This document shows, one piece after another, positions 1-64,000 of a stretch of DNA of 64,000 bases. The position numbers were made by a program, and so were the translations under genes. The number at the start of each line of letters is the position of its first letter. Positions within the stretch are counted from its first letter, which is position 1. The notes below the pieces were generated by a model that did no database searches, was not told the DNA's origin, and saw nothing but the letters and a program-made list of their open reading frames with translations. Source of the DNA: Petrolisthes cinctipes. Taxonomy: Eukaryota > Arthropoda > Malacostraca > Decapoda > Porcellanidae. The DNA is taken from the NCBI GenBank assembly GCA_033782935.1, contig JAWQEG010000261.1, positions 333,501 to 397,500 on the forward strand, written 5' to 3'.

Positions 1-1096
1 CAAATGCACTAATTTTGTCATACTTGTCTGACTTCTTCTTTTGTTTCTCTGACTGCAAAGCAGCTGCAGCCTGAGAATAGGAGTTAGTAGATTTGGTAAT
101 AGTCTTAGAGGGGGTAATGATAGTAGGTGTAGAGGTAGATTGTTCAGCCTGTTCGCTCGACTCTGACTCAGTCTGAGTACTAATAGTACACATCACGGGT
201 CGAGATATCACCGCCGATGCATACGAGACATTGGGTGATGGGGTCGCTTGCGATCCCATCACCGCCTTCCTCGCATCATGATAGGAGATACCTCGCACTG
301 CCTTCACTGAGCAGACCTCCTTCTCCAGCTTCCACTTGGGACAATCCCTCCAGGAAGTGGAGTGAGTACCCTTACAATGAAAGCAGGAGAGCTCCACTGA
401 TGTGCACTTTTCCTCAGCATGGCCAGGCGTCGCGCACCTGCCACACACTGGAGAAGAAGCCTTACAAGTACGATTTCCGTGTCCATAAATCTGACAGTTC
501 AAGCATCTAAGAGGGTTGGGGATAAAGGGTCTTACTTTAACAATTTCATAACCAATTTTGACAGTTTCAGGAAGTGAAACTTTGCCAAAAGTCAAAATTA
601 GGGTTGCAGTCTTCTTCCTTATACCATCCTCTAATCGTGTAATAAATCTAGCGTCAATTATATCTTGATTCCTCATTTCCTCAATTATTTCTATTTCTTC
701 CATCATCATTAAATCCCTACAGGTGATTACTCCCCTGCAGGAATTCATGGCTTGAGGAATCTTGGCTTCAACTTCATAATTGTGGATCTGACTAAGTTTC
801 AGCAAAGTGGCTACTTGTTTGGAATTGAAAGTTTTTACTAAGAGGTCTCCAGATGCAAGTTTTTTTACTGATTCAACCACACCAGCCCAGCCATCAATAA
901 CCTTTTGAACAATGAAAGTATTGAGGCCGGCTAGTGGGGCCGAACCAGTGGCATGAAGCATGACAAACGAAGCATTTTTAACGTCTATGTCAAGGGGTGT
1001 TCGAGTCTCGGTTCGTCCGTCGTTTCGTGGTGGTGGTGGTCGGTCATGGCCGCCTCCTCCGCTATACGGAGGAGGGATTGGGAGGGAAGGCAACAT
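1..1096 (-). CDS. Family A ORF1, gag-like zinc-knuckle protein (partial, runs off the window)
   Basis: This ORF1 protein of an I-like LINE would bind element RNA and form the RNP. The start is the ATG at 1096 (protein begins MLPSLPIPPPYS). By eye the frame stays open to base 1; size differences from A3 (a codon gained near 1030 and another near 38) are in-frame. Seen in order: a Pro/Gly-rich N-terminus, a conserved region with LPETVKIGYEIVKVRPFIPN, then three Cys-rich knuckles (CLNCQIYGHGNRTC, CGRCATPGHAEEKC, CFHCKGTH) around residues 200-250. The C-terminal part is missing because of the window edge. I translated this by hand, so an unnoticed stop is possible. Confidence 0.7.
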   Translation of the reverse strand, partial: MLPSLPIPPPYSGGGGHDRPPPPRNDGRTETRTPLDIDVKNASFVMLHATGSAPLAGLNTFIVQKVIDGWAGVVESVKKLASGDLLVKTFNSKQVATLLKLSQIHNYEVEAKIPQAMNSCRGVITCRDLMMMEEIEIIEEMRNQDIIDARFITRLEDGIRKKTATLILTFGKVSLPETVKIGYEIVKVRPFIPNPLRCLNCQIYGHGNRTCKASSPVCGRCATPGHAEEKCTSVELSCFHCKGTHSTSWRDCPKWKLEKEVCSVKAVRGISYHDARKAVMGSQATPSPNVSYASAVISRPVMCTISTQTESESSEQAEQSTSTPTIITPSKTITKSTNSYSQAAAALQSEKQKKKSDKYDKISAF

Positions 1097-1480
1097 AGTA
1101 ACCACTTCCCCCAAGGATGGGGGGAAGTGGGAAGAGGAAAAGAAAACACCAGAAAAGGATGATAACCAGCCCTAATTAACTAATGTTTGAGATCAACCTC
1201 TCAACCCACACTAAGGTGGTCCGTCTGTGTTTAATCACACCCAGAGCTATCAGTGGGGGAGTCCACCATAGGTAGGAGGCAAAGTTGATCTCAATATAAA
1301 GATATAGACACCTACTATATCTTCTACCAGCTATGGAGGGAATGACTACTAGCTAAGCCTAGTGGTCACCAGAAGGGCGAAAAAAAAAGAAACTACTGCC
1401 GGTGCGGCAGGCACTGGCAGCTAGAGGAGAGAGCATAAAAACATACGACCTCTCTCTCCACGACACAGTCTCAAAGTCTC
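1..1480 (-). mobile_element. LINE family A copy A1 (5' part; rest is left of the window)
   Basis: This is the 5' end of an I-like non-LTR retrotransposon on the minus strand. It matches copy A3 (about 22630-24113) almost base for base and holds most of ORF1 plus the whole 5'UTR (about 1097-1480). The 5' end abuts the shared 10-mer at 1481. The rest of the element, including ORF2, would lie left of base 1. The first ten bases already differ from A3, so a rearrangement at the window edge is possible. Confidence 0.85.
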
Positions 1481-1488
1481 TGTTCAGT

Positions 1489-1490
<2 letters not shown>
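1481..1490 (-). repeat. Junction J1: target 10-mer between A1 and A2
   Basis: TGTTCAGTCA (TGACTGAACA in element sense) lies exactly between the 5' end of A1 and the poly(A) tail (T run on +) of A2. The same 10-mer sits at four other element boundaries at 18185, 24114, 35683 and 41748. I read it as a target-site duplication of a fixed insertion target. Confidence 0.85.
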
Positions 1491-1521
<31 letters not shown>

Positions 1522-1649
1522 CCTTTCTTCCTGGCCTATCGACCTTGGTGTTGGTCATTAAGGCCTTTTAATTTATTTTTATTTATTTTTAATTTTATTT
1601 ATTTATTAATATTTTATTTTTAAATTTTTGCATATTATTTTTATGCATA

Positions 1650-1710
<61 letters not shown>

Positions 1711-2033
1711 GTTATTATCATTATTATTATTATTATTATTACATTTTAACTAAACCATATACAATTTTTGTTTTGTACATTCATACAAATAAAATTTCTT
1801 AATCTTACATCCTAGCTAATAAACTAATCTATGTACCTACTCAACCAATAGCTAACTAGACTAATACCTATTCCAGCCAATCGCTAAACCTAGACAGACA
1901 AATCGCTAAACCTATATTAGACAATCGCTAAACCTAGCTAATACATCATAATATACAATATATACAACACATAATTTATAATATTCATAATTGAAAAATA
2001 GTCATACAAAATGGTAACAATAGTAATAAAAAG
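1491..2033 (-). other. A2 3'UTR: poly(A) tail, terminal hairpin, (AAT)n tract and short tandem repeats
   Basis: The stretch starts with about 31 T (the tail). A hairpin follows at 1533-1565 (GGCCT/AGGCC outer stem, GACC/GGTC inner stem). Next come an AT-rich section and an (ATT)n microsatellite at about 1648-1741. At about 1870-1945 there are three near-copies of a roughly 20-bp unit containing AATCGCTAAACCTA. The same arrangement recurs at 18195-18727 in A3, so the simple repeats belong to the element. Confidence 0.8.
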
Positions 2034-3804
2034 TCACATCACTCTGATCAGTTCGGTCTCCCTCAAGAAAGTCATCAATTTATCAGTCACACCACCATCC
2101 CCATCACCTAAGAGAGCTGAGAGTGTGAAGGGGACTTTTACTGCATCGCAGTAACTTATGAGGGAAGCACGTTCCCCCACAAATCGCCGACAATGCAGGA
2201 TGATATGACTGATAGATAACACCGCATTGCAGGTGTTACAATGCGGTGGAAAACGTTTGTCTATATATGGTTCTAGGTGTGTTATCCTGGTGCAGTTGGT
2301 TCGCACTCTTGCGAGGATTCTTTCTTCTAGTCTATTGGGCTGGTTGGCAGTGGCCCAATTACCCAGTTGAGGCTTGATGGTAGAGATGTTTAGTCTGGTC
2401 CACTGACCTTGCCACAGAAGATGAATTGATTTCTTTCCGAGGGATAGACACGACTGTAAATCACGAGGGACGTCCCAAGTAACCTCGAGCTCTACAGCCG
2501 ATTTTGCAAGTAAGTCTGCCCGTTCATTGCCATAAATACGACAATGCCCGGGCACCCAGATCAGAGTGAAGGACTTGTTGCATAAGTGCAACTTATTAAT
2601 GATGCGACCCTGGATTTCATTAGAAATAGTTTGACATGAGTTAATTGCCTGAAGGGCTGACTTGGAGTCTGAGAAAATGACTATTGAATTATGACGAGAA
2701 TTTAGTGCATAGTCTATGGCTTTGTCTATAGCGAAAAGTTCTGCTGTAAACACAGATGTATGTATCGGCAATCTGTACCTATGTTCACATTCACTCGACC
2801 ATACACTCGCACCCACACTTTCATCTGACTTGGAGCCGTCAGTGTACACGTGATGAGACCCCAGGTGACTGCGGATGATACCACCAAACAGGTGGTGTAT
2901 CTCCAACTCCGGCGCCTTTTCTTTTGATGATGGTAACCACGATGTGTTGACGCCGAAGTTGGGTGTCTCCCACGGTGGTATCTCGTTGATGGTAAACTTG
3001 TCGCAGTCCCCAAGGTCTATTTGTAGTTGTTCGGCTAGCAGGTGGAGGCGCACAGCCAGTGGCCTCCGTCTTCCGTGTTGAAGGTGGTGATGTTGTTGGA
3101 GGGAGGCACTGGCTACGTTGCCGATCTCCGACTTCCGGATCGTTGACATAGCGGTGTTGAGTGCGAGTTGATCCCGTCGAAGTCGGAGAGGAGGTATGTT
3201 CGCCTCCACCTCCATCCTAGCTACACGTGTACACTTCAGAGCTCCCAAACACACACGTAAACATTTATTCTGAAATACATCCAATCTTCCTAGTGTTGTA
3301 TCTGATGCCGATCCATACACCTGTGAGCCATAGTCTAGCTTTGTACGAATAAGGGTCTTATACACCATTAATAAAGATTTCCTGTCGGCTCCCCATGTCG
3401 TACCTGATAGGTACTTAAGGACATTTAAAGGTTTTTCACAACGAACAAGCAAATTATTAACATGATGTGTAAAATTTAATCTTTGGTCAAAATGAATTCC
3501 TAAAAATTTAACAGAATTATGAAATGGTACCGGTTGGCCATCTAACGTTACGTTAATTTGAGGTACTCTACGTTTACTGAAAATTACTCCGGCACACTTA
3601 GGCACGGAAAACTTAGAGCCCCACTGTAAGGCCCATTGGTGGACAGAATCAAGCGCTGCTTGAATCCGTCTTACTGAAAACTGTGCATTACGTGACGAGT
3701 GCCACATTGCACAATCATCAGCATACAACGAGTATTTAAGATTCCTGGGAACTAGAGCTGATGATAGAATATCATTGATCATGATGTTAAAAAGTGTTGG
3801 ACTA
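2034..3804 (-). pseudogene. A2 ORF2 remnant: C-terminal RT, RNase H and zinc-finger region
   Basis: This is the 3' half of an I-like ORF2. It is open from the RT (SPTLFNIMINDIL, then the catalytic YADD near 3730-3719), through the RT thumb and the RNase H domain (YTDGSKSD, AELFAI, FSDSKSA, GNERADLLAKSA) to a C-terminal Cys/His motif (CNTCNAVLSISHIILHC), ending in TGA at 2034-2036. The endonuclease and N-terminal RT are lost through the internal deletion at 3804/3805. The open frame continues upstream into out-of-frame ORF1 sequence, which is a product of the junction and not a real start. RNase H is intact here, whereas A3 has a frameshift in it. Confidence 0.9.
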
Positions 3805-4473
3805 AGGCGTCGCGCACCTGCCACACACTGGAGAAGAAGCCTTACAAGTACGATTTCCGTGTCCATAAATCTGACAGTTCAAGCATCTAAGAGGGTTGGG
3901 GATAAAGGGTCTTACTTTAACGATTTCATAACCTATTTTGACAGTTTCAGGAAGTGAAACTTTGCCAAAAGTCAAAATTAGGGTTGCAGTCTTCTTCCTT
4001 ATACCATCCTTTAATCGTGTAATAAATCTAGCGTCAATTATATCTTGATTCTTCATTTCCTCATTTATTTCTGTTTCTTCCATCATCATTAAATCCCTAC
4101 AGGTGATTACTCCCCTGCAGGAATTCATGGCTTGAGGAATCTTGGCTTCTACTTCATAATTGTGGATCTGACGTAATTTTAGCAAAGTGGCTACTTGTTT
4201 AGAATTAAATGTTTTGACTAAGAGATCTCCAGAGGCAAGTTTTTTAACAGATTCAACCACACCAGCCCAGCCATCAATTACCTTTTGAACAATGAAAGGA
4301 TTGAGGCCGGCTAGTGGGGCCGAACCAGTGGCATGTAACATAACAAATGAGGCATTTTTCACGTCTATGTCAAGGGGTGTTCGAGTCTCGTATCGTCCGT
4401 CGTTTCGTGGTGGTGGTCGGTCATGGCCGCCTCCTCCGCTATACGGAGGAGGGGTTGGGAGGGAAGGCAACAT
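3802..4473 (-). pseudogene. A2 ORF1 remnant: N-terminal part up to the second zinc knuckle
   Basis: This is the N-terminal half of family A ORF1, from the ATG at 4473 (MLPSLPTPPPYS) to CGRCATP, where the deletion junction creates a stop. The first CCHC knuckle (CLNCQIYGHGNRTC) is complete and the second is cut. The frame also stays open upstream into the gypsy LTR beyond 4541, but that part is foreign DNA. In A3 the same region belongs to a 436-residue protein. Confidence 0.88.
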
Positions 4474-4536
4474 AGTAACCACTTCCCCCAAGATGGGGGG
4501 AAGTGGGAAGAGGAAAAGAAAACACCAGATAAGGAT

Positions 4537-4541
4537 AATAC
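4537..4541. repeat. Target-site duplication of the gypsy element (left copy)
   Basis: AATAC here is repeated at 17866-17870 on the other side of the element. Removing the element and one copy gives the uninterrupted 5'UTR sequence found in A3 near 23786 (GGATGATACCAGCCC, differing by one base). A 5-bp duplication is usual for Ty3/gypsy integrases. Confidence 0.9.
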
Positions 4542-5753
4542 TGTGACGGTGATGTGAGAATGATAGATAATGTAATTTATAATATGACAATTACAACTTA
4601 CCTTGCCCGGTTAATTTATGATCTCGTTGGTTGGCTGCAGCGAAGAACAAAAAGTCGGGGATTAATTCCCCGTTTTAGGCCCCATCCACCATACACATAA
4701 TAATTTTTTATGTTAAGGGGTTCTTCCCGATATATGTGTATTTATATAGATAACAAATCTACTGGTGTATTCAAACAACCAATTGCAAATTTCTATATTT
4801 ATTCAACTCCAGTATGCCAACATGAATAAATCAATTTCACACACACACACACACACACAACTCACGCTCACGCAACGCTAACTAGCTACTCGCTCTCGCT
4901 ACGTCTCGCTCTCGCTCACGTGACGATAGTCTAGGTTACGTTAACACTGTAGTAATTCTATCAATTGTTACGCAAGTTGGAATATTTTTCTAATGTCTCA
5001 CACTTTAGAGTCTCACAACACACTCGTAATTTTCTTCAATGCTATGCAGCTTCCCCCTCACCTAATTCAGTTACTGAACCAGCGTCAATGCAACTAGTCA
5101 GTATACAACTGTAAAGCCTTGTGAATCGCGTAATATACAACGAATTCGGCGTTTACGTTGATCACTCCCCACTGCACACGTGGAGGATTGATCTAGGTAA
5201 GGGAAGCTGACGATACGAGTGTGTTCCCTTCGAGTGTGTCCTGTTCCAACTGACCCCAATTCTCCATCCTTAACTGGAGAATGTAAGTTCAAATTTCTAC
5301 TGACTCCTCCTCCTATCTGTGTTCGTTTTTTCCTAACTGGCTACGATTTACATTGTACCCACTTATACTTTAGTTATACATGCAATTTCAATTTACCTAT
5401 GGCGTACTAATAATTCCCGATAATCTCCCTCCACTTCACGATCATTTGCAATACCATAAGTTACCCTGGGGTAGCATAATTATTAATACAAATTGTAATT
5501 TACGTACGAACACCTTATAGGACAAGATGTGCAAATTCAGTTGAAACATGACCCTTTTTCCCATTTTCTACCTGGTCTATTTTTGCTACTACCTGCGGAT
5601 TAACTAGCTGCACCCACAACTTAACCCACTCCTGTCTCATGGATGGAATATTCCAGAACCTTCTCTAGAACATTCTATATTGACACCAGTATGGAATTTT
5701 CCAACTCTCTGTAATTCAAATTACGTCACGAGTATTATGTCTGACTCGTGACA
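4542..5753 (-). repeat. 3' LTR of the gypsy element
   Basis: This LTR is about 1.2 kb, begins TGTGACGG, ends CGTGACA (TG...CA ends) and is nearly identical to 16660-17865. It contains a (CA)n tract near 4840 and a CTCGCT-rich stretch near 4890-4920. Differences from the other LTR include the (CA)n length, a small block change near 5040 and scattered substitutions. The 60-odd-residue open frames inside it are not convincing genes. Confidence 0.93.
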
Positions 5754-6449
5754 TTCGCCCACACAAAGAGACATTGCTCTATGCAATGTTTAATAGATTC
5801 GTGAAGTGGTAACGACGCCCTTGCATGTATAACTTTAAAATAACAATTCATCCACACTTCACTTATTCTTGTATGTGTCAATTTCTATCACCAGTTACGT
5901 GTTCATTTTTGCCAATGAGTGGAAAACTCCCAACAGTTACTTTAGCTTTTCAATCTTAGGAAGAAACTCCGAGACAAGAATGAATGAACCTGGTAATTTT
6001 TGCTCAGTACAATTTGTACACATTTAAGCAATATATAAGTGTGGTGTATGTAATGCATTGTGTATTTGTTACATAATATGTAAGAAAAATGCAATAATAT
6101 CTCTGGAAGGCAATATATATATTAGTGAATTATCCGAGCCTTGGATCAGAGTAAACCGCTAGAATCTGTGTCTTGGATAAGGTTACACAAAATACTGCAA
6201 TAATAATTCTGGAAGGCAATATATTGTTAGTAAATTATCCGAGCCTTGGATCAGAGTAAACCGCTAGAATCCGTGTCTTGGATAAGTTGCACAAAATACA
6301 ATACATAGAACATCGGATTTTCCCAACACCCTAGGAACCCCCTTGATCTGAGTCGCATAAGACTCGTGCTCGTTGCGCTCGGAGAGGTAACAATTTACGA
6401 GCAATTCGACCCGGAGGATACTTCTGCCAGTCGATCTACGCATGAATAT
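5754..6449 (-). other. Gypsy 3' non-coding region between RNase H stop and 3' LTR
   Basis: About 700 bp without a convincing ORF. The end next to the LTR reads GTGTGGGCGAA in element sense and is a candidate polypurine-type primer site, though it is not a clean purine run. It also contains the tandem duplication at 6091-6299. In a conventional gypsy element integrase would follow RNase H here, and none is present. Confidence 0.7.
6091..6299. repeat. Tandem duplication, about 105 bp x 2, in the gypsy 3' region
   Basis: Two adjacent units (about 6091-6196 and 6197-6299) share GCAATAAT, CTGGAAGGCAATATAT and a long common block containing GAGCCTTGGATCAGAGTAAA. They differ by a few substitutions and small indels. 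Confidence 0.85.
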
Positions 6450-8257
6450 TTACTCGGTTAACTCTCCTTCAAGCAATTGTGACATAAGGTCCGCCCCGAC
6501 ATTAGCACTTCCCTTTATGTATCGCACAGTGAAGTTGAACTGTTGCAGATAGAGGGCCCAGCGCATAAGTCGTGCGTTGGCGTTCTTGGATGTACGCAAA
6601 CTCTCCAGAGGCATATGATCGGTTTCTAACACAAAATTATCACCATACAGATAGTAGTAGTATTTCTTAATACCTTCTACTACTGCCAGAAGTTCCTTTT
6701 CCACTGTACTGTAATTTTCTTCAGCAGACTTCAGTTTACGACTGTGATATGCAACAGGGAATATTTCCCCATCCTTCTCCTGGAATAGGACTGCACCAAG
6801 ACCATACTGAGAAGCATCAGTCCTAAGTATAAATGGCCGTTGGTTGTCAGGCAACTGCAAGATTGGTTCCTTGCAAAGAAGATTCTTAAGTGAAACGAAT
6901 GCTTCTTCTTGTTCTGACCCCCATGAGATTTTATTAGGAGCATTCTTCCTTAAGAGCTCACTAAGTGGATGTGCAATGACAGAAAAGTTTGGGATAAACT
7001 TACGGTAATAACATGTAAGACCCAAGAATGAGCGCACCTGTTTCTTTGTAACGGGTCGTGACGCATCCTTGATTTTCTTTATCTTGTCATTCTGGCACCC
7101 ACAACGTCCCCCACCTACAGTGTGACCCAAAAATTGTACCTCCTTCTGAAACAATTCACACTTAGATGGTTTGACTGTCATGTTATATTCCTGCAGTCGT
7201 TGCAAGACAGCTTGCAATATCACAATGTGCTCCTCAAACGTGGTTGAGTGCACGAGAACATCGTCAACAAAAGCTTCAACCCCTTTAATGCCATGTAATA
7301 CTTGACGCATGACACGATTAAACACGGCGGGAGAATTAGTGAGACCAAAAGGTAGTACCTTGAAATGATACAGCCCATTTGGCGTGGATATAGCCGTGAG
7401 GAGACGACTTCGTTTCTCCAGTGGTATCTGAAAGAAACCCTTAGCCAAATCCATCTTAGAGAACACCTGAGAATTGCTAATCCTAGCAAAAATCTCTTGC
7501 TGATCACACATGGGTTCTGCATCGACCCTAGTGACAGCGTTGACACGCCGGTAATCTCCACAAATGCGTACACCACCGTCCTTCTTCCGAACCACAACAA
7601 TAGGGCTGGAATAAGACGAGTCCGACCTTTCAATAATACCAGCTGCTTCCATGTCATTAATTTCCTTACGTACTGTATCAATCAGCCGTACAGGAATAGG
7701 ATATGGTTTCACCCTCACTGGTGTGTCGCTCGTAAGCTGTATCTCATGACAGGCTACGTTAGCAACAGCAGGCCTGTCAGAGAACACACGTGAATATTTT
7801 GCCAGTACCGCATTGACTCTTGCAAGCTGGTCTGGTCTTAAATTCTCCGAAACGGAGACCTCAGCCACTGTCTCACCTTGACGAGCTTCAGCCGTCTGCG
7901 GAGTATATCCCTCGTCACCCTCGGGGATTACCACAGCAGCGCTAACCATGTCTACTGCTGGGGAAAAATGACCACGGACTAGACTTAACACTTCACTCTG
8001 TTCTGAGGTGATGTTACAACAGCCTGCCCCAACTGTGGTAACAATGGAAGTACACCCCTGTTGGGTGGTGTAATACTCCTTAAGCATATTAATATGGAAC
8101 CGCTTGGCTTCACCTTTGATTTTAACTATGTAGTTAAGGTCATTCACCTTCTTGACTACTTCAAAGGGACCCTTCCACTGAGCCAACAACTTATTATGAG
8201 CTGTTGGTAACAGAACGAGACACTTCCCCCCTACCTGTAGCGTTCGGAGCTTAGTTT
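6450..8257 (-). pseudogene. pol: Gypsy pol, C-terminal part: integrase GPY/F end, reverse transcriptase, RNase H
   Basis: The frame is open from the B1 insertion point (8258) to the TAA at 6450. It starts with the integrase tail (QWKGPFEVVKK, the GPY/F-type motif, then FHINMLKEYY). After a linker of about 100 residues comes a Ty3/gypsy RT: EIND.EAAGIIERS, SPIVVVRKKDG, FSKMDLAKGFFQIPL, LPFGLTNSPAVF and the catalytic FVDD in EAFVDDVLVHS. RNase H follows (LRTDASQYGLGAVLFQ, YSTVEKELLAVV, LETDHMPL) and ends at GADLMSQLLEGELTE. Nothing follows RNase H. The original pol frame is cut by B1 and by an upstream stop, so this is a fragment, although its domains look intact. Confidence 0.92.
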
Positions 8258-8269
8258 TCCTATCATAGT
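8258..8269. repeat. Target-site duplication of LINE B1 (left copy)
   Basis: TCCTATCATAGT is repeated at 13929-13940. The last T merges with the poly(T) run, so the true length is 11 or 12 bp. Joining the flanks restores the pol reading frame through the motif YYDRK, which shows B1 inserted into a then-continuous pol. Confidence 0.93.
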
Positions 8270-8460
8270 TTTTTTTTTTTTTTTTTTTTTTAAATTCATT
8301 ACGCCGTAGCGTCAGTCAATAGGCAGACAACAGTACACAAGGGTAAGCGGGACTCACGAGAACCCAATAACCACATACACACACAAGCACACACACATGC
8401 GCACACACACTCACATCACGAAAACATAACAGAATGAAGCACAAGCATACAGACAAATAT

Positions 8461-11400
8461 TTACATCATGACCGCCTTAAATCCACCAAAACGAGGGTGG
8501 CGCACCAGAAGTTCCTCCAGAACCTGATGGTTCAGCAGGTGTCGACAAACCACATCAAGTGGCAGGCCCTGGGGCAGCAAGTGTCGGACAGTGGGGCAGG
8601 CTAGGCAATAGTGCTCTATAGTGTTAGCCCGAGGCGCTCGACACAAGCGACACTCAGTGAAGGGAGGCTCACCCTGCATCCCAGCAACCTGCCACGGTGG
8701 CCGGTAGCCAAGCCTCAAACGAGCAGAGACTACATTGTGCCTCCGAACCATGAGGCCTCGACGACGGTAGGAATATTTGTGATGGCAGACAGTCTCGTAA
8801 TGGGTGATGGAGATGCTGAAGGGCCTCTCTGCATCCCTGCGTCGCCGTACAGGGAGGAGAGCGGCGGAGCGGACTTTAGAGAGGTAACATGTCAGGGAGA
8901 GAGGACGTCCAGCACCATGAGGAGGCAGATGGCAGGCTTCCTTTGCGAGTCTGTCAACTGTACCATTGTGACATAAACCTACATGGGATGGCACCCATAA
9001 AAATTTGACAGTCAAGTTACGGTGACGCAATAAGGACAAAAACGATAAAATCTGCTGAATAACAGTAGAGTGTGTGGGCTGAACACTAGAGAGGGAATGA
9101 AGGGCAGGTTTGGAGTCACAAAAAATTGCAGCATTCACTCCACGTTGACAAACAACACTAACAGCATCCAGAATGGCATACAGTTCACACAATATTGAGC
9201 TAGAGTGGTTACAGAGACGACGGCCAACCCAGCCCCCTGGAGGTGACTCCAGGTCAGGCGAGAAAACAGCACAACCTGCTGCACCATCCACCTGCAATGA
9301 GCCATCAGTGTAGAGGCAGTATGGATCTGTGATGGAGGAAGTCACTGTTTCTATGTGTTCCAGAGCCAACTGCTGCTGTAGAGAAGGCAGCTCCGACTTG
9401 GAAGTAGGTGTAAAGCTCACATCAGGTGTTGGTAGCATCCATGGAGGGGGCCCTGGGGGGACGTCTGCAACCATTATATCTATATTAAGACCACGGAGCA
9501 CAGAGGAAACAGACCTTATAAGAGTACGTCCAGCAGGCAGTATGGGAGGGACCGGGTAGTTTGGTCTAAGAGAAGTCCTGACTAACGGAGAGTAATGGGG
9601 TGAAAGATGTGGGAAATGGAGGCACTTGACAGTGAAGCAAGTAACATTAGAATAAATTCTCTCCACTAATGGGGGAAGACGCAACTCACGCTGCATGTTC
9701 ACTATCCTGGTCGACATTGGACAGCCGAGAATAATTCTCATTGCTCTATTTTGAAATTTTTCTAAAGTTTCCAGAGTAGCTCTAGGAAGTTGAATCAGAG
9801 CAGGGGAAAGGTAATCAACAACTGAACGGATAAAAGCAATATAGATGGTCCTGGCTACTGGGATGGAGATGCCCGAGGAGTTGTTAGATAGCCATTGAAG
9901 TGGTGTAAGTCGGCGCTGGAGACGACCCAATAAGTCCTGGACAATGGGATGGTCTTGAGGTCTGGCAGGGACAATCGGCCAAATATTGACTGGCGCACCC
10001 AGGTAGCAGTACTGGGAACACATGGGAATGACAGTCCCTCCAATGGTGAACACTGGCTGAGCTTGAGGAAGGCGGCAGGTGAATATTCTGCTCTTATCTG
10101 GGGAGACAATAATGCCACAGTGAGAGGAGACCACAGAGAAGGAGTCAAGAAACCGCTGGAGATCCCTTGGTGAGGTAGAATGAACACAGATATCATCAGC
10201 ATAGCACGTAATTGTAGTTCCAGGAATATCAGGGAGAGAAGTGAGCAGCCGATGCATCAGAATATTAAATAACAATGGGCTGAGAACACCCCCTTGAGGC
10301 GTACCAAGATGAAAACTGCGCAAAGGACTGAGTGCACCACTGAAAAACACACGGGAGGTCCTGTTACTCAGGTAGCCCCGAATCCACCATAGTAGATTAC
10401 CCTTTATCCCAAAGTCAACCAGTTGATCCAAAATAACGTCTCTATTAGCAACATCGAAGGCACTTCGAAGGTCAATGAAGGCCACCACACTGTCCCTGGA
10501 AAGGCGAGAGTACAGGTCGATTAGGCAGTGATGTGTGCTCCGCTGGGGAAGGAAACCAAACAGCCATGGAGAGAGGCGATCCTGCAGTCTGTACATGAGA
10601 CGATTGAGTAAGATTCTCTCCATAACCTTACAGAAACAGGAAGTAAGGGAAATAGGCCTGAACTTTGCAGTGCCAGGCTTAGGGATGGGTATTATTGTGC
10701 TGCTGGTCCAGGCTCGTGGTACACAACCGTCACGAAGACAAAGATTGTACAGTCGAAGTAGAGGGTTCCCAGGAACTTGTTGAAGTAGGCGCAGCACAGC
10801 ATAAGTAATACCATCATCACCAGGGGAAGAAGCTCTACCCCGAATGAGAGCACGGCGCAACTCCTCCTCAGTTATCTCCTCTGCATCATCATCATCATCT
10901 TGTAACAGAGCAGACATTAGACGTAGCCGATGGACAGCAGCACGGGAAGCGAGTGCATCTTGTATGTGGATGGGTAGACTGGCTGGGGTAGATTGTTCTG
11001 ACCAGGCATCGACAAGTTGTTTGGCATAGTCGGCAGGAGTGTGATGACGAGCAGTGGCCGGTGTCTTTTTAACAACCCGACGGATGAGGTGCCACATAGA
11101 AGCCACACTTGTTTGCTGGTTGATGCTGTCCGTGAACCGCTGCCAAGACTCAGTGTGAGCACAATCCTGCAGGGCAACTAAAGCGTCCCTAGACATCTGG
11201 TAACGATGGAGTAGGTCAGGGGTTGGGTTGGCTTGAAACAGTAGGCCATCACGTTCAGCCTCCTCCTTTGCCTCCTGTATACGTGCATCCAGCGTCCAGG
11301 AGTGGGCAGTATGGCGATGCTGGAGGTGTGGCCGGGAGACGTATAGCCTATAAAAGTCATGAGTAGCAGATACAAGATCAGAGTACAACTGTTCAGCTGA

Positions 11401-12816
11401 TGATATGTCAAATGTAGGGAATACATGGGCCATAAATAAGATGTAAGTCGGGCAATATTTAGGGGGCACAGCAATACGCAAACGAGTGGCTGAAGCACCT
11501 GACCCAGCAGTTAGAGAATAATGAAACCGAAGAGCAATGTGATCAGAGAATAAGTCTGGCACGGAGAAGCACTGGACCTGAGATGCTATCAGGCCAGACG
11601 AGAGGATGTAATCCAGAGTACCTCCCCTGCAATGAGTGGCACCACCAGTGTCCCAGTGTGTCAGATGATGCTTGCGGATGTATGAAAGGAGACGAACACC
11701 ATTACGATTAATAGAGCCAGTACCATCACCCAAATCAGAATGCCGAGCATTAAAATCTCCCATATACACCATACCACGCACTGTTGGAGAAGGAAGAGCC
11801 TCAAGAGTGAGTCTAGCTGGGGCAGAATAGACATTACATAGTTGGAGTACTCCATTCCCAGGTAGAACCTCAAATAGCTGAAAGGTCATGTCAGGATCAG
11901 TGGAGGTACGGAGAAGGCGATGTGGCAAGGAGCTATGTATGTAAGTCAGGAGACCATTTCTTACCAGATGAACATATGGCACATAACCTGAGAGGGGAGG
12001 AGCTTGCCCAAGAGCGAGCGGCCGTCCTGGAAATGCTTCCTGGAGAAAAATAACACTGGGATGATGACGAAAAACATAGGCCTTGAGTTGAGTGAGCTTA
12101 GCATAACTGGTGATACCACATACATTCCAGGAGATGACATCCAGCCGGCAATCACTAGCGAACTCTGTATTTGGAGGTAGAAGTCCGGTGAGTGGGGGCA
12201 GATGAGCGACCTGGAGAAGAAGATGGACCAGGAGAAGGGACTGACTCGAAAAGCTTTTCAAGGCGAGATGCAACAGTATCCATCTTTTCGGTAAGGGTAG
12301 TGACAGTTGAGATGATGGCCTGCTGAGCCTCGACCAAGGTGGAGAGTTTGGAGTCATTGGCAGCCTGAGCGGCAACCAGCCCATCAATCCTGGCTTCAAG
12401 GGCAGAAAAGCGGTTTTCAAGAGCCGTACATCGTGCCATGAGGGTAGCAACAGACTTGCGGAGGGCCAGGTCTGGAGGTGAGGCAGGGTTGGTAGGAGGA
12501 GCAGACTGGGGAGGTGGTGGTGGTGGTGGTGGTGGTGGAGGCGGAGCAATAGTAGAGACACGAGCCTGGACCTTACGTCGAGTACATCCATGCCACACGT
12601 TAACCCCTGGCTGAAGGCATCGTGGACACTTCCATCGAGACGTATCTTCACGAGGTGAAGGCTCAGAGGTGGAGGCAGCAGGACGTGATGGTTCACCCCT
12701 GACAGGACACGTCTTGGAATCATGGTCGGCCGCACACCATGCACACTTTGGCCTGGCAGAACAGTACCGGGAGATATGCCCAACTCCCCAGCACCTGTAG
12801 CACCAAGGCTGGTCAT
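8461..12816 (-). CDS. B1 ORF2: endonuclease, reverse transcriptase, RNase H
   Basis: This is the LINE polyprotein that nicks the target and reverse-transcribes element RNA. The frame is 1451 codons. The first 220 or so overlap ORF1 in another frame and look like Leu/Pro/His-rich shadow sequence. Recognisable protein starts at the endonuclease (LDVISWNVCG, residue about 225; VIFLQEAF; MGDFNARHSDLG; SDHIALRFH). RT follows (IIPIPKPGTAKFRPISLTS, about 715; AFIDLRSAFD; GTPQGGVLSPLLFN; catalytic YADD, about 870). RNase H comes next (CLYTDGSLQVDGAAG; CELYAILDAV; FCDSKPALH), then a Cys/His motif (CRLCRAPRANTIEHYC). No stop or frameshift is seen. No ATG lies between the end of ORF1 and the endonuclease, so how it starts is unclear. 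Confidence 0.92.
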   Translation of the reverse strand: MTSLGATGAGELGISPGTVLPGQSVHGVRPTMIPRRVLSGVNHHVLLPPPLSLHLVKIRLDGSVHDAFSQGLTCGMDVLDVRSRLVSLLLLRLHHHHHHHHLPSLLLLPTLPHLQTWPSASLLLPSWHDVRLLKTAFLPLKPGLMGWLPLRLPMTPNSPPWSRLSRPSSQLSLPLPKRWILLHLALKSFSSQSLLLVHLLLQVAHLPPLTGLLPPNTEFASDCRLDVISWNVCGITSYAKLTQLKAYVFRHHPSVIFLQEAFPGRPLALGQAPPLSGYVPYVHLVRNGLLTYIHSSLPHRLLRTSTDPDMTFQLFEVLPGNGVLQLCNVYSAPARLTLEALPSPTVRGMVYMGDFNARHSDLGDGTGSINRNGVRLLSYIRKHHLTHWDTGGATHCRGGTLDYILSSGLIASQVQCFSVPDLFSDHIALRFHYSLTAGSGASATRLRIAVPPKYCPTYILFMAHVFPTFDISSAEQLYSDLVSATHDFYRLYVSRPHLQHRHTAHSWTLDARIQEAKEEAERDGLLFQANPTPDLLHRYQMSRDALVALQDCAHTESWQRFTDSINQQTSVASMWHLIRRVVKKTPATARHHTPADYAKQLVDAWSEQSTPASLPIHIQDALASRAAVHRLRLMSALLQDDDDDAEEITEEELRRALIRGRASSPGDDGITYAVLRLLQQVPGNPLLRLYNLCLRDGCVPRAWTSSTIIPIPKPGTAKFRPISLTSCFCKVMERILLNRLMYRLQDRLSPWLFGFLPQRSTHHCLIDLYSRLSRDSVVAFIDLRSAFDVANRDVILDQLVDFGIKGNLLWWIRGYLSNRTSRVFFSGALSPLRSFHLGTPQGGVLSPLLFNILMHRLLTSLPDIPGTTITCYADDICVHSTSPRDLQRFLDSFSVVSSHCGIIVSPDKSRIFTCRLPQAQPVFTIGGTVIPMCSQYCYLGAPVNIWPIVPARPQDHPIVQDLLGRLQRRLTPLQWLSNNSSGISIPVARTIYIAFIRSVVDYLSPALIQLPRATLETLEKFQNRAMRIILGCPMSTRIVNMQRELRLPPLVERIYSNVTCFTVKCLHFPHLSPHYSPLVRTSLRPNYPVPPILPAGRTLIRSVSSVLRGLNIDIMVADVPPGPPPWMLPTPDVSFTPTSKSELPSLQQQLALEHIETVTSSITDPYCLYTDGSLQVDGAAGCAVFSPDLESPPGGWVGRRLCNHSSSILCELYAILDAVSVVCQRGVNAAIFCDSKPALHSLSSVQPTHSTVIQQILSFLSLLRHRNLTVKFLWVPSHVGLCHNGTVDRLAKEACHLPPHGAGRPLSLTCYLSKVRSAALLPVRRRRDAERPFSISITHYETVCHHKYSYRRRGLMVRRHNVVSARLRLGYRPPWQVAGMQGEPPFTECRLCRAPRANTIEHYCLACPTVRHLLPQGLPLDVVCRHLLNHQVLEELLVRHPRFGGFKAVMM

Positions 12817-13627
12817 TATGAAGTTTCCTCACCTCACACGGTGGAAGACAAGGGAGGAAATCAAAGGAAATCTCATTTGGAGGTGGATCGGGTTGACTCC
12901 AGACAACAACAATACGGCTAATGGGGGAACCATCTTGGAAAAAACGACGGGCAAAGTACACACCAGGGTATCCTTTGGCAAGTTTCGGGTCAACATCAAT
13001 AGGAAAACGGGTGAGGATGTAGCTGGGGAACTTACGAGGCCTCTCAGGTGAGTCATCAAGAATGAGAGGCAGAGATAACAATTCACCAGCCTTCACTCTA
13101 TCAATGATGTCCTGACGCTTCCTAGAGATGTAGACAAACCGGGAGGTGACAGCAGCCATCTTGACTTCAGCCAGTTCACGCTGCAGCTGGAAGGCCCTGT
13201 TGACATCAGACAACCAACGCAGCTTTGTGTCCGTAGATGGGTTCCCAGAGAAGGAGAGTTTGACATAGGCATCTCTCTGGGCAAAAGCAGGAAGGTTGGA
13301 CGAGGGCAAGGAGTTGGTATACAAAGAAGAAACACCAGGGTGAGGCAGAGAAGGTACGTCGTGCACAGCTGAAGCACCCTTGGCAGTCTTGGCAGCTGGA
13401 GGTAAACAGTCCACACCATCGGAATCCTGCGAGGAGTCGGACGAGGCATCAACAGGTCGCTTGGTAGAGGTTGAGGAGGTGGACGGCTGCAACCTGTGCT
13501 GCGGAGTGACCGAGGAGAGGGGGGGAGGGTTGCGAGAAGGCAGCTCAGGCCAGTGATCCTCAATTGGAGACTCGTCTTCCTCCGACATTGCCAAGTCGGC
13601 CTTCAAGCAGGAATCCGCACTCTCCAT
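12155..13627 (-). CDS. B1 ORF1: gag-like zinc-knuckle protein with C-terminal coiled coil
   Basis: This ORF1 protein (490 residues) probably coats element RNA. I chose the ATG at 13627 (MESADSCLKADLAMSEEDES); four codons upstream a TTG also fits the frame. The order is: acidic N-terminus; Ser/Pro-rich region; conserved core (RFPIDVDPKLAKGYPGVYF); three Cys-rich knuckles (CYRCWGVGHISRYC, CAWCAADHDSKTC, CPRCLQPGVNVWHGC) near residues 270-350; a run of 12 Pro; then a heptad-like stretch (residues about 400-460) rich in Leu, Ala and Thr. The zinc knuckles precede the likely coiled coil. The frame is intact and the sequence is close to B2, B3 and B5. Confidence 0.92.
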   Translation of the reverse strand: MESADSCLKADLAMSEEDESPIEDHWPELPSRNPPPLSSVTPQHRLQPSTSSTSTKRPVDASSDSSQDSDGVDCLPPAAKTAKGASAVHDVPSLPHPGVSSLYTNSLPSSNLPAFAQRDAYVKLSFSGNPSTDTKLRWLSDVNRAFQLQRELAEVKMAAVTSRFVYISRKRQDIIDRVKAGELLSLPLILDDSPERPRKFPSYILTRFPIDVDPKLAKGYPGVYFARRFFQDGSPISRIVVVWSQPDPPPNEISFDFLPCLPPCEVRKLHNDQPWCYRCWGVGHISRYCSARPKCAWCAADHDSKTCPVRGEPSRPAASTSEPSPREDTSRWKCPRCLQPGVNVWHGCTRRKVQARVSTIAPPPPPPPPPPPPQSAPPTNPASPPDLALRKSVATLMARCTALENRFSALEARIDGLVAAQAANDSKLSTLVEAQQAIISTVTTLTEKMDTVASRLEKLFESVPSPGPSSSPGRSSAPTHRTSTSKYRVR

Positions 13628-13928
13628 CAGGCCAGGCAAGGCCTAGATGGAAAGCAAACAACAACACAAACAACTAAACACTCAATCAGCCAGGGACACA
13701 CACACACACACCCACACACACACAGACAATCACAACAAAACTATACACAGAACCACAACAGACAAACAACACCAGCAACACCACAGAAACAGCAACACAC
13801 AAACAAGAACTCACAAACACAAAAAACACAAACAAGAGCTCCAAAACAACACAAACAACAATACAAACGAGAATGGAGGCAGAGCGCCACGAGTACGTCC
13901 ACACTCCACCTGTTCTGGAGCGAGACTG
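13628..13928 (-). promoter_or_regulatory. B1 5'UTR / probable internal promoter region
   Basis: About 300 bp starts CAGTCTCGCTCC and is very rich in GTT/TTTGTG in element sense, with a (GT)n tract at about 13696-13728 on +. LINEs of this kind normally carry an internal promoter at the 5' end. CAGTC at the first base resembles an arthropod initiator. The promoter role is inferred. Confidence 0.5.
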
Positions 13929-13940
13929 TCCTATCATAGT
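13929..13940. repeat. Target-site duplication of LINE B1 (right copy)
   Basis: TCCTATCATAGT matches 8258-8269. The gypsy integrase coding sequence resumes here. Confidence 0.93.
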
Positions 13941-15399
13941 AGGACTTCTGAATCTCCTTTGCTTTAGATAACTCCTGCTTTGCAATCTCGCAGGTTTGCT
14001 GTAATCGTTCTGCCAAATCAATTACATAAGAATAAGTGGTTTTCACCACGGGATCCGATTCCTCATCGTCCCAAAGTTCACGTAGAACCTGAAGTGGTCC
14101 TCGAGCAGGTTTACCATACACTAACTCGAATGGACTAAATTGCAACGATGCCTGAGGTGCTTCGCGATACGCGAACAGTAGTGGCGAGATATACCTGGAC
14201 CACTCCCTAGGTTGTTCTACTGCCATCCTCCTCAACATTTTCTTGAGAGTACCATTAAACCTCTCACACAACCCATTACACATTGGATGATAAGGTGTTG
14301 TCCTCAACCCTTTAACTGAGAGTAATCTCCACAATTCCTCCATCATCGCGGAGGTAAATTGACTGCCTCGGTCGGACAATACCTGCTTTGGTATGCCGAC
14401 ACGACAGAATATATCCAACAAGGCTTCAGCCACTGTAGTGGCTTCTATATCACGCAGAGGCACTGCTTCAGGCCATCTGGTCGCGAAATCCACACAGGTA
14501 AGAATATACTTGGCACCGTCCGTAGCCCTCGGAATAATCGGTCAAACAATATCAACCGCTACTCTCTCAAATGATTCTGAGATTAGCGGTAGAGGTTTTA
14601 GAGGTGCGGGCTTCACCCGACCCCTGTCACACGTTTTCTGACAAACGTCACATGACCTCAACAATCTCCCTATCTCTCTCCCCATACCTGGCCAATAGAA
14701 ATGAGACTGAATCCTATCAATTGTTTTCCTCATCCCCATATGACCCCCTAATATAGCATGATGACCCAGGGTAAACACAGCCTGTCGGTATTTCTCTGGT
14801 ACGAGAAACTGAACCCTCTCTTCCCCATCAGGGTTTACTGTACGTCGGTAAAACCTGTTTCTCCTCCTGACATAACTGGTTACAATACCATGTCGATCTC
14901 TACTCTCACCCTCAAGTGCCTGCTTGCGAACAAGTGCCAATGAAGGGTCACTTGCTTGCTCTGCAATTACATCCTCGCAATTGACGAGGTCGGCGGCAGT
15001 TGTCACCTGAAGTGGAACAACTGTTTTCTTTGCATGCGCCATACCCCTGGTTACAGCAGCTGCACCAGTCTGTGTGGAAATTTCCACTGAACATGCATTC
15101 TTAACCCCTGGTATATTTCCTATTACCAAATCTGACACAGGATTTTGCATGACTGCTGCAATTACCTGGCCTGTATAGAATGGACTCTCCACTGCAATTT
15201 TAGCAAGAGGATAGAGCCTCCTGGTACCATCAATCATAGTGATAGTTACCTGCTCCCCTGTAAAATCATTAGAAGCAACTAAACCATCAGCGACACAACA
15301 CCCCGATGACCCATTATCTCGAAAGACTTCAACAGATATTCCGTTAACAATTCCAGGACAAATATGAAAACCAGACTTACCTTTCGAGACTCCTGTCGC
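13941..15399 (-). pseudogene. pol: Gypsy pol, N-terminal part: protease and integrase
   Basis: This continues from gag in the same frame after a TGA. First comes a retropepsin-like stretch (ISVEVFRDNGSSGC; the usual Asp-Thr/Ser-Gly reads Asp-Asn-Gly). Integrase follows: zinc-binding HHCC region (LGHHAILGGHMG ... CDVCQKTC), a TGA right after FERVAVDIV near 14542 where the first catalytic Asp lies, then DFATRWPEAVPL, VLSDRGSQFTSAMMEE (second Asp) and NGLCERFNGTLKKML (catalytic Glu). The frame reaches YYDR, where B1 interrupts it; the GPY/F end resumes at 8257. Two in-frame stops plus the insertion disable it. Lying upstream of RT, it gives the element its unusual order. Confidence 0.9.
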
Positions 15400-15405
15400 G
15401 TTTAG

Positions 15406-16530
15406 TCAAAATTGATGAGGTTCGTGAACCGACTGAGGCACTCGTGGTTCTACACTAGGTTGAACCGCCACAGGTGAATACTGGGGTTCACCCTGTGTTG
15501 CAGCTGCCGATCGCTGATAATAACCCTTATTTCCACTATGGTTATTACTATTTTTCCAGTTACTTTTTCCTTGGTAACGGTACTGATTGGACTGCTGCGA
15601 ATAGTGATTATTACCTTGTTTCTGTGTATGATTAAAATGAGGGTTAGGTTGCGGACGAACAATTTGACTCTGCTGCTGTGACTGATTTTTACTCGACTGG
15701 TTATATGAAACAGCAGAGTTCTGAGAAGACTTATTCGACTGATTAATTTTCTTATTATACTGAATCCGCGTATGGTAACCATACGCGGTAAAATGCGCGT
15801 CGGACATATCCACCATCGTTTGCAACGTTTTCACCTTGTTGGTTTTCAGCTGAGCCGACAATTCTGGAGGGCAAGACTTCTCCAGCTGTGTGCGCAGCAA
15901 CAAGTCTTTTACCCCCTCCAAAGTCTTAGGTGTTTCGGCCTTATCTAACCACTGATCCAGGTAACTGGTCAGACGTGCACTAAACTGTGCAACAGTCTCC
16001 TTATCCTGTAGGAGTGCACACCAAAACTGCTTCCTAGCGTCATCGACCGTCAACCCGTACGCCTGTAACAAAGCCTTTTTCATGTTCTCGTAATCTCTGG
16101 CGGTACTGTCGAGTCGGTGGAGAATACTAAGTGCTTTTCCATCGAATAAATTAATAAACTCGAGCTTCTTTATATCATCATCTAATCTATAAGTGTCTGC
16201 AACCATTTCGAATCACTCAATAAACGGCTCGATATCGTCTCCCTCTACGTATTTTGACAGTTGTAACCTTGGGGTCACGGTGGTTGAGCTTGCGACATTA
16301 CTTCCACTCGCACTTTGACTTTCACTCGCATGTACTTGCAGTTCCAATACTTCCTTTTCATGTTCCCATTTCAATTTTTCTTGCTCTCTCTGTTCTCTTT
16401 CATTTTCTCTTATGGCCGCCCTTTCAAGTCTTTCTTCTTCTTGGCGGCCCTTCACGTACACTTGAAGTTCGGCCTTACCTTCAATTCCCAATTGTTGAGC
16501 CTCTCCCAATAATTCTTGTACGGTAGACAT
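15406..16530 (-). pseudogene. gag: Gypsy gag with one internal stop
   Basis: The structural protein starts at the ATG at 16530 (MSTVQELLGEAQQLGIEGK), directly after the primer-binding region. Residues about 20-80 form a charged Glu/Arg/Lys-rich helix (probable coiled coil). A TGA at codon 106 (after GDDIEPFIE) splits it. The rest (FEMVADTYRLDDDIKKLEF ... FINLFDGKALSILHRLD, FSARLTSYLDQWL) is a gypsy-type capsid. The C-terminal 110 residues are Gln/Asn/Ser-rich and basic, and I see no CCHC knuckle. A second TGA separates it from protease in the same frame. The 5' half of gag differs in no obvious way in composition from pol. Confidence 0.88.
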
Positions 16531-16636
16531 TTTTAATTTATTTTCTATCGTTTCGGTTGCCTTAATTTCTGGACAGTTATACTATCTACTCGTGAAAGTG
16601 TGCGCGTGTGTGACTGGAATTAATACAACGAATCAG

Positions 16637-16655
16637 GTCCCACGTTTGGGCGCCA
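16637..16655 (-). other. Primer-binding site
   Basis: In element sense this reads TGGCGCCCAAACGTGGGAC, starting four bases after the 5' LTR. It resembles the 3' end complement of tRNA-Lys (the TGGCGCCCAACGTGGG type) with one extra A. The tRNA assignment is from memory of that motif and needs checking. Confidence 0.75.
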
Positions 16656-16659
16656 AATA

Positions 16660-17865
16660 TGTGACGGTGATGTGAGAATGATAGATAATGTAATTTATAA
16701 TATGACAATTACAACTTACCTTGCCCGGTTAATTTATGATCTCGTTGGTTGGCTGCAGCGAAGAACAAAAAGTCGGGGATTAATTCCCCGTTTTAGGCCC
16801 CATCCACCATACACATAATATTTTTTTATGTTAAGGGGTTCTTCCCGATATATGTGTATTTATATAGATAACAAATCTACTGGTGTATTCAAACAACCAA
16901 TTGCAAATTTCTATATTTATTCAACTCCAGTATGCCAACATGAATAAATCAATTTCACACACACACACACACACAACTCACGCTCACGCAACGCTAACTA
17001 GCTACTCGCTCTCGCTACGTCTCGCTCTCGCTCACGTGACGATTGTCTAGGTTACGTTAACACTATAGTAATTCTATCAATTGTTACGCAAGTTGGAATA
17101 TTTTTCTAATGTCTCACACTTAGAGTCTCACAACACACTCGTAATTTTCTTCAAAGATCCAACTCCCCCTCACCTAATTCAGTTACTGAACCAGCGTCAA
17201 TGCAACTAGTCAGTATACAACTGTAAAGCCTTGTGAATCGCGTAATATACAACGAAATCGGCGTTTACGTTGATCACTCCCCACTGCACACGTGGAGGAT
17301 TGATCTAGGTAAGGGAAGCTGACGATACGAGTGTGTTCCCTTCGAGTGTGTCCTGTTCCAACTGACCCCAATTCTCCATCCTTAACTGGAGAATGTAAGT
17401 TCAAATTTCTACTGACTCCTCCTCCTATCTGTGTTCGTTTTTTCCTAGCTGGCTACGATTTACATTGTACCCACTTATACTTTAGTTATACATGCAATTT
17501 CAATTTACCTATGGCGTACTAATAATTCCCGATAATCTCCCTCCACTTCACGATCATTTGCAATACCATAAGTTACCCTGGGGTAGCATAATTATTAATA
17601 CAAATTGTAATTTACGTGCGAACACCTTATAGGACAAGATGTGCAAATTCAGTTGAAACATGACCCTTTTTCCCTTTTTCTACCTGGTCTATTTTTGCTA
17701 CTACCTGCGGATTAACTAGCTGCACCCACAACTTAACCCACTCCTGTCTCATGGATGGAATATTCCAGAACCTTCTCTAGAACATTCTATATTGACACCA
17801 GTATGGAATTTTCCAACTCTCTGTAATTCAAATTACGTCACGAGTATTATGTCTGACTCGTGACA
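16660..17865 (-). repeat. 5' LTR of the gypsy element
   Basis: This is a 1206-bp direct repeat of 4542-5753 with TG...CA ends, followed by the AATAC duplication at 17866-17870. It would carry the element promoter and polyadenylation signals. The small ORFs inside are the same meaningless frames as in the other LTR. Confidence 0.93.
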
Positions 17866-18184
17866 AATACCAGCCCTAATTAACTAATGTTTGAGATCAA
17901 CCTCTCAACCCACACTAAGGTGGTCCGTCTGTGTCTATTCACACCCAGAGCTATCAGTGGGGGAGTCCACCATAGGTAGGAGGCAAAGTTGATCTCAATA
18001 TAAAGATATAGACACCTACTATATCTACTACCAGCTATGGAGGGAATGAATACTAGCTAATCCTAGTGGTCACCAAAAGGGCGAAAAAAAAGAAACTACT
18101 GCCGGTGCGGCAGGCCCTGGCAGCTAGAGGAGAGAGCATAAAATCATACAACCTCTCTCTCCACGACCCAGTCTCAAAGTCCCC
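17866..18184 (-). mobile_element. LINE A2, 5'UTR portion beyond the gypsy insertion
   Basis: This continues A2 (1491-4541) after the gypsy element. It matches the 5'UTRs of A1 (about 1170-1480) and A3 (about 23795-24113), including CTACTGCCGGTGCGGCAGG and the terminal GTCTCAAAGTC. It ends at the shared 10-mer at 18185. Confidence 0.92.
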
Positions 18185-18194
18185 TGTTCAGTCA
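18185..18194 (-). repeat. Junction J2: target 10-mer between A2 and A3
   Basis: TGTTCAGTCA separates the A2 5' end from the 24-base poly(A) tail (T run) of A3. Confidence 0.85.
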
Positions 18195-18340
18195 TTTTTT
18201 TTTTTTTTTTTTTTTTTTCCTGGCCTATCGACCTTGGTGTTGGTCATTAAGGCCTTTTATTTTTTATTTTTATTTATTTTTTATTTTATTTATTTATTAA
18301 TATTTTATTTTTAAATTTTTGCATATTATTTTTATGCATA

Positions 18341-18401
<61 letters not shown>

Positions 18402-18727
18402 GTTATTATCATTATTATTATTATTATTATTATTACATTTTAACTAAACCATATACAATTTTTGTTTTGTACATTCATACAAATAAAATTTCTTAATCTT
18501 ACATCCTAGCTAATAAACTAATCTATGTACCTACTCAACCAATAGCTAACTAGACTAATACCTATTCCAGCCAATCGCTAAACCTAGACAGACAAATCGC
18601 TAAACCTATATTAGACAATCGCTAAACCTAGCTAATACATCATAATATACAATATATACAACACATAATTTATAATATTCATAATTGAAAAATAGTCATA
18701 CAAAATGGTAACAATAGTAATAAAAAG
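18195..18727 (-). other. A3 3'UTR with poly(A), hairpin and simple repeats
   Basis: Same structure as 1491-2033: 24-base tail, hairpin at 18222-18254 (GGCCT/AGGCC plus GACC/GGTC), AT-rich section, (ATT)n at about 18340-18435, and repeats containing AATCGCTAAACCTA at about 18570-18637. Confidence 0.8.
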
Positions 18728-21700
18728 TCACATCACTCTGATCAGTTCGGTCTCCCTCAAGAAAGTCATCAATTTATCAGTCACACCACCATCCCCATCA
18801 CCTAAGAGAGCTGAGAGTGTGAAGGGGACTTTTACTGCATCGCAGTAACTTATGAGGGAAGCACGTTCCCCCACAAATCGCCGACAATGCAGGATGATAT
18901 GACTGATAGATAACACCGCATTGCAGGTGTTACAATGCGGTGGAAAACGTTTGTCTATATATGGTTCTAGGTGTGTTATCCTGGTGCAGTTGGTTCGCAC
19001 TCTTGCGAGGATTCTTTCTTCTAGTCTATTGGGCCGGTTGGCAGTGGCCCAATTACCCAGTTGAGGCTTGATGGTAGAGATGTTTAGTCTGGTCCACTGA
19101 CCTTGCCACAGAAGATGAATTGATTTCTTTCCGAGGGATAGACACGACTGTAAATCACGAGGGACGTCCCAAGTAACCTCGAGCTCTACAGCCGATTTTG
19201 CAAGTAAGTCTGCCCGTTCATTGCCATAAATACGACAATGCCCGGGCACCCAGATCAGAGTGAAGGACTTGTTGCATAAGTGCAACTTATTAATGATGCG
19301 ACCCTGGATTTCATTAGAAATAGTTTGACATGAGTTAATTGCCTGAAGGGCTGACTTGGAGTCTGAGAAAATGACTATTGAATTATGACGAGAATTTAGT
19401 GCATAGTCTATGGCTTTGTCTATAGCGAAAAGTTCTGCTGTAAACACAGATGTATGTATCGGCAATCTGTACCTATGTTCACATTCACTCGACCATACAC
19501 TCGCACCCCCACACTTTCATCTGACTTGGAGCCGTCAGTGTACACGTGATGAGACCCCAGGTGACTGCGGATGATACCACCAAACAGGTGGTGTATCTCC
19601 AACTCCGGCGCCTTTTCTTTTGATGATGGTAACCACGATGTGTTGACGCCGAAGTTGGGTGTCTCCCACGGTGGTATCTCGTTGATGGTAAACTTGTCGC
19701 AGTCCCCAAGGTCTATTTGTAGTTGTTCGGCTAGCAGGTGGAGGCGCACAGCCAGTGGCCTCCGTCTTCCGTGTTGAAGGTGGTGATGTTGTTGGAGGGA
19801 GGCACTGGCTACGTTGCCGATCTCCGACTTCCGGATCGTTGACATAGCGGTGTTGAGTGCGAGTTGATCCCGTCGAAGTCGGAGAGGAGGTATGTTCGCC
19901 TCCACCTCCATCCTAGCTACACGTGTACACTTCAGAGCTCCCAAACACACACGTAAACATTTATTCTGAAATACATCCAATCTTCCTAGTGTTGTATCTG
20001 ATGCCGATCCATACACCTGTGAGCCATAGTCTAGCTTTGTACGAATAAGGGTCTTATACACCATTAATAAAGATTTCCTGTCGGCTCCCCATGTCGTACC
20101 TGATAGGTACTTAAGGACATTTAAAGGTTTTTCACAACGAACAAGCAAATTATTAACATGATGTGTAAAATTTAATCTTTGGTCAAAATGAATTCCTAAA
20201 AATTTAACAGAATTATGAAATGGTACCGGTTGGCCATCTAACGTTACGTTAATTTGAGGTACTCTACGTTTACTGAAAATTACTCCGGCACACTTAGGCA
20301 CGGAAAACTTAAAGCCCCACTGTAAGGCCCATTGGTGGACAGAATCAAGCGCTGCTTGAATCCGTCCTACTGAAAACTGTGCATTACGTGACGAGTGCCA
20401 CATTGCACAATCATCAGCATACAACGAGTATTTAAGATTCCTGGGAACTAGAGCTGATGACAGAATATCATTGATCATGATGTTAAAAAGTGTTGGACTA
20501 AGCACGCTTCCCTGTGGCACCCCGTTCTCTTGGACAAAAATGTCCGATGTTACATTACAGGGAAGGGTGACAGAAAAAGTTCTGTCACGCAAAAAGTTGT
20601 TGATGAAAATGGGCAAATTACCTCTTAAACCATAACCGTGAAGCTTCATCAGTATACCGTGTCGCCATGTCATGTCATAGGCTTTATGGATGTCCAAGAA
20701 CACCCCTACCATGAATTATTTATTGGCAAATGCCTTTGAAATGCAATGCTCCAGGTTCATCAGGTGATCAACTGTGCTCCGGTGTCTCCGGAAGCCACAT
20801 TGTCGATCACTCAATAAACCCTTCGCTTCTAAAACAAAAAGTAGCCTATTATTTATCATTCTTTCCATGACTTTACAGAGGCAAGAAGTCAATGCAATAG
20901 GTCGAAATGAACTGGGATTCACAAGACGACCAGACTGTTTAGGTATCGGTATGACCCACGCAAAGTGCCATGAGTTTGGGAAGGTGTTAGACACCCAAAT
21001 CTCATTATACAGTGCTAGCAACCTGACCAGGTTATCCTGGCCAAGATGCCGGATCATACCGTACGTTATGGTGTCAGGTCCAGGACTGGTGTCTTTACAG
21101 GATCTTAGGGCAAGGAGAAGTTCGTCTATCGTAAACTCCCGGTTGTATGGGTAGTCTACGTTTTCTGTGGCAAAGTCTATCTCTTGTAGTTCAGCCATAC
21201 GTTTGTGATGGAGAAAACGTTGGTCGTAATTGGCTGAACTACTTACTTTTGAGAAACTCCTAGCAAGTACGTTTGCTACGTCCACGGGATCGTCGTAGAT
21301 ATTATTGTCCACTTGAAGAGTGGTGATGGGGGTATACGGGCGTTTGTTATTTAATATCCTTATAGTGGACCAGACTTTAGTGAGTGGTGTAAAACGATTC
21401 TCCGTGGACACAAACGACCGCCAAGAGTCCCTTTTAGCTCTATTAATTACTCTCCTTGCCTCAGCCCTCGCCCGTTTGTAAGCTATAAAGTTGTTCTGAG
21501 TTGGCTGTTTGTCAAAAATCCTGTATCTCCCATTACGTTTCCTTAATGCCTCTCGGCAATCCGTTGACCACCAATGTGCTTCACGCTTATTTCGAATTAT
21601 AGAGGTTTTGGGAATAGCAACCTCGGCTGCGTGTAAAATGTTTTGTGTTACATTTCGCATCTTTTCATCTATGGTCTCCCCGGACATATCTAGGTCGACG

Positions 21701-22410
21701 ATCCTCCCGAAAGACCCCCAATCTGCTCTCTTAAAATTGAACTTTGGCACCAAAGGGGCCGAAACAGTATGACTTGAATAAGAGAGACAGATGGGAAAGT
21801 GGTCACTACCAAGGGAGTCGGACTCAGGATGCCAAGAAATATCCTGGTGTATATCCGGGGAGGCCAGAGACAAATCGATAGACGAAAAGTTGCCAGAACG
21901 ATCGTCAACCCTGGTGGCTTGGCCATCGTTCAGGAGGCAGAGGTTGGATTGTAGTATAATGTCTGCCATCTGCCCTCCGCGAGCATCAGTTCTTAAGCTT
22001 CCCCACTGACAGTGATGGGCATTAAAGTCGCCCAGTATTAATTTTTTACCTGTGAGTTGACTAAATAAATTATGAAATGAATCACTGTCAATGGGGCTGC
22101 GTGGCGGACAGTAAAGAGAGCAGATGGATATGTAGGTGTTGTGTAATTTTACTCTGCAAGCAACGGCTTCCAGAGTAGTGTTTAATGTTATTTGTGTCTG
22201 TGGATATGATTTGTGTGTGTATATTGCTACTCCGTGTCCATCGTTTCTCCTGTATGCGTTGTAATGTTTAAATTGTGTTGGGTCAGAGTAATTCTCCAAC
22301 CCTGTCTCCTGTAAACAGACGACGTCTGGCCTGTGTGTGTGTAATAATATTGATATGTTGTTCAATTTATTCCCAAGACTTCTACAATTCCACTGTAGTA
22401 CAGTGAACAT
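18728..22410 (-). pseudogene. A3 ORF2: endonuclease, RT, RNase H (one nonsense codon, one frameshift)
   Basis: ORF2 starts at the ATG at 22410 (MFTVLQWNCRSLG), six bases after the ORF1 stop. Endonuclease motifs: QWNCRSLG, VCLQETGLE, ILGDFNAHHCQWGS, LGSDHFPICLS. RT follows (FRPIALTSCLCKVMER, about residue 505; CGFRRHRSTVDHL). A TAA near 20716 sits where family C has Gln before the FLDI..AYDMTW motif. The frame then reopens through GVPQGSVLSPTLFN and YADD (near 20415). At about 19505 two extra C residues, absent from A2, shift the frame inside RNase H just after YTDGSKSDESVG. The rest (AELFAI, FSDSKSALQ, GNERADLLA, C-terminal CNTCNAVLSISH) is in the new frame down to TGA at 18728. Confidence 0.93.
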
Positions 22411-22416
22411 GGCGAT

Positions 22417-23727
22417 TTAAGAGTTACGGGGTCGGCCTGAGCGCTTAGTCTTCTTGTGCCGCCCGCCGCGTGGCGAGTAGCTACCGGGGGACCTTTCCCG
22501 GTTCATTGCTTCCTCATCAATGGTGAGTCTCCCAGACTCCACCGAGGAAGAGCTATCCCTTCTCTCCCCCGATGAAGTGGGAGTAGGGTGTGTGCAAGGA
22601 AGTGACTTGTTTGGTTTTAGGGTGGTGTAGTTAATTTTGTCATACTTGTCTGACTTCTTTTGTTTCTCTGACTGCAAAGCAGCTGCAGCCTGAGAATAGG
22701 AGTTAGTAGATTTGGTAATAGTCTTAGAGGGGGTAATAATAGTAGGTGTAGTAGTAGAGTGATCAGCCTGTTCGCTCGGCTCTGACTCAGTCTGAGTACA
22801 AATGGTACACATCACGGGTCGAGATATCACCGCCGATGCATACGAGACATTGGGTGATGGGGTCGCTTGCGATCCCATCACCGCCTTCCTCGCATCATGA
22901 TAGGAGATACCTCGCACTGCCTTCACCGAGCAGACCTCCTTCTCCAGCTTCCACTTGGGACAATCCCTCGAGAAAGTGGAGTGAGTACCCTTACAATGAA
23001 AGCAGGAGAGCTCCACTGATGTGCACTTTTCCTCAGCATGGCCAGGCGTCGCGCACCTGCCACACACTGGAGAAGAAGCCTTACAAGTACGATTTCCGTG
23101 TCCATAAATCTGACAGTTCAAGCATCTAAGAGGGTTGGGGATAAAGGGTCTTACTTTAACAATTTCATAACCAATTTTGACAGTTTCAGGAAGTGAAACT
23201 TTGCCAAAAGTCAAAATTAGGGTTGCAGTCTTCTTCCTTATACCATCCTTTAATCGTGTAATAAATCTAGCGTCAATTATATCTTGATTCTTCATTTCCT
23301 CATTTATTTCTGTTTCTTCCATCATCATTAAATCCCTACAGGTGATTACTCCCCTGCAGGAATTCATGGCTTGAGGAATCTTGGCTTCAACTTCATAATT
23401 GTGAATCTGACGTAATTTTAGCAAAGTGGCTACTTGTTTAGAATTGAATGTTTTTACTAGGAGGTCTCCAGATGCAAGTTTTTTTACTGATTCAACCACA
23501 CCAGCCCAGCCATCAATAACCTTTTGAACAATGAAAGGATTGAGGCCGGCTAGTGGGGCCGAACCAGTGGCATGTAACATAACAAAAGATGCATTTTTAA
23601 CGTCTATGTCAAGGGGTGTTCGAGTCTCGGTTCGTCCGTCATTCCGTGGTTCGTTAGTTCGTGGTGGTGGTCGGTCATGGCCGCCTCCTCCGCTATACGG
23701 AGGAGGGGTTGGGAGGGAAGGCAACAT
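22417..23727 (-). CDS. A3 ORF1: gag-like zinc-knuckle protein
   Basis: An intact ORF of 436 residues. I chose the ATG at 23727 (MLPSLPTPPPYSGGGG). An upstream TTG at 23745 also keeps the frame, but it is not an ATG and A1 and A2 share the same ATG. Layout: Pro/Gly-rich N-terminus; conserved region with NPFIVQKVIDGWAG and GVITCRDLMMMEE; LPETVKIGYEIVKVRPFIPN; three knuckles (CLNCQIYGHGNRTC, CGRCATPGHAEEKC, CFHCKGTHSTFSRDC); Ser/Thr-rich linker; basic tail ending SGRPRNS. It is expected to bind element RNA. ORF2 begins six bases downstream, so stop-restart translation is plausible. Confidence 0.92.
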   Translation of the reverse strand: MLPSLPTPPPYSGGGGHDRPPPRTNEPRNDGRTETRTPLDIDVKNASFVMLHATGSAPLAGLNPFIVQKVIDGWAGVVESVKKLASGDLLVKTFNSKQVATLLKLRQIHNYEVEAKIPQAMNSCRGVITCRDLMMMEETEINEEMKNQDIIDARFITRLKDGIRKKTATLILTFGKVSLPETVKIGYEIVKVRPFIPNPLRCLNCQIYGHGNRTCKASSPVCGRCATPGHAEEKCTSVELSCFHCKGTHSTFSRDCPKWKLEKEVCSVKAVRGISYHDARKAVMGSQATPSPNVSYASAVISRPVMCTICTQTESEPSEQADHSTTTPTIITPSKTITKSTNSYSQAAAALQSEKQKKSDKYDKINYTTLKPNKSLPCTHPTPTSSGERRDSSSSVESGRLTIDEEAMNRERSPGSYSPRGGRHKKTKRSGRPRNS

Positions 23728-24113
23728 AGTAACCACTTCCCCCAAGGATGGAGGGAAGTGGGAAGAGGAAAAGAAAACACCAGATAAGGATGATACCAGC
23801 CCTAATTAACTAATGTTTGAGATCAACCTCTCAACCCACACTAAGGTGGTCCGTCTGTGTCTATTCACACCCAGAGCTATCAGTGGGGGAGTCCACCATA
23901 GGTAGGAGGCAAAGTTGATCTCAATATAAAGATATATACACCTACTATATCTTCTACCAGCTATGGAGGGAATGAATACTAGCTAATCCTAGTGGTCACC
24001 AGAAGGGCGAAAAAAAAAGAAACTACTGCCGGTGCGGCAGGCTCTGGCAGCTAGAGGAGAGAGCATAAAAACATACAACCTCTCTCTCCACGACCCAGTC
24101 TCAAAGTCCCCTC
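23728..24113 (-). promoter_or_regulatory. A3 5'UTR / probable internal promoter region
   Basis: About 390 bp is shared with A1 and A2. It contains a possible stem at about 24028-24042 (TGCCGGTGCGGCAGG) and a (GAG)n-like stretch near the 5' end. After the shared 10-mer, the first bases differ among A copies (GA, GGG or GAGGG before GACTTTGAGAC), consistent with imprecise 5' joining. Promoter function is inferred from LINE biology. Confidence 0.5.
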
Positions 24114-24123
24114 TGTTCAGTCA
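24114..24123 (-). repeat. Junction J3: target 10-mer between A3 and C1
   Basis: TGTTCAGTCA separates the A3 5' end from the family C 3' end (TCCTTCC then TTGTTGGATTTC on +). This shows two different families using the same target. Confidence 0.87.
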
Positions 24124-24329
24124 TCCTTCCTTGTTGGATTTCTTGGCTATCGACCAGAGGCATATAGCCAAAGATCATTAAGCCATTGGATCCATTTTAT
24201 TATATCAATTTATATAAGGTCATAAAGTTTTGTCTCCCTCAGAAAACTCATTAATTTGTTTATAATATTCTTGTCATCTGCTAGTAAATTGTTGATGGTG
24301 AAAGCTAATTTTTTAAGTTGGAAATATTT
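24124..24329 (-). other. C1 3'UTR with terminal stem-loop
   Basis: Short 3'UTR. The stem TTGGCTAT (24143-24150) pairs with ATAGCCAA (24164-24171) around a 13-base loop. The loop-side bases CGACC and the downstream CATTAAG are also found at the same place in family A, which suggests a shared 3' recognition structure for the reverse transcriptase. Confidence 0.75.
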
Positions 24330-27300
24330 TTAAATTTTATTACGTTGATTTTCATATTCATTGCAGAAAATTAATACATGACTTATTGACATTATTGTAT
24401 TGCAATATTGACAATTAGGGGGAAAATTTCGATTTACATATGGTTCAAGGTGGGTGAACCATGTGGCATTGACCCTAAGACGGGCCAACACCACCTCGTC
24501 CCTGCGACTACGCCATGATGACGTAGCCCAGGGTTCAATAAGTGTTCTTACTTTATTTCTGATGTCTAATCTGGTCCACTGCCTTTGCCACAGGAGATGA
24601 ATTCGAGACTTAATGAGGGAAACAAAACACCTGAGATCCGTACGGACTATGCTAATGTCCAGATCAACAGTTGACCCGGCTAGTATATCAGCCTGTTCAT
24701 TGCCATAGATACCATAATGTGAAGGTACCCATATTAGCTTGATTGATTTATTGGCACAAAACAGCTTACTAATGATATTACCCTGTATTTCGTTGTTAGT
24801 TGTATTTAAGGATTTAATAGCTTGAAGTGAACTTAATGAATCTGTAAAAATAACTATCCTATCGTGGGTCGTCGATAAGGCAAAATCCAAAGCTTTATTA
24901 ATAGCAAAAAGTTCAGCAATAAAAATAGATGTATGAATCGGCAGTCTGAATCTTAACTGACATTCAGTCGACCATACACCTGCACCCACACATTCATCCG
25001 TCTTGGAACCGTCGGTATACAGATGGAAATATGAAAGATGTTGAACAATTATCTCACGAAACCTCTGGTGTACCTCCACCTCCGGCACCCGGGATTTAAC
25101 CCCTGGCAGCCAGGAATCCACAATAGTGAAGGGGGGTGTTACCCAGGGTGCAATATTTACTAAAACCAGGGAATCGATTGTTGATAATTCTATACCGACA
25201 CACTCTACGAGGTGGTGGAGTCTTGCTCTGAGGGACCTCACGCCAGTGCCCTCCGGGGCCGTGCGACGCCCAGGCGGACGACTCGGTCCCTCTGCCAGGG
25301 GCCTAGCGCCATGGCCCCCCGGGTGCTGTTGCCGTAGCAAGGCATTCCCGGGAAGATGACTCGGCACCCTGGATTTCTTAGCACAGTATACTAACAGTTG
25401 TTGATCTCGTCTCAATCGGAGGGGAGGCACTTGTGACTCCACCTCTAGACGCTCGATTCGAGTGCAACGTAGGGCTCCAAGACACACACGCAAACACGCA
25501 TTCTGCACAACATCCAAACCTTTCAACACAGACTCAGATGCCGAACCATACACTATTGACCCATAATCTACTCTAGATCTAATCAGGGATTTATATAGCA
25601 TTAGCAATGACTTCCTATCTGCTCCCCATTGAGTACCAGAAATGCACTTCAGCAAATTGAGTGCTTTTAAACATTTAATTTTTAATTGACTGACATGGAC
25701 TCGCCATGTCAATCGACTGTCAAAATGCAGTCCAAGAAATTTAGTAGAATTTTGAATAGGTAGGGGGTTGACACCCATAGTCAGCCTGACGTCTGGCTTC
25801 TTCCTATGAGTGAAAATAACCCCTACACTCTTTCTTACTGAAAACTTAAAACCCCACTGGAGGCCCCAATTGTGAATCAAATCCAGTGCCAATTGGATCC
25901 GAGTTGCCGAAAACTCTGCATTACAGCTGGAGTGCCATATCGCACAGTCGTCGGCGTACAGTGAGTATTTAAGATTTCGAGGAGGAGCTGGTAGAATGTC
26001 ATTGATCATACATAGAAATAAGGTCGGAGACAGAACACTCCCCTGGGGCACCCCATTTGCCTGGACAAATATGTCCGAGAAAGTGACTGTGTCCGAAAAA
26101 AGCTTGACAGAGAAAGTTCTGTCAGAAATGAAATTCTTAACAAAAAAGGGCAGGTTACCGCGTAATCCCATCGCATATAGTTTCCTGAGGAGGCCATGTC
26201 GCCAAGTCATGTCGTAGGCTTTTTCAATGTCTAAAAATACTGCAATCAAAAATTGTTTTTTGGCAAATGCCTCTTGAATTTGAACTTCCAGGTTCACTAG
26301 CTGATCGAGCGTCTGGCGACCTTTACGGAAGCCACACTGCTCGTCAACCAGCAAATTCCTGGAATTTAAAAAATGCAATAGCCTACGATTAACAATTCGT
26401 TCCATGACCTTGCATAAGCAACTTGTGAGCGCAATAGGGCGATACGATGAAGTCGATCTGGGGTCCCCCCCTCCTTTCGGTATGGGAATGACATGTGCAA
26501 AGTGCCACGAGTTTGGAAAGGTGTGACCCCTCCAAATCTCGTTAAACACTTGCAACATCTTGACCATGGAATCATGATCAAGATGCTTTATCATCTCATA
26601 TCGAATCTCATCGGGTCCTGGGGATGTCCCACTACAGGCTCCTAGGGCTTGGACAAGCTCTTGCATTGTTAGATCACTGTTGTAATCTAATTCATCTCCT
26701 GTGGCAAAGTCAATATGCTGCAGCTCTGATGCTTCCTTGATGGACAGGAAAGCTGGATGGTAATTTTCAGAGCTGCTAGCAAAAGAGAACTGCCTGGCGA
26801 GGGCGTTAGCAATGTCTCTAGGTTCGTCATAATTGATGTTATTAAAAGTGATGTTGGTAATATTATTAGATATTTTTTTCTTATTTAATTTTCTTACAGT
26901 GGACCAGACTTGGGAAATTGATGTTTCACTGTTGATACTAGAGACAAAGCATCGCCAGGAGTCTCGTTTGGCTTGTCTGATGGTTCGACGAGCCCTAGCT
27001 CTCGCAAGTTTATACTTGCGAACGTTCTCATCACTAATGCGATTTTTGAAAAGCCTGTAGGCTCTATTCCTCTCACACAGTACCCTGCGGCAATCTGGCG
27101 TCCACCATGGAACTCTATGCTTTGCGCTATCTACCGAAGTCTTAGGAATTGTTGCCATTGCGGCTTTGAGGATATTATCTTGAATATTATTTACTTTATC
27201 ATCAATGGTTTCTCCAACAATTTCAATATTGACACCCTTTGTGAAGGACACCCAGTCTGCTTTTTTTACGTTAAATTTAGGTGCTGAAGGCTTTTTAATA

Positions 27301-27950
27301 GTGTCGCTTTTAAATTTAATCACAATAGGAAAATGGTCGCTTCCCAATGAGTCGTCAAAGGGTAGCCACTGGCAAGAGGCTGCAATAGATGGGGAGACCA
27401 GAGATAGGTCAAGGACGCTAAAATTACCAGTATTATCATCAACTCTCGTCGGACTACCGTCGTTCAGAAGAACCAAATTGGAATCACTGATTAGCCTAGC
27501 CATCTGTTCCCCCTTTCTGTCATCCTGCAGGGAACCCCATAACGTATGATGAGCATTAAAATCACCTACAATTAATTTTCTACAGGGCAGACTGTCCTGT
27601 AGATCAAAAACATCATCATAAGTTACTGTATCAGGAGGACAGTAGACAGAACAGATAGTCAGGTAGGTGCCACCGAATTTTACTCTGCAAGCGACACTTT
27701 CCAGAGGAAAATTACAGGGCACATCAGTGAAAGGGAGGTTATGGCGGATGTAAATTGCCACTCCACCTCCACCCCTCCCCCCACGGTCCCTCCTAATTAA
27801 CTTGTAGTTCCGAAGCTGAACAACCTCGTCTTCGACTTGGTCGTTCAGATGAGTTTCCTGAAGGGCAATAATATCGGCAGCGTAAGAACAAGCCAAAAGT
27901 TTAAGTTCATTTAATCTAGCTCTAAGACTTCGACAGTTCCATTGGAGTAT
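24330..27950 (-). CDS. C1 ORF2: endonuclease, RT, RNase H
   Basis: An open frame of about 1200 residues. Endonuclease: LQWNCRSLRARLNEL, IIALQETHLND, IVGDFNAHHTLWGS, LGSDHFPIVIKF. RT: VIPIPKGGGDPRSTSSYRP, CGFRKGRQTLDQL, FLDIEKAYDMTW, GVPQGSVLSPTLF, catalytic YADD (near 25960). A Pro/Gly/His-rich linker follows (about 25200-25370), then RNase H (LYTDGSKTDECVGAG, AELFAINKAL, FTDSLSSLQ, GNEQADILAGS) and a C-terminal CX2C motif (CQYCNTIMSISH). At the place where family A has its ORF2 ATG, this copy has ATA at 27950-27948, two bases after the ancestral ORF1 stop. The first codon is therefore uncertain and I report the frame from there. No internal stop is visible. Confidence 0.88.
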   Translation of the reverse strand: MLQWNCRSLRARLNELKLLACSYAADIIALQETHLNDQVEDEVVQLRNYKLIRRDRGGRGGGGVAIYIRHNLPFTDVPCNFPLESVACRVKFGGTYLTICSVYCPPDTVTYDDVFDLQDSLPCRKLIVGDFNAHHTLWGSLQDDRKGEQMARLISDSNLVLLNDGSPTRVDDNTGNFSVLDLSLVSPSIAASCQWLPFDDSLGSDHFPIVIKFKSDTIKKPSAPKFNVKKADWVSFTKGVNIEIVGETIDDKVNNIQDNILKAAMATIPKTSVDSAKHRVPWWTPDCRRVLCERNRAYRLFKNRISDENVRKYKLARARARRTIRQAKRDSWRCFVSSINSETSISQVWSTVRKLNKKKISNNITNITFNNINYDEPRDIANALARQFSFASSSENYHPAFLSIKEASELQHIDFATGDELDYNSDLTMQELVQALGACSGTSPGPDEIRYEMIKHLDHDSMVKMLQVFNEIWRGHTFPNSWHFAHVIPIPKGGGDPRSTSSYRPIALTSCLCKVMERIVNRRLLHFLNSRNLLVDEQCGFRKGRQTLDQLVNLEVQIQEAFAKKQFLIAVFLDIEKAYDMTWRHGLLRKLYAMGLRGNLPFFVKNFISDRTFSVKLFSDTVTFSDIFVQANGVPQGSVLSPTLFLCMINDILPAPPRNLKYSLYADDCAIWHSSCNAEFSATRIQLALDLIHNWGLQWGFKFSVRKSVGVIFTHRKKPDVRLTMGVNPLPIQNSTKFLGLHFDSRLTWRVHVSQLKIKCLKALNLLKCISGTQWGADRKSLLMLYKSLIRSRVDYGSIVYGSASESVLKGLDVVQNACLRVCLGALRCTRIERLEVESQVPPLRLRRDQQLLVYCAKKSRVPSHLPGNALLRQQHPGGHGARPLAEGPSRPPGRRTAPEGTGVRSLRARLHHLVECVGIELSTIDSLVLVNIAPWVTPPFTIVDSWLPGVKSRVPEVEVHQRFREIIVQHLSYFHLYTDGSKTDECVGAGVWSTECQLRFRLPIHTSIFIAELFAINKALDFALSTTHDRIVIFTDSLSSLQAIKSLNTTNNEIQGNIISKLFCANKSIKLIWVPSHYGIYGNEQADILAGSTVDLDISIVRTDLRCFVSLIKSRIHLLWQRQWTRLDIRNKVRTLIEPWATSSWRSRRDEVVLARLRVNATWFTHLEPYVNRNFPPNCQYCNTIMSISHVLIFCNEYENQRNKI

Positions 27951-27964
27951 GGTTAGCGCGAAGA

Positions 27965-28543
27965 TTATCGCTGTTTATGGGGTTTCTTGGAGCCTTGTTC
28001 GTCTGGCCGAACCTTTTTGTGCTGGGAGGGAAGACCCTCTTCCTCCTCTGCACTTCCCGGGGACCTCCCGCGGGCAGGTTTCGCGACGGTAGTCTCCATC
28101 GCCTGTTCCTCTCCATGAGGTACAGAGCCAGTCCTCGAACGGCTCGTCTCGCGACGAACCGGACGACTCCCGGATGTAGGCTTCATGGGAGTCACCTGAG
28201 CGAGAACATGAGATTTTGAAGCTGATACGGTATCATCAGCTTTGTGGTGCTTCTTTTGCTGGGTTGATTCAACAACTTCTAATTTCTTTGTCAAACTTTC
28301 TACTAGCAACGTTAATTTACTTACAGTATCCTTCAAGTCTTTAATTTCGTTATCTTTAGCTTGGATAGCCACGTTAACATTTGTTGTAGTTACAGGAGCA
28401 GTGGTGCCAGTCATAGCTGCAGCATAGGAAACTGTGGGAGTTTGGTTAACCCCCTCCACCTTCCTCTTTGCCTCACCATAACTGACATCATGAGCCCTCA
28501 TGTATGCCATTGCTTCAGTCTCCACTTTAAGGCTCCTGCAGTC
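27965..28543 (-). pseudogene. C1 ORF1, C-terminal part (cut off by B2)
   Basis: This is the C-terminal region of family C ORF1 after the zinc knuckles: GDCRSLKVETEAMAYMRAHD, a heptad-like stretch around IQAKDNEIKDLKDTVSKLTLLVESL, and a basic tail ending GSKKPHKQR. It stops at 27965, four codons earlier than C2 because AAA became TAA. The open frame running on into B2 beyond 28544 is foreign. The N-terminal part is at 34235-35009. Confidence 0.88.
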
Positions 28544-28554
28544 ACCTGCACTTG
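28544..28554. repeat. Target-site duplication of LINE B2 (left copy)
   Basis: ACCTGCACTTG is repeated at 34224-34234. The uninterrupted site is visible in C2 near 40279 (CACCTGCACTTGCCTCG). Confidence 0.93.
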
Positions 28555-28853
28555 CAGTCTCGCTCCAGAACAGGTGGAGTGTGGACGTACTCGTGGCGCT
28601 CTGCTTCCATTCTCGTTTGTGTTGTTGTTTTGTGTTGTTTTGGAGTTCTTGTTTGTGTTTTTTGTGTTGTTTGTGAGTTCTTGTTTGTGTGTTGCTGTTT
28701 CTGTGGTGTTGCTGGTGTTGTTTGTCTGTTGTGGTTCTGTGTATAGTTTTGTTGTGATTGTCTGTGTGTGTGTGTGTGTGTGTGTCCCTGGCTGATTGAG
28801 TGTTTAGTTGTTTGTGTTGTTGTTTCCTTTCCATCTAGGCCTTGCCTGGCCTG
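28555..28853 (+). promoter_or_regulatory. B2 5'UTR / probable internal promoter
   Basis: About 300 bp, rich in TTGTG/GTT repeats with a (GT)n tract near 28762-28784, matching the other full-length B copies. Promoter role inferred. Confidence 0.5.
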
Positions 28854-30329
28854 ATGGAGAGTGCGGATTCCTGCTTGGAGGCCGACTTGGCAATGTCGGA
28901 GGAAGACGAGTCTCCAATTGAGGATCACTGGCCTGAGCTGCCTTCTCGCAACCCTCCCCCCCTCTCCTCGGTCACTCCGCAGCTCAGGTTGCAGCCATCC
29001 ACCTCCTCAACCTCTACCAAGCGACCTGTTGATGCCTCGTCCGACTCCTCGCAGGATTCCGATGGTGTGGACTGTTTACCTCCAGCTGCCAAGACTGCCA
29101 AGGGTGCTTCAGCTGTGCACGACGTACCTTCTCTGCCTCACCCTGGTGTTTCTTCTTTGTATACCAACTCCTTGCCCTCGTCCAACCTTCCTGCTTTTGC
29201 CCCGAGAGATGCCTATGTCAAACTCTCCTTCTCTGGAAACCCATCTACAGACACAAAGCTGCGTTGGTTGTCTGATGTCAACAGGGCCTTCCAGTTGCAG
29301 CGTGAACTGGCTGAAGTCAAGATGGCTGCTGTCACCTCCCGGTTTGTCTACATCTCTAGGAAGCGTCAGGACATCATTGATAGAGTGAAGGCTGGTGAAT
29401 TTTTATCTCTGCCTCTCATTCTTGAAGACTCACCTGAGAGGCCTCGTAAGTTCCCCAGCTACATCCTCACCCGTTTTCCTATTGATGTTGACCCGAAACT
29501 TGCCAAAGGATACCCTGGTGTGTACTTTGCCCGTCGTTTTTTCCAAGATGGTTCACCCATTAGCCGTATTGTTGTTGTCTGGAGTCAACCCGATCCACCT
29601 CCAAATGAGATTTCCTTTGATTTCCTCCCTTGTCTTCCACCGTGTGAGGTGAGGAAACTTCATAATGACCAGCCTTGGTGCTACAGGTGCTGGGGAGTTG
29701 GGCATATCTCCCGGTACTGTTCTGCCAGGCCGAAGTGTGCATGGTGTGCAGCCGACCATGATTCCAAGACGTGTCCTGTCAGGGGTGAACCATCACGTCC
29801 TGCTGCCTCCACCTCTGAGCATTCACCTCCTGAAGATACGTCTCGATGGAAGTGTCCACGATGCCTTCAGGCAGGGGTTAATGTGTGGCATGGATGTACT
29901 CGACGTAAGGTCCAGGCTCGTGTCTCTACTATTGCTCCGCCTCCACCACCACCACCACCACCACCACCACCTCCCCAGTCTGCTCCTCCTACCAACCCTG
30001 CCTCACCTCCAGACCTGGCCCTCCGCAAGTCTGTTGCTACCCTCATGGCACGATGTACGGCTCTTGAAAACCGCTTCTCTGCCCTTGAAGCCAGGATTGA
30101 TGGGCTGGTTGCCGCTCAGGCTGCCAATGACTCCAAACTCTCCACCTTGGTCGAGGCTCAGCAGGCCATCATCTCAACTGTCACTACCCTTACCGAAAAG
30201 ATGGATACTGTTGCATCTCGCCTTGAAAAGCTTTTCGAGTCAGTCCCTTCTCCTGGTCCATCTTCTTCTCCAGGTCGCTCATCTGCCCCCACTCACCGGA
30301 CTTCTACCTCCAAATACAGAGTTCGCTAG
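28854..30329 (+). CDS. B2 ORF1: gag-like zinc-knuckle protein
   Basis: An intact 491-residue protein from the ATG at 28854 (MESADSCLEADLAMSEEDES). It has the same layout as B1 ORF1: acidic start, Ser/Pro-rich region, core with VKLSFSGNPSTDTKLRWLSD and YILTRFPIDVDPKLAKGY, three Cys-rich knuckles (first CYRCWGVGHISRYC), a 13-Pro run, and a C-terminal heptad-like region (LENRFSALEARIDGLVAAQA). The stop TAG lies just before the endonuclease coding region of ORF2, which is in another frame. Confidence 0.93.
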   Translation: MESADSCLEADLAMSEEDESPIEDHWPELPSRNPPPLSSVTPQLRLQPSTSSTSTKRPVDASSDSSQDSDGVDCLPPAAKTAKGASAVHDVPSLPHPGVSSLYTNSLPSSNLPAFAPRDAYVKLSFSGNPSTDTKLRWLSDVNRAFQLQRELAEVKMAAVTSRFVYISRKRQDIIDRVKAGEFLSLPLILEDSPERPRKFPSYILTRFPIDVDPKLAKGYPGVYFARRFFQDGSPISRIVVVWSQPDPPPNEISFDFLPCLPPCEVRKLHNDQPWCYRCWGVGHISRYCSARPKCAWCAADHDSKTCPVRGEPSRPAASTSEHSPPEDTSRWKCPRCLQAGVNVWHGCTRRKVQARVSTIAPPPPPPPPPPPPPQSAPPTNPASPPDLALRKSVATLMARCTALENRFSALEARIDGLVAAQAANDSKLSTLVEAQQAIISTVTTLTEKMDTVASRLEKLFESVPSPGPSSSPGRSSAPTHRTSTSKYRVR

Positions 30330-33300
30330 TGATTGCCGGCTGGATGTCATCTCCTGGAATGTATGTGGTATCACCAGTTATGCTAAGCTCACTCAACTCA
30401 AGGCCTATGTTTTTCGTCATCATCCCAGTGTTATTTTTCTCCAGGAAGCATTTCCAGGACGGCCGCTCGCTCTTGGGCAAGCTCCTCCCCTCTCAGGTTA
30501 TGTGCCATATGTTCATCTGGTAAGGAATGGTCTCCTGACTTACATACATAGCTCCTTGCCACATCGCCTTCTCCGTACCTCCACTGATCCTGACATGACC
30601 TTTCAGCTATTTGAGGTTCTACCTGGGAATGGAGTACTCCAACTATGTAATGTCTATTCTGCCCCAGCTAGACTCACTCTTGAGGCTCTTCCTTCTCCAA
30701 CAGTGCGTGGTATGGTGTATATGGGAGATTTTAATGCTCGGCATTCTGATTTGGGTGATGGTACTGGCTCTATTAATCGTAATGGTGTTCGTCTCCTTTC
30801 ATACATCCGCAAGCATCATCTGACACACTGGGACACTGGTGGTGCCACTCATTGCCGGGGAGGTACTCTGGATTACATCCTCTCGTCTGGCCTGATAGCA
30901 TCTCAGGTCCAGTGCTTCTCCGTGCCAGACTTGTTCTCTGATCACATTGCTCTTCGGTTTCATTATTCTCTAACTGCTGGGTCAGGTGCTTCAGCCACTC
31001 GTTTGCGTATTGCTGTGCCCCCTAAATATTGCCCGACTTACATCTTATTTATGGCCCATGTATTCCCTACATTTGACATATCATCAGCTGAACAGTTGTA
31101 CTCTGATCTTGTATCTGCTACTCATGACTTTTATAGGCTATACGTCTCCCGGCCACACCTCAAGCATCGCCATACTGCCCACTCCTGGACGCTGGATGCA
31201 CGTATACAGGAGGCAAAGGAGGAGGCTGAACGTGATGGCCTATTGTTTCAAGCCAACCCAACCCCTGACCTACTCCATCGTTACCAGATGTCTAGGGACG
31301 CTTTAGTTGCCCTGCAGGATTGTGCTCACACTGAGTCTTGGCAGCGGTTCACGGACAGCATCAACCAGCAAACAAGTGTGGCTTCTATGTGGCACCTCAT
31401 CCGTCGGGTTGTTAAAAAGACACCGGCCACTGCTCGTCATCACACTCCTGCCGATTATGCCAAACAACTTGTCGATGCCTGGTCAGAACAATCTACCCCA
31501 GCCAGTCTACCCATCCACATACAAGATGCACTCGCTTCCCGTGCTGCTGTCCATCGGCTACGTCTAATGTCTGCTCTGTTACAAGATGATGACGATGATG
31601 CAGAGGAGATAGCTGAGGAGGAGTTGCGCCGTGCTCTCATTCGGGGTAGAGCTTCTTCCCCTGGTGATGATGGTATTACTTATGCTGTGCTGCGCCTACT
31701 TCAACAAGTTCCTGGGAACCCTCTACTTCGACTGTACAATCTTTGTCTTCGTGACGGTTGTGTACCACGAGCCTGGACCAGCAGCACAATAATACCCATC
31801 CCTAAGCCCGGCACTGCGAAGTTCAGGCCTATTTCCCTTACTTCCTGTTTCTGTAAGGTTATGGAGAGAATCTTACTCAATCGTCTCATGTACAGACTGC
31901 AGGATCGCCTCTCTCCATGGCTGTTTGGTTTCCTTCCCCAGCGGAGCACACATCACTGCCTAGTCGACCTGTACTCTCGCCTTTCCAGGGACAGTGTGGT
32001 GGCCTTCATTGACCTTCGAAGTGCCTTCGATGTTGCTAATAGAGACGTCATTTTGGATCAACTGGTTGACTTTGGGATAAAGGGTAATCTACTACGGTGG
32101 ATTCGGGGCTACCTGAGTAACAGGACCTCCCGTGTGTTTTTCAGTGGTGCACTCAGTCCTTTGCGCAGTTTTCATCTTGGTACACCTCAAGGTGGTGTTC
32201 TCAGCCCATTGTTATTTAATATTCTGATGCATCGGTTGCTCACTTCTCTCCCTGATATTCCTGGAACTACAATTACGTGCTATGCTGATGATATCTGTGT
32301 TCATTCTACCTCACCAAGGGATCTCCAGCGGTTTCTTGACTCCTTCTCTGTGGCCTCCTCTCACTGTGGCATTATTGTCTCCCCAGATAAGAGCAGAATA
32401 TTCACCTGCCGCCTTCCTCAAGCTCAGCCAGTGTTCACCATTGGAGGGACTGTCATTCCCATGTGTTCCCAGTACTGCTACCTGGGTGCGCCGGTCAATA
32501 TTTGGCCGATTGTCCCTGCCAGACCTCAAGACCATCCCATTGTCCAGGACTTATTGGGTCGTCTCCAGCGCCGACTTACACCACTTCAATGGCTATCTAA
32601 CAACTCCTCGGGCATCTCCATCCCAGTAGCCAGGACCATCTATATTGCTTTTATCCGTTCAGTTGTTGATTACCTTTCCCCTGCTCTGATTCAACTTCCT
32701 AGGGCTACTCTGGAAACTTTAGAAAAATTTCAAAATAGAGCAATGAGAATTATTCTCGGCTGTCCAATGTCAACCAGGATAGTGAACATGCAGCGTGAGT
32801 TGCGTCTTCCCCCATTAGTGGAGAGAATTTATTCTAATGTTACTTGCTTCACTGTCAAGTGCCTCCATTTCCCACATCTTTCACCCCATTACTCTCAGTT
32901 AGTCAGGACTTCTCTTAGACCAAACTACCCGGTCCCTCCCATACTGCCTGCTGGACGTACTCTTATAAGGTCTGTTTCCTCTGTGCTCCGTGGTCTTAAT
33001 ATAGATATAATGGTTGCAGACGTCCCCCCAGGGCCCCCTCCATGGATGCTACCAACACCTGATGTGAGCTTTACACCTACTTCCAAGTCGGAGCTGCCTT
33101 CTCTACAGCAGCAGTTGGCTCTGGAACACATAGAAACAGTGACTTCCTCCATCACAGATCCATACTGCCTCTACACTGATGGCTCATTGCAGGTGGATGG
33201 TGCAGCAGGTTGTGCTGTTTTCTCGCCTGACCTGGAGTCACCTCCAGGGGGCTGGGTTGGCCGTCGTCTCTGTAACCACTCTAGCTCAACATTGTGTGAA

Positions 33301-34011
33301 CTGTATGCCATTCTGGATGCTGTTAGTGTTGTTTGTCAACGTGGAGTGAATGCTGCCATTTTTTGTGACTCCAAACCTGCCCTTCATTCCCTCTCTAGTG
33401 TTCAGCCCACACACTCTACTGTTGTTCAGCAGATTTTATCGTTTTTGGCCTTATTGCGTCACCGTAACTTGACTGTCAAATTTTTATGGGTGCCATCCCA
33501 TGTAGGTTTGCGTCACAATGGTACAGTTGACAGACTCGCAAAGGAAGCCTGCCATCTGCCTCCTCGTGGTGCTGGACGTCCTCTCTCCCTGACATGTTAC
33601 CTCTCTAAAGTCCGCTCCGCTGCTCTCCTCCCTGTACGGCGACGCAGGGATGCAGAGAGGCCCTTCAGCATCTCCATCACCCATTACGAGTCTGTCTGCC
33701 ATCACAAATATTCCTACCGTCGTCGAGGCCTCATGGTTCGGAGGCACAATGTAGTCTCTGCTCGTTTGAGGCTTGGCTACCGGCCACCGTGGCAGGTTGC
33801 TGGGATGCAGGGTGAGCCTCCCTTCACTGAGTGTCGCTTGTGTCGAGCGCCTCGTGCTAACACTATAGAGCACTATTGCCTGGCCTGCCCCACTGTTCGA
33901 CACTTGCTGCCCCAGGGCCTGCCACTTGATGTGGTTTGTCGACACCTGCTGAACCATCAGGTTCTGGAGGAACTTCTGGTGCGCCACCCTCGTTTTGGTG
34001 GATTTAAGTAG
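29665..34011 (+). CDS. B2 ORF2: endonuclease, RT, RNase H
   Basis: An intact frame of 1448 codons from the ATG at 29665, inside ORF1 and overlapping it by 665 bases. Endonuclease begins at about residue 225 (LDVISWNVCG), with FLQEAFPGRPL, VYMGDFNARHSDLG and SDHIALRFH. RT: FRPISLTSCFCKVMER, AFIDLRSAFDVANRD, GTPQGGVLSPLLFN, YADD near 32281. RNase H: LYTDGSLQVDGAAGCAVF, LCELYAILDAV, FCDSKPALHS, WVPSHVGLRHNGTVDRLAKE. C-terminal CRLCRAPRANTIEHYC. Between the ORF1 stop (30329) and the endonuclease there is no ATG in this frame. Translation must therefore start at an overlapping ATG, by reinitiation at a non-ATG codon, or by frameshifting. Which one is unknown. Confidence 0.92.
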   Translation: MTSLGATGAGELGISPGTVLPGRSVHGVQPTMIPRRVLSGVNHHVLLPPPLSIHLLKIRLDGSVHDAFRQGLMCGMDVLDVRSRLVSLLLLRLHHHHHHHHHLPSLLLLPTLPHLQTWPSASLLLPSWHDVRLLKTASLPLKPGLMGWLPLRLPMTPNSPPWSRLSRPSSQLSLPLPKRWILLHLALKSFSSQSLLLVHLLLQVAHLPPLTGLLPPNTEFASDCRLDVISWNVCGITSYAKLTQLKAYVFRHHPSVIFLQEAFPGRPLALGQAPPLSGYVPYVHLVRNGLLTYIHSSLPHRLLRTSTDPDMTFQLFEVLPGNGVLQLCNVYSAPARLTLEALPSPTVRGMVYMGDFNARHSDLGDGTGSINRNGVRLLSYIRKHHLTHWDTGGATHCRGGTLDYILSSGLIASQVQCFSVPDLFSDHIALRFHYSLTAGSGASATRLRIAVPPKYCPTYILFMAHVFPTFDISSAEQLYSDLVSATHDFYRLYVSRPHLKHRHTAHSWTLDARIQEAKEEAERDGLLFQANPTPDLLHRYQMSRDALVALQDCAHTESWQRFTDSINQQTSVASMWHLIRRVVKKTPATARHHTPADYAKQLVDAWSEQSTPASLPIHIQDALASRAAVHRLRLMSALLQDDDDDAEEIAEEELRRALIRGRASSPGDDGITYAVLRLLQQVPGNPLLRLYNLCLRDGCVPRAWTSSTIIPIPKPGTAKFRPISLTSCFCKVMERILLNRLMYRLQDRLSPWLFGFLPQRSTHHCLVDLYSRLSRDSVVAFIDLRSAFDVANRDVILDQLVDFGIKGNLLRWIRGYLSNRTSRVFFSGALSPLRSFHLGTPQGGVLSPLLFNILMHRLLTSLPDIPGTTITCYADDICVHSTSPRDLQRFLDSFSVASSHCGIIVSPDKSRIFTCRLPQAQPVFTIGGTVIPMCSQYCYLGAPVNIWPIVPARPQDHPIVQDLLGRLQRRLTPLQWLSNNSSGISIPVARTIYIAFIRSVVDYLSPALIQLPRATLETLEKFQNRAMRIILGCPMSTRIVNMQRELRLPPLVERIYSNVTCFTVKCLHFPHLSPHYSQLVRTSLRPNYPVPPILPAGRTLIRSVSSVLRGLNIDIMVADVPPGPPPWMLPTPDVSFTPTSKSELPSLQQQLALEHIETVTSSITDPYCLYTDGSLQVDGAAGCAVFSPDLESPPGGWVGRRLCNHSSSTLCELYAILDAVSVVCQRGVNAAIFCDSKPALHSLSSVQPTHSTVVQQILSFLALLRHRNLTVKFLWVPSHVGLRHNGTVDRLAKEACHLPPRGAGRPLSLTCYLSKVRSAALLPVRRRRDAERPFSISITHYESVCHHKYSYRRRGLMVRRHNVVSARLRLGYRPPWQVAGMQGEPPFTECRLCRAPRANTIEHYCLACPTVRHLLPQGLPLDVVCRHLLNHQVLEELLVRHPRFGGFK

Positions 34012-34187
34012 GTCATGATGTAAATATTTGTCTGTGTGCTTGTGCTTCATTCTGTTATGTTTTCGTGATGTGAGTGTGTGTGCGCATGTGTGTGTGCTTG
34101 TGTGTGTATGTGGTCATTGGGTTCTCGTGAGTCCCGCTTACCCTTGTGTACTGTTGTCTGCCTATTGACTGACGCTACGGCGCAATG

Positions 34188-34223
<36 letters not shown>
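34012..34223 (+). other. B2 3'UTR and poly(A) tail
   Basis: (GT)-rich 3'UTR, then a conserved terminal block (GTCTGCCTATTGACTGACGC, ACGGCGCAATGAATT) and about 32 A. The same terminal block marks B1 and B3, and in diverged form B4 and the tail remnant at 47727-47810. Confidence 0.8.
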
Positions 34224-34228
<5 letters not shown>

Positions 34229-34234
34229 CACTTG
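34224..34234. repeat. Target-site duplication of LINE B2 (right copy)
   Basis: ACCTGCACTTG as at 28544-28554. C1 ORF1 resumes here. Confidence 0.93.
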
Positions 34235-35009
34235 CCTCGTGGGGGCCGCCACAATTAGCACACCTGAAGACTGTCTCTGAACACAACTCAGTCTCGTGTC
34301 TACCTGCACATTTACCACAAGTGAATGAATCTTTATTGAAACACCTCAATGCTGTGTGTCCGAATTTCTGGCAACGGAAACAACGCATCGGTTTCTGAAT
34401 GTATGGTCTAACGTGAACTATTTCGTATCCAATCTTTACCGTTTCCGGAATCTGTGCTGAAGCAAAAGTCAGGAAACACAAGCCATATTTCTCTCTCTTG
34501 TTCTCTCTCATCCTGGTCATACTTTGAACATCAACAACGCCTTGGTCCTTCATTCATTCCAAAATGTCTGCCTCATCCAGAGCGGCCAAATCCCTATGGA
34601 AAATGACGCCCTTACAGGTATTCGGCCCCACTGGAATGGTGGCTTTCACCTTAAAGTTATGAATTTGCGTCAGTTTAAGGAGATCCTTAACCTGGGATGC
34701 CTTCAGTACTTTTACCAGGATACTACCATCACGCAACTTGTTAGCAGCAGCAAGACTGCCACCCACTTGACCATCAAGGACCTTTTTGACGATAAAGGGG
34801 TTAAAGTTTTTGAGAGACTGACCCTCATCTACACATCTAATATTTACATAGCGAGCATTCATAGGAGGAATTTTAACATCAGGTTGTCTTTGTCTGTCTG
34901 CCGTAGGGGTTCCATTATTGTCAGCCATTGTCCTAGTTTGGTCCTTGGTCGTTAACCTCCCTCCTTGAGGAGGAGGGAGGCTAGTCGGGGGTTCATCCAT
35001 CCGGGGCAT
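34235..35009 (-). pseudogene. C1 ORF1, N-terminal part with nonsense codon
   Basis: It starts at the ATG at 35009 (MPRMDEPPTSLPPPQGG) and corresponds to the first 260 or so residues of C2 ORF1. It includes MNARYVNIRCVDEG, KNFNPFIVKKVLDG and GVIFHRDLAALDEADILE. Directly after that, GGA has become TGA (near 34554), ending translation at codon 152. The frame continues with IPETVKIGYEIVHVRPYIQ and zinc knuckles CFRCQKFGHTALRC, CGKCAGRHETELC and CANCGGPHEASAG, where B2 cuts it. It is thus doubly broken. Confidence 0.9.
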
Positions 35010-35681
35010 CGGACTACGTCCGACCCCTCTCCTCGCACACTCACCTACCTCCCTTAACTATTGTATCAACCCCAAGAAAATGGACAATAATTTAGGGAAT
35101 AAAAGTTACCTTTACTCGCCCCCCCCCTAGTGGTAGCCTGGCGGCGTTCTCCAGTACCAGCTAGGGGATCGGAGTTTGTGCGGAAGGAACTTCCCCACCA
35201 CCGAACCTGCCTAATGCGAGGGGTGGTGTAGTAGGAACCCACCTCCCAAGCGAATACCGTTGCTCAGCCAAGAGACAACCGTAGGCCCAGGAGGTCGCAC
35301 GGAAAATATAGAAGAAAAAGTAGTTTAAGAAAAAGAGGTGCCCAAATGACGCACCAGACTACTGGGCCCCCCTACCACAGGGTTTCCCCTGAGGCAGTGA
35401 GTGCTGCGGGTCTGGTGTGGGGAACAACTAACTACTAGCTACCATATACTACTGGTTGTCCTCCAGCAAAAAACAAAACACTGAAGGTGTACACAGCAGT
35501 GCAGCAAAACGCTGCAAATTTACTTTACTTAATAACTTTACCAAGGCAGAGAAACAACAGAGTACTGCCGGTAAGAGGCCTCGGTACACCAAGGTAGCTC
35601 CACGAACAATACTGTAGTCTGTTGTTGCTATGCACAACGAGGACGAGGTCTGGACACAACAAAGTCTGGACGCATAATGTG
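35010..35681 (-). promoter_or_regulatory. C1 5'UTR / probable internal promoter region
   Basis: About 670 bp nearly identical to 41065-41746 of C2, with a GAGGAGGGAGG purine tract just inside ORF1, a C-run near 35120, and a 5' end reading CATTATGCGTCCAGAC in element sense. No ORF is convincing. Promoter role inferred. Confidence 0.5.
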
Positions 35682-35692
35682 GTGTTCAGTCA
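35682..35692 (-). repeat. Junction J4: target 11-mer between C1 and C2
   Basis: GTGTTCAGTCA sits between the C1 5' end and the C2 3' end. Together with the identical 11-mer at 41747-41757 it gives C2 a perfect 11-bp flanking direct repeat. Confidence 0.88.
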
Positions 35693-35881
35693 CTACTACT
35701 TGTTGGATTTCTTGGCTATCAACAAGAAGCATATAGCCAAAGGTCATTAAGCCATTGGATCCATTTTATTATATCAATCTATATAAGGTCATAAAGTTTT
35801 GTCTCCCTCAGAAAACTCAGCAGTTTGTTTATAATATTCTTATCATCTGATAGAATATTTTCGATGGTTAGAGCTATTTTT
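35693..35881 (-). other. C2 3'UTR with terminal stem-loop
   Basis: Stem TTGGCTAT (35712-35719) with ATAGCCAA (35733-35740), 13-base loop. The loop differs from C1 while the stem is identical, as expected of a selected structure. There is no poly(A); the end before the 10-mer is CAAGTAGTAG in element sense. Confidence 0.75.
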
Positions 35882-38800
35882 TTAAAGTTGAAAATATTGT
35901 TTGATTTTACTTCTTTGATTTTCATAATCAATACAAAAAATTAATAAGTGATTAATAGATAAAATTGTGTTGCATGATGTGCATTGAGGAGGAAAATTTC
36001 TATTAATGTAGGGTTCTAGGTGGGTTAACCATGTGGCGTTAACCCTTAGACGGGCCAACACCACCTCGTCCCTGCGACTACGCCATGATGACGTAGCCCA
36101 GGGTTCAATAACAGTTCTTACTTTATTTCTGATGTCTAATCTGGTCCACTGCCTTTGCCACAGGAGATGAATTCGAGACTTAATGAGGGAAACAAAACAC
36201 CTGAGATCCGTACGGACTATGCTAATGTCCAGATCAACAGTTGACCCGGCTAGTATATCAGCCTGTTCATTGCCATAGATACCATAATGTGAAGGTACCC
36301 ATATTAGCTTGATTGATTTATTGGCACAAAACAGCTTACTAATGATATTACCCTGTATTTCGTTGTTAGTTGTATTTAAGGATTTAATAGCTTGAAGTGA
36401 ACTTAATGAATCTGTAAAAATAACTATCCTATCGTGGGTCGTCGACAGGGCAAAATCCAAAGCTTTATTAATAGCAAAAAGTTCAGCAATAAAAATAGAT
36501 GTATGAATCGGCAGTCTGAATCTTAACTGACATTCAGTCGACCATACACCTGCACCCACACATTCATCCGTCTTGGAGCCGTCGGTATACAGATGGAAAT
36601 ATGAAAGATGTTGAACAATTATCTCACGAAACCTCTGGTGTACCTCCACCTCCGGCACCCGGGATTTAACCCCTGGCAGCCAGGAATCCACAATAGTGAA
36701 GGGGGGTGTTTCCCAGGGTGCAATATTTACTAAAACCAGGGAATCGATTGTTGATAATTCTATACCGACACACTCTACGAGGTCGTGGAGTCTTGCTCTG
36801 AGGGACCTCACGCCAGTGCCCTCCGGGGCCGTGCGACGCCCAGGCGGATAACTCGGCCCTTCCGGGGGCCTATCGCCATGGCCCCCCGGCTGCAAATGCC
36901 TCACCAAGGCATTACCTGGAGGATGACTCGGCTCCCCGGGTACCTGAACTTGGGGCCTGGTCCCCATTGGCCTCACGCCAGTGCCCCCTGGGGCGCAGGG
37001 GTTCCCGGACGGACGACTCGGTCCCTCTGCCAGGGGCCTAGCGCCATGGCCCCCCGGGTGCTGTTGCCGTAGCAAGGCATTCCCGGGAAGATGACTCGGC
37101 ACCCTGGATTTCTTAGCACAGTATACTAATAGTAGTTGATCTCGTCTCAATCGGAGGGGAGGCACTTGTGACTCCACCTCTAGACGCTCGATTCGAGTGC
37201 AACGTAGGGCTCCAAGACACACACGCAGACACGCATTCTGCACAACATCCAAACCTTTCAACACAGACTCAGATGCCGAACCATACACTATTGACCCATA
37301 ATCTACTCTAGATCTAATCAGGGATTTATATAGCATTAGCAATGACTTCCTATCTGCTCCCCATTGAGTACCAGAAATGCACTTCAGCAAATTGAGTGCT
37401 TTTAAACATTTAATTTTTAACTGACTGACATGGACTCGCCATGTCAGTCGACTGTCAAAATGCAGTCCAAGAAATTTAGTAGAATTTTGAATAGGTAGGG
37501 GGTTGATACCCATAGTCAGCCTGACGTCTGGCTTCTTCCTATGAGTGAAAATAACCCCTACACTCTTTCTTACTGAAAACTTAAAACCCCACTGGAGGCC
37601 CCAATTGTGAATCAAATCCAGTGCCAATTGGATCCGAGTTGCCGAAAATTCTGCATTACAGCTGGAGTGCCATATCGCACAGTCGTCGGCGTACAGTGAG
37701 TATTTAAGATTTCGAGGAGGAGCTGGTAGAATGTCATTGATCATACATAGAAATAAGGTCGGAGACAGAACACTCCCCTGGGGCACCCCATTTGCCTGGA
37801 CAAATATGTCCGAGAAAGTGACTGTGTCCGAAAAAAGCTTGACAGAGAAAGTTCTGTCAGAAATGAAGTTCTTCACAAAAAAGGGCAGGTTACCGCGTAA
37901 TCCCATCGCATATAGTTTCCTGAGGAGGCCATGTCGCCAAGTCATGTCGTAGGCTTTTTCAATGTCTAAAAATACTGCAATCAAAAATTGTTTTTTGGCA
38001 AATGCCTCTTGAATTTGAACTTCCAGGTTCACTAGCTGATCGAGCGTCTGGCGACCTTTACGGAAGCCACACTGCTCGTCAACCAGCAAATTCCTGGAAT
38101 TTAAAAAATGCAATAGCCTACGATTAACAATTCGTTCCATGACCTTGCATAAGCAACTTGTGAGCGCAATAGGGCGATACGATGAAGTCGATCTGGGGTC
38201 CCCCCCTCCTTTCGGTATGGGAATGACATGTGCAAAGTGCCACGAGTTTGGAAAGGTGTGACCCCTCCAAATCTCGTTAAACACTTGCAACATCTTGACC
38301 ATGGAATCATGATAAAGATGCTTTATCATCTCATACCGAATCTCATCGGGTCCTGGGAATGTCCCACTACAGGCTCCTAGGGCTTGGACAAGCTCTTGCA
38401 TTGTTAGATCACTGTTGTAATCTAATTCATCTCCTGTGGCAAAGTCAATATGCTGCAGCTCTGATGCTTCCTTGATGGGCAGGAAAGCTGGATGGTAATT
38501 TTCAGAGCTGCTAGCAAAAGAGAACTGCCTGGCGAGGGCGTTAGCAATGTCTCTAGGTTCGTCATAATTGATGTTATTAAAAGTGATGTTGGTAGTTTTA
38601 TTAGATATTTTTTTCTTATTTAATTTTCTTACAGTGGACCAGACTTGGGAAATTGATGTTTCACTGTTGATACTAGAGACAAAGCATCGCCAGGAGTCTC
38701 GTTTGGCTTGTCTGATGGTTCGACGAGCCCTAGCTCTCGCAAGTTTATACTTGCGAAAGTTCTCATCACTAATGCGATTTTTGAAAAGCCTGTAGGCTCT

Positions 38801-39685
38801 ATTCCTCTCACACAGTACCCTGCGGCAATCTGGCGTCCACCATGGAACTCTATGCTTTGCGCTATCTACCGAAGTCTTAGGAATTGTTGCCATTGCGGCT
38901 TTGAGGATATTATCTTGAATATTATTTACTTTATCATCAATGGTTTCTCCAACAATTTCAATATTGACACCCTTTGTGAAGGACACCCAGTCTGCTTTTT
39001 TTACGTTAAATTTAGGTGCTGAAGGCTCTTTAATAGTGTCGCTTTTAAATTTAATCACAATAGGAAAATGGTCGCTTCCCAATGAGTCATCAATGGGTAG
39101 CCACTGGCAAGAGGCTGCAATTGATGGGGAGACCAGAGATAGGTCAAGAACGCTAAAATTACCAGTATTATCATCAACTCTCGTCGGACTACCGTCGTTC
39201 AGAAGAACCAAATTGGAATCACTGATTAGCCTAGCCATCTGTTCCCCCTTTCTGTCATCCTGCAGGGAACCCCATAACGTATGATGAGCATTAAAATCAC
39301 CTACAATTAATTTTCTACAGGGCAGACTGTCCTGTAGATCAAAAACATCATCATAAGTTACTGTATCAGGAGGACAGTAGACAGAACAGATAGTCAGGTA
39401 GGTGCCACCGAATTTTACTCTGCAAGCGACACTTTCCAGAGGAAAATTACAGGGCACATCAGTGAACGGGAGGTTATGGCGGATGTAGATTGCCACTCCA
39501 CCTCCACCCCTCCCCCCACGGTCCCTCCTAATTAACTTGTAGTTCCGAAGCTGAACAACCTCGTCTTCGACTTGGTCGTTCTGATGAGTTTCCTGAAGGG
39601 CAATAATATCGGCAGCGTAAGAACAAGTCAAAAGTTTAAGTTCATTTAATCTAGCTCTAAGACTTCGACAGTTCCATTGGAGTAT
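35882..39685 (-). CDS. C2 ORF2: endonuclease, RT, RNase H with expanded linker
   Basis: An open frame of about 1267 residues down to the stop at 35882. Endonuclease at residues 1-220 (LQWNCRSLRARLNEL, IVGDFNAHHTLWGS, LGSDHFPIVIKF). RT at about 470-800 (SYRPIALTSCLCKVMER, FLDIEKAYDMTW, GVPQGSVLSPTLF, YADD near 37690). The Pro/Gly/His linker at about 855-950 has an extra repeat unit compared with C1. RNase H starts at about 1030 (LYTDGSKTDECVGAG, AELFAI, FTDSLSSLQ, NEQADILAG), followed by a C-terminal CTSCNTILSINHLLIFC. The position homologous to the family A ORF2 ATG is ATA (39685-39683), two bases after the ORF1 stop, and no ATG precedes the endonuclease. Start is therefore assigned by homology only. 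Confidence 0.88.
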   Translation of the reverse strand: MLQWNCRSLRARLNELKLLTCSYAADIIALQETHQNDQVEDEVVQLRNYKLIRRDRGGRGGGGVAIYIRHNLPFTDVPCNFPLESVACRVKFGGTYLTICSVYCPPDTVTYDDVFDLQDSLPCRKLIVGDFNAHHTLWGSLQDDRKGEQMARLISDSNLVLLNDGSPTRVDDNTGNFSVLDLSLVSPSIAASCQWLPIDDSLGSDHFPIVIKFKSDTIKEPSAPKFNVKKADWVSFTKGVNIEIVGETIDDKVNNIQDNILKAAMATIPKTSVDSAKHRVPWWTPDCRRVLCERNRAYRLFKNRISDENFRKYKLARARARRTIRQAKRDSWRCFVSSINSETSISQVWSTVRKLNKKKISNKTTNITFNNINYDEPRDIANALARQFSFASSSENYHPAFLPIKEASELQHIDFATGDELDYNSDLTMQELVQALGACSGTFPGPDEIRYEMIKHLYHDSMVKMLQVFNEIWRGHTFPNSWHFAHVIPIPKGGGDPRSTSSYRPIALTSCLCKVMERIVNRRLLHFLNSRNLLVDEQCGFRKGRQTLDQLVNLEVQIQEAFAKKQFLIAVFLDIEKAYDMTWRHGLLRKLYAMGLRGNLPFFVKNFISDRTFSVKLFSDTVTFSDIFVQANGVPQGSVLSPTLFLCMINDILPAPPRNLKYSLYADDCAIWHSSCNAEFSATRIQLALDLIHNWGLQWGFKFSVRKSVGVIFTHRKKPDVRLTMGINPLPIQNSTKFLGLHFDSRLTWRVHVSQLKIKCLKALNLLKCISGTQWGADRKSLLMLYKSLIRSRVDYGSIVYGSASESVLKGLDVVQNACLRVCLGALRCTRIERLEVESQVPPLRLRRDQLLLVYCAKKSRVPSHLPGNALLRQQHPGGHGARPLAEGPSRPSGNPCAPGGTGVRPMGTRPQVQVPGEPSHPPGNALVRHLQPGGHGDRPPEGPSYPPGRRTAPEGTGVRSLRARLHDLVECVGIELSTIDSLVLVNIAPWETPPFTIVDSWLPGVKSRVPEVEVHQRFREIIVQHLSYFHLYTDGSKTDECVGAGVWSTECQLRFRLPIHTSIFIAELFAINKALDFALSTTHDRIVIFTDSLSSLQAIKSLNTTNNEIQGNIISKLFCANKSIKLIWVPSHYGIYGNEQADILAGSTVDLDISIVRTDLRCFVSLIKSRIHLLWQRQWTRLDIRNKVRTVIEPWATSSWRSRRDEVVLARLRVNATWLTHLEPYINRNFPPQCTSCNTILSINHLLIFCIDYENQRSKIKQYFQL
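36830..37095 (-). repeat. Coding minisatellite in the C2 ORF2 linker
   Basis: Two diverged copies of a unit of about 55 codons, each with a P-G-N-A-L core (SHLPGNALLRQQHPGGHG and SHPPGNALVRHLQPGGHG) and a P-G/E-G-T-G-V-R core (APGGTGVR and APEGTGVR). C1 has a single unit (about 25200-25350). The size change is 165 bp and in frame. Confidence 0.85.
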
Positions 39686-39687
39686 GG

Positions 39688-41064
39688 TTAGCGCGAAGAT
39701 TTTCGCTGTTTATGGGGTTTCTTGGAGCCTTGTTCGTCTGGCCGAACCTTTTTGTGCTGGGAGGGAAGACCCTCTTCCTCCTCTGCACTTCCCGGAAACC
39801 TCCCGCGGGCAGGTTTCGCGACGGTAGTCTCCATCGCCTGTTCCTCTCCATGAGGTACAGAGCCAGTCCTCGAACGGCTCGTCTCGCGACGAACCGGACG
39901 ACTCCCGGATGTAGGCTTCATGGGAGTCACCTGAGCGAGAACATGAGATTTTGAAGCTGATACGGTATCATCAGCTTTGTGGTGCTTCTTTTGCTGGGTT
40001 GATTCAACAACTTCTAATTTCTTTGTCAAACTTTCTACTAGCAACGTTAATTTATTTACAGTATCCTTCAAGTCTTTAATTTCATTATCTTTAGCTTGGA
40101 TAGCCACGTTAACATTTGCTGTAGTTACAGGAGCAGTGGTGCCAGTCATAGCTGCAGCATAGGAAACTGTGGGAGTTTGGTTAACCCCCTCCACCTTCCT
40201 CTTTGCCTCACCATAACTAACATCATGAGCCCTCATGTATGCCATTGCTTCAGTCTCCACTTTAAGGCTCCTGCAGTCACCTGCACTTGCCTCGTGGGGG
40301 CCGCCACAATTAGCACACCTGAAGACTGTCTCTGAACACAACTCAGTCTCGTGTCTACCTGCACATTTACCACAAGTGAATGAATCTTTATTAAAGCACC
40401 TCAATGCTGTGTGTCCGAATTTCTGGCAACGGAAACAACGCATCGGTTTCTGAATGTATGGTCTAACGTGAACAATTTCATATCCAATCTTTACAGTTTC
40501 CGGAATCTGTGCTGAAGCAAAAGTCAGGAAACACAAGCCAAATTTCTCTCTCTTGTTCTCTCTCATCCTGGTCATACTTTGAACATCAACAACGCCTTGG
40601 TCCTTCATTCCTTCCAAAATGTCAGCCTCATCCAGAGCGGCCAAATCCCTATGGAAAATGACGCCCTTACAGGTATTCGGCCCCACTGGAATGGTGGCTT
40701 TCACCTTAAAGTTATGAATTTGCGTCAGTTTAAGGAGATCCTTAACCTGGGATGCCTTCAGTACTTTTACCAGGATACTACCATCACGCAACTTGTTAGC
40801 AGCAGCAAGACTGCCACCCACTTGACCATCAAGGACCTTTTTGACGATAAAGGGGTTAAAGTTTTTGAGAGACTGACCCTCATCAACACATCTAATATTT
40901 ACATAGCGAGCATTCATTGGAGGAATTTTAACATCAGGTTGTCTTTGTCTGTCTGCCGTAGGGGTTCCATTATTGTCAGCCATTGTCCTAGTTTGGTCCT
41001 TGGTCGTTAACCTCCCTCCTTGAGGAGGAGGGAGGCTAGTCGGGGGTTCATCCATCCGGGGCAT
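39688..41064 (-). CDS. C2 ORF1: gag-like zinc-knuckle protein
   Basis: An intact 458-residue protein from the ATG at 41064 (MPRMDEPPTSLPPPQGG). Order: Pro-rich start, conserved domain (ARYVNIRCVDEGQSLKNF, NPFIVKKVLDGQVGG, GVIFHRDLAALDEADI), IPETVKIGYEIVHVRPYIQ, knuckles CFRCQKFGHTALRC, CGKCAGRHETELC and CANCGGPHEASAGDC (residues about 215-270), a heptad-like stretch (DNEIKDLKDTVNKLTLLVES, about 335-360), and a basic Ser/Arg/Lys tail. It is clearly homologous to family A ORF1 and probably binds element RNA. The stop TAA is followed after two bases by the presumed ORF2 start. Confidence 0.93.
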   Translation of the reverse strand: MPRMDEPPTSLPPPQGGRLTTKDQTRTMADNNGTPTADRQRQPDVKIPPMNARYVNIRCVDEGQSLKNFNPFIVKKVLDGQVGGSLAAANKLRDGSILVKVLKASQVKDLLKLTQIHNFKVKATIPVGPNTCKGVIFHRDLAALDEADILEGMKDQGVVDVQSMTRMRENKREKFGLCFLTFASAQIPETVKIGYEIVHVRPYIQKPMRCFRCQKFGHTALRCFNKDSFTCGKCAGRHETELCSETVFRCANCGGPHEASAGDCRSLKVETEAMAYMRAHDVSYGEAKRKVEGVNQTPTVSYAAAMTGTTAPVTTANVNVAIQAKDNEIKDLKDTVNKLTLLVESLTKKLEVVESTQQKKHHKADDTVSASKSHVLAQVTPMKPTSGSRPVRRETSRSRTGSVPHGEEQAMETTVAKPARGRFPGSAEEEEGLPSQHKKVRPDEQGSKKPHKQRKSSR

Positions 41065-41746
41065 CGGACTACGTCCGAACCCTCTCCTCGCACACTCACC
41101 TACCTCCCTTAACTATTGTATCAACCCCCAAAAATGGACAATAATTTAGGGAATAAAAGTTACCTTTACTCGCCCCCCCCTAGTGGTAGCCTGGCGGCGT
41201 TCTCCAGTACCAGCTAGGGGATCGGAGTTTGTGCGGAAGGAACTTCCCCACCACCGAACCTGCCAAATGCAAGGGGTGGTGTAGTAGGAACCCACCTCCC
41301 AAGCGAATACCGTTGCTCAGCCAAGAGACAACCGTAGGCCCAGGAGGTCGCACGGAAAATATAGAAGAAAAAGTAGTTCAAGAAAAAGAGGTGCCCAAAT
41401 GACGCACCAGACTACTGGGCCCCCCTACCACAGGGTTTCCCCTGAGGCAGTGAGTGCTGCGGATCTGGTATGGGGAACAACTAACTACTATCTACCATAT
41501 ACTACTGGTTGTCCTCCAGCAAAAAACAAAACACTGAAGGTGTACACAGCAGTGCAGCAAAACGCTGCGAATTTACTTTACTTAATTACTTTACACAAGG
41601 CAGAGAAACAACAGAGTACTGCCGGTAAGAGGCCTCGGTACACCAAGGTAACTCCACGAACAATACTGTAGTCTGTTGTTGCTATGCACAACGAGGACGA
41701 GGTCTGGACACAACAAAGTCTGGACGCATAATGGGCTGGCTCAGCC
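41065..41746 (-). promoter_or_regulatory. C2 5'UTR and 5' junction
   Basis: Near-identical to 35010-35681. At the 5' end C2 has GGCTGAGCCAGCC between the 11-mer and CATTATGCG, whereas C1 has only CA. The extra 13 bases may be untemplated or host-derived. No coding sequence is supported. Confidence 0.55.
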
Positions 41747-41757
41747 GTGTTCAGTCA
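41747..41757 (-). repeat. Junction J5: outer copy of the LINE target 11-mer
   Basis: GTGTTCAGTCA, identical to 35682-35692. This is the right-hand edge of the five-copy array and the boundary to non-LINE DNA. Confidence 0.88.
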
Positions 41758-42031
41758 GCCGGGGACAGCTGCTTATATACACCTCCAACGACTGCTGATT
41801 GGCTGATCCTTAAGACCACATGTCTCTGATAGGTTCAGCGTATGTAATCGACTCTGCCATAGGTTGCGAGCACGTAAGCTCGTCTGTGATAGGTTGATAA
41901 GGCCCTCACTATCTACGCCATTTGGTAGGTTAGGGCAAGAAGGGCGGGTTGGTTACGGTCAGTTAGAGATGGTTTGCGGGGGACGTCCCACAGCCGACGA
42001 CTGGTTGTCGAGTGTTGACTGTAGGTATGTA
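41758..42031 (-). promoter_or_regulatory. Promoter-like host DNA next to the LINE target site
   Basis: On the minus strand GTATATAAGC (41780-41771) puts a TATA box about 30 bp before the 3' end of the target 10-mer, so a predicted transcription start falls on the insertion site. Upstream are AGCCAATC (41804-41797) and three related boxes AACCTATC, AACCTATG and AACCTATC at 41835, 41865 and 41895, spaced 31, 30 and 30 bp; further GGTAGGTT/GGTTGGTT-type boxes lie near 41924-41954 on +. This looks like a strong TATA plus CCAAT-array promoter, as in some multicopy genes. The gene it served is not in the window. No ORF is supported here. Confidence 0.55.
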
Positions 42032-42056
42032 CGTGACAGTGTGTGTGTGTGTGTGT

Positions 42057-42061
<5 letters not shown>
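42032..42061 (+). mobile_element. Left piece of an old 5'-truncated B-family tail (B')
   Basis: GTGACAGTGTGTGTG... resembles the (GT)n-rich 3'UTR of family B and joins, across the B3 insertion, to 47727-47810, which holds the conserved B 3' terminal block. The left boundary is approximate. Confidence 0.6.
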
Positions 42062-42090
<29 letters not shown>

Positions 42091-42254
42091 CATTGCGCCG
42101 TAGCGTCAGTCAATAGGCAGACAACAGTACACAAGGGTAGGCGGGACTCACAAGAACCCAATGACCACACACACACACATGCGCACACACACACACATCA
42201 CGAAAACATAACAGAATGAAGCACAAGCATACAGACAAATATTTACATCATGAC

Positions 42255-45200
42255 CTACATAAATCCACCAAAACGAGGGTGGCGCACCAGAAGTTCCTCC
42301 AGAGCCTGATGGTTCAGCAGGTGTCGACAAACCACATCAAGTGGCAGGCCCTGGGGCAGCAAGTGTCGGACAGTGGGGCAGGCTAGGCAATAGTGCTCTA
42401 TAGTGTTAGCACGAGGCGCTCGACACAAGCGACACTCAGTGAAGGGAGGCTCACCCTGCATCCCAGCAACCTGCCACGGTGGCCGGTAACCAAGCCTCAA
42501 ACGAGCAGAGACTACATTGTGCCTCCGAACCATGAGGCCTCGACGACGGTAGGAATATTTGTGACGGCATACAGACTCGTAATGGGTGATGGAGATGCTG
42601 AAGGGCCTCTCTGCATCCCTGCGTCGCCGTACAGGAAGGAGAGCGGCGGAGCGGACTTTAGAGAGGTAACATGTCAGGGAGAGAGGACGTCCAGCACCAC
42701 GAGGAGGCAGATGGCAGGCTTCCTTTGCGAGTCTGTCAACTGTACCATTGTGACGTAAACCTACATGGGATGGCACCCATAAAAATTTGACAGTCAATTT
42801 ACGATGACGCAATAAGGCCAAAAACGATAAAATCTGCTGAACAACAGTAGAGTGTGTGGGCTGAACACTAGAGAGGGAATGAAGGGCAGGTTTGGAGTCA
42901 CAAAAAATGGCAGCATTCACTCCACATTGACAAACAACACTAACAGCATCCAGAATGGCATACAGTTCACACAATGTTGAGCTAGAGTGGTTACAGAGAC
43001 GACGGCCAACCCAGCCCCCTGGAGGTGACTCCAGGTCAGGCGAGAAAACAGCACAACCTGCTGCACCATCCACCTGCAATGAGCCATCAGTGTAGAGGCA
43101 GTATGGATCTGTGATGGAGGAAGTCACTGTTTCTATGTGTTCTAGAGCCAACTGCCGCTGTAGAGAAGGCAGCTCCGACTTGGAAGTAGGTGTAAAGCTC
43201 ACATCAGGTGTTGGTAGCATCCATGGAGGGGGCCCTGGGGGTACGTCTGCAACCATTATATCTATATTAAGACCACGGAGCACAGAGGAAACAGACCTTA
43301 TAAGAGTACGTCCAGCAGGCAGTATGGGAGGGACCGGGTAGTTTGGTCTAAGAGAAGTCCTGACTAACTGAGAGTAATGGGGTGAAAGATGTGCGAAATG
43401 GAGGCACTTGACAGTGAAGCCAGTAACATTACAATAAATTCTCTCGATTAATGGGGGAAGACGCAACTCACGCTGCATGTTCACTATCCTGGTCGACATT
43501 GGACAGCCGAGAATTATTCTCATTGCTCTATTCTGAAATTTTTCTAAAGTTTCCAGAGTAGCCCTGGGAAGTTGAATCAAAGCAGGGGAGAGGTAATCAA
43601 CAACTGAACGGATAAAAGCAATATAGATGGTTCTGGCTACAGGGATGGAGATGCCCGAGGAGTTGTTAGATAGCCATTGAAGTGGTGTAAGTCGGCGCTG
43701 GAGACGACCCAATAAGTCCTGGACAATGGGATGGTCTTGAGGTCTGGCAGGGACAATCGGCCAAATATTGACTGGCGCACCCAGGTAGCAGTACTGGGAA
43801 CACATGGGAATGACAGTCCCTCCAATGGTGAACACTGGCTGAGCTTGAGGAAGGCGGCAGGTGAATATTCTGCTCTTATCTGGGGAGACAATAATGCCAC
43901 AGTGAGAGGAGACCACAGAGAAGGAGTCAAGAAACCGCTGGAGATCCCTTGGTGAGGTAGAATGAACACAGATATCATCAGCATAGCATGTAATTGTAGT
44001 TCCAGGTATATCAGGGAGAGAAGTGAGCAACCGATGCATCAGAATATTAAATAACAATGGGCTGAGAACACCACCTTGAGGCGTACCAAGATGAAAACTG
44101 CGCAAAGGACTGAGTGCACCACTGAAAAACACATGGGAGGTCCTGTTACTCAGGTAGCCCCGAATCCACCGTAGTAGATTACCCTTTATCCCAAAGTCAA
44201 CCAGTTGATCCAAAATGACGTCTCTATTAGCAACATCGAAGGCACTTCGAAGGTCAATGAAGGCCACCACACTGTCCCTGGAAAGGCGAGAGTACAGGTC
44301 GACTAGGCAGTGATGTGTGCTCCGCTGGGGAAGGAAACCAAACAGCCACGGAGAAAGACGATCCTGCAGTCTGTACATGAGACGATTGAGTAAGATTCTC
44401 TCCATAACCTTACAGAAACAGGAAGTAAGGGAAATAGGCCTGAACTTCGCAGTGCCGGGCTTAGGGATGGGTATTATTGTGCTGCTGGTCCAGGCTCGTG
44501 GTACACAACCGTCACGAAGACAAAGATTGTACAGTCGAAGTAGAGGGTTCCCAGAAACTTGTTGAAGTAGACGCAGCACAGCATAAGTAATACCATCATC
44601 ACCAGGGGAAGAAGCTTTACCCCGAGAGAGAGCACGGCGCAACTCCTCCTCAGTTATCTCCTCTGCATCATCGTCATCATCTTGTAACAGAGCAGACATT
44701 AGACGTAGCCGATGGAGAGCAGCACGGGAAGCGAGTGCATCTTGTATGTGGATGGGTAGACTGGCTTGGGTAGATTGTTCTGACCAGGCATCGACAAGTT
44801 GTTTGGCATAGTCGGCAGGAGTGTGATGACGAGCAGTGGCCGGTGTCTTTTTAACAACCCGACGGATGAGGTGCCACATAGAAGCCACACTTGTTTGCTG
44901 GTTGATGCTGTCCGTGAACCGCTGCCAAGACTCAGTGTGAGCACAATCCTGCAGGGCAACTAAAGCGTCCCTAGACATCTGGTAACGATGGAGTAGGTCA
45001 GGGGTTGGGTTGGCTTGAAACAATAGGCCATCACGTTCAGCCTCCTCCTTTGCCTCCTGTATACGTGCATCCAGCGTCCAGGAGTGGGCAGTATGGCGAT
45101 GCTGGAGGTGTGGCCGGGAGACGTATAGCCTATAAAAGTCATGAGTAGCAGATACAAGATCAGAGTACAACTGTTCAGCTGATGATATGTCAAATGTAGG

Positions 45201-46616
45201 GAATACATGGGTCATAAATAAGATGTAAGTCGGGCAATATTTAGGGGGCATAGCAATACGCAAACGAGTGGCTGAAGCACCCGACCCAGCAGTTAGAGAA
45301 TAATGAAACCGAAGAGCAATGTGATCAGAGAATAAGTCTGGCACAGAGGAGCACTGGACCTGAGATGCTATCAGGCCAGACGAGAGGATGTAATCCAGAG
45401 TACTTCCCCGGCAATGAGTGGCACCGCCAGTGTCCCAGTGTGTCAGATGATGCTTGCGGATGTATGAAAGGAGACGAACACCATTACGATTAATAGAGCC
45501 AGTACCATCACCCAAATCAGAATGCCGAGCATTAAAATCTCCCATATACACCATACCACGCACTGTTGGAGAAGGAAGAGCCTCAAGAGTGAGTCTAGCT
45601 GGGGCAGAATAGACATTACATAGTTGGAGTATTCCATTCCCAGGTAGAACCTCAAATAGCTGAAAGGTCATGTCAGGATCAGTGGAGGTACGGAGAAGGC
45701 GATGTGGCAAGGAGCTATGTATGTAAGTCAAGAGACCATTCCTTACCAGATGAACATATGGCACATAACCTGAGAGGGGAGGAGCTTGCCCAGCAGCGAG
45801 CGGCCGTCCTAGAAATGCTTCCTGGAGAAAAATAACACTGGGATGATGACGAAAAATATAGGCCTTGAGTTGAGTGAGCTTAGCATAACTGGTGATACCA
45901 CATACATTCCAGGAGATGACATCCAGCCGGCAATCACTAGCGAACACTGTATTTGGAGGTAGAAGTCCGGTGAGTGGGGGCAGATGAGCGACCTGGAGAA
46001 GAAGATGGACCAGGAGAAGGGACTGACTCGAAAAGCTTTTCAAGGCGAGATGCAACAGTATCCATCTTTTCGGTAAGGGTAGTGACAGTTGAGATGATGG
46101 CCTGCTGAGCCTCGACCAAGGTGGAGAGTTTGGAGTCATTGGCAGCCTGAGCGGCAACCAGCCCATCAATCCTGGCTTCAAGGGCAGAAAAGCGGTTTTC
46201 GAGAGCCGTACATCGTGACATGAGGGTAGCAACAGACTTGCGGAGGACCAGGTCTGGAGGTGAGGCAGGGCTGGTAGGAGGAGCAGGGCTGGTAGGAGGA
46301 GCAGACTGGGGAGGTGGTGGTGGTGGTGGTGGTGGTGGAGGCAGAGCAATAGTAGAGACACGATCCTGGACCTTACGTCGAGTACATCCATGCCACACGT
46401 TAACCCCTGGCTGAAGGCATCGTGGACACTTCCATCGAGACGTATCTTCAGGAGGTGAAGGCTCAGAGGTGGAGGCAGCAGGACGTGATGGTTCACCCCT
46501 GACAGGACACGTCTTGGAATCATGGTCGGCCGCACACCATGCACATTTCGACCTGGCAGAACAGTACCGGGAGATATGCCCCACACCCCAGCACCTGTAG
46601 CACCAAGGCTGGTCAT
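42255..46616 (-). CDS. B3 ORF2: endonuclease, RT, RNase H
   Basis: An intact 1453-codon frame with the same domain order as B1 and B2: overlap segment, endonuclease (LDVISWNVCG; MGDFNARHSDLG), RT (FRPISLTSCFCKVMER; AFIDLRSAFD; GTPQGGVLSPLLFN; YADD near 43980), RNase H (LYTDGSLQVDGAAG; FCDSKPALHS) and C-terminal Cys/His motif. The overlap segment has an extra LLLLPA-type repeat, matching an added PPTSPA unit in ORF1. This shows the two frames change together by length-neutral-to-frame indels. No disabling change is seen. Confidence 0.92.
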   Translation of the reverse strand: MTSLGATGAGVWGISPGTVLPGRNVHGVRPTMIPRRVLSGVNHHVLLPPPLSLHLLKIRLDGSVHDAFSQGLTCGMDVLDVRSRIVSLLLLCLHHHHHHHHLPSLLLLPALLLLPALPHLQTWSSASLLLPSCHDVRLSKTAFLPLKPGLMGWLPLRLPMTPNSPPWSRLSRPSSQLSLPLPKRWILLHLALKSFSSQSLLLVHLLLQVAHLPPLTGLLPPNTVFASDCRLDVISWNVCGITSYAKLTQLKAYIFRHHPSVIFLQEAFLGRPLAAGQAPPLSGYVPYVHLVRNGLLTYIHSSLPHRLLRTSTDPDMTFQLFEVLPGNGILQLCNVYSAPARLTLEALPSPTVRGMVYMGDFNARHSDLGDGTGSINRNGVRLLSYIRKHHLTHWDTGGATHCRGSTLDYILSSGLIASQVQCSSVPDLFSDHIALRFHYSLTAGSGASATRLRIAMPPKYCPTYILFMTHVFPTFDISSAEQLYSDLVSATHDFYRLYVSRPHLQHRHTAHSWTLDARIQEAKEEAERDGLLFQANPTPDLLHRYQMSRDALVALQDCAHTESWQRFTDSINQQTSVASMWHLIRRVVKKTPATARHHTPADYAKQLVDAWSEQSTQASLPIHIQDALASRAALHRLRLMSALLQDDDDDAEEITEEELRRALSRGKASSPGDDGITYAVLRLLQQVSGNPLLRLYNLCLRDGCVPRAWTSSTIIPIPKPGTAKFRPISLTSCFCKVMERILLNRLMYRLQDRLSPWLFGFLPQRSTHHCLVDLYSRLSRDSVVAFIDLRSAFDVANRDVILDQLVDFGIKGNLLRWIRGYLSNRTSHVFFSGALSPLRSFHLGTPQGGVLSPLLFNILMHRLLTSLPDIPGTTITCYADDICVHSTSPRDLQRFLDSFSVVSSHCGIIVSPDKSRIFTCRLPQAQPVFTIGGTVIPMCSQYCYLGAPVNIWPIVPARPQDHPIVQDLLGRLQRRLTPLQWLSNNSSGISIPVARTIYIAFIRSVVDYLSPALIQLPRATLETLEKFQNRAMRIILGCPMSTRIVNMQRELRLPPLIERIYCNVTGFTVKCLHFAHLSPHYSQLVRTSLRPNYPVPPILPAGRTLIRSVSSVLRGLNIDIMVADVPPGPPPWMLPTPDVSFTPTSKSELPSLQRQLALEHIETVTSSITDPYCLYTDGSLQVDGAAGCAVFSPDLESPPGGWVGRRLCNHSSSTLCELYAILDAVSVVCQCGVNAAIFCDSKPALHSLSSVQPTHSTVVQQILSFLALLRHRKLTVKFLWVPSHVGLRHNGTVDRLAKEACHLPPRGAGRPLSLTCYLSKVRSAALLPVRRRRDAERPFSISITHYESVCRHKYSYRRRGLMVRRHNVVSARLRLGYRPPWQVAGMQGEPPFTECRLCRAPRANTIEHYCLACPTVRHLLPQGLPLDVVCRHLLNHQALEELLVRHPRFGGFM

Positions 46617-47427
46617 TATGAAGTTTCCTCACCTCACACGGTGGAAGACAAGGGAGGAAATCAAAGGAAATCTCATTTGGAGGTGGATCGGGTTGACTCC
46701 AGACAACAACAATACGGCTAATGGGGGAACCATCTTGGAAAAAACGACGGGCAAAGTACACACCAGGGTATCCTTTGGCAAGTTTCGGGTCAACATCAAT
46801 AGGAAAACGGGTGAGGATGTAGCTGGGGAACTTACGAGGCCTCTCAGGTGAGTCTTCAAGAATGAGAGGCAGAGATAAAAATTCACCAGCCTTCACTCTA
46901 TCAATGATGTCCTGACGCTTCCTAGAGATGTAGACAAACCGGGAGGTGACAGCAGCCATCTTGACTTCAGCCAGTTCACGCTGCAACTGGAAGGCCCTGT
47001 TGACATCAGACAACCAACGCAGCTTTGTGTCCGTAGATGGGTTTCCAGAGAAGGAGAGTTTGACATAGGCATCTCTCGGGGCAAAAGCAGGAAGGTTGGA
47101 CGAGGGCAAGGAGTTGGTATACAAAGAAGAAACACCAGGGTGAGGCAGAGAAGGTACGTCGTGCACAGCTGAAGCACCCTTGGCAGTCTTGGCAGCTGGA
47201 GGCAAACAGTCCACACCATCGGAATCCTGCGAGGAGTCGGACGAGGCATCAACAGGTCGCTTGGTAGTGGTTGAGGAGGTGGACGGCTGCAACCTGTGCT
47301 GCGGAGTGACCGAGGAGAGGGGGGGAGGGTTGCGAGAAGGCAGCTCAGGCCAGTGATCCTCAATTGGAGACTCGTCTTCCTCCGACATTGCCAAGTCGGC
47401 CTCCAAGCAGGAATCCGCACTCTCCAT
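45937..47427 (-). CDS. B3 ORF1: gag-like zinc-knuckle protein
   Basis: An intact 496-residue protein from the ATG at 47427 (MESADSCLEADLAM). It has the same domains as B1 and B2: three Cys-rich knuckles, Pro run and C-terminal heptad region. It carries one extra six-residue SPAPPT-type repeat after the Pro run and a few substitutions (RSKCAWC for RPKCAWC). Ends KYSVR. Confidence 0.92.
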   Translation of the reverse strand: MESADSCLEADLAMSEEDESPIEDHWPELPSRNPPPLSSVTPQHRLQPSTSSTTTKRPVDASSDSSQDSDGVDCLPPAAKTAKGASAVHDVPSLPHPGVSSLYTNSLPSSNLPAFAPRDAYVKLSFSGNPSTDTKLRWLSDVNRAFQLQRELAEVKMAAVTSRFVYISRKRQDIIDRVKAGEFLSLPLILEDSPERPRKFPSYILTRFPIDVDPKLAKGYPGVYFARRFFQDGSPISRIVVVWSQPDPPPNEISFDFLPCLPPCEVRKLHNDQPWCYRCWGVGHISRYCSARSKCAWCAADHDSKTCPVRGEPSRPAASTSEPSPPEDTSRWKCPRCLQPGVNVWHGCTRRKVQDRVSTIALPPPPPPPPPPPQSAPPTSPAPPTSPASPPDLVLRKSVATLMSRCTALENRFSALEARIDGLVAAQAANDSKLSTLVEAQQAIISTVTTLTEKMDTVASRLEKLFESVPSPGPSSSPGRSSAPTHRTSTSKYSVR

Positions 47428-47726
47428 CAGGCCAGGCAAGGCCTAGATGGAAAGGAAACAACAACACAAACAACTAAACACTCAATCAGCCAGGGACACA
47501 CACACACAGACAATCACAACAAAACTATACACAGAACCACAACAGACAAACAACACCAGCAACACCACAGAAACAACAACACATAAACAAGAACTCACAA
47601 ACAACACAAAAAATACAAACAAGAGCTCCAAAACAACACAAAACAACAACACAAACGAGAATGGAGACAGAGCGCCACGAGTACGTCCACACTCCACCTG
47701 TTCTGGAGCGAGACTGTGTGTGGATT

Positions 47727-47810
47727 CTCATGGGTCCCGCCTACCCGTATGTATTGTTGCCTGCCTGTTGCTTGACGCTACAGCACAATTAATAATAATA
47801 ATAAAAAAAA
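47727..47810 (+). mobile_element. Right piece of the old B-family tail (B')
   Basis: CTCATGGGTCCCGCC, then TTGACGCTACAGCACAATTA and (AAT)n plus A8. This is the B 3' terminal block with an (AAT)n-A tail like that of B4 (57505-57526), so it belongs to the same diverged subfamily. Confidence 0.75.
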
Positions 47811-48314
47811 CTCATAAACGTATACGAAATGTCTCACCTCAGACATTCTTTTGTTTTTCATTATTGCCATTATTGAATTACAGTGTTACTGATGTTAAAG
47901 TAAGCATCTATATTTTTTATGATGATAAATAATGGTTTATATTTTAATTATAAGGCTATATACAAATTAACAATATGCAATCAAAATCTTTGTAGCCTAT
48001 TATAAGATACACTACTTAAATAATGGTCAGTGATATTATATATTTTTTTTTATACCTCAACCTCGGGACTGAAGGTGGTCAGCCTTGGCTTGAGACTCTT
48101 ACAAGGTCCCGAGATTAATAAGTGATGAAGCTTCGAGATGTTGGTTGGTTGGTTCACATGTTAGTTTATACACGTCATAATAATCATAAGTTAATATATA
48201 GCCACACAATATTCTATCAGTTACTTTACAGTCTGTTCTAGATTGCCATGGTATATAAAAAATGGATTATGATTTATGATGGATCCCATTTTACCCAAAG
48301 TTAAGGGATACTTA
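47811..48314. other. AT-rich DNA without a recognisable gene
   Basis: I see no ORF, RNA gene or clear repeat. CTCGGGAC (about 48063) and GTCCCGAG (about 48106) could pair as an 8-bp stem about 35 bases apart, which is weak evidence for anything. Confidence 0.5.
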
Positions 48315-49634
48315 TCAATACATATTGATGTTGACTTGGAAACCGTCCACTATCAGCCAGCCAGCCAGGTGGTTTGTCATTTCAGTCTGGCAGCTGTACT
48401 CCCCTCCCCCTTTTCTCATTCCATCAGTCCCTCCTAACACCTCCGCCTCCCCCTTACTCTCCCCCCCCCCTTCTCCCCAATAACACGCCGGGTAGAAACA
48501 ACCGTGGATGTGCTTGTCTGGGAGATGGTGGTGTTTCCCTTTCATTAGCTCGGGACTGTACATCTTACATAGGCGAGAACGTAGAGGGCGAGCGTCCCTG
48601 CAGTAAAAGCAGTATTTCTCTGACCGACACTCAGAAGTAGGATGTGAGTCAAGAGCAGAACAATTACCACACTGGGAACTTTTTGTGCAGTTCCTCTTCC
48701 CATAACCAAACTCATAACAGTAAAAACACTGTAAAAGACGCTCAACAAAAGGCTTCACCTCCAAAGAGGTGGGGTTGATGTTAATGCGATCTGGGATATG
48801 GGAGACATAAAAAGTGAGGATGATCATAATTTTACTGCCCTTCATCTTTATTACTTGTTGGACACAATCTGGGCACATAGCGAGAATGTCCTCTTCTGAG
48901 AATTCATACAGGTCCTCATTATATATACGCCCGTTGCTATAATTAAAAATTTGATTTGCTTTGATGGATTTAAACATGCCATCAGAAGGACAGGGGAGAT
49001 TGAGGAGCATCATGGCCTGTGTAAGATATTTGGCTCTGATTAAAACACCCTTACCATACTTTTTTATGTGGCCCATCGGTAGTAATCAAATTTCTTTCTC
49101 CAGGTACCTATGAGCATGGATGAGATTACCACGCCCCTGCCTATGGTAAGCCACAAGCCAAAAGGGTGTAGGAACCCGACGTTCCTTAGGGACATGCTCT
49201 ACAGAGTCATCAAAGATGTTAGGGCAGTAGTCATTGTCACTGTCAACTACAATTGTAGACCGCATCGTCTGAACCTTACAGTGAGTATCCCCAACAATCA
49301 GAGAATCTTTTGCCTCAAAAGCTGCTTTGGCAGCAGCATTTGTATTGAAAGTAATATAGCACCGATTAGATTTACAGTCACTGTCATAAGTGATTCGGAT
49401 AAGAACCACTCCAAAATACTTAAAATGAAGTAGATAGTGCCATAAAAAAGGGATGCAAGTACATTTGTCAACATTAACGTGTCCAAACCACTAACAGGGT
49501 TCGTCGACATAACACCCGACCTGCTAGGTCTTCCTATTTGCAGTCGTCTACATACCACCACGATTAGAGAGTGACTTCTCGAGGGCCTGGTCGACCACCG
49601 TTCGAGGAAGAGAAAGGGGCTTTTTGTTATCCAT
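48315..49634 (-). pseudogene. Decayed ORF1 of another LINE (family D)
   Basis: This gag-like ORF1 remnant begins near the ATG at 49634 (MDNKKPLSLPRTVVDQALEK) and is broken by stops and frame changes near 49555 and 49085. The longest clean stretch (49076-48315) contains a conserved-type domain (IYNEDLYEFSEEDILAMCPD, RININPTSLEVKPFVER) and knuckles CFYCYEFGYGKRNC, CGNCSALDSHPTSEC and CFYCRDARPLRSRLC. The layout matches ORF1 of families A and C (two or three knuckles after a KPF/RPF motif), but sequence similarity is low. In the first and third knuckles the His is replaced by Tyr or Arg, consistent with decay. No ORF2 follows. Confidence 0.75.
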
Positions 49635-50089
49635 ATAACATTATTATTTTTAGAATGGCCCCAGGAGCCAAGAGCTGCTACCTACCGGGCAAATGAGGGA
49701 ACCGAACTCTGGTCGCCATGGGTGGGGTACCTCGCCTCCCCCGGGGCCACTCGTTTTAAAAAGCAGCCCATATGGCTTCAAAGTTTGCCCACGACAGTAC
49801 TGAGACCCCCTTCCCCAACATCTCCCGGCCCAGACACCCAACCATCCAACATAGGACGGCCCCAAGAGGGTGGTCCCTCTGCAGGGCAGCACTGTTGGCT
49901 CGTACTGGCAGCCTATTGCATGGGAACCATTTAGTCTGGTCTCTCACTGGCGACTTTACTTGCATGGGAAACCCTCTCTCCCCGAAATCGGGGCAATGCA
50001 GGGGCCAGAGCCCCCTCTAGTCTAGCTCGCCAGGTCTCAGAGACATGCAAGCCCCACCACCACGTCAAGGCGGTTCTCGTTGGGGAGGC
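49635..50089 (-). other. Probable 5'UTR of LINE D
   Basis: GC-rich block directly upstream of the D ORF1 start, unlike the AT-rich surroundings. No ORF in it is convincing. The outer limit near 50089 is placed where the sequence turns into the AT-rich J element. Confidence 0.45.
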
Positions 50090-51857
50090 AAGAAATGAAT
50101 ATACTGAGATAAGAAGAGTAGCCCAATTGGAATATCAGAAAGATATTATTAATATAGGTAAAGAACAACCAAAACTATTCTATAGTTACATTAAAAGCAA
50201 AACCAAAATGAAGGACAAATTTCAAACCATTATGAGTGAAGGAAAAATGTATACAGAAGAAAAATAAATTTGTGAAATATTAAACACAAAATTTCAGTCT
50301 GTATTCACTATGGAAAATGTATTCACACCAGAAGAAAATACAAACACAAACACGTGTGAACTAAGAGAGTTTAAGGTGAACAGATTATAAATAGAAAAAG
50401 AGTTGGAAGCTGTGGTTAAAACTAAAACAAGTGGATCAGATGAAATTTCATGTTGGATATTAAAAGATTGTGTTAAAGAACTATGTAAGCCATTATTTAT
50501 AATATTCATAAAATAATTTCAGGAAGGAATATTACCAGAAAGTTGGAAGCCAGCAAACATAGTCCCATTATTTAAGAAAGGAAATAGACAAGACCCACTT
50601 AACTACAGACCTGTATCACTAACAAGTTTAGTGTGTAAAATTATAAGAAAAAATTGTGTTGAGCACTTGAATAAAAATTATATGATAACAGAGAGACAAT
50701 TTGGGTTTAGGAAGGAAATATCATGTGGAACAAATTAGGAAGTTACTATACAAAAATATCAGAAACAATACAAAAAAGAAAAGGATAAGTGGATACCATT
50801 TACTTAAACTTTTGACAGAGTTCTGCACCAAAGACTTATATGGAAATTACAAGATAAAAGAGAAGTGAAAGGAAAACTACTAAAATAGATGGAATATTTC
50901 CTAGTAGGAAGCAAAACAAGAACAGTACTAAGAGGGAACTATTCTCTGTGGCTAAAGGTCACAAGTGGAGTTCCTCAAGGCTCAGTATTAGCACAAACAA
51001 TGTTCTTAATATATATAAATATTAAAGAAGTAAATGCTACAGATGGCACTTAAATGAATATGTTTGCTGTTGATGTAAAGATACAAAGAACAATTAAAAA
51101 TGAAGACTGCTGCAAAAAGTTACAAGAATACTTGAAGAAAATGGTAGACTGGAGTAATAAATGGCAGAGTTTAATGCAGATAAATGTCATGCTATTAAAT
51201 TTGAAAGAAGTGAAAGAAGACCGCATTGGCAGTACAAGCTTGGAAACAAAATATGAAGAGATTTAGGGTTAATGGTAAATAAGAAATTGACATCAGATAT
51301 TCATATAAATGAAAAAGTGAGAAACATGTATGCATTGTTAGCAAATATGAGAGTGGCATTCACTTATATAGACGAAGAAATGGCCAAGAAAATAATAGCA
51401 TTCTTTATAAGGTCTACCTTGGAATAAGCTGCAGTAGTATGGAACCCACATTTCAAGAAACATATCACCAAATAAAAAAAGTACAAAGAGCAGCAACAAG
51501 ATGGGAACCAGGTCTAAGAGAACTAAGCTATAAAAAAAGACTAGAGATACTAAATTCACTTAAACTGGAAGAAAGACGAAAGAGAAGAGATATGATTATG
51601 GTTTACAAATGTGTCACAGAAAAAGAAAAGATAGATATAGAAATCTTGAGTCAACAAGGAATACCTACAATGAGAGGACATAGTAAGAAATTAATTAAAG
51701 GAAGAGGAGATAAAGATGTACAAAAATATATATTCCAAATAGAGTAATAGACGAATGGAATAAATTACCAGAAGAAGTGGTGTGTGTCAAAAACATATAT
51801 AACTTTAAAGAAAAATATGATAATTGGGTTTTAAAATACGGGACATTACGAGCTTGA
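50090..51857 (+). pseudogene. Decayed LINE reverse transcriptase (family J, CR1/Jockey-type)
   Basis: An AT-rich RT relic with at least ten in-frame stops. Readable motifs in order: FYSYIKSKTKMKDKF, KELEAVVKTKTSGSDEI, ESWKPANIVPLFKKGNR, LNYRPVSLTSLVCKII, RQFGFRK, SGVPQGSVLAQTMF (near 50970), FAVDVK where FADD is expected (near 51063), KVQRAATRW, and a C-terminal DEWNKLPEEVV..IYNFKEKYD. The last motif is typical of CR1/Jockey-like elements without RNase H; the clade is a guess from motifs. It lacks the endonuclease and is 5'-truncated. It is not related to families A, B or C. Confidence 0.82.
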
Positions 51858-52029
51858 CTCAATCCTGTAAAGATACAAATGGGTAAGAAATAGGATAAAA
51901 CACAAAACACACATAAAAAAAGACACACAAAACACACATAAAATAAAAACACACAAAATAAAACACCCCCCCACACACACGTAAACACAAATATATAAGA
52001 CAAAAAGCTTACATATATACAATGTTTCA
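51858..52029. repeat. A/C-rich simple sequence
   Basis: Irregular ACACA/AAAACACAC repeats at about 51897-51990. No gene seen. Confidence 0.6.
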
Positions 52030-52141
52030 GCAGGATTCTGTAGGCTGCAGCAGGCTTCTGGGGACTTCAGTAGGCTACAGGAGGCTTCTGTAGGCTTCAG
52101 CAGGCTTCTGGGGGCTTCAGTAGGCTTCTGGGGACTTCTGA
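52030..52141. repeat. 10-bp minisatellite
   Basis: About eleven tandem, slightly varying copies of YAGGCTTCWG (for example CAGGCTTCTG and TAGGCTTCAG), some with GGGGACTTC variants. Confidence 0.8.
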
Positions 52142-52210
52142 AATTTTGATAGTACTTTAAATAAATATTTACAATATATACAAATGAGTGAAATAAGTTA
52201 AAATTAAAAC

Positions 52211-52244
<34 letters not shown>

Positions 52245-52513
52245 TCTATGAGGATATTATACATTAACATTATATAATGTAAAACAATATAATTATATTG
52301 ATGAATAAATAAAAACAATAGATAAGTAAAATGTGTGTGTGCGTGTGAACAGTCCATTACAAGTACACACACACATACATACACACATACACATACAAAC
52401 ACACACACGGAAACGCACTCTCAGTCCCCAAAATAAACAAAAACAAAAAAACTCACACATGCACAAAAAATACAATACAGTAGAAAAAAAAAGCACACAT
52501 ACACAAAAAAAAA

Positions 52514-52544
<31 letters not shown>

Positions 52545-52559
52545 CACCCATACACAATG
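52142..52559. repeat. AT-rich DNA with (ATT)n, (CA)n and A-rich tracts
   Basis: (ATT)n at about 52209-52242, (CA)n-type tracts at about 52361-52410 and 52531-52547, and an A run at about 52506-52530. No gene is supported. Confidence 0.7.
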
Positions 52560-52561
52560 TA

Positions 52562-52747
52562 CTGTTGGCCGTACTCCCGTGAGGGCCACACAGCGTTATC
52601 AACTCTTGTCGAGATAGTAATTCCGAACCGCCAGCTCGAAGCACACCCATTGGTGCCAATGATTGGAACTACAACTAGTGGTTCGGGGTTACAACCTCGG
52701 CCAGTGTTGCCAATGCTGTGTGGCCCTCACGGGAGTGCGGCCAACTG
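52562..52747. mobile_element. MITE E: 186-bp foldback element, Tc1/mariner-like ends
   Basis: Nearly the whole element is an inverted repeat. The left end reads CTGTTGGCCGTACTCCCGTG and the right end (reverse complement) CAGTTGGCCGCACTCCCGTG, with similarity continuing about 70 bp inward. It is flanked by TA (52560-52561 and 52748-52749). CAGT-type ends with a TA duplication fit Tc1/mariner. There is no coding capacity. Confidence 0.82.
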
Positions 52748-52811
52748 TATTTATGAATATATGTGTGTCATTTGAAAAAAAAAACTCAAAATAAACAACA
52801 ATAACAATGTA

Positions 52812-53855
52812 CAGTGTTGAGCAGCAATCAGTATGTATCCCCCCTGTTGGCTGAAGCCTTGGTCAGAGAAGAGCAGAGAATTGAACAACCCCTGCTGCCA
52901 CCACCCACCCTCACACCCCCACCCTCAAGGGGATAGTATACTTTTGATAGATTGGAGCGCCTTAATTCCTCCAAAGTATGCCAGGAAACAGACCCAGATG
53001 AAGAAAAATAATGGTATCCTGTTACCTGGAATAGTTTGGAGGAATTATTTGCTCCAGATTTACCACCTAAAACAATGTGCTATATACCCCCTTAAGAAAG
53101 TTGGTAGGTTGACATGATAGCACCTGACGTATTGATGATTAAACATTCACTTGAATTACCAATACCGTCCATAACACACCAGGAGGTAATTTGTAATAAT
53201 GTGTTAATATGGTATTATGGTGATAACAAATTTATATACAGGTAGATAAAATAAAAAAAGGGAGAAAAAGCCATATATCTATCAATTTACTGATATTATT
53301 GTCACTAAATAATTTGAACATGTCAAGTGAATGTGTTACTCCAATAATATACGATATATTACAGTCCATCACCACCACTACCCTAACACTCCACTGTAGT
53401 GCCAACCAACAAAACCTCCAACATGAAAGAATCAACTAATTTATTAATAACACTGTAGCGGCCACATATATGGCCACTCTTGTAACTCTATGTATACCTA
53501 CTCCTATATCCCTGTGTCTATTCATAGCCAGACACGGTATGGCGAGTACACCTGTCCTCTTTCGATCCTTCTCCTCACTCCCATTTGTTGTCCCTCCTAA
53601 CACAAAACAATGAACGTGATATGTCTACGTATGGGCCAGGTTGTTTATCAAACAAAATATAATAATCTACGGTCAGGAAATCATCTACGAATACTATTCC
53701 TTCTATATATGGGACTATATGTCAAAGATTCAAACCAAATTTTGATATGAATCAGCGAGTCAACGTTGTAGGGCGGGAGTGGTTTTTCGATTCCCTGCTC
53801 TACTCTGACCATGGCTTCAGCCAAGAGGGGGGATACAGATTGCTGCTCGTGACAG
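52812..53855. mobile_element. TIR element F: about 1.04 kb, non-coding
   Basis: Inverted ends of about 100 bp: left CAGTGTTGAGCAGCAATC, right (reverse complement) CTGTCACGAGCAGCAATC. Both continue through GTATCCCCCCTgTTGGCTGAAGCC-like sequence and a GGTCAGAG block. TA flanks at 52810-52811 and 53856-53857. The interior (about 52920-53760) has no supported ORF. It looks like a non-autonomous Tc1/mariner-type element. Confidence 0.78.
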
Positions 53856-53857
53856 TA

Positions 53858-54021
53858 TTTATAAATAATGTATACAGTATATGATTTAAACACACATACA
53901 CACACACAAAAAACACACACACACAAAAAAAATGAACACACGAAAAAAAGAAAAACACAGATATAACCCATACACGGAGAAAAAAAACACAACGCTCTTA
54001 TATATATGTATGCGTCACTTG

Positions 54022-54052
<31 letters not shown>

Positions 54053-54071
54053 ATGCACTTATCAATATGTA
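53858..54071. repeat. A-rich and (CA)n sequence between TIR elements
   Basis: Repeats of ACACAC and AAAAAACAC at about 53890-54055. No gene. Confidence 0.6.
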
Positions 54072-54234
54072 CAGTAGGCGGCAGAAGTCCTGTCACCTCA
54101 CCTGCTTCACCAAGACATGCAGTATTCATGGACTCGAGAAATAGGCACGTTTTCTACACCTAAACATCTCGAGTCTATGAACATCGCGTGCCTCGGTGAA
54201 GCAAGTGAGGCAACAGGAATATTGTTGCTTACTG
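54072..54234. mobile_element. MITE G: 163-bp foldback element
   Basis: Left end CAGTAGGCGGCAGAAGTCC, right end (reverse complement) CAGTAAGCAACAATATTCC. The arms converge in a strong inner palindrome (CTCACCTGCTTCACC against GGTGAAGCAAGTGAG; GACTCGAGA against TCTCGAGTC) around a loop of about 27 bases. Flanked by TA at 54070-54071 and 54235-54236. Confidence 0.82.
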
Positions 54235-54236
54235 TA

Positions 54237-54328
54237 CAGCTGGCCACACTCCCGCGAGGCCAACTCAGCGTTGTCAACGTTGGCCGAGATATTAACCCCG
54301 AAACACTATTAGTGAACTCCGCTAGCTC
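54237..54328. mobile_element. MITE E' : truncated second copy of E
   Basis: CAGCTGGCCACACTCCCGCG matches the E terminus and continues about 90 bp. It starts directly after the TA shared with G and is cut off at the B4 boundary. No right arm is found after B4. Confidence 0.7.
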
Positions 54329-57300
54329 GAACCAGGGTCAAGTGCTTCAGCAACTCGTTTGTGTATTGCTGTGCCCCCTAAATATTGTCCGACTTACATC
54401 TTATTTATGGCCCATGTATTTCCTAAATTTGACATATCATCAGCTGAACAGTTGTACTCGGATCTTGTATCTGCTACTCATAACTTTTATAGGCTATACG
54501 TCTCTCGGCCACACCTCCAGCATCGCCATACTGCCCACTCCTGGACGCTGGATGCACGTATACAGGAGGCAAAGAGGGAGGCTGAACGTGATGGCCTATT
54601 GTTTCAAGCCAACCCAACCCCTGACCTGCTCCATCGTTACCAGATGTCTAGGGACGCTTTAGTCGCCCTGCAGGAGTGTGCTCACACTGAGTCTTGGTAG
54701 CGGTTCACGGACAGCATCAACCAGCAAACAAGTGTGACTTCTATGTGGCACTTCATCCGTCGGGTTGTTAAAAAGACACCGGCCACTGCTCGTCATCACA
54801 CTCCCGCCGACTATGCCCAACAACTTGTCGATGCCTGGTCAGAACAATCTACCCCAGCCAGTCTACCCATCCACATACAAGATGCACTCGCTTCCCGTGC
54901 TGCTGTCCATCGGCTACGTCTAATGTCTGCTCTGTTACAAGATGATGATGATGATGATGCAGAGGAGATAACTGAGGAGGAGTTGCGCCGTGCTTTCTCT
55001 CGAGGTAGAGCTTCTTCCCCTGGTGATGATGGTATTACTTATGCTGTGCTGTGCCCCTACTTCAACAAGTTCCTGGGAATCCTCTATTTCGATTGTACAA
55101 TCTTTGTCTTCGTGATGGTTGTGTGCCACAAGCCTGGACCAGCAGCACAATAATACCCATCCCTAAGCCCGGCATTGCGAAGTTCAGGCCTATTTCCCTT
55201 ACTTCCTGTTTTTTTATGGTTAGAGAGAGAATCTTACTCAATCGTCTCATGTACCGACTGCAGGATCAGCTTTTTCCATGGCTGTTTGGTTTCCTTCCCC
55301 AGCGGAGCACACACCACTGCCTTGTCGACCTGTACTCTCGCCTCTCCAGGGACAGTGTGGTTGCCTTTATTGACCTTCGAAGTGCCTTCGATGTTGCTAA
55401 TAGAGACGTCATATTGGATCAACTGGCTGACTTTGGGATAAAGGCTACTCCAATACAATGGATTCAGGGCTACCTCAGTAACAGAACCTCCCGTGTGTTT
55501 TTCAGTGGTGCTCTCAGTCCTTTGCACAGTTTTCATCTTGGTACGCCTCAAGGGGGTGTTCTCAGCCCATTGTTATTTAATATTCTGATGCATCGGTTGC
55601 TCACTTCTCTCCCTGATATTCCTGGAGCTACAATTACGTGCTATGCTGATGATATCTGTGTTCATTCTACCTTACCAAGCGATCTCCAATGGTTTCGTGA
55701 CTCCTTCTCTGTGGCCTCCTCTCACTGTGGCATTATTGTCTCCCCAAATAAGAGCAGAACATTCACCTGCCGCCTTCCTCAAGCTCAGCCAGTATTCACC
55801 ATTGGAGGGATTGTCATTCCCATGTGTTCCCAGTACCGCTACCTGGGTGCACCAGTCAATATTTGGCCGATTGTCCCTGCCAGACCTCAAGACCATCCCA
55901 TTGTCCAGGACTTATTGGGTCGTCTCCAGTGCCGACTTACACCACTTCAATGGCTCTCTAACAACTCCTCGGGCATCTCTATTCCAGGAGCCAGGACTAT
56001 CTATATTGCTTTTATCCGTTCAGTTGTTGATTACCTCTCCCCTGCTTTGATTCATCTTCCCAGGGCTACTCTGGAAACTTTAGAAAAATTTCAGAATAGA
56101 GCAATGAGAGTAATTCTCGGCTGTCCAAAGTCGACCAGGATAGTGAATATGCAGCGTGAGTTGCGTCATCCCTCATTAATCGAGATAAATTATAGTAATG
56201 ATACTAGCTTCACTGTCAAGTGCCTCCATTTCCCACATCTTTCACCCCATTACTCTCAGTTAGTCAGGACTTTTCTCAGATCAAACTCCCCTGTCCCTCC
56301 CATACTGCCTGCTGGACGTACTCTTATAAGGTCTGTTTCCTCTTTGCTCCATAGTCTTAATGTAGATATAATGGTTGCAGATTTCCCTCCAGGGCCCCCT
56401 CCATGGATGCTACCAACACCTGATGTAAGCTTCACACCTACCTCCAAGTCGGAACTGCCTTCTCTACAGCGGCAGTTGGCTCTGGAACACATAGAAACAG
56501 TGACGTCCTCCATCACAGATCTATACTGCCTCTACACTGATGGCTCAATGCAAGTGGATGGTGCAGCAGTTTGTGCAGTTTTCTCACCTGACTTGGAGTC
56601 ACCTCCAGAGGGCTGGGTTGGCCGTCGTCTCTGTAACCACTCTAGCTCAACATTGTGTGAACTGTATGTCTTTCTGGATGCTGTTAGTCTTGTTTGTCAA
56701 CGTGGAGTGAATGCTGCCATCTTTTGTGACTCCAAAATTGCCCTTCATTCCCTTTCCAGTGTTCAGCCCACACACACTATTGTTGTTCAGTATACTTTGT
56801 CGTTTTTGGCCTTATTGCGTCATTGTAACTTTAAGGTTTACATCACAATGTTACAGTTGACAGACTCGCGAAGGAAGCCTGCCGTCTGCCTCCTCGTGGT
56901 GTTGGAGGTCCTCTCTCCCTGACACGTTACCTCTCTAGTGTCCGACCCGCCGCTCTCCTCCCTGTACGTCATAGTGTACAGCGACGCATGGATTTAGAGA
57001 GGTCCTTCAGCATATCCATCACCCACTACGAGTCTGTCTACCATCACAAATATTCCCACCGTCGTCGGGGCCTAATTGTTCAGAGGCACAATGTAGTCTC
57101 TGCTCGTTTGAGGCTTGGGTACCGGCCACCGTGGCAGGGTGCTGGGATGCAGGGTGAGCCTCCCTTCACTGAGTGTCGCTTGTGTCGAGCGCCTCGTGCT
57201 AACACTACAGAACACTATTGTCTGGCAAGCCCCACTGTCCGACACTTGCTGCCCCGGGGCCTGCCACTTGATGTGGTTTGTCGACACCTGCTGAACCATC

Positions 57301-57353
57301 AGGTTTTAGAGGAACTTTTGGTACACCATCCTCGTTTTGGTGGATTTATGTAG
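54329..57353 (+). pseudogene. B4 ORF2 remnant: RT and RNase H
   Basis: Family B ORF2 from the post-endonuclease region (PPKYCPTYILFMAHVFP) to the C-terminal CRLCRAPRANTTEHYC. Defects: TGG to TAG near 54698; a frame change near 55048 in the RT N-terminus; and a deletion with frame change near 56835 in RNase H after FCDSKIALHS. The RT core is readable from 55051 to 56830 (FRPISLTSCF, AFIDLRSAFD, GTPQGGVLSPLLFN, CYADDICVHST). Many substitutions relative to B1-B3 mark it as older. Confidence 0.9.
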
Positions 57354-57526
57354 GTCATAATGTAAATATTTGTCTGAATTCTCGTGTTTCATTCTGTTAT
57401 GTTTTCGTGATGTGTGTCAGTGTGTGTGTGTATTAATTGGATTATTTTCATGGGTCCCGCCATCCTTTATGTTTTGTTGTCTGTCTGTTGATTGGTGCGA
57501 CGGCGCAATAATAATAATAAAAAAAA
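54329..57526 (+). mobile_element. LINE family B copy B4 (5'-truncated, diverged subfamily)
   Basis: It begins within ORF2, in the region between endonuclease and RT, and extends through the 3'UTR to an (AAT)n-A8 tail (57505-57526), unlike the pure poly(A) of B1-B3. It is visibly more diverged than the other B copies. I could not find a clear target-site duplication. Confidence 0.9.
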
Positions 57527-57532
57527 CTACTT

Positions 57533-58727
57533 TAGTAACGAGTCTAATGCCCAGTTCATATTAGCCCCTTTGTACAGATCCGATATCCATCAATGACGTC
57601 ACGAATGGCCATGTATGAGCCCGCCTAGTGTGAACCGGGGCCCGTCTACCATCCCGGGCAAGACAGCTGTCGTCGAATGGAACGGAACGGAAGAGATGAA
57701 CTCAAGTCATCTTTTATGGAAGGACGGCGGCAGTGTTGTCCGTGTATAATGTTGTTGACTTTTCATCATATCATGAAAATATCAAACTGAAGTATTTGTG
57801 CACAAATAAAGGTGTAAATTTATTCTAATATTATAATTATTAGACTGTATTTGTTAAAGTTACATCAATTTATGCGAGGATAAGAATATTGTTAATTGGT
57901 ACTGAAAGCACGGCACCACCGCATAGCCTAGTTGTAAACAAAACACACACGTTTGTATTGGAGCTGACAAGCCAGAGTAGTTATGGTTTAATTTAACAAT
58001 TTTTTCCTGTTCATGGACATCTCCTTTTACACTCATCTACATTGATACAAGCATTGCTCTGTTTGTGTGGAGCCTTATGGGGTAAAACAACGTCAAAATA
58101 TACTGGCAGCCTTTCAAAAATAATTTCCAACATATAAAAACAGAGAATAATAATACCTTAACACCTTAATTAATATTCGTACTTAGATACCCAGGTTAAG
58201 TTAGGTTAGGTTGTTTGGTTATCTTTGCCTTATACGATTCACCAATCAACACTGGATTCTATGAGTTTGTGTTCTAACTTCTAATAGATAACAATGCAAA
58301 AGTCAACTCGGATATCATACCTTTCTAAGCCTACAGTATATTGATTCATGCCATAATTACAACTTCATACTGGGCTTGTACATGAATTTGCAAGAAGCTT
58401 GAGGGGGGATAGCGGACATCTCTTCCATATTAACCAACTGGGCGTCATTGAGCATGTTTTAGTTTATGATACCTTTTATGATAGGTGGATTTAAGCCATA
58501 TGCAACCTTGGAGCAAATGGCACTTTTGTGGAGCAATTTCATATAAAAAACACAAGTCATGCTTGCTTTTTGTTGTAAACAAACGACTCCGTGACAAAAT
58601 TCAAAACTAACTGAGCTTATCTCATCTGTATCCCTACCTTCGTACGGTTCGTGACTTCATTAGCGGATGACTGATCCGTCCAAACGGGCTAATGTGAACA
58701 GGGGATAAGAAGTTAGTGTCGTTACTA
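57533..58727. mobile_element. TIR element H: about 1.2 kb, non-coding
   Basis: The left end TAGTAACGA... and the right end (reverse complement) TAGTAACGA... share an imperfect arm of about 75 bp containing GTTCAtATTAGCCC and CGTCACGAA-like blocks (57552-57596 against about 58636-58706). The interior has no ORF of note. The superfamily is not clear; the GTTCACATTAGCCC motif should be searched among PIF/Harbinger-like and other TIRs. The target duplication is not resolved because B4 lies against the left end. Confidence 0.6.
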
Positions 58728-58927
58728 GCCTGGCTTCATGCTCTGCTGCTCAACCCACCAAAGGCTCAGAGGACAAGCGCTCCAATAATGTACTCAGAGT
58801 ATATTACTTCCATAATGAATGTCATATCAAAGGCTTCTCAACTAAAGTAAAGTGGAGGGAATTATTTTTTAGAGTAATATGCATCAGGGCCCGTATTCAT
58901 AAATGTAAAGTACACTTTAAAGCTACA
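58728..58927. other. Short unique DNA before B5
   Basis: No ORF, repeat or RNA gene recognised. B5 inserted after AAAGCTACA. Confidence 0.5.
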
Positions 58928-59211
58928 CAGTCTCGCTCCAGAACAGGTGGAGTGTGGACGTACTCGTGGCGCTCTGCCTCCATTCTCGTTTGTGTTGTTG
59001 TTTGTGTTGTTTTGGAGCTCTTGTTTGTGTTTTTTGTGTTGTTTGTGAGTTGTTGTTTCTGTGGTGTTGCTGGTGTTGTTTGTCTGTTGTGGTTCTGTGT
59101 ATAGTTTTGTTGTGATTGTCTGTGGGTGTGTGTGTGTGAGTGTCCCTGGCTGATTGAGTGTTTAGTTGTTCGTGTTGTTGTTTGCTTTCCATCTAGGCCT
59201 TGCCTGGCCTG

Positions 59212-60672
59212 ATGGAGAGTGCGGATTCCTGCTTGGAGACCGACTTGGCAATGTCGGAGGAAGACGAGTCTCCAATTGAGGATCACTGGCCTGAGCTGCC
59301 TTCTCGCAACCCTCCCCCCCTCTCCTCGGTCACTCCGCAGCTCAGGTTGCAGCCGTCCACCTCCTCAACCTCTACCAAGCGACCTGTTGATGCCTCGTCC
59401 GACTCCTCGCAGGATTCCGATGGTGTGGACTGTTTGCTTCCAGCTGCCAAGACTGCCAAGGGTGCTTCAGCTGTGCACGACGTACCTTCTCTGCCTCACC
59501 CTGGTGTTTCTTCTTTGTATACCAACTCCTTGCCCTCGTCCAACCTTCCTGCTTTTGCCCCGAGAGATGCCTATGTCAAACTCTCCTTCTCTGGAAACCC
59601 ATCTACGGACACAAAGCTGCGTTGGTTGTCTGATGTCAACAGGGCCTTCCAGTTGCAGTGTGAACTGGCTGAAGTCAAGATGGCTGGTGTCACCTCCCGG
59701 TTTGTCTACATCTCTAGGAAGCGTCAGGACATCATTGATAGAGTGAAAACTGGTGAATTTTTATCTCTGCCTCTCATTCTTGAAGACTCACCTGAGAGGC
59801 CTCGTAAGTTTCCCAGCTACATCCTCACCCGTTTTCCTATTGATGTTGACCCGAAACTTGCCAAAGGATACCCTGGTGTGTACTTTGCCCGTCGTTTTTT
59901 CCAAGATGGTTCCCCCATTAGCCGTATTGTTGTTGTCTGGAGTCAACCCGATCCACCTCCAAATGAGATTTCCTTTGATTTCCTCCCTTGTCTTCCGCCG
60001 TGTGAGGTGAGGAAACTTCATAATGACCAGCCTTGGTGCTACAGGTGCTGGGGAGTTGGGCATATCTCCCGGTACTGTTCTGCCAGGCCGAAGTGTGCAT
60101 GGTGTGCGGCCGACCATGATTCCAAGACGTGTCCTGTCAGGGGTGAACCATCACGTCCTGCTGCCTCCACCTCTGAGCCTTCACCTCGTGAAGATACGTC
60201 TCGATGGAAGTGTCCACGATGCCTTCAGCCAGGGGTTAACGTGTGGCATGGATGTCCTCGACGTAAGGTCCAGGCTCGTGTCTCTACTATTGCTCCGCCT
60301 CCACCACCACCACCTCCCCAGTCTGCTCCTCCTACTAGCCCTGCCTCACCTCCAGACCTGGCCCTCTGCAAGTCTGTTGCTACCCTCATGGCACGATGTA
60401 CGGCTCTCGAAAACCGCTTTTCTGCCCTTGAAACCAGGATTGATGGGCTGGTTGCCGCTCAGGCTGCCAATGACTCCAAACTCTCCACCTTGGTCGAGGC
60501 TCAGCAGGCCATCATCTCAACTGTCACTACCCTTACCGAAAAGATGGTTACTGTTGCATCTCGCCTTGAAAAGCTTTTCGAGTCAGTCCCTTCTCCTGGT
60601 CCATCTTCTTCTCCAGGTCGCTCATCTGCCCCCACTCACCGGACTTCTACCTCAAAATACAGAGTTCGCTAG
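59212..60672 (+). CDS. B5 ORF1: gag-like zinc-knuckle protein
   Basis: An intact 486-residue protein from the ATG at 59212 (MESADSCLETDLAMSEEDES). It has the same architecture as B2 ORF1, with a shorter Pro run (8) and a few substitutions (GCPRRK for GCTRRK in the third knuckle region, LCKS for LRKS). Zinc knuckles CYRCWGVGHISRYC and CAWCAADHDSKTC are kept. The ORF is intact although the partner ORF2 is dead. Confidence 0.92.
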   Translation: MESADSCLETDLAMSEEDESPIEDHWPELPSRNPPPLSSVTPQLRLQPSTSSTSTKRPVDASSDSSQDSDGVDCLLPAAKTAKGASAVHDVPSLPHPGVSSLYTNSLPSSNLPAFAPRDAYVKLSFSGNPSTDTKLRWLSDVNRAFQLQCELAEVKMAGVTSRFVYISRKRQDIIDRVKTGEFLSLPLILEDSPERPRKFPSYILTRFPIDVDPKLAKGYPGVYFARRFFQDGSPISRIVVVWSQPDPPPNEISFDFLPCLPPCEVRKLHNDQPWCYRCWGVGHISRYCSARPKCAWCAADHDSKTCPVRGEPSRPAASTSEPSPREDTSRWKCPRCLQPGVNVWHGCPRRKVQARVSTIAPPPPPPPPQSAPPTSPASPPDLALCKSVATLMARCTALENRFSALETRIDGLVAAQAANDSKLSTLVEAQQAIISTVTTLTEKMVTVASRLEKLFESVPSPGPSSSPGRSSAPTHRTSTSKYRVR

Positions 60673-63600
60673 TGATTGCTGGCTGGATGTCATCTCCTGG
60701 AATGTATGTGGTATCACCAGTTATGCTAAGCTCACTTAACTCAAGGCCTATGTTTTTCGTCATCATCCCAGTGTTATTTTTCTCCAGGAAACATTTCCAG
60801 GATGGCCGCTCGCTGCTGGGCAAGCTCCTCCCCTCTCAGGTTATGTGCCATATGTTCATCTGGTAAGGAATGGTCTCCTGACTTACATACATAGCTCCTT
60901 GCCACATCGCCTTCTCCATACCTCCACTGATCCTGATATGACCTTTCAGCTATTTCAGGTTCTATCTGGGAATGGAGTACTCCAACTATGTAATGTCTAT
61001 TCTCGCCCAGCTAGACTCACTCTTGAGGCTCTTCCTTCTCCAACAGTGCGTAGTATGGTGTATATGGGAGATTTAAATGCTCAGAATTCTGATTTGGGTG
61101 ATGGTACTGGCTCTATTAATCGTAATGGTGTTCTTCTCCTTTCATACATCCGCAAGCATCATCTGACACACTGGGACACTGGCGGTGCCACTCATTGCCG
61201 GGGAGGTACTCTGGATTACATCCTCTCGTCTGGCCTAATAGCATCTCAGGTCCAGTGCTCCTCCGTGCCAGATTTATTCTCTGATCACATTGCTCTTCGG
61301 TTTCATTATTCTCTAACTGCTGGGTCAGGTGCTTCAGCCACTCATTTGCGTATTGCTGTGCCCCCTAAATATTGCCCGACTTACATCTTATTTATGGCCC
61401 ATGTATTCCCTACATTTGACATATCATCAGCTGAACAGTTGTACTCTGATCTTGTATCTGCTACTCATGACTTTTATAGGCTATATGTCTCCCGGCCACA
61501 CCTCCAGCATCGCCATACTGCCCACTCCTGGACGCTGGATGCTCGTATACAGGAGGCAAAGGAGGAGGCTGAACGTGATGGCCTATTGTTTCAAGCCAAC
61601 CCAAACCCTGACCTACTCCATCGTTACCAGATGTCTAGAGATGCTTTAGCTGCCCTGCAGGATTGTGCTCACACTGAGTCTTGGCAGCAGTTCACGGACA
61701 GCATCAACCAGCAAACAAGTGTGGCTTCTATGTGGCACCTCATCCGTCGGGTTGTTAAAAAGACACCGGCCACTGCTCGTCATCACACTCCTGCCGACTA
61801 TGCCAAACAACTTGTCGATGCCTGGTCAGAACAATCTACCCCAGCCAGTCTACCCATCCACATACAAGATGCACTCGCTTCCTGTGCTGCTGTCCATCGG
61901 CTACGTCTAATGTCTGCTCTGTTACAAGATGATGACGATGATGCAGAGGAGATAACTGAGGAGGAGTTGCGCCATACTCTCTCTCGGGGTAGAGCTTCTT
62001 CCCCTGGTGATGATGGTATTACTTATGCTGGTTCCTGGGAATGAACCCTCTACTTCGACTGTACAATCTTTGTCTTCGTGACGGTTGTGTACCACGAGCC
62101 TGGACCAGCAGCACAATAATACCCATCCCTAAGCCCGGCACTGCGAAGTTCAGGCCTATTTCCCTTACTTCCTGTTTCTGTAAGGTTATGGAGAGAATCT
62201 TACTCAATCGTCTCGTGTACAGGCTGCAGGATCGCCTTTCTCCATGGCTGTTTGGTTTCCTTCCCCAGCGGAGCACACATCACTGCCTAGTCGACCTGTA
62301 CTCTCGCCTTTCCAGGGACAGTGTGGTGGCCTTCATTGACCTTCGAAGTGCCTTCGATGTCATTTTGGATCAACTGGTTGACTTTGGGATAAAGGGTAAT
62401 CTACTACAGTGGATTCGGGGCTACCTGAGTAACAGGACCTCCCGTGTGTTTTTCAGTGGTGCACTCAGTCCTTTGCGCAGTTTTCATCTTGGTACGCCTC
62501 AAGGTGGTGTTCTCAGCCCATTGTTATTTAATATTCTGATGCATCGGTTGCTCACTTCTCTCCCTGATATTCCTGGAACTACAATTACATGCTATGCTGA
62601 TGATATCTGTGTTAATTCTACCGCACCAAGGGATCTCCTCGGGCATCTCCATCCCAGTAGCCGTGACCATCTATATTGCTTTTATCCGTTCAGTTGTTGA
62701 TTACCTTTCCCCTGCTTTGATTCAACTTCCTAGGGCTACTCTGGAAACTTTAGAAAAAATTTCAGAATAGATCAATGAGAATAATTCTCGGCTGTCCAAT
62801 GTCGACCAGGATAGTGAACATGCAGCGTGAGTTGCATCTTCCCCCATTAGTGGAGAGAATTTATTGTAATGTTACTTGCTTCACTGTCAAGTGCCTCCAT
62901 TTCCCACATCTTTCACCCCATTACTCTCAGTTAGTCAGGACTTCTCTTAGACCAAACTACCCGGTCCCTCCCATACTGCCTGCTGGACGTACTCTTATAA
63001 GGTCTGTTTCCTCTGTGCTCCGTGGTCTTAATATAGATATAATGGTTGCAGACGTCCCCCCAGGGCCCCCTCCATGGATGCTACCAACACCTGATGTGAG
63101 CTTTACACCTACTTCCAAGTCGGAGCTGCCTTCTCTACAGCGGCAGTTGGCTCTGGAACACATAGAAACAGTGACTTCTTCCATCACAGATCCATACTGC
63201 CTCTACACTGATGGCTCATTGCAGGTGGATGGTGCAGCAGGTTGTGCTGTTTTCTCGCCTGACCTGGAGTCACCTCCAGGGGGTTGGGTTGGCCGTCGTC
63301 TCTGTAACCACTCTAGCTCAACATTGTGTGAACTCTATGCCATTCTGGATGCTGTTAGTGTTGTTTGTCAACATGGAGTGAATGCTGCCATTTTTTGTGA
63401 CTCCAAACCTGCCCTTCATTCCCTCTCTAGTGTTCAGCCCACACACTCTACTGTTATTCATCAGATTTTATCGTTTTTGTCCTTATTGCGTCATCGTAAC
63501 TTGACTGTCAAATTTTTATGGGTGCCATCCCATGTAGGTTTACGTCACAATGGTACAGTTGACAGACTCGCAAAGGAAGCCTGCCAACTGCCTCCTCGTG

Positions 63601-63948
63601 GTGTTGGACGTCCTCTCTCCCTGACATGTTACCTCTCTAAAGTCCGCTCCACCGCTCTCCTTCCTGTACGGCGACACAGGGATGCAGAGAGGCCCTTTAG
63701 CATCTCCATCTGGCTACCGGCCACTGTGGCAGGTTGCTGGGATGCGGGGTGAGCCTCCCTTCACTAAGTGTTGCTTGTGTCGAGCGCCTCGTGCTAACAC
63801 TATAGAGCACTATTGCCTAGCCTGCCCCACTGTCCGACACTTGTTGCCCCAGGGCCTGCCACTTGATGTGGTTTGTCGACACCTGCTGAACCACCAGGTT
63901 CTGGAGGAACTTCTGGTGCGCCACCCTCGTTTTGGTGGATTTAACTAG
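60023..63948 (+). pseudogene. B5 ORF2: decayed endonuclease-RT-RNase H
   Basis: The ORF1-overlapping start and LDVISWNVCG are present, then CAA to TAA near 60736. It reopens for the endonuclease and linker (60845-62044; MGDLNAQNSDLG in place of MGDFNARHSDLG). Compared with B2, about 25 bp are lost near 62030, 15 bp near 62361 (in the AFD motif region), about 277 bp near 62638 just after YADD (CTCC shared at both ends), one base is gained near 62760, and about 92 bp are lost near 63710 after RNase H. RNase H itself (LYTDGSLQVDGAAG, FCDSKPALHS) is readable. Confidence 0.9.
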
Positions 63949-64000
63949 GTCATGATGTAAATATTTGTCTGTATGCTTGTGCTTCATTCTGTTATGTTTT

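Follow-up and report, generated by a model that had tools for sequence, protein, structure and literature searches.

Two LINE families of the crab Petrolisthes cinctipes probably share a reusable insertion site at TATA-box promoters

R1, R2 and the telomeric LINEs of the R1 clade insert recurrently at one place, where tandem copies are possible, and they read a fixed DNA sequence. Tx1L of Xenopus, likewise a LINE, has its fixed site within another mobile element, and to our knowledge all known site-specific LINEs read a DNA sequence. The I factor and other RNase H-bearing LINEs of the I/Jockey group have two ORFs, an ORF2 with APE endonuclease, reverse transcriptase (RT) and RNase H, and an A-rich or short-repeat tail, and we know of no target choice by promoter position in that group. 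Most reported target-specific families are placed by the Utopia paper in the early-branched, Tx1 and R1 groups (PMC4640811). Ty3 of yeast integrates specifically at the RNA polymerase III (Pol III) start site and interacts with TFIIIB, and the social amoeba elements TRE5-A and NLTR-A, both of the L1 group, use Pol III genes; the TRE5-A ORF1 protein interacts with TBP, Brf1 and Bdp1, TRE5 lies 40 to 54 bp away in opposite orientation, and NLTR-A, which has an RNase H domain, lies 2 to 6 bp upstream of the tRNA coding sequence (as described in PMC5911963). Titles and abstract starts in the one open-access library searched yielded no LINE aimed at Pol II TATA promoters or start sites, and the promoter-targeted LINEs that did turn up are placed at Pol III genes.

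LINE families A and C of P. cinctipes resemble the I/Jockey elements in their two ORFs, the three domains of ORF2 and the A-rich or short-repeat tail. They resemble Ty3 in their insertion at a predicted transcription start site, but Ty3 is an LTR retrotransposon at Pol III genes, whereas the crab elements are LINEs, arrayed, at Pol II-like TATA-box promoters. With TRE5-A and NLTR-A they share placement by position relative to genes and differ from both in the class of gene used, and from TRE5 also in distance and orientation. R1, R2 and telomeric LINEs read a fixed sequence, whereas for A the sequence is free and the distance from the TATA box is fixed, and whereas Tx1L is specific for its host element, the crab LTR described below is one of many promoters.

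The 64-kb stretch of DNA analyzed here (the window) contains five copies of A and C in head-to-tail order (Table 1). A sequence-only reading of the window had placed one 10-mer at the four element junctions and at the outer right edge, and all five sites were confirmed as exact. The 10-mer TGTTCAGTCA occurs five times, always on the + strand, with no further site in the window at 0 or 1 mismatch; about 0.1 exact sites are expected by chance (128,000/4^10), and 6.56 when up to one mismatch is allowed. Four of the five copies sit between the 3′ tail of one element and the 5′ start of the next, and the fifth, at 41748, follows non-LINE DNA. The array extends about 28 kb to the left of the window through the remainder of A1, a full A4 and a 5′-truncated C3 that begins at C position 3514, exactly at the 10-mer. 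The whole array thus holds seven elements, seven exact 10-mer copies and one near copy, TGACTGAATA, which forms its left end with one mismatch. It is flanked by two halves of one LTR, and a telomeric array is therefore unsupported. The ORF2 of A3 is not open throughout, as it has an in-frame stop and its RNase H part lies in another frame, and the 13.3-kb insert in A2 has 1.2-kb direct repeats and contains a B LINE. An assembly artefact, which the sequence-only reading had raised against itself, is made less likely by the recurrence of similar arrays on other contigs and by an annotated P. cinctipes protein, Pcinc_024981, that joins a C ORF2 to an A ORF1. The published assembly is described as a HiFi assembly (PMC10849366).

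Table 1. Layout of the array and its landing site, from the promoter outwards (positions in the window)
Feature	Position	Strand
Promoter-side part (U3) of Ty3/gypsy-like LTR, target at its end; landing site of the array	41748..42038	-
CCAATCAG box, first base 45 bp before target	41795..41802	-
TATA box TATATAAG, first T 22 bp before target	41772..41779	-
Target/duplication copy 1 (TGACTGAACA), promoter-proximal	41748..41757	-
LINE C2, 6055 bp; ORF1 in 39688-41112; ORF2 in 35882-39709 (EN, RT, RNase H)	35693..41747	-
Target copy 2	35683..35692	-
LINE C1, split by LINE B at ~28555-34223	24124..35682	-
Target copy 3	24114..24123	-
LINE A3, 5919 bp; ORF1 in 22417-23805	18195..24113	-
A3 3′ end: hairpin GGCC-TTAAT-GACC...GGTC-GATA-GGCC + A tail	18195..18300	-
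Target copy 4	18185..18194	-
LINE A2, internal deletion + 13.3-kb insert (~4542-17866)	1491..18184	-
Target copy 5	1481..1490	-
5′ part of LINE A1	1..1480	-
Rest of A1, A4, C3, target copies 6-8	left of window	

Both A and C have APE endonuclease, RT and RNase H domains. The marks of a LINE are present in each: an ORF2 with APE-like endonuclease and RT, a 3′ tail, target-site duplication and 5′ truncation, with the RNase H after the RT that marks the RNase H-bearing I-like group. The two share 51 to 63% identity in EN-RT pieces and 35% in ORF1, and they are therefore separate families, as had been proposed. Their nearest solved endonuclease is that of TRAS1, an R1-clade element (E 1.6e-8 for C and 4.3e-10 for A), and a tree built without named I or R1 ORF2 references placed A and C in two supported lineages near each other. 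Viral contigs contained no related loci, and bacterial and archaeal contigs gave one distant match, on a symbiont scaffold.

The DNA next to the promoter-proximal element belongs to a Ty3/gypsy-like LTR of about 700 to 714 bp, TGTCACGTACC...GTTGTAACA. RT-RNase H ORFs lie directly upstream of some LTR copies, and 4-bp repeats flank solo copies (three groups, judged by eye). A histone-gene promoter had been suspected from CCAAT and TATA boxes and was rejected: the window had no Rfam match, no histone was found among the scanned ORFs, and the flank is the LTR. In the best 40 of 341 candidate LTR copies, a sample that includes the window's own copy and several rows that are copies of one another, and of which the last 10 were scored by eye, one same place was filled in 26 and empty in 14. 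The fillers were A at 17 sites, C at seven (the window's own included) and a short third element at two. Truncation points at the LTR sites vary (A at 1994, 2410, 2697, 3502 and 5060; C at 2233 and 2802), and the truncated copies start exactly at the target. Moreover, at 11 filled sites the variant of the 10-mer that belongs to the LTR in question recurs at the junction behind the first element, without change at seven and with one mismatch at four, which bears out target-duplicating insertion. We conclude that the promoter in this window is the U3/R boundary of an LTR and that the TGTTCAGTCA 10-mer is not a fixed target but the duplication made by insertion at this one promoter.

The genome has 642 A 5′ ends, and away from this LTR the duplications of A are different ones. 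TATAWA lay 15 to 45 bp upstream of the A 5′ 27-mer in 129 matches, of which the 100 listed fall at 88 different A ends; the control interval of 60 to 90 bp gave nine matches at seven ends, and the same patterns reversed gave none. After six of 58 matched strings were dropped as overlaps at the same end, the remaining 52 formed 34 clusters of upstream sequence, in which the TATA-to-A distance, taken once per cluster, was 22 to 42 with a median of 35. In four unrelated promoters the duplication starts 20 to 24 and ends 29 to 33 bp from the TATA box, and the duplicated sequences are unrelated (starts of 20 to 24 and ends of 29 to 33 bp at six C40 junctions; spans of 22 to 32 in C36, 21 to 31 in C28 and 22 to 32 in the LTR). 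Other arrays carry other repeated duplications, such as TTTCAGTRG and TTTGAAGTCG; common to many sites is a TATA box that precedes the duplication by about 21 bp. Of 40 A 5′ ends, taken as the first along the contigs, 28 are internal to arrays and 12 have other upstream DNA (L127 placed by eye); four of the 12 had no TATA box at the right distance, and three of these four are one repeat. The fixed 10-bp target of the sequence-only reading did not hold under the refuting condition set by that reading itself: TGACTGAAC, at 0 or 1 mismatch, was absent from the 100 bases after each of 20 A 3′ ends (the first 20 in contig order). One fixed target sequence for all copies, as in R1, was thus not found for A, for which it was tested. 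Insertion into unrelated sequences at a set spacing from a promoter element was found for A, and for C only at the LTR sites and in shared arrays. Because TATA spacing is held while the duplicated sequences are unrelated, the target of A is set by position rather than sequence. We conclude that A inserts at the predicted initiation site of TATA promoters, and for C the evidence for promoter targeting consists of the seven LTR sites and the shared arrays.

Over the final 1.25 kb, C1 and C2 are about 7% different, and the five 5′ junctions inside the window differ from one another, so the array is not one duplicated block, as the sequence-only reading had held; the truncated C3 at the 10-mer also speaks against that origin. 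Outside the window, A4 has the same 5′ junction as A1. Private substitutions, counted from the promoter outwards, number 1 in A3, 7 in A2, 20 in A1 and 45 in A4 (2268 columns; 16 further columns have other patterns), and divergence in this one array of four A copies therefore rises with distance from the promoter. Among the 100 A 3′ ends listed, 24 of 46 same-strand gaps shorter than 40 kb measure 5.85 to 6.0 kb. Neighbors with a common 5′ junction or truncation point (L024/L051, L025/L052, L026/L053, L038/L058 and A1/A4) indicate that arrays grew partly by tandem duplication or re-copying in place.

Several explanations of these positions were weighed. Classical specificity, in which the endonuclease recognizes TGACTGAACA itself, would fit the presence of that sequence or a near copy at the junctions of the window's array and in many LTR copies. 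It deserves almost no credence, as none of the 20 sampled A 3′ ends elsewhere has TGACTGAACA within one mismatch and unrelated duplications in other arrays lie at the same TATA distance; it is refuted as a general rule for A, and at most a local preference could remain. Some neighboring copies have the same 5′ junction or truncation point, which might suggest that arrays arise solely from tandem duplication, by unequal exchange, of one insertion. Such an origin is highly improbable given that two families alternate in one array, that most 5′ junctions here differ, that a truncated C inside an A/C array begins exactly at the target, and that 26 of the 40 best-scoring LTR copies hold an insertion at one and the same position. 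Tandem duplication is likely a secondary process that is insufficient alone.

Alternatively, insertion could be loose, with copies persisting chiefly where they can be transcribed from a promoter. A LINE behind a promoter could leave more offspring, but selection would neither put dead 5′-truncated copies at the same place nor keep the TATA distance so narrow, and we consider this scenario very unlikely. A stronger competitor is that a protein of the element, and not a TBP/polymerase complex, reads the TATA box directly while the endonuclease cuts at fixed distances. Consistent with direct reading, the TATA distance is nearly constant and the cut sequence variable, and no host factor would be needed; no result of this analysis speaks against it. 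The promoter-targeted retroelements described in PMC5911963 use initiation factors. Direct reading seems unlikely, if by no means negligible.

The explanation we favor, and regard as probable, is that A and C, both APE-type LINEs, insert into TATA-box promoters at the point where transcription begins, a site that is reusable and gives rise to mixed arrays. Measured downstream from the first T of the TATA box, the two cuts would fall at about 21 bp and about 31 bp, and the roughly 10 bp between them, free in sequence, would be duplicated. Since insertion would leave the TATA box where it was and double the 10 bp, the site could be used again, and its reuse would produce mixed head-to-tail arrays, in part also through tandem duplication. 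Of the site-specific insertion first proposed, in which each copy recreates the target, the duplication, the re-entry and the mixed head-to-tail array therefore stand, and the identity of the target as the TGACTGAACA sequence does not. The predicted start sites are presumably real, and the promoter complex or its open bubble may guide the endonuclease. The promoter-proximal copy would lie directly behind a foreign promoter, which may transcribe this first copy of the array.

A fuller reading is quite possible, and we offer it tentatively: a LINE clade that homes to assembled Pol II initiation complexes and cuts at the edges of the promoter bubble (about −9 and about +1), such that the 10-bp duplication would be the melted DNA. 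Each landing would bring a full-length copy, joined at about +1, under a foreign promoter and leave the site usable, arrays would be layered records in which the newest copy adjoins the promoter, and a short non-autonomous element with a cold-shock-domain ORF and the same 3′ hairpin would ride along.

If promoter targeting is true, a LINE whose placement, accurate to a few bases, depends on the spacing to a TATA box would represent a new way of target choice and would explain how such elements obtain a promoter. The hundreds of copies would then chart the start sites of promoters in a crab. It would also become possible to test by what means an APE endonuclease locates a promoter complex, a question that bears on targeted gene insertion.

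The head-to-tail LINE array proposed by the sequence-only reading was present on the minus strand of the window, running in element sense promoter flank-T-C2-T-C1-T-A3-T-A2-T-A1, where T is the 10-mer TGACTGAACA. As that reading had claimed, T lay at the junctions and right edge of the array, and A and C were separate families by sequence comparison. There was no further 0- or 1-mismatch site for T anywhere in the window. EN, RT, and RNase H domains were found in both, and the C2 ORF2 was 95% identical over 891 residues to a P. cinctipes protein. C1 and A2 were interrupted by LINEs of a further family, B, and by a 13.3-kb element with direct repeats that itself carries a B insertion. LINE B contained ORF1, ORF2 with EN and RT, and a GT-rich 3′ UTR, with no RNase H match in Pfam, and repeats including CCTATCATAG and CCTGCACTTG flanked its insertions. 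The 5′ end of C2 bore 12 extra bases (window 41736-41747). They start with CGGCTGA, a heptamer also present in the promoter, where it immediately precedes the target and runs into it, and from which they may have been copied.

Features of the array, its insertions, and its landing site
Feature	Position	Detail
LINE B insertions	window 8269-13929, 28555-34218, 42060-47719, right end	
13.3-kb element inside A2	window 4542-17866	1.2-kb direct repeats, 98.6% alike
Right flank of array, repeated in genome	window 41748-42038	landing site of the array
Third insert, 1.45 kb	L048:92-1542; also L063, L061	at the same LTR site; L061, behind an A copy

The array continued to the left on its contig, C261, where the A1 3′ end lay about 11.8 kb outside the window and was followed by T, a full copy A4, T, and C3, which was without its first 3513 bases and started exactly at T. 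Beyond the C3 tail came TGACTGAATA and then the remaining part of an LTR. With LTR parts at both ends of the array, a single LTR is split in two by the seven elements. Because B sequence flanks the split LTR on either side, the LTR was probably inserted into GT-rich sequence belonging to a B LINE.

To characterize the landing site, 40 places scored from 341 candidates were compared with the right flank; they were 92 to 100% identical, the window's own included. The genome searched comprised 1,484,209,624 bases in 9385 contigs, close to the 1.49 Gb in 9391 contigs of the published P. cinctipes HiFi assembly (PMC10849366). The repeat unit ran from TGTCACGTACC to GTTGTAACA; by eye, solo copies had 4-bp flanking repeats and other copies were preceded by a purine-rich tract, and some had RT-RNase H ORFs upstream. 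We conclude from these sequence features that the unit is an LTR, and the TATA box and start-like TCAGTG place the insertion point at its predicted U3/R boundary. In empty copies the site consists, for instance, of TATATAAG and TGACTGAACTCAGTGACGAG with 14 bp between them. The first 30 sites were 13 empty, 10 with A, 6 with C (including the window's), and 1 with other sequence, and the remaining 10, judged by eye, were 7 with A, 1 with C, 1 with other sequence, and 1 empty. Overall, 26 of these best 40 of 341 candidates were filled and 14 empty, representing fewer than 40 independent events: L029, L030, L033, and L035 to L037 were near-identical to one another over up to 3.3 kb, as were L043 to L045, and five filled sites (L065 to L069) had a common variant target. 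At L026, L027, L028, and similar loci, the targeted element had its RT-RNase H a short way ahead of the purine-rich tract and the LTR. The ORFs scanned behind it gave no integrase match, and the element's domain order may be unusual.

The fixed 10-mer target of the sequence-only reading did not hold for family A elsewhere in the genome. The A 3′-end 17-mer occurred at 529 exact places (control, 0), and TGACTGAAC was found within 100 bases, at 0 to 1 mismatch, of none of the first 20. Arrays elsewhere carried their own repeated junction, TTTCAGTRG on contig C30, where A and C were again mixed (L082), and TTTGAAGTCG on C40 and others. The 100 A 3′ ends listed gave 46 gaps of less than 40 kb between neighbors on the same strand, 24 of them 5.85 to 6.0 kb and 5 about twice that, and one opposite-strand pair less than 40 kb apart. 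By eye, the array on contig C36 (L088, L109, and L110) seems to have used two neighboring target positions, GCATCGCGGG and, further downstream, CTCAGAAG.

The A 5′ 27-mer had 642 exact places (control, 0). TATAWA lay 15 to 45 bp upstream in 129 matches (the 100 listed were at 88 different A ends) and 60 to 90 bp upstream in 9 matches at 7 ends; the backwards-read patterns had 0 matches. After 6 overlaps at the same end were removed from the 58 strings listed for the 15- to 45-bp interval, the remaining 52 formed 34 clusters at a simple similarity cut, and the TATA-to-A distance, one per cluster, ranged between 22 and 42 (median, 35, or 32 without a trailing purine run). Among the first 40 A 5′ ends, 28 were array-internal; in 8 of the other 12, a TATA-like box preceded the element by 33 to 42 bp (L127 was judged by eye, and L122 and L124 represent one promoter), and 4 had none there. 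The extent of the duplication could be read in four promoters via the second junction. Counted from the first T of TATA, it spanned 22 to 32 bp in the LTR and on C36, 21 to 31 bp on contig C28, and, at six C40 junctions, from starts of 20 to 24 to ends of 29 to 33 bp. The duplicated sequences were TGACTGAACA, GCATCGCGGG, TTTCGAAGGC, and, whole or in part, TTTGAAGTCG. At L073, by eye, an A copy ended beside TTTCAGTCTC, apparently where a B-like LINE begins, and this too might be a start site.

The region melted in the Pol II open complex extends from about −9 to +1. If TATA starts at about −31, the duplication would cover that same stretch, and the simplest reading is an endonuclease guided by the initiation complex or cutting at its edges. 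The main rival is that an element protein reads TATA directly. Guidance by the initiation machinery would have precedents in Ty3 and TRE5-A, both of which use TFIIIB at Pol III genes (PMC5911963).

Of the first 30 LTR places, 17 were filled, and the expected positions of the element 3′ ends were read at 14 of these, all except L018, L019, and L027 (L027 was obtained separately); 3 of the 14 had no recognizable element 3′ end. In all 11 others, a site copy followed the tail, matching that LTR's own variant exactly in 7 and with one mismatch in 4. The next element, named by eye, was A in 6, C in 4, and in 1 resembled a third element. In some pairs the 5′ junction or truncation of the first element recurred in the next (L024/L051, L025/L052, L026/L053, and L038/L058), and A1 and A4 of this array likewise agreed at their 5′ junctions, which points to growth by tandem duplication, or re-copying in place, alongside insertion. 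Across 2268 aligned columns of the four A copies, private substitutions rose outwards from the promoter (A3, 1; A2, 7; A1, 20; A4, 45); another 16 columns varied in other ways. Distal C3 was 96.5% like C1 and C2, which were 97.6% alike. For this one array, the outward rise and the more distant C3 fit growth at the promoter-proximal site.

The third insert had the same 10-mer on both flanks (L048), came first at 2 of the 40 LTR sites (L027 and L063), and once stood behind an A copy (L061). Its ORF had a partial cold-shock domain (E 3.1e-7). No RT was seen in its 1.45 kb, so it is likely a non-autonomous follower using the A/C machinery. A 3′ hairpin was common to A, C, and this insert. In six sequences, the same ones from which the structure was drawn, 93.8% of 48 cells paired and 3 of 8 pairs were changed on both sides; slid controls reduced pairing to 7 to 46%, and 2 of 500 shuffles attained the covariation score. 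Since A and C fell in two supported lineages close to each other in the tree, targeting may predate their divergence.
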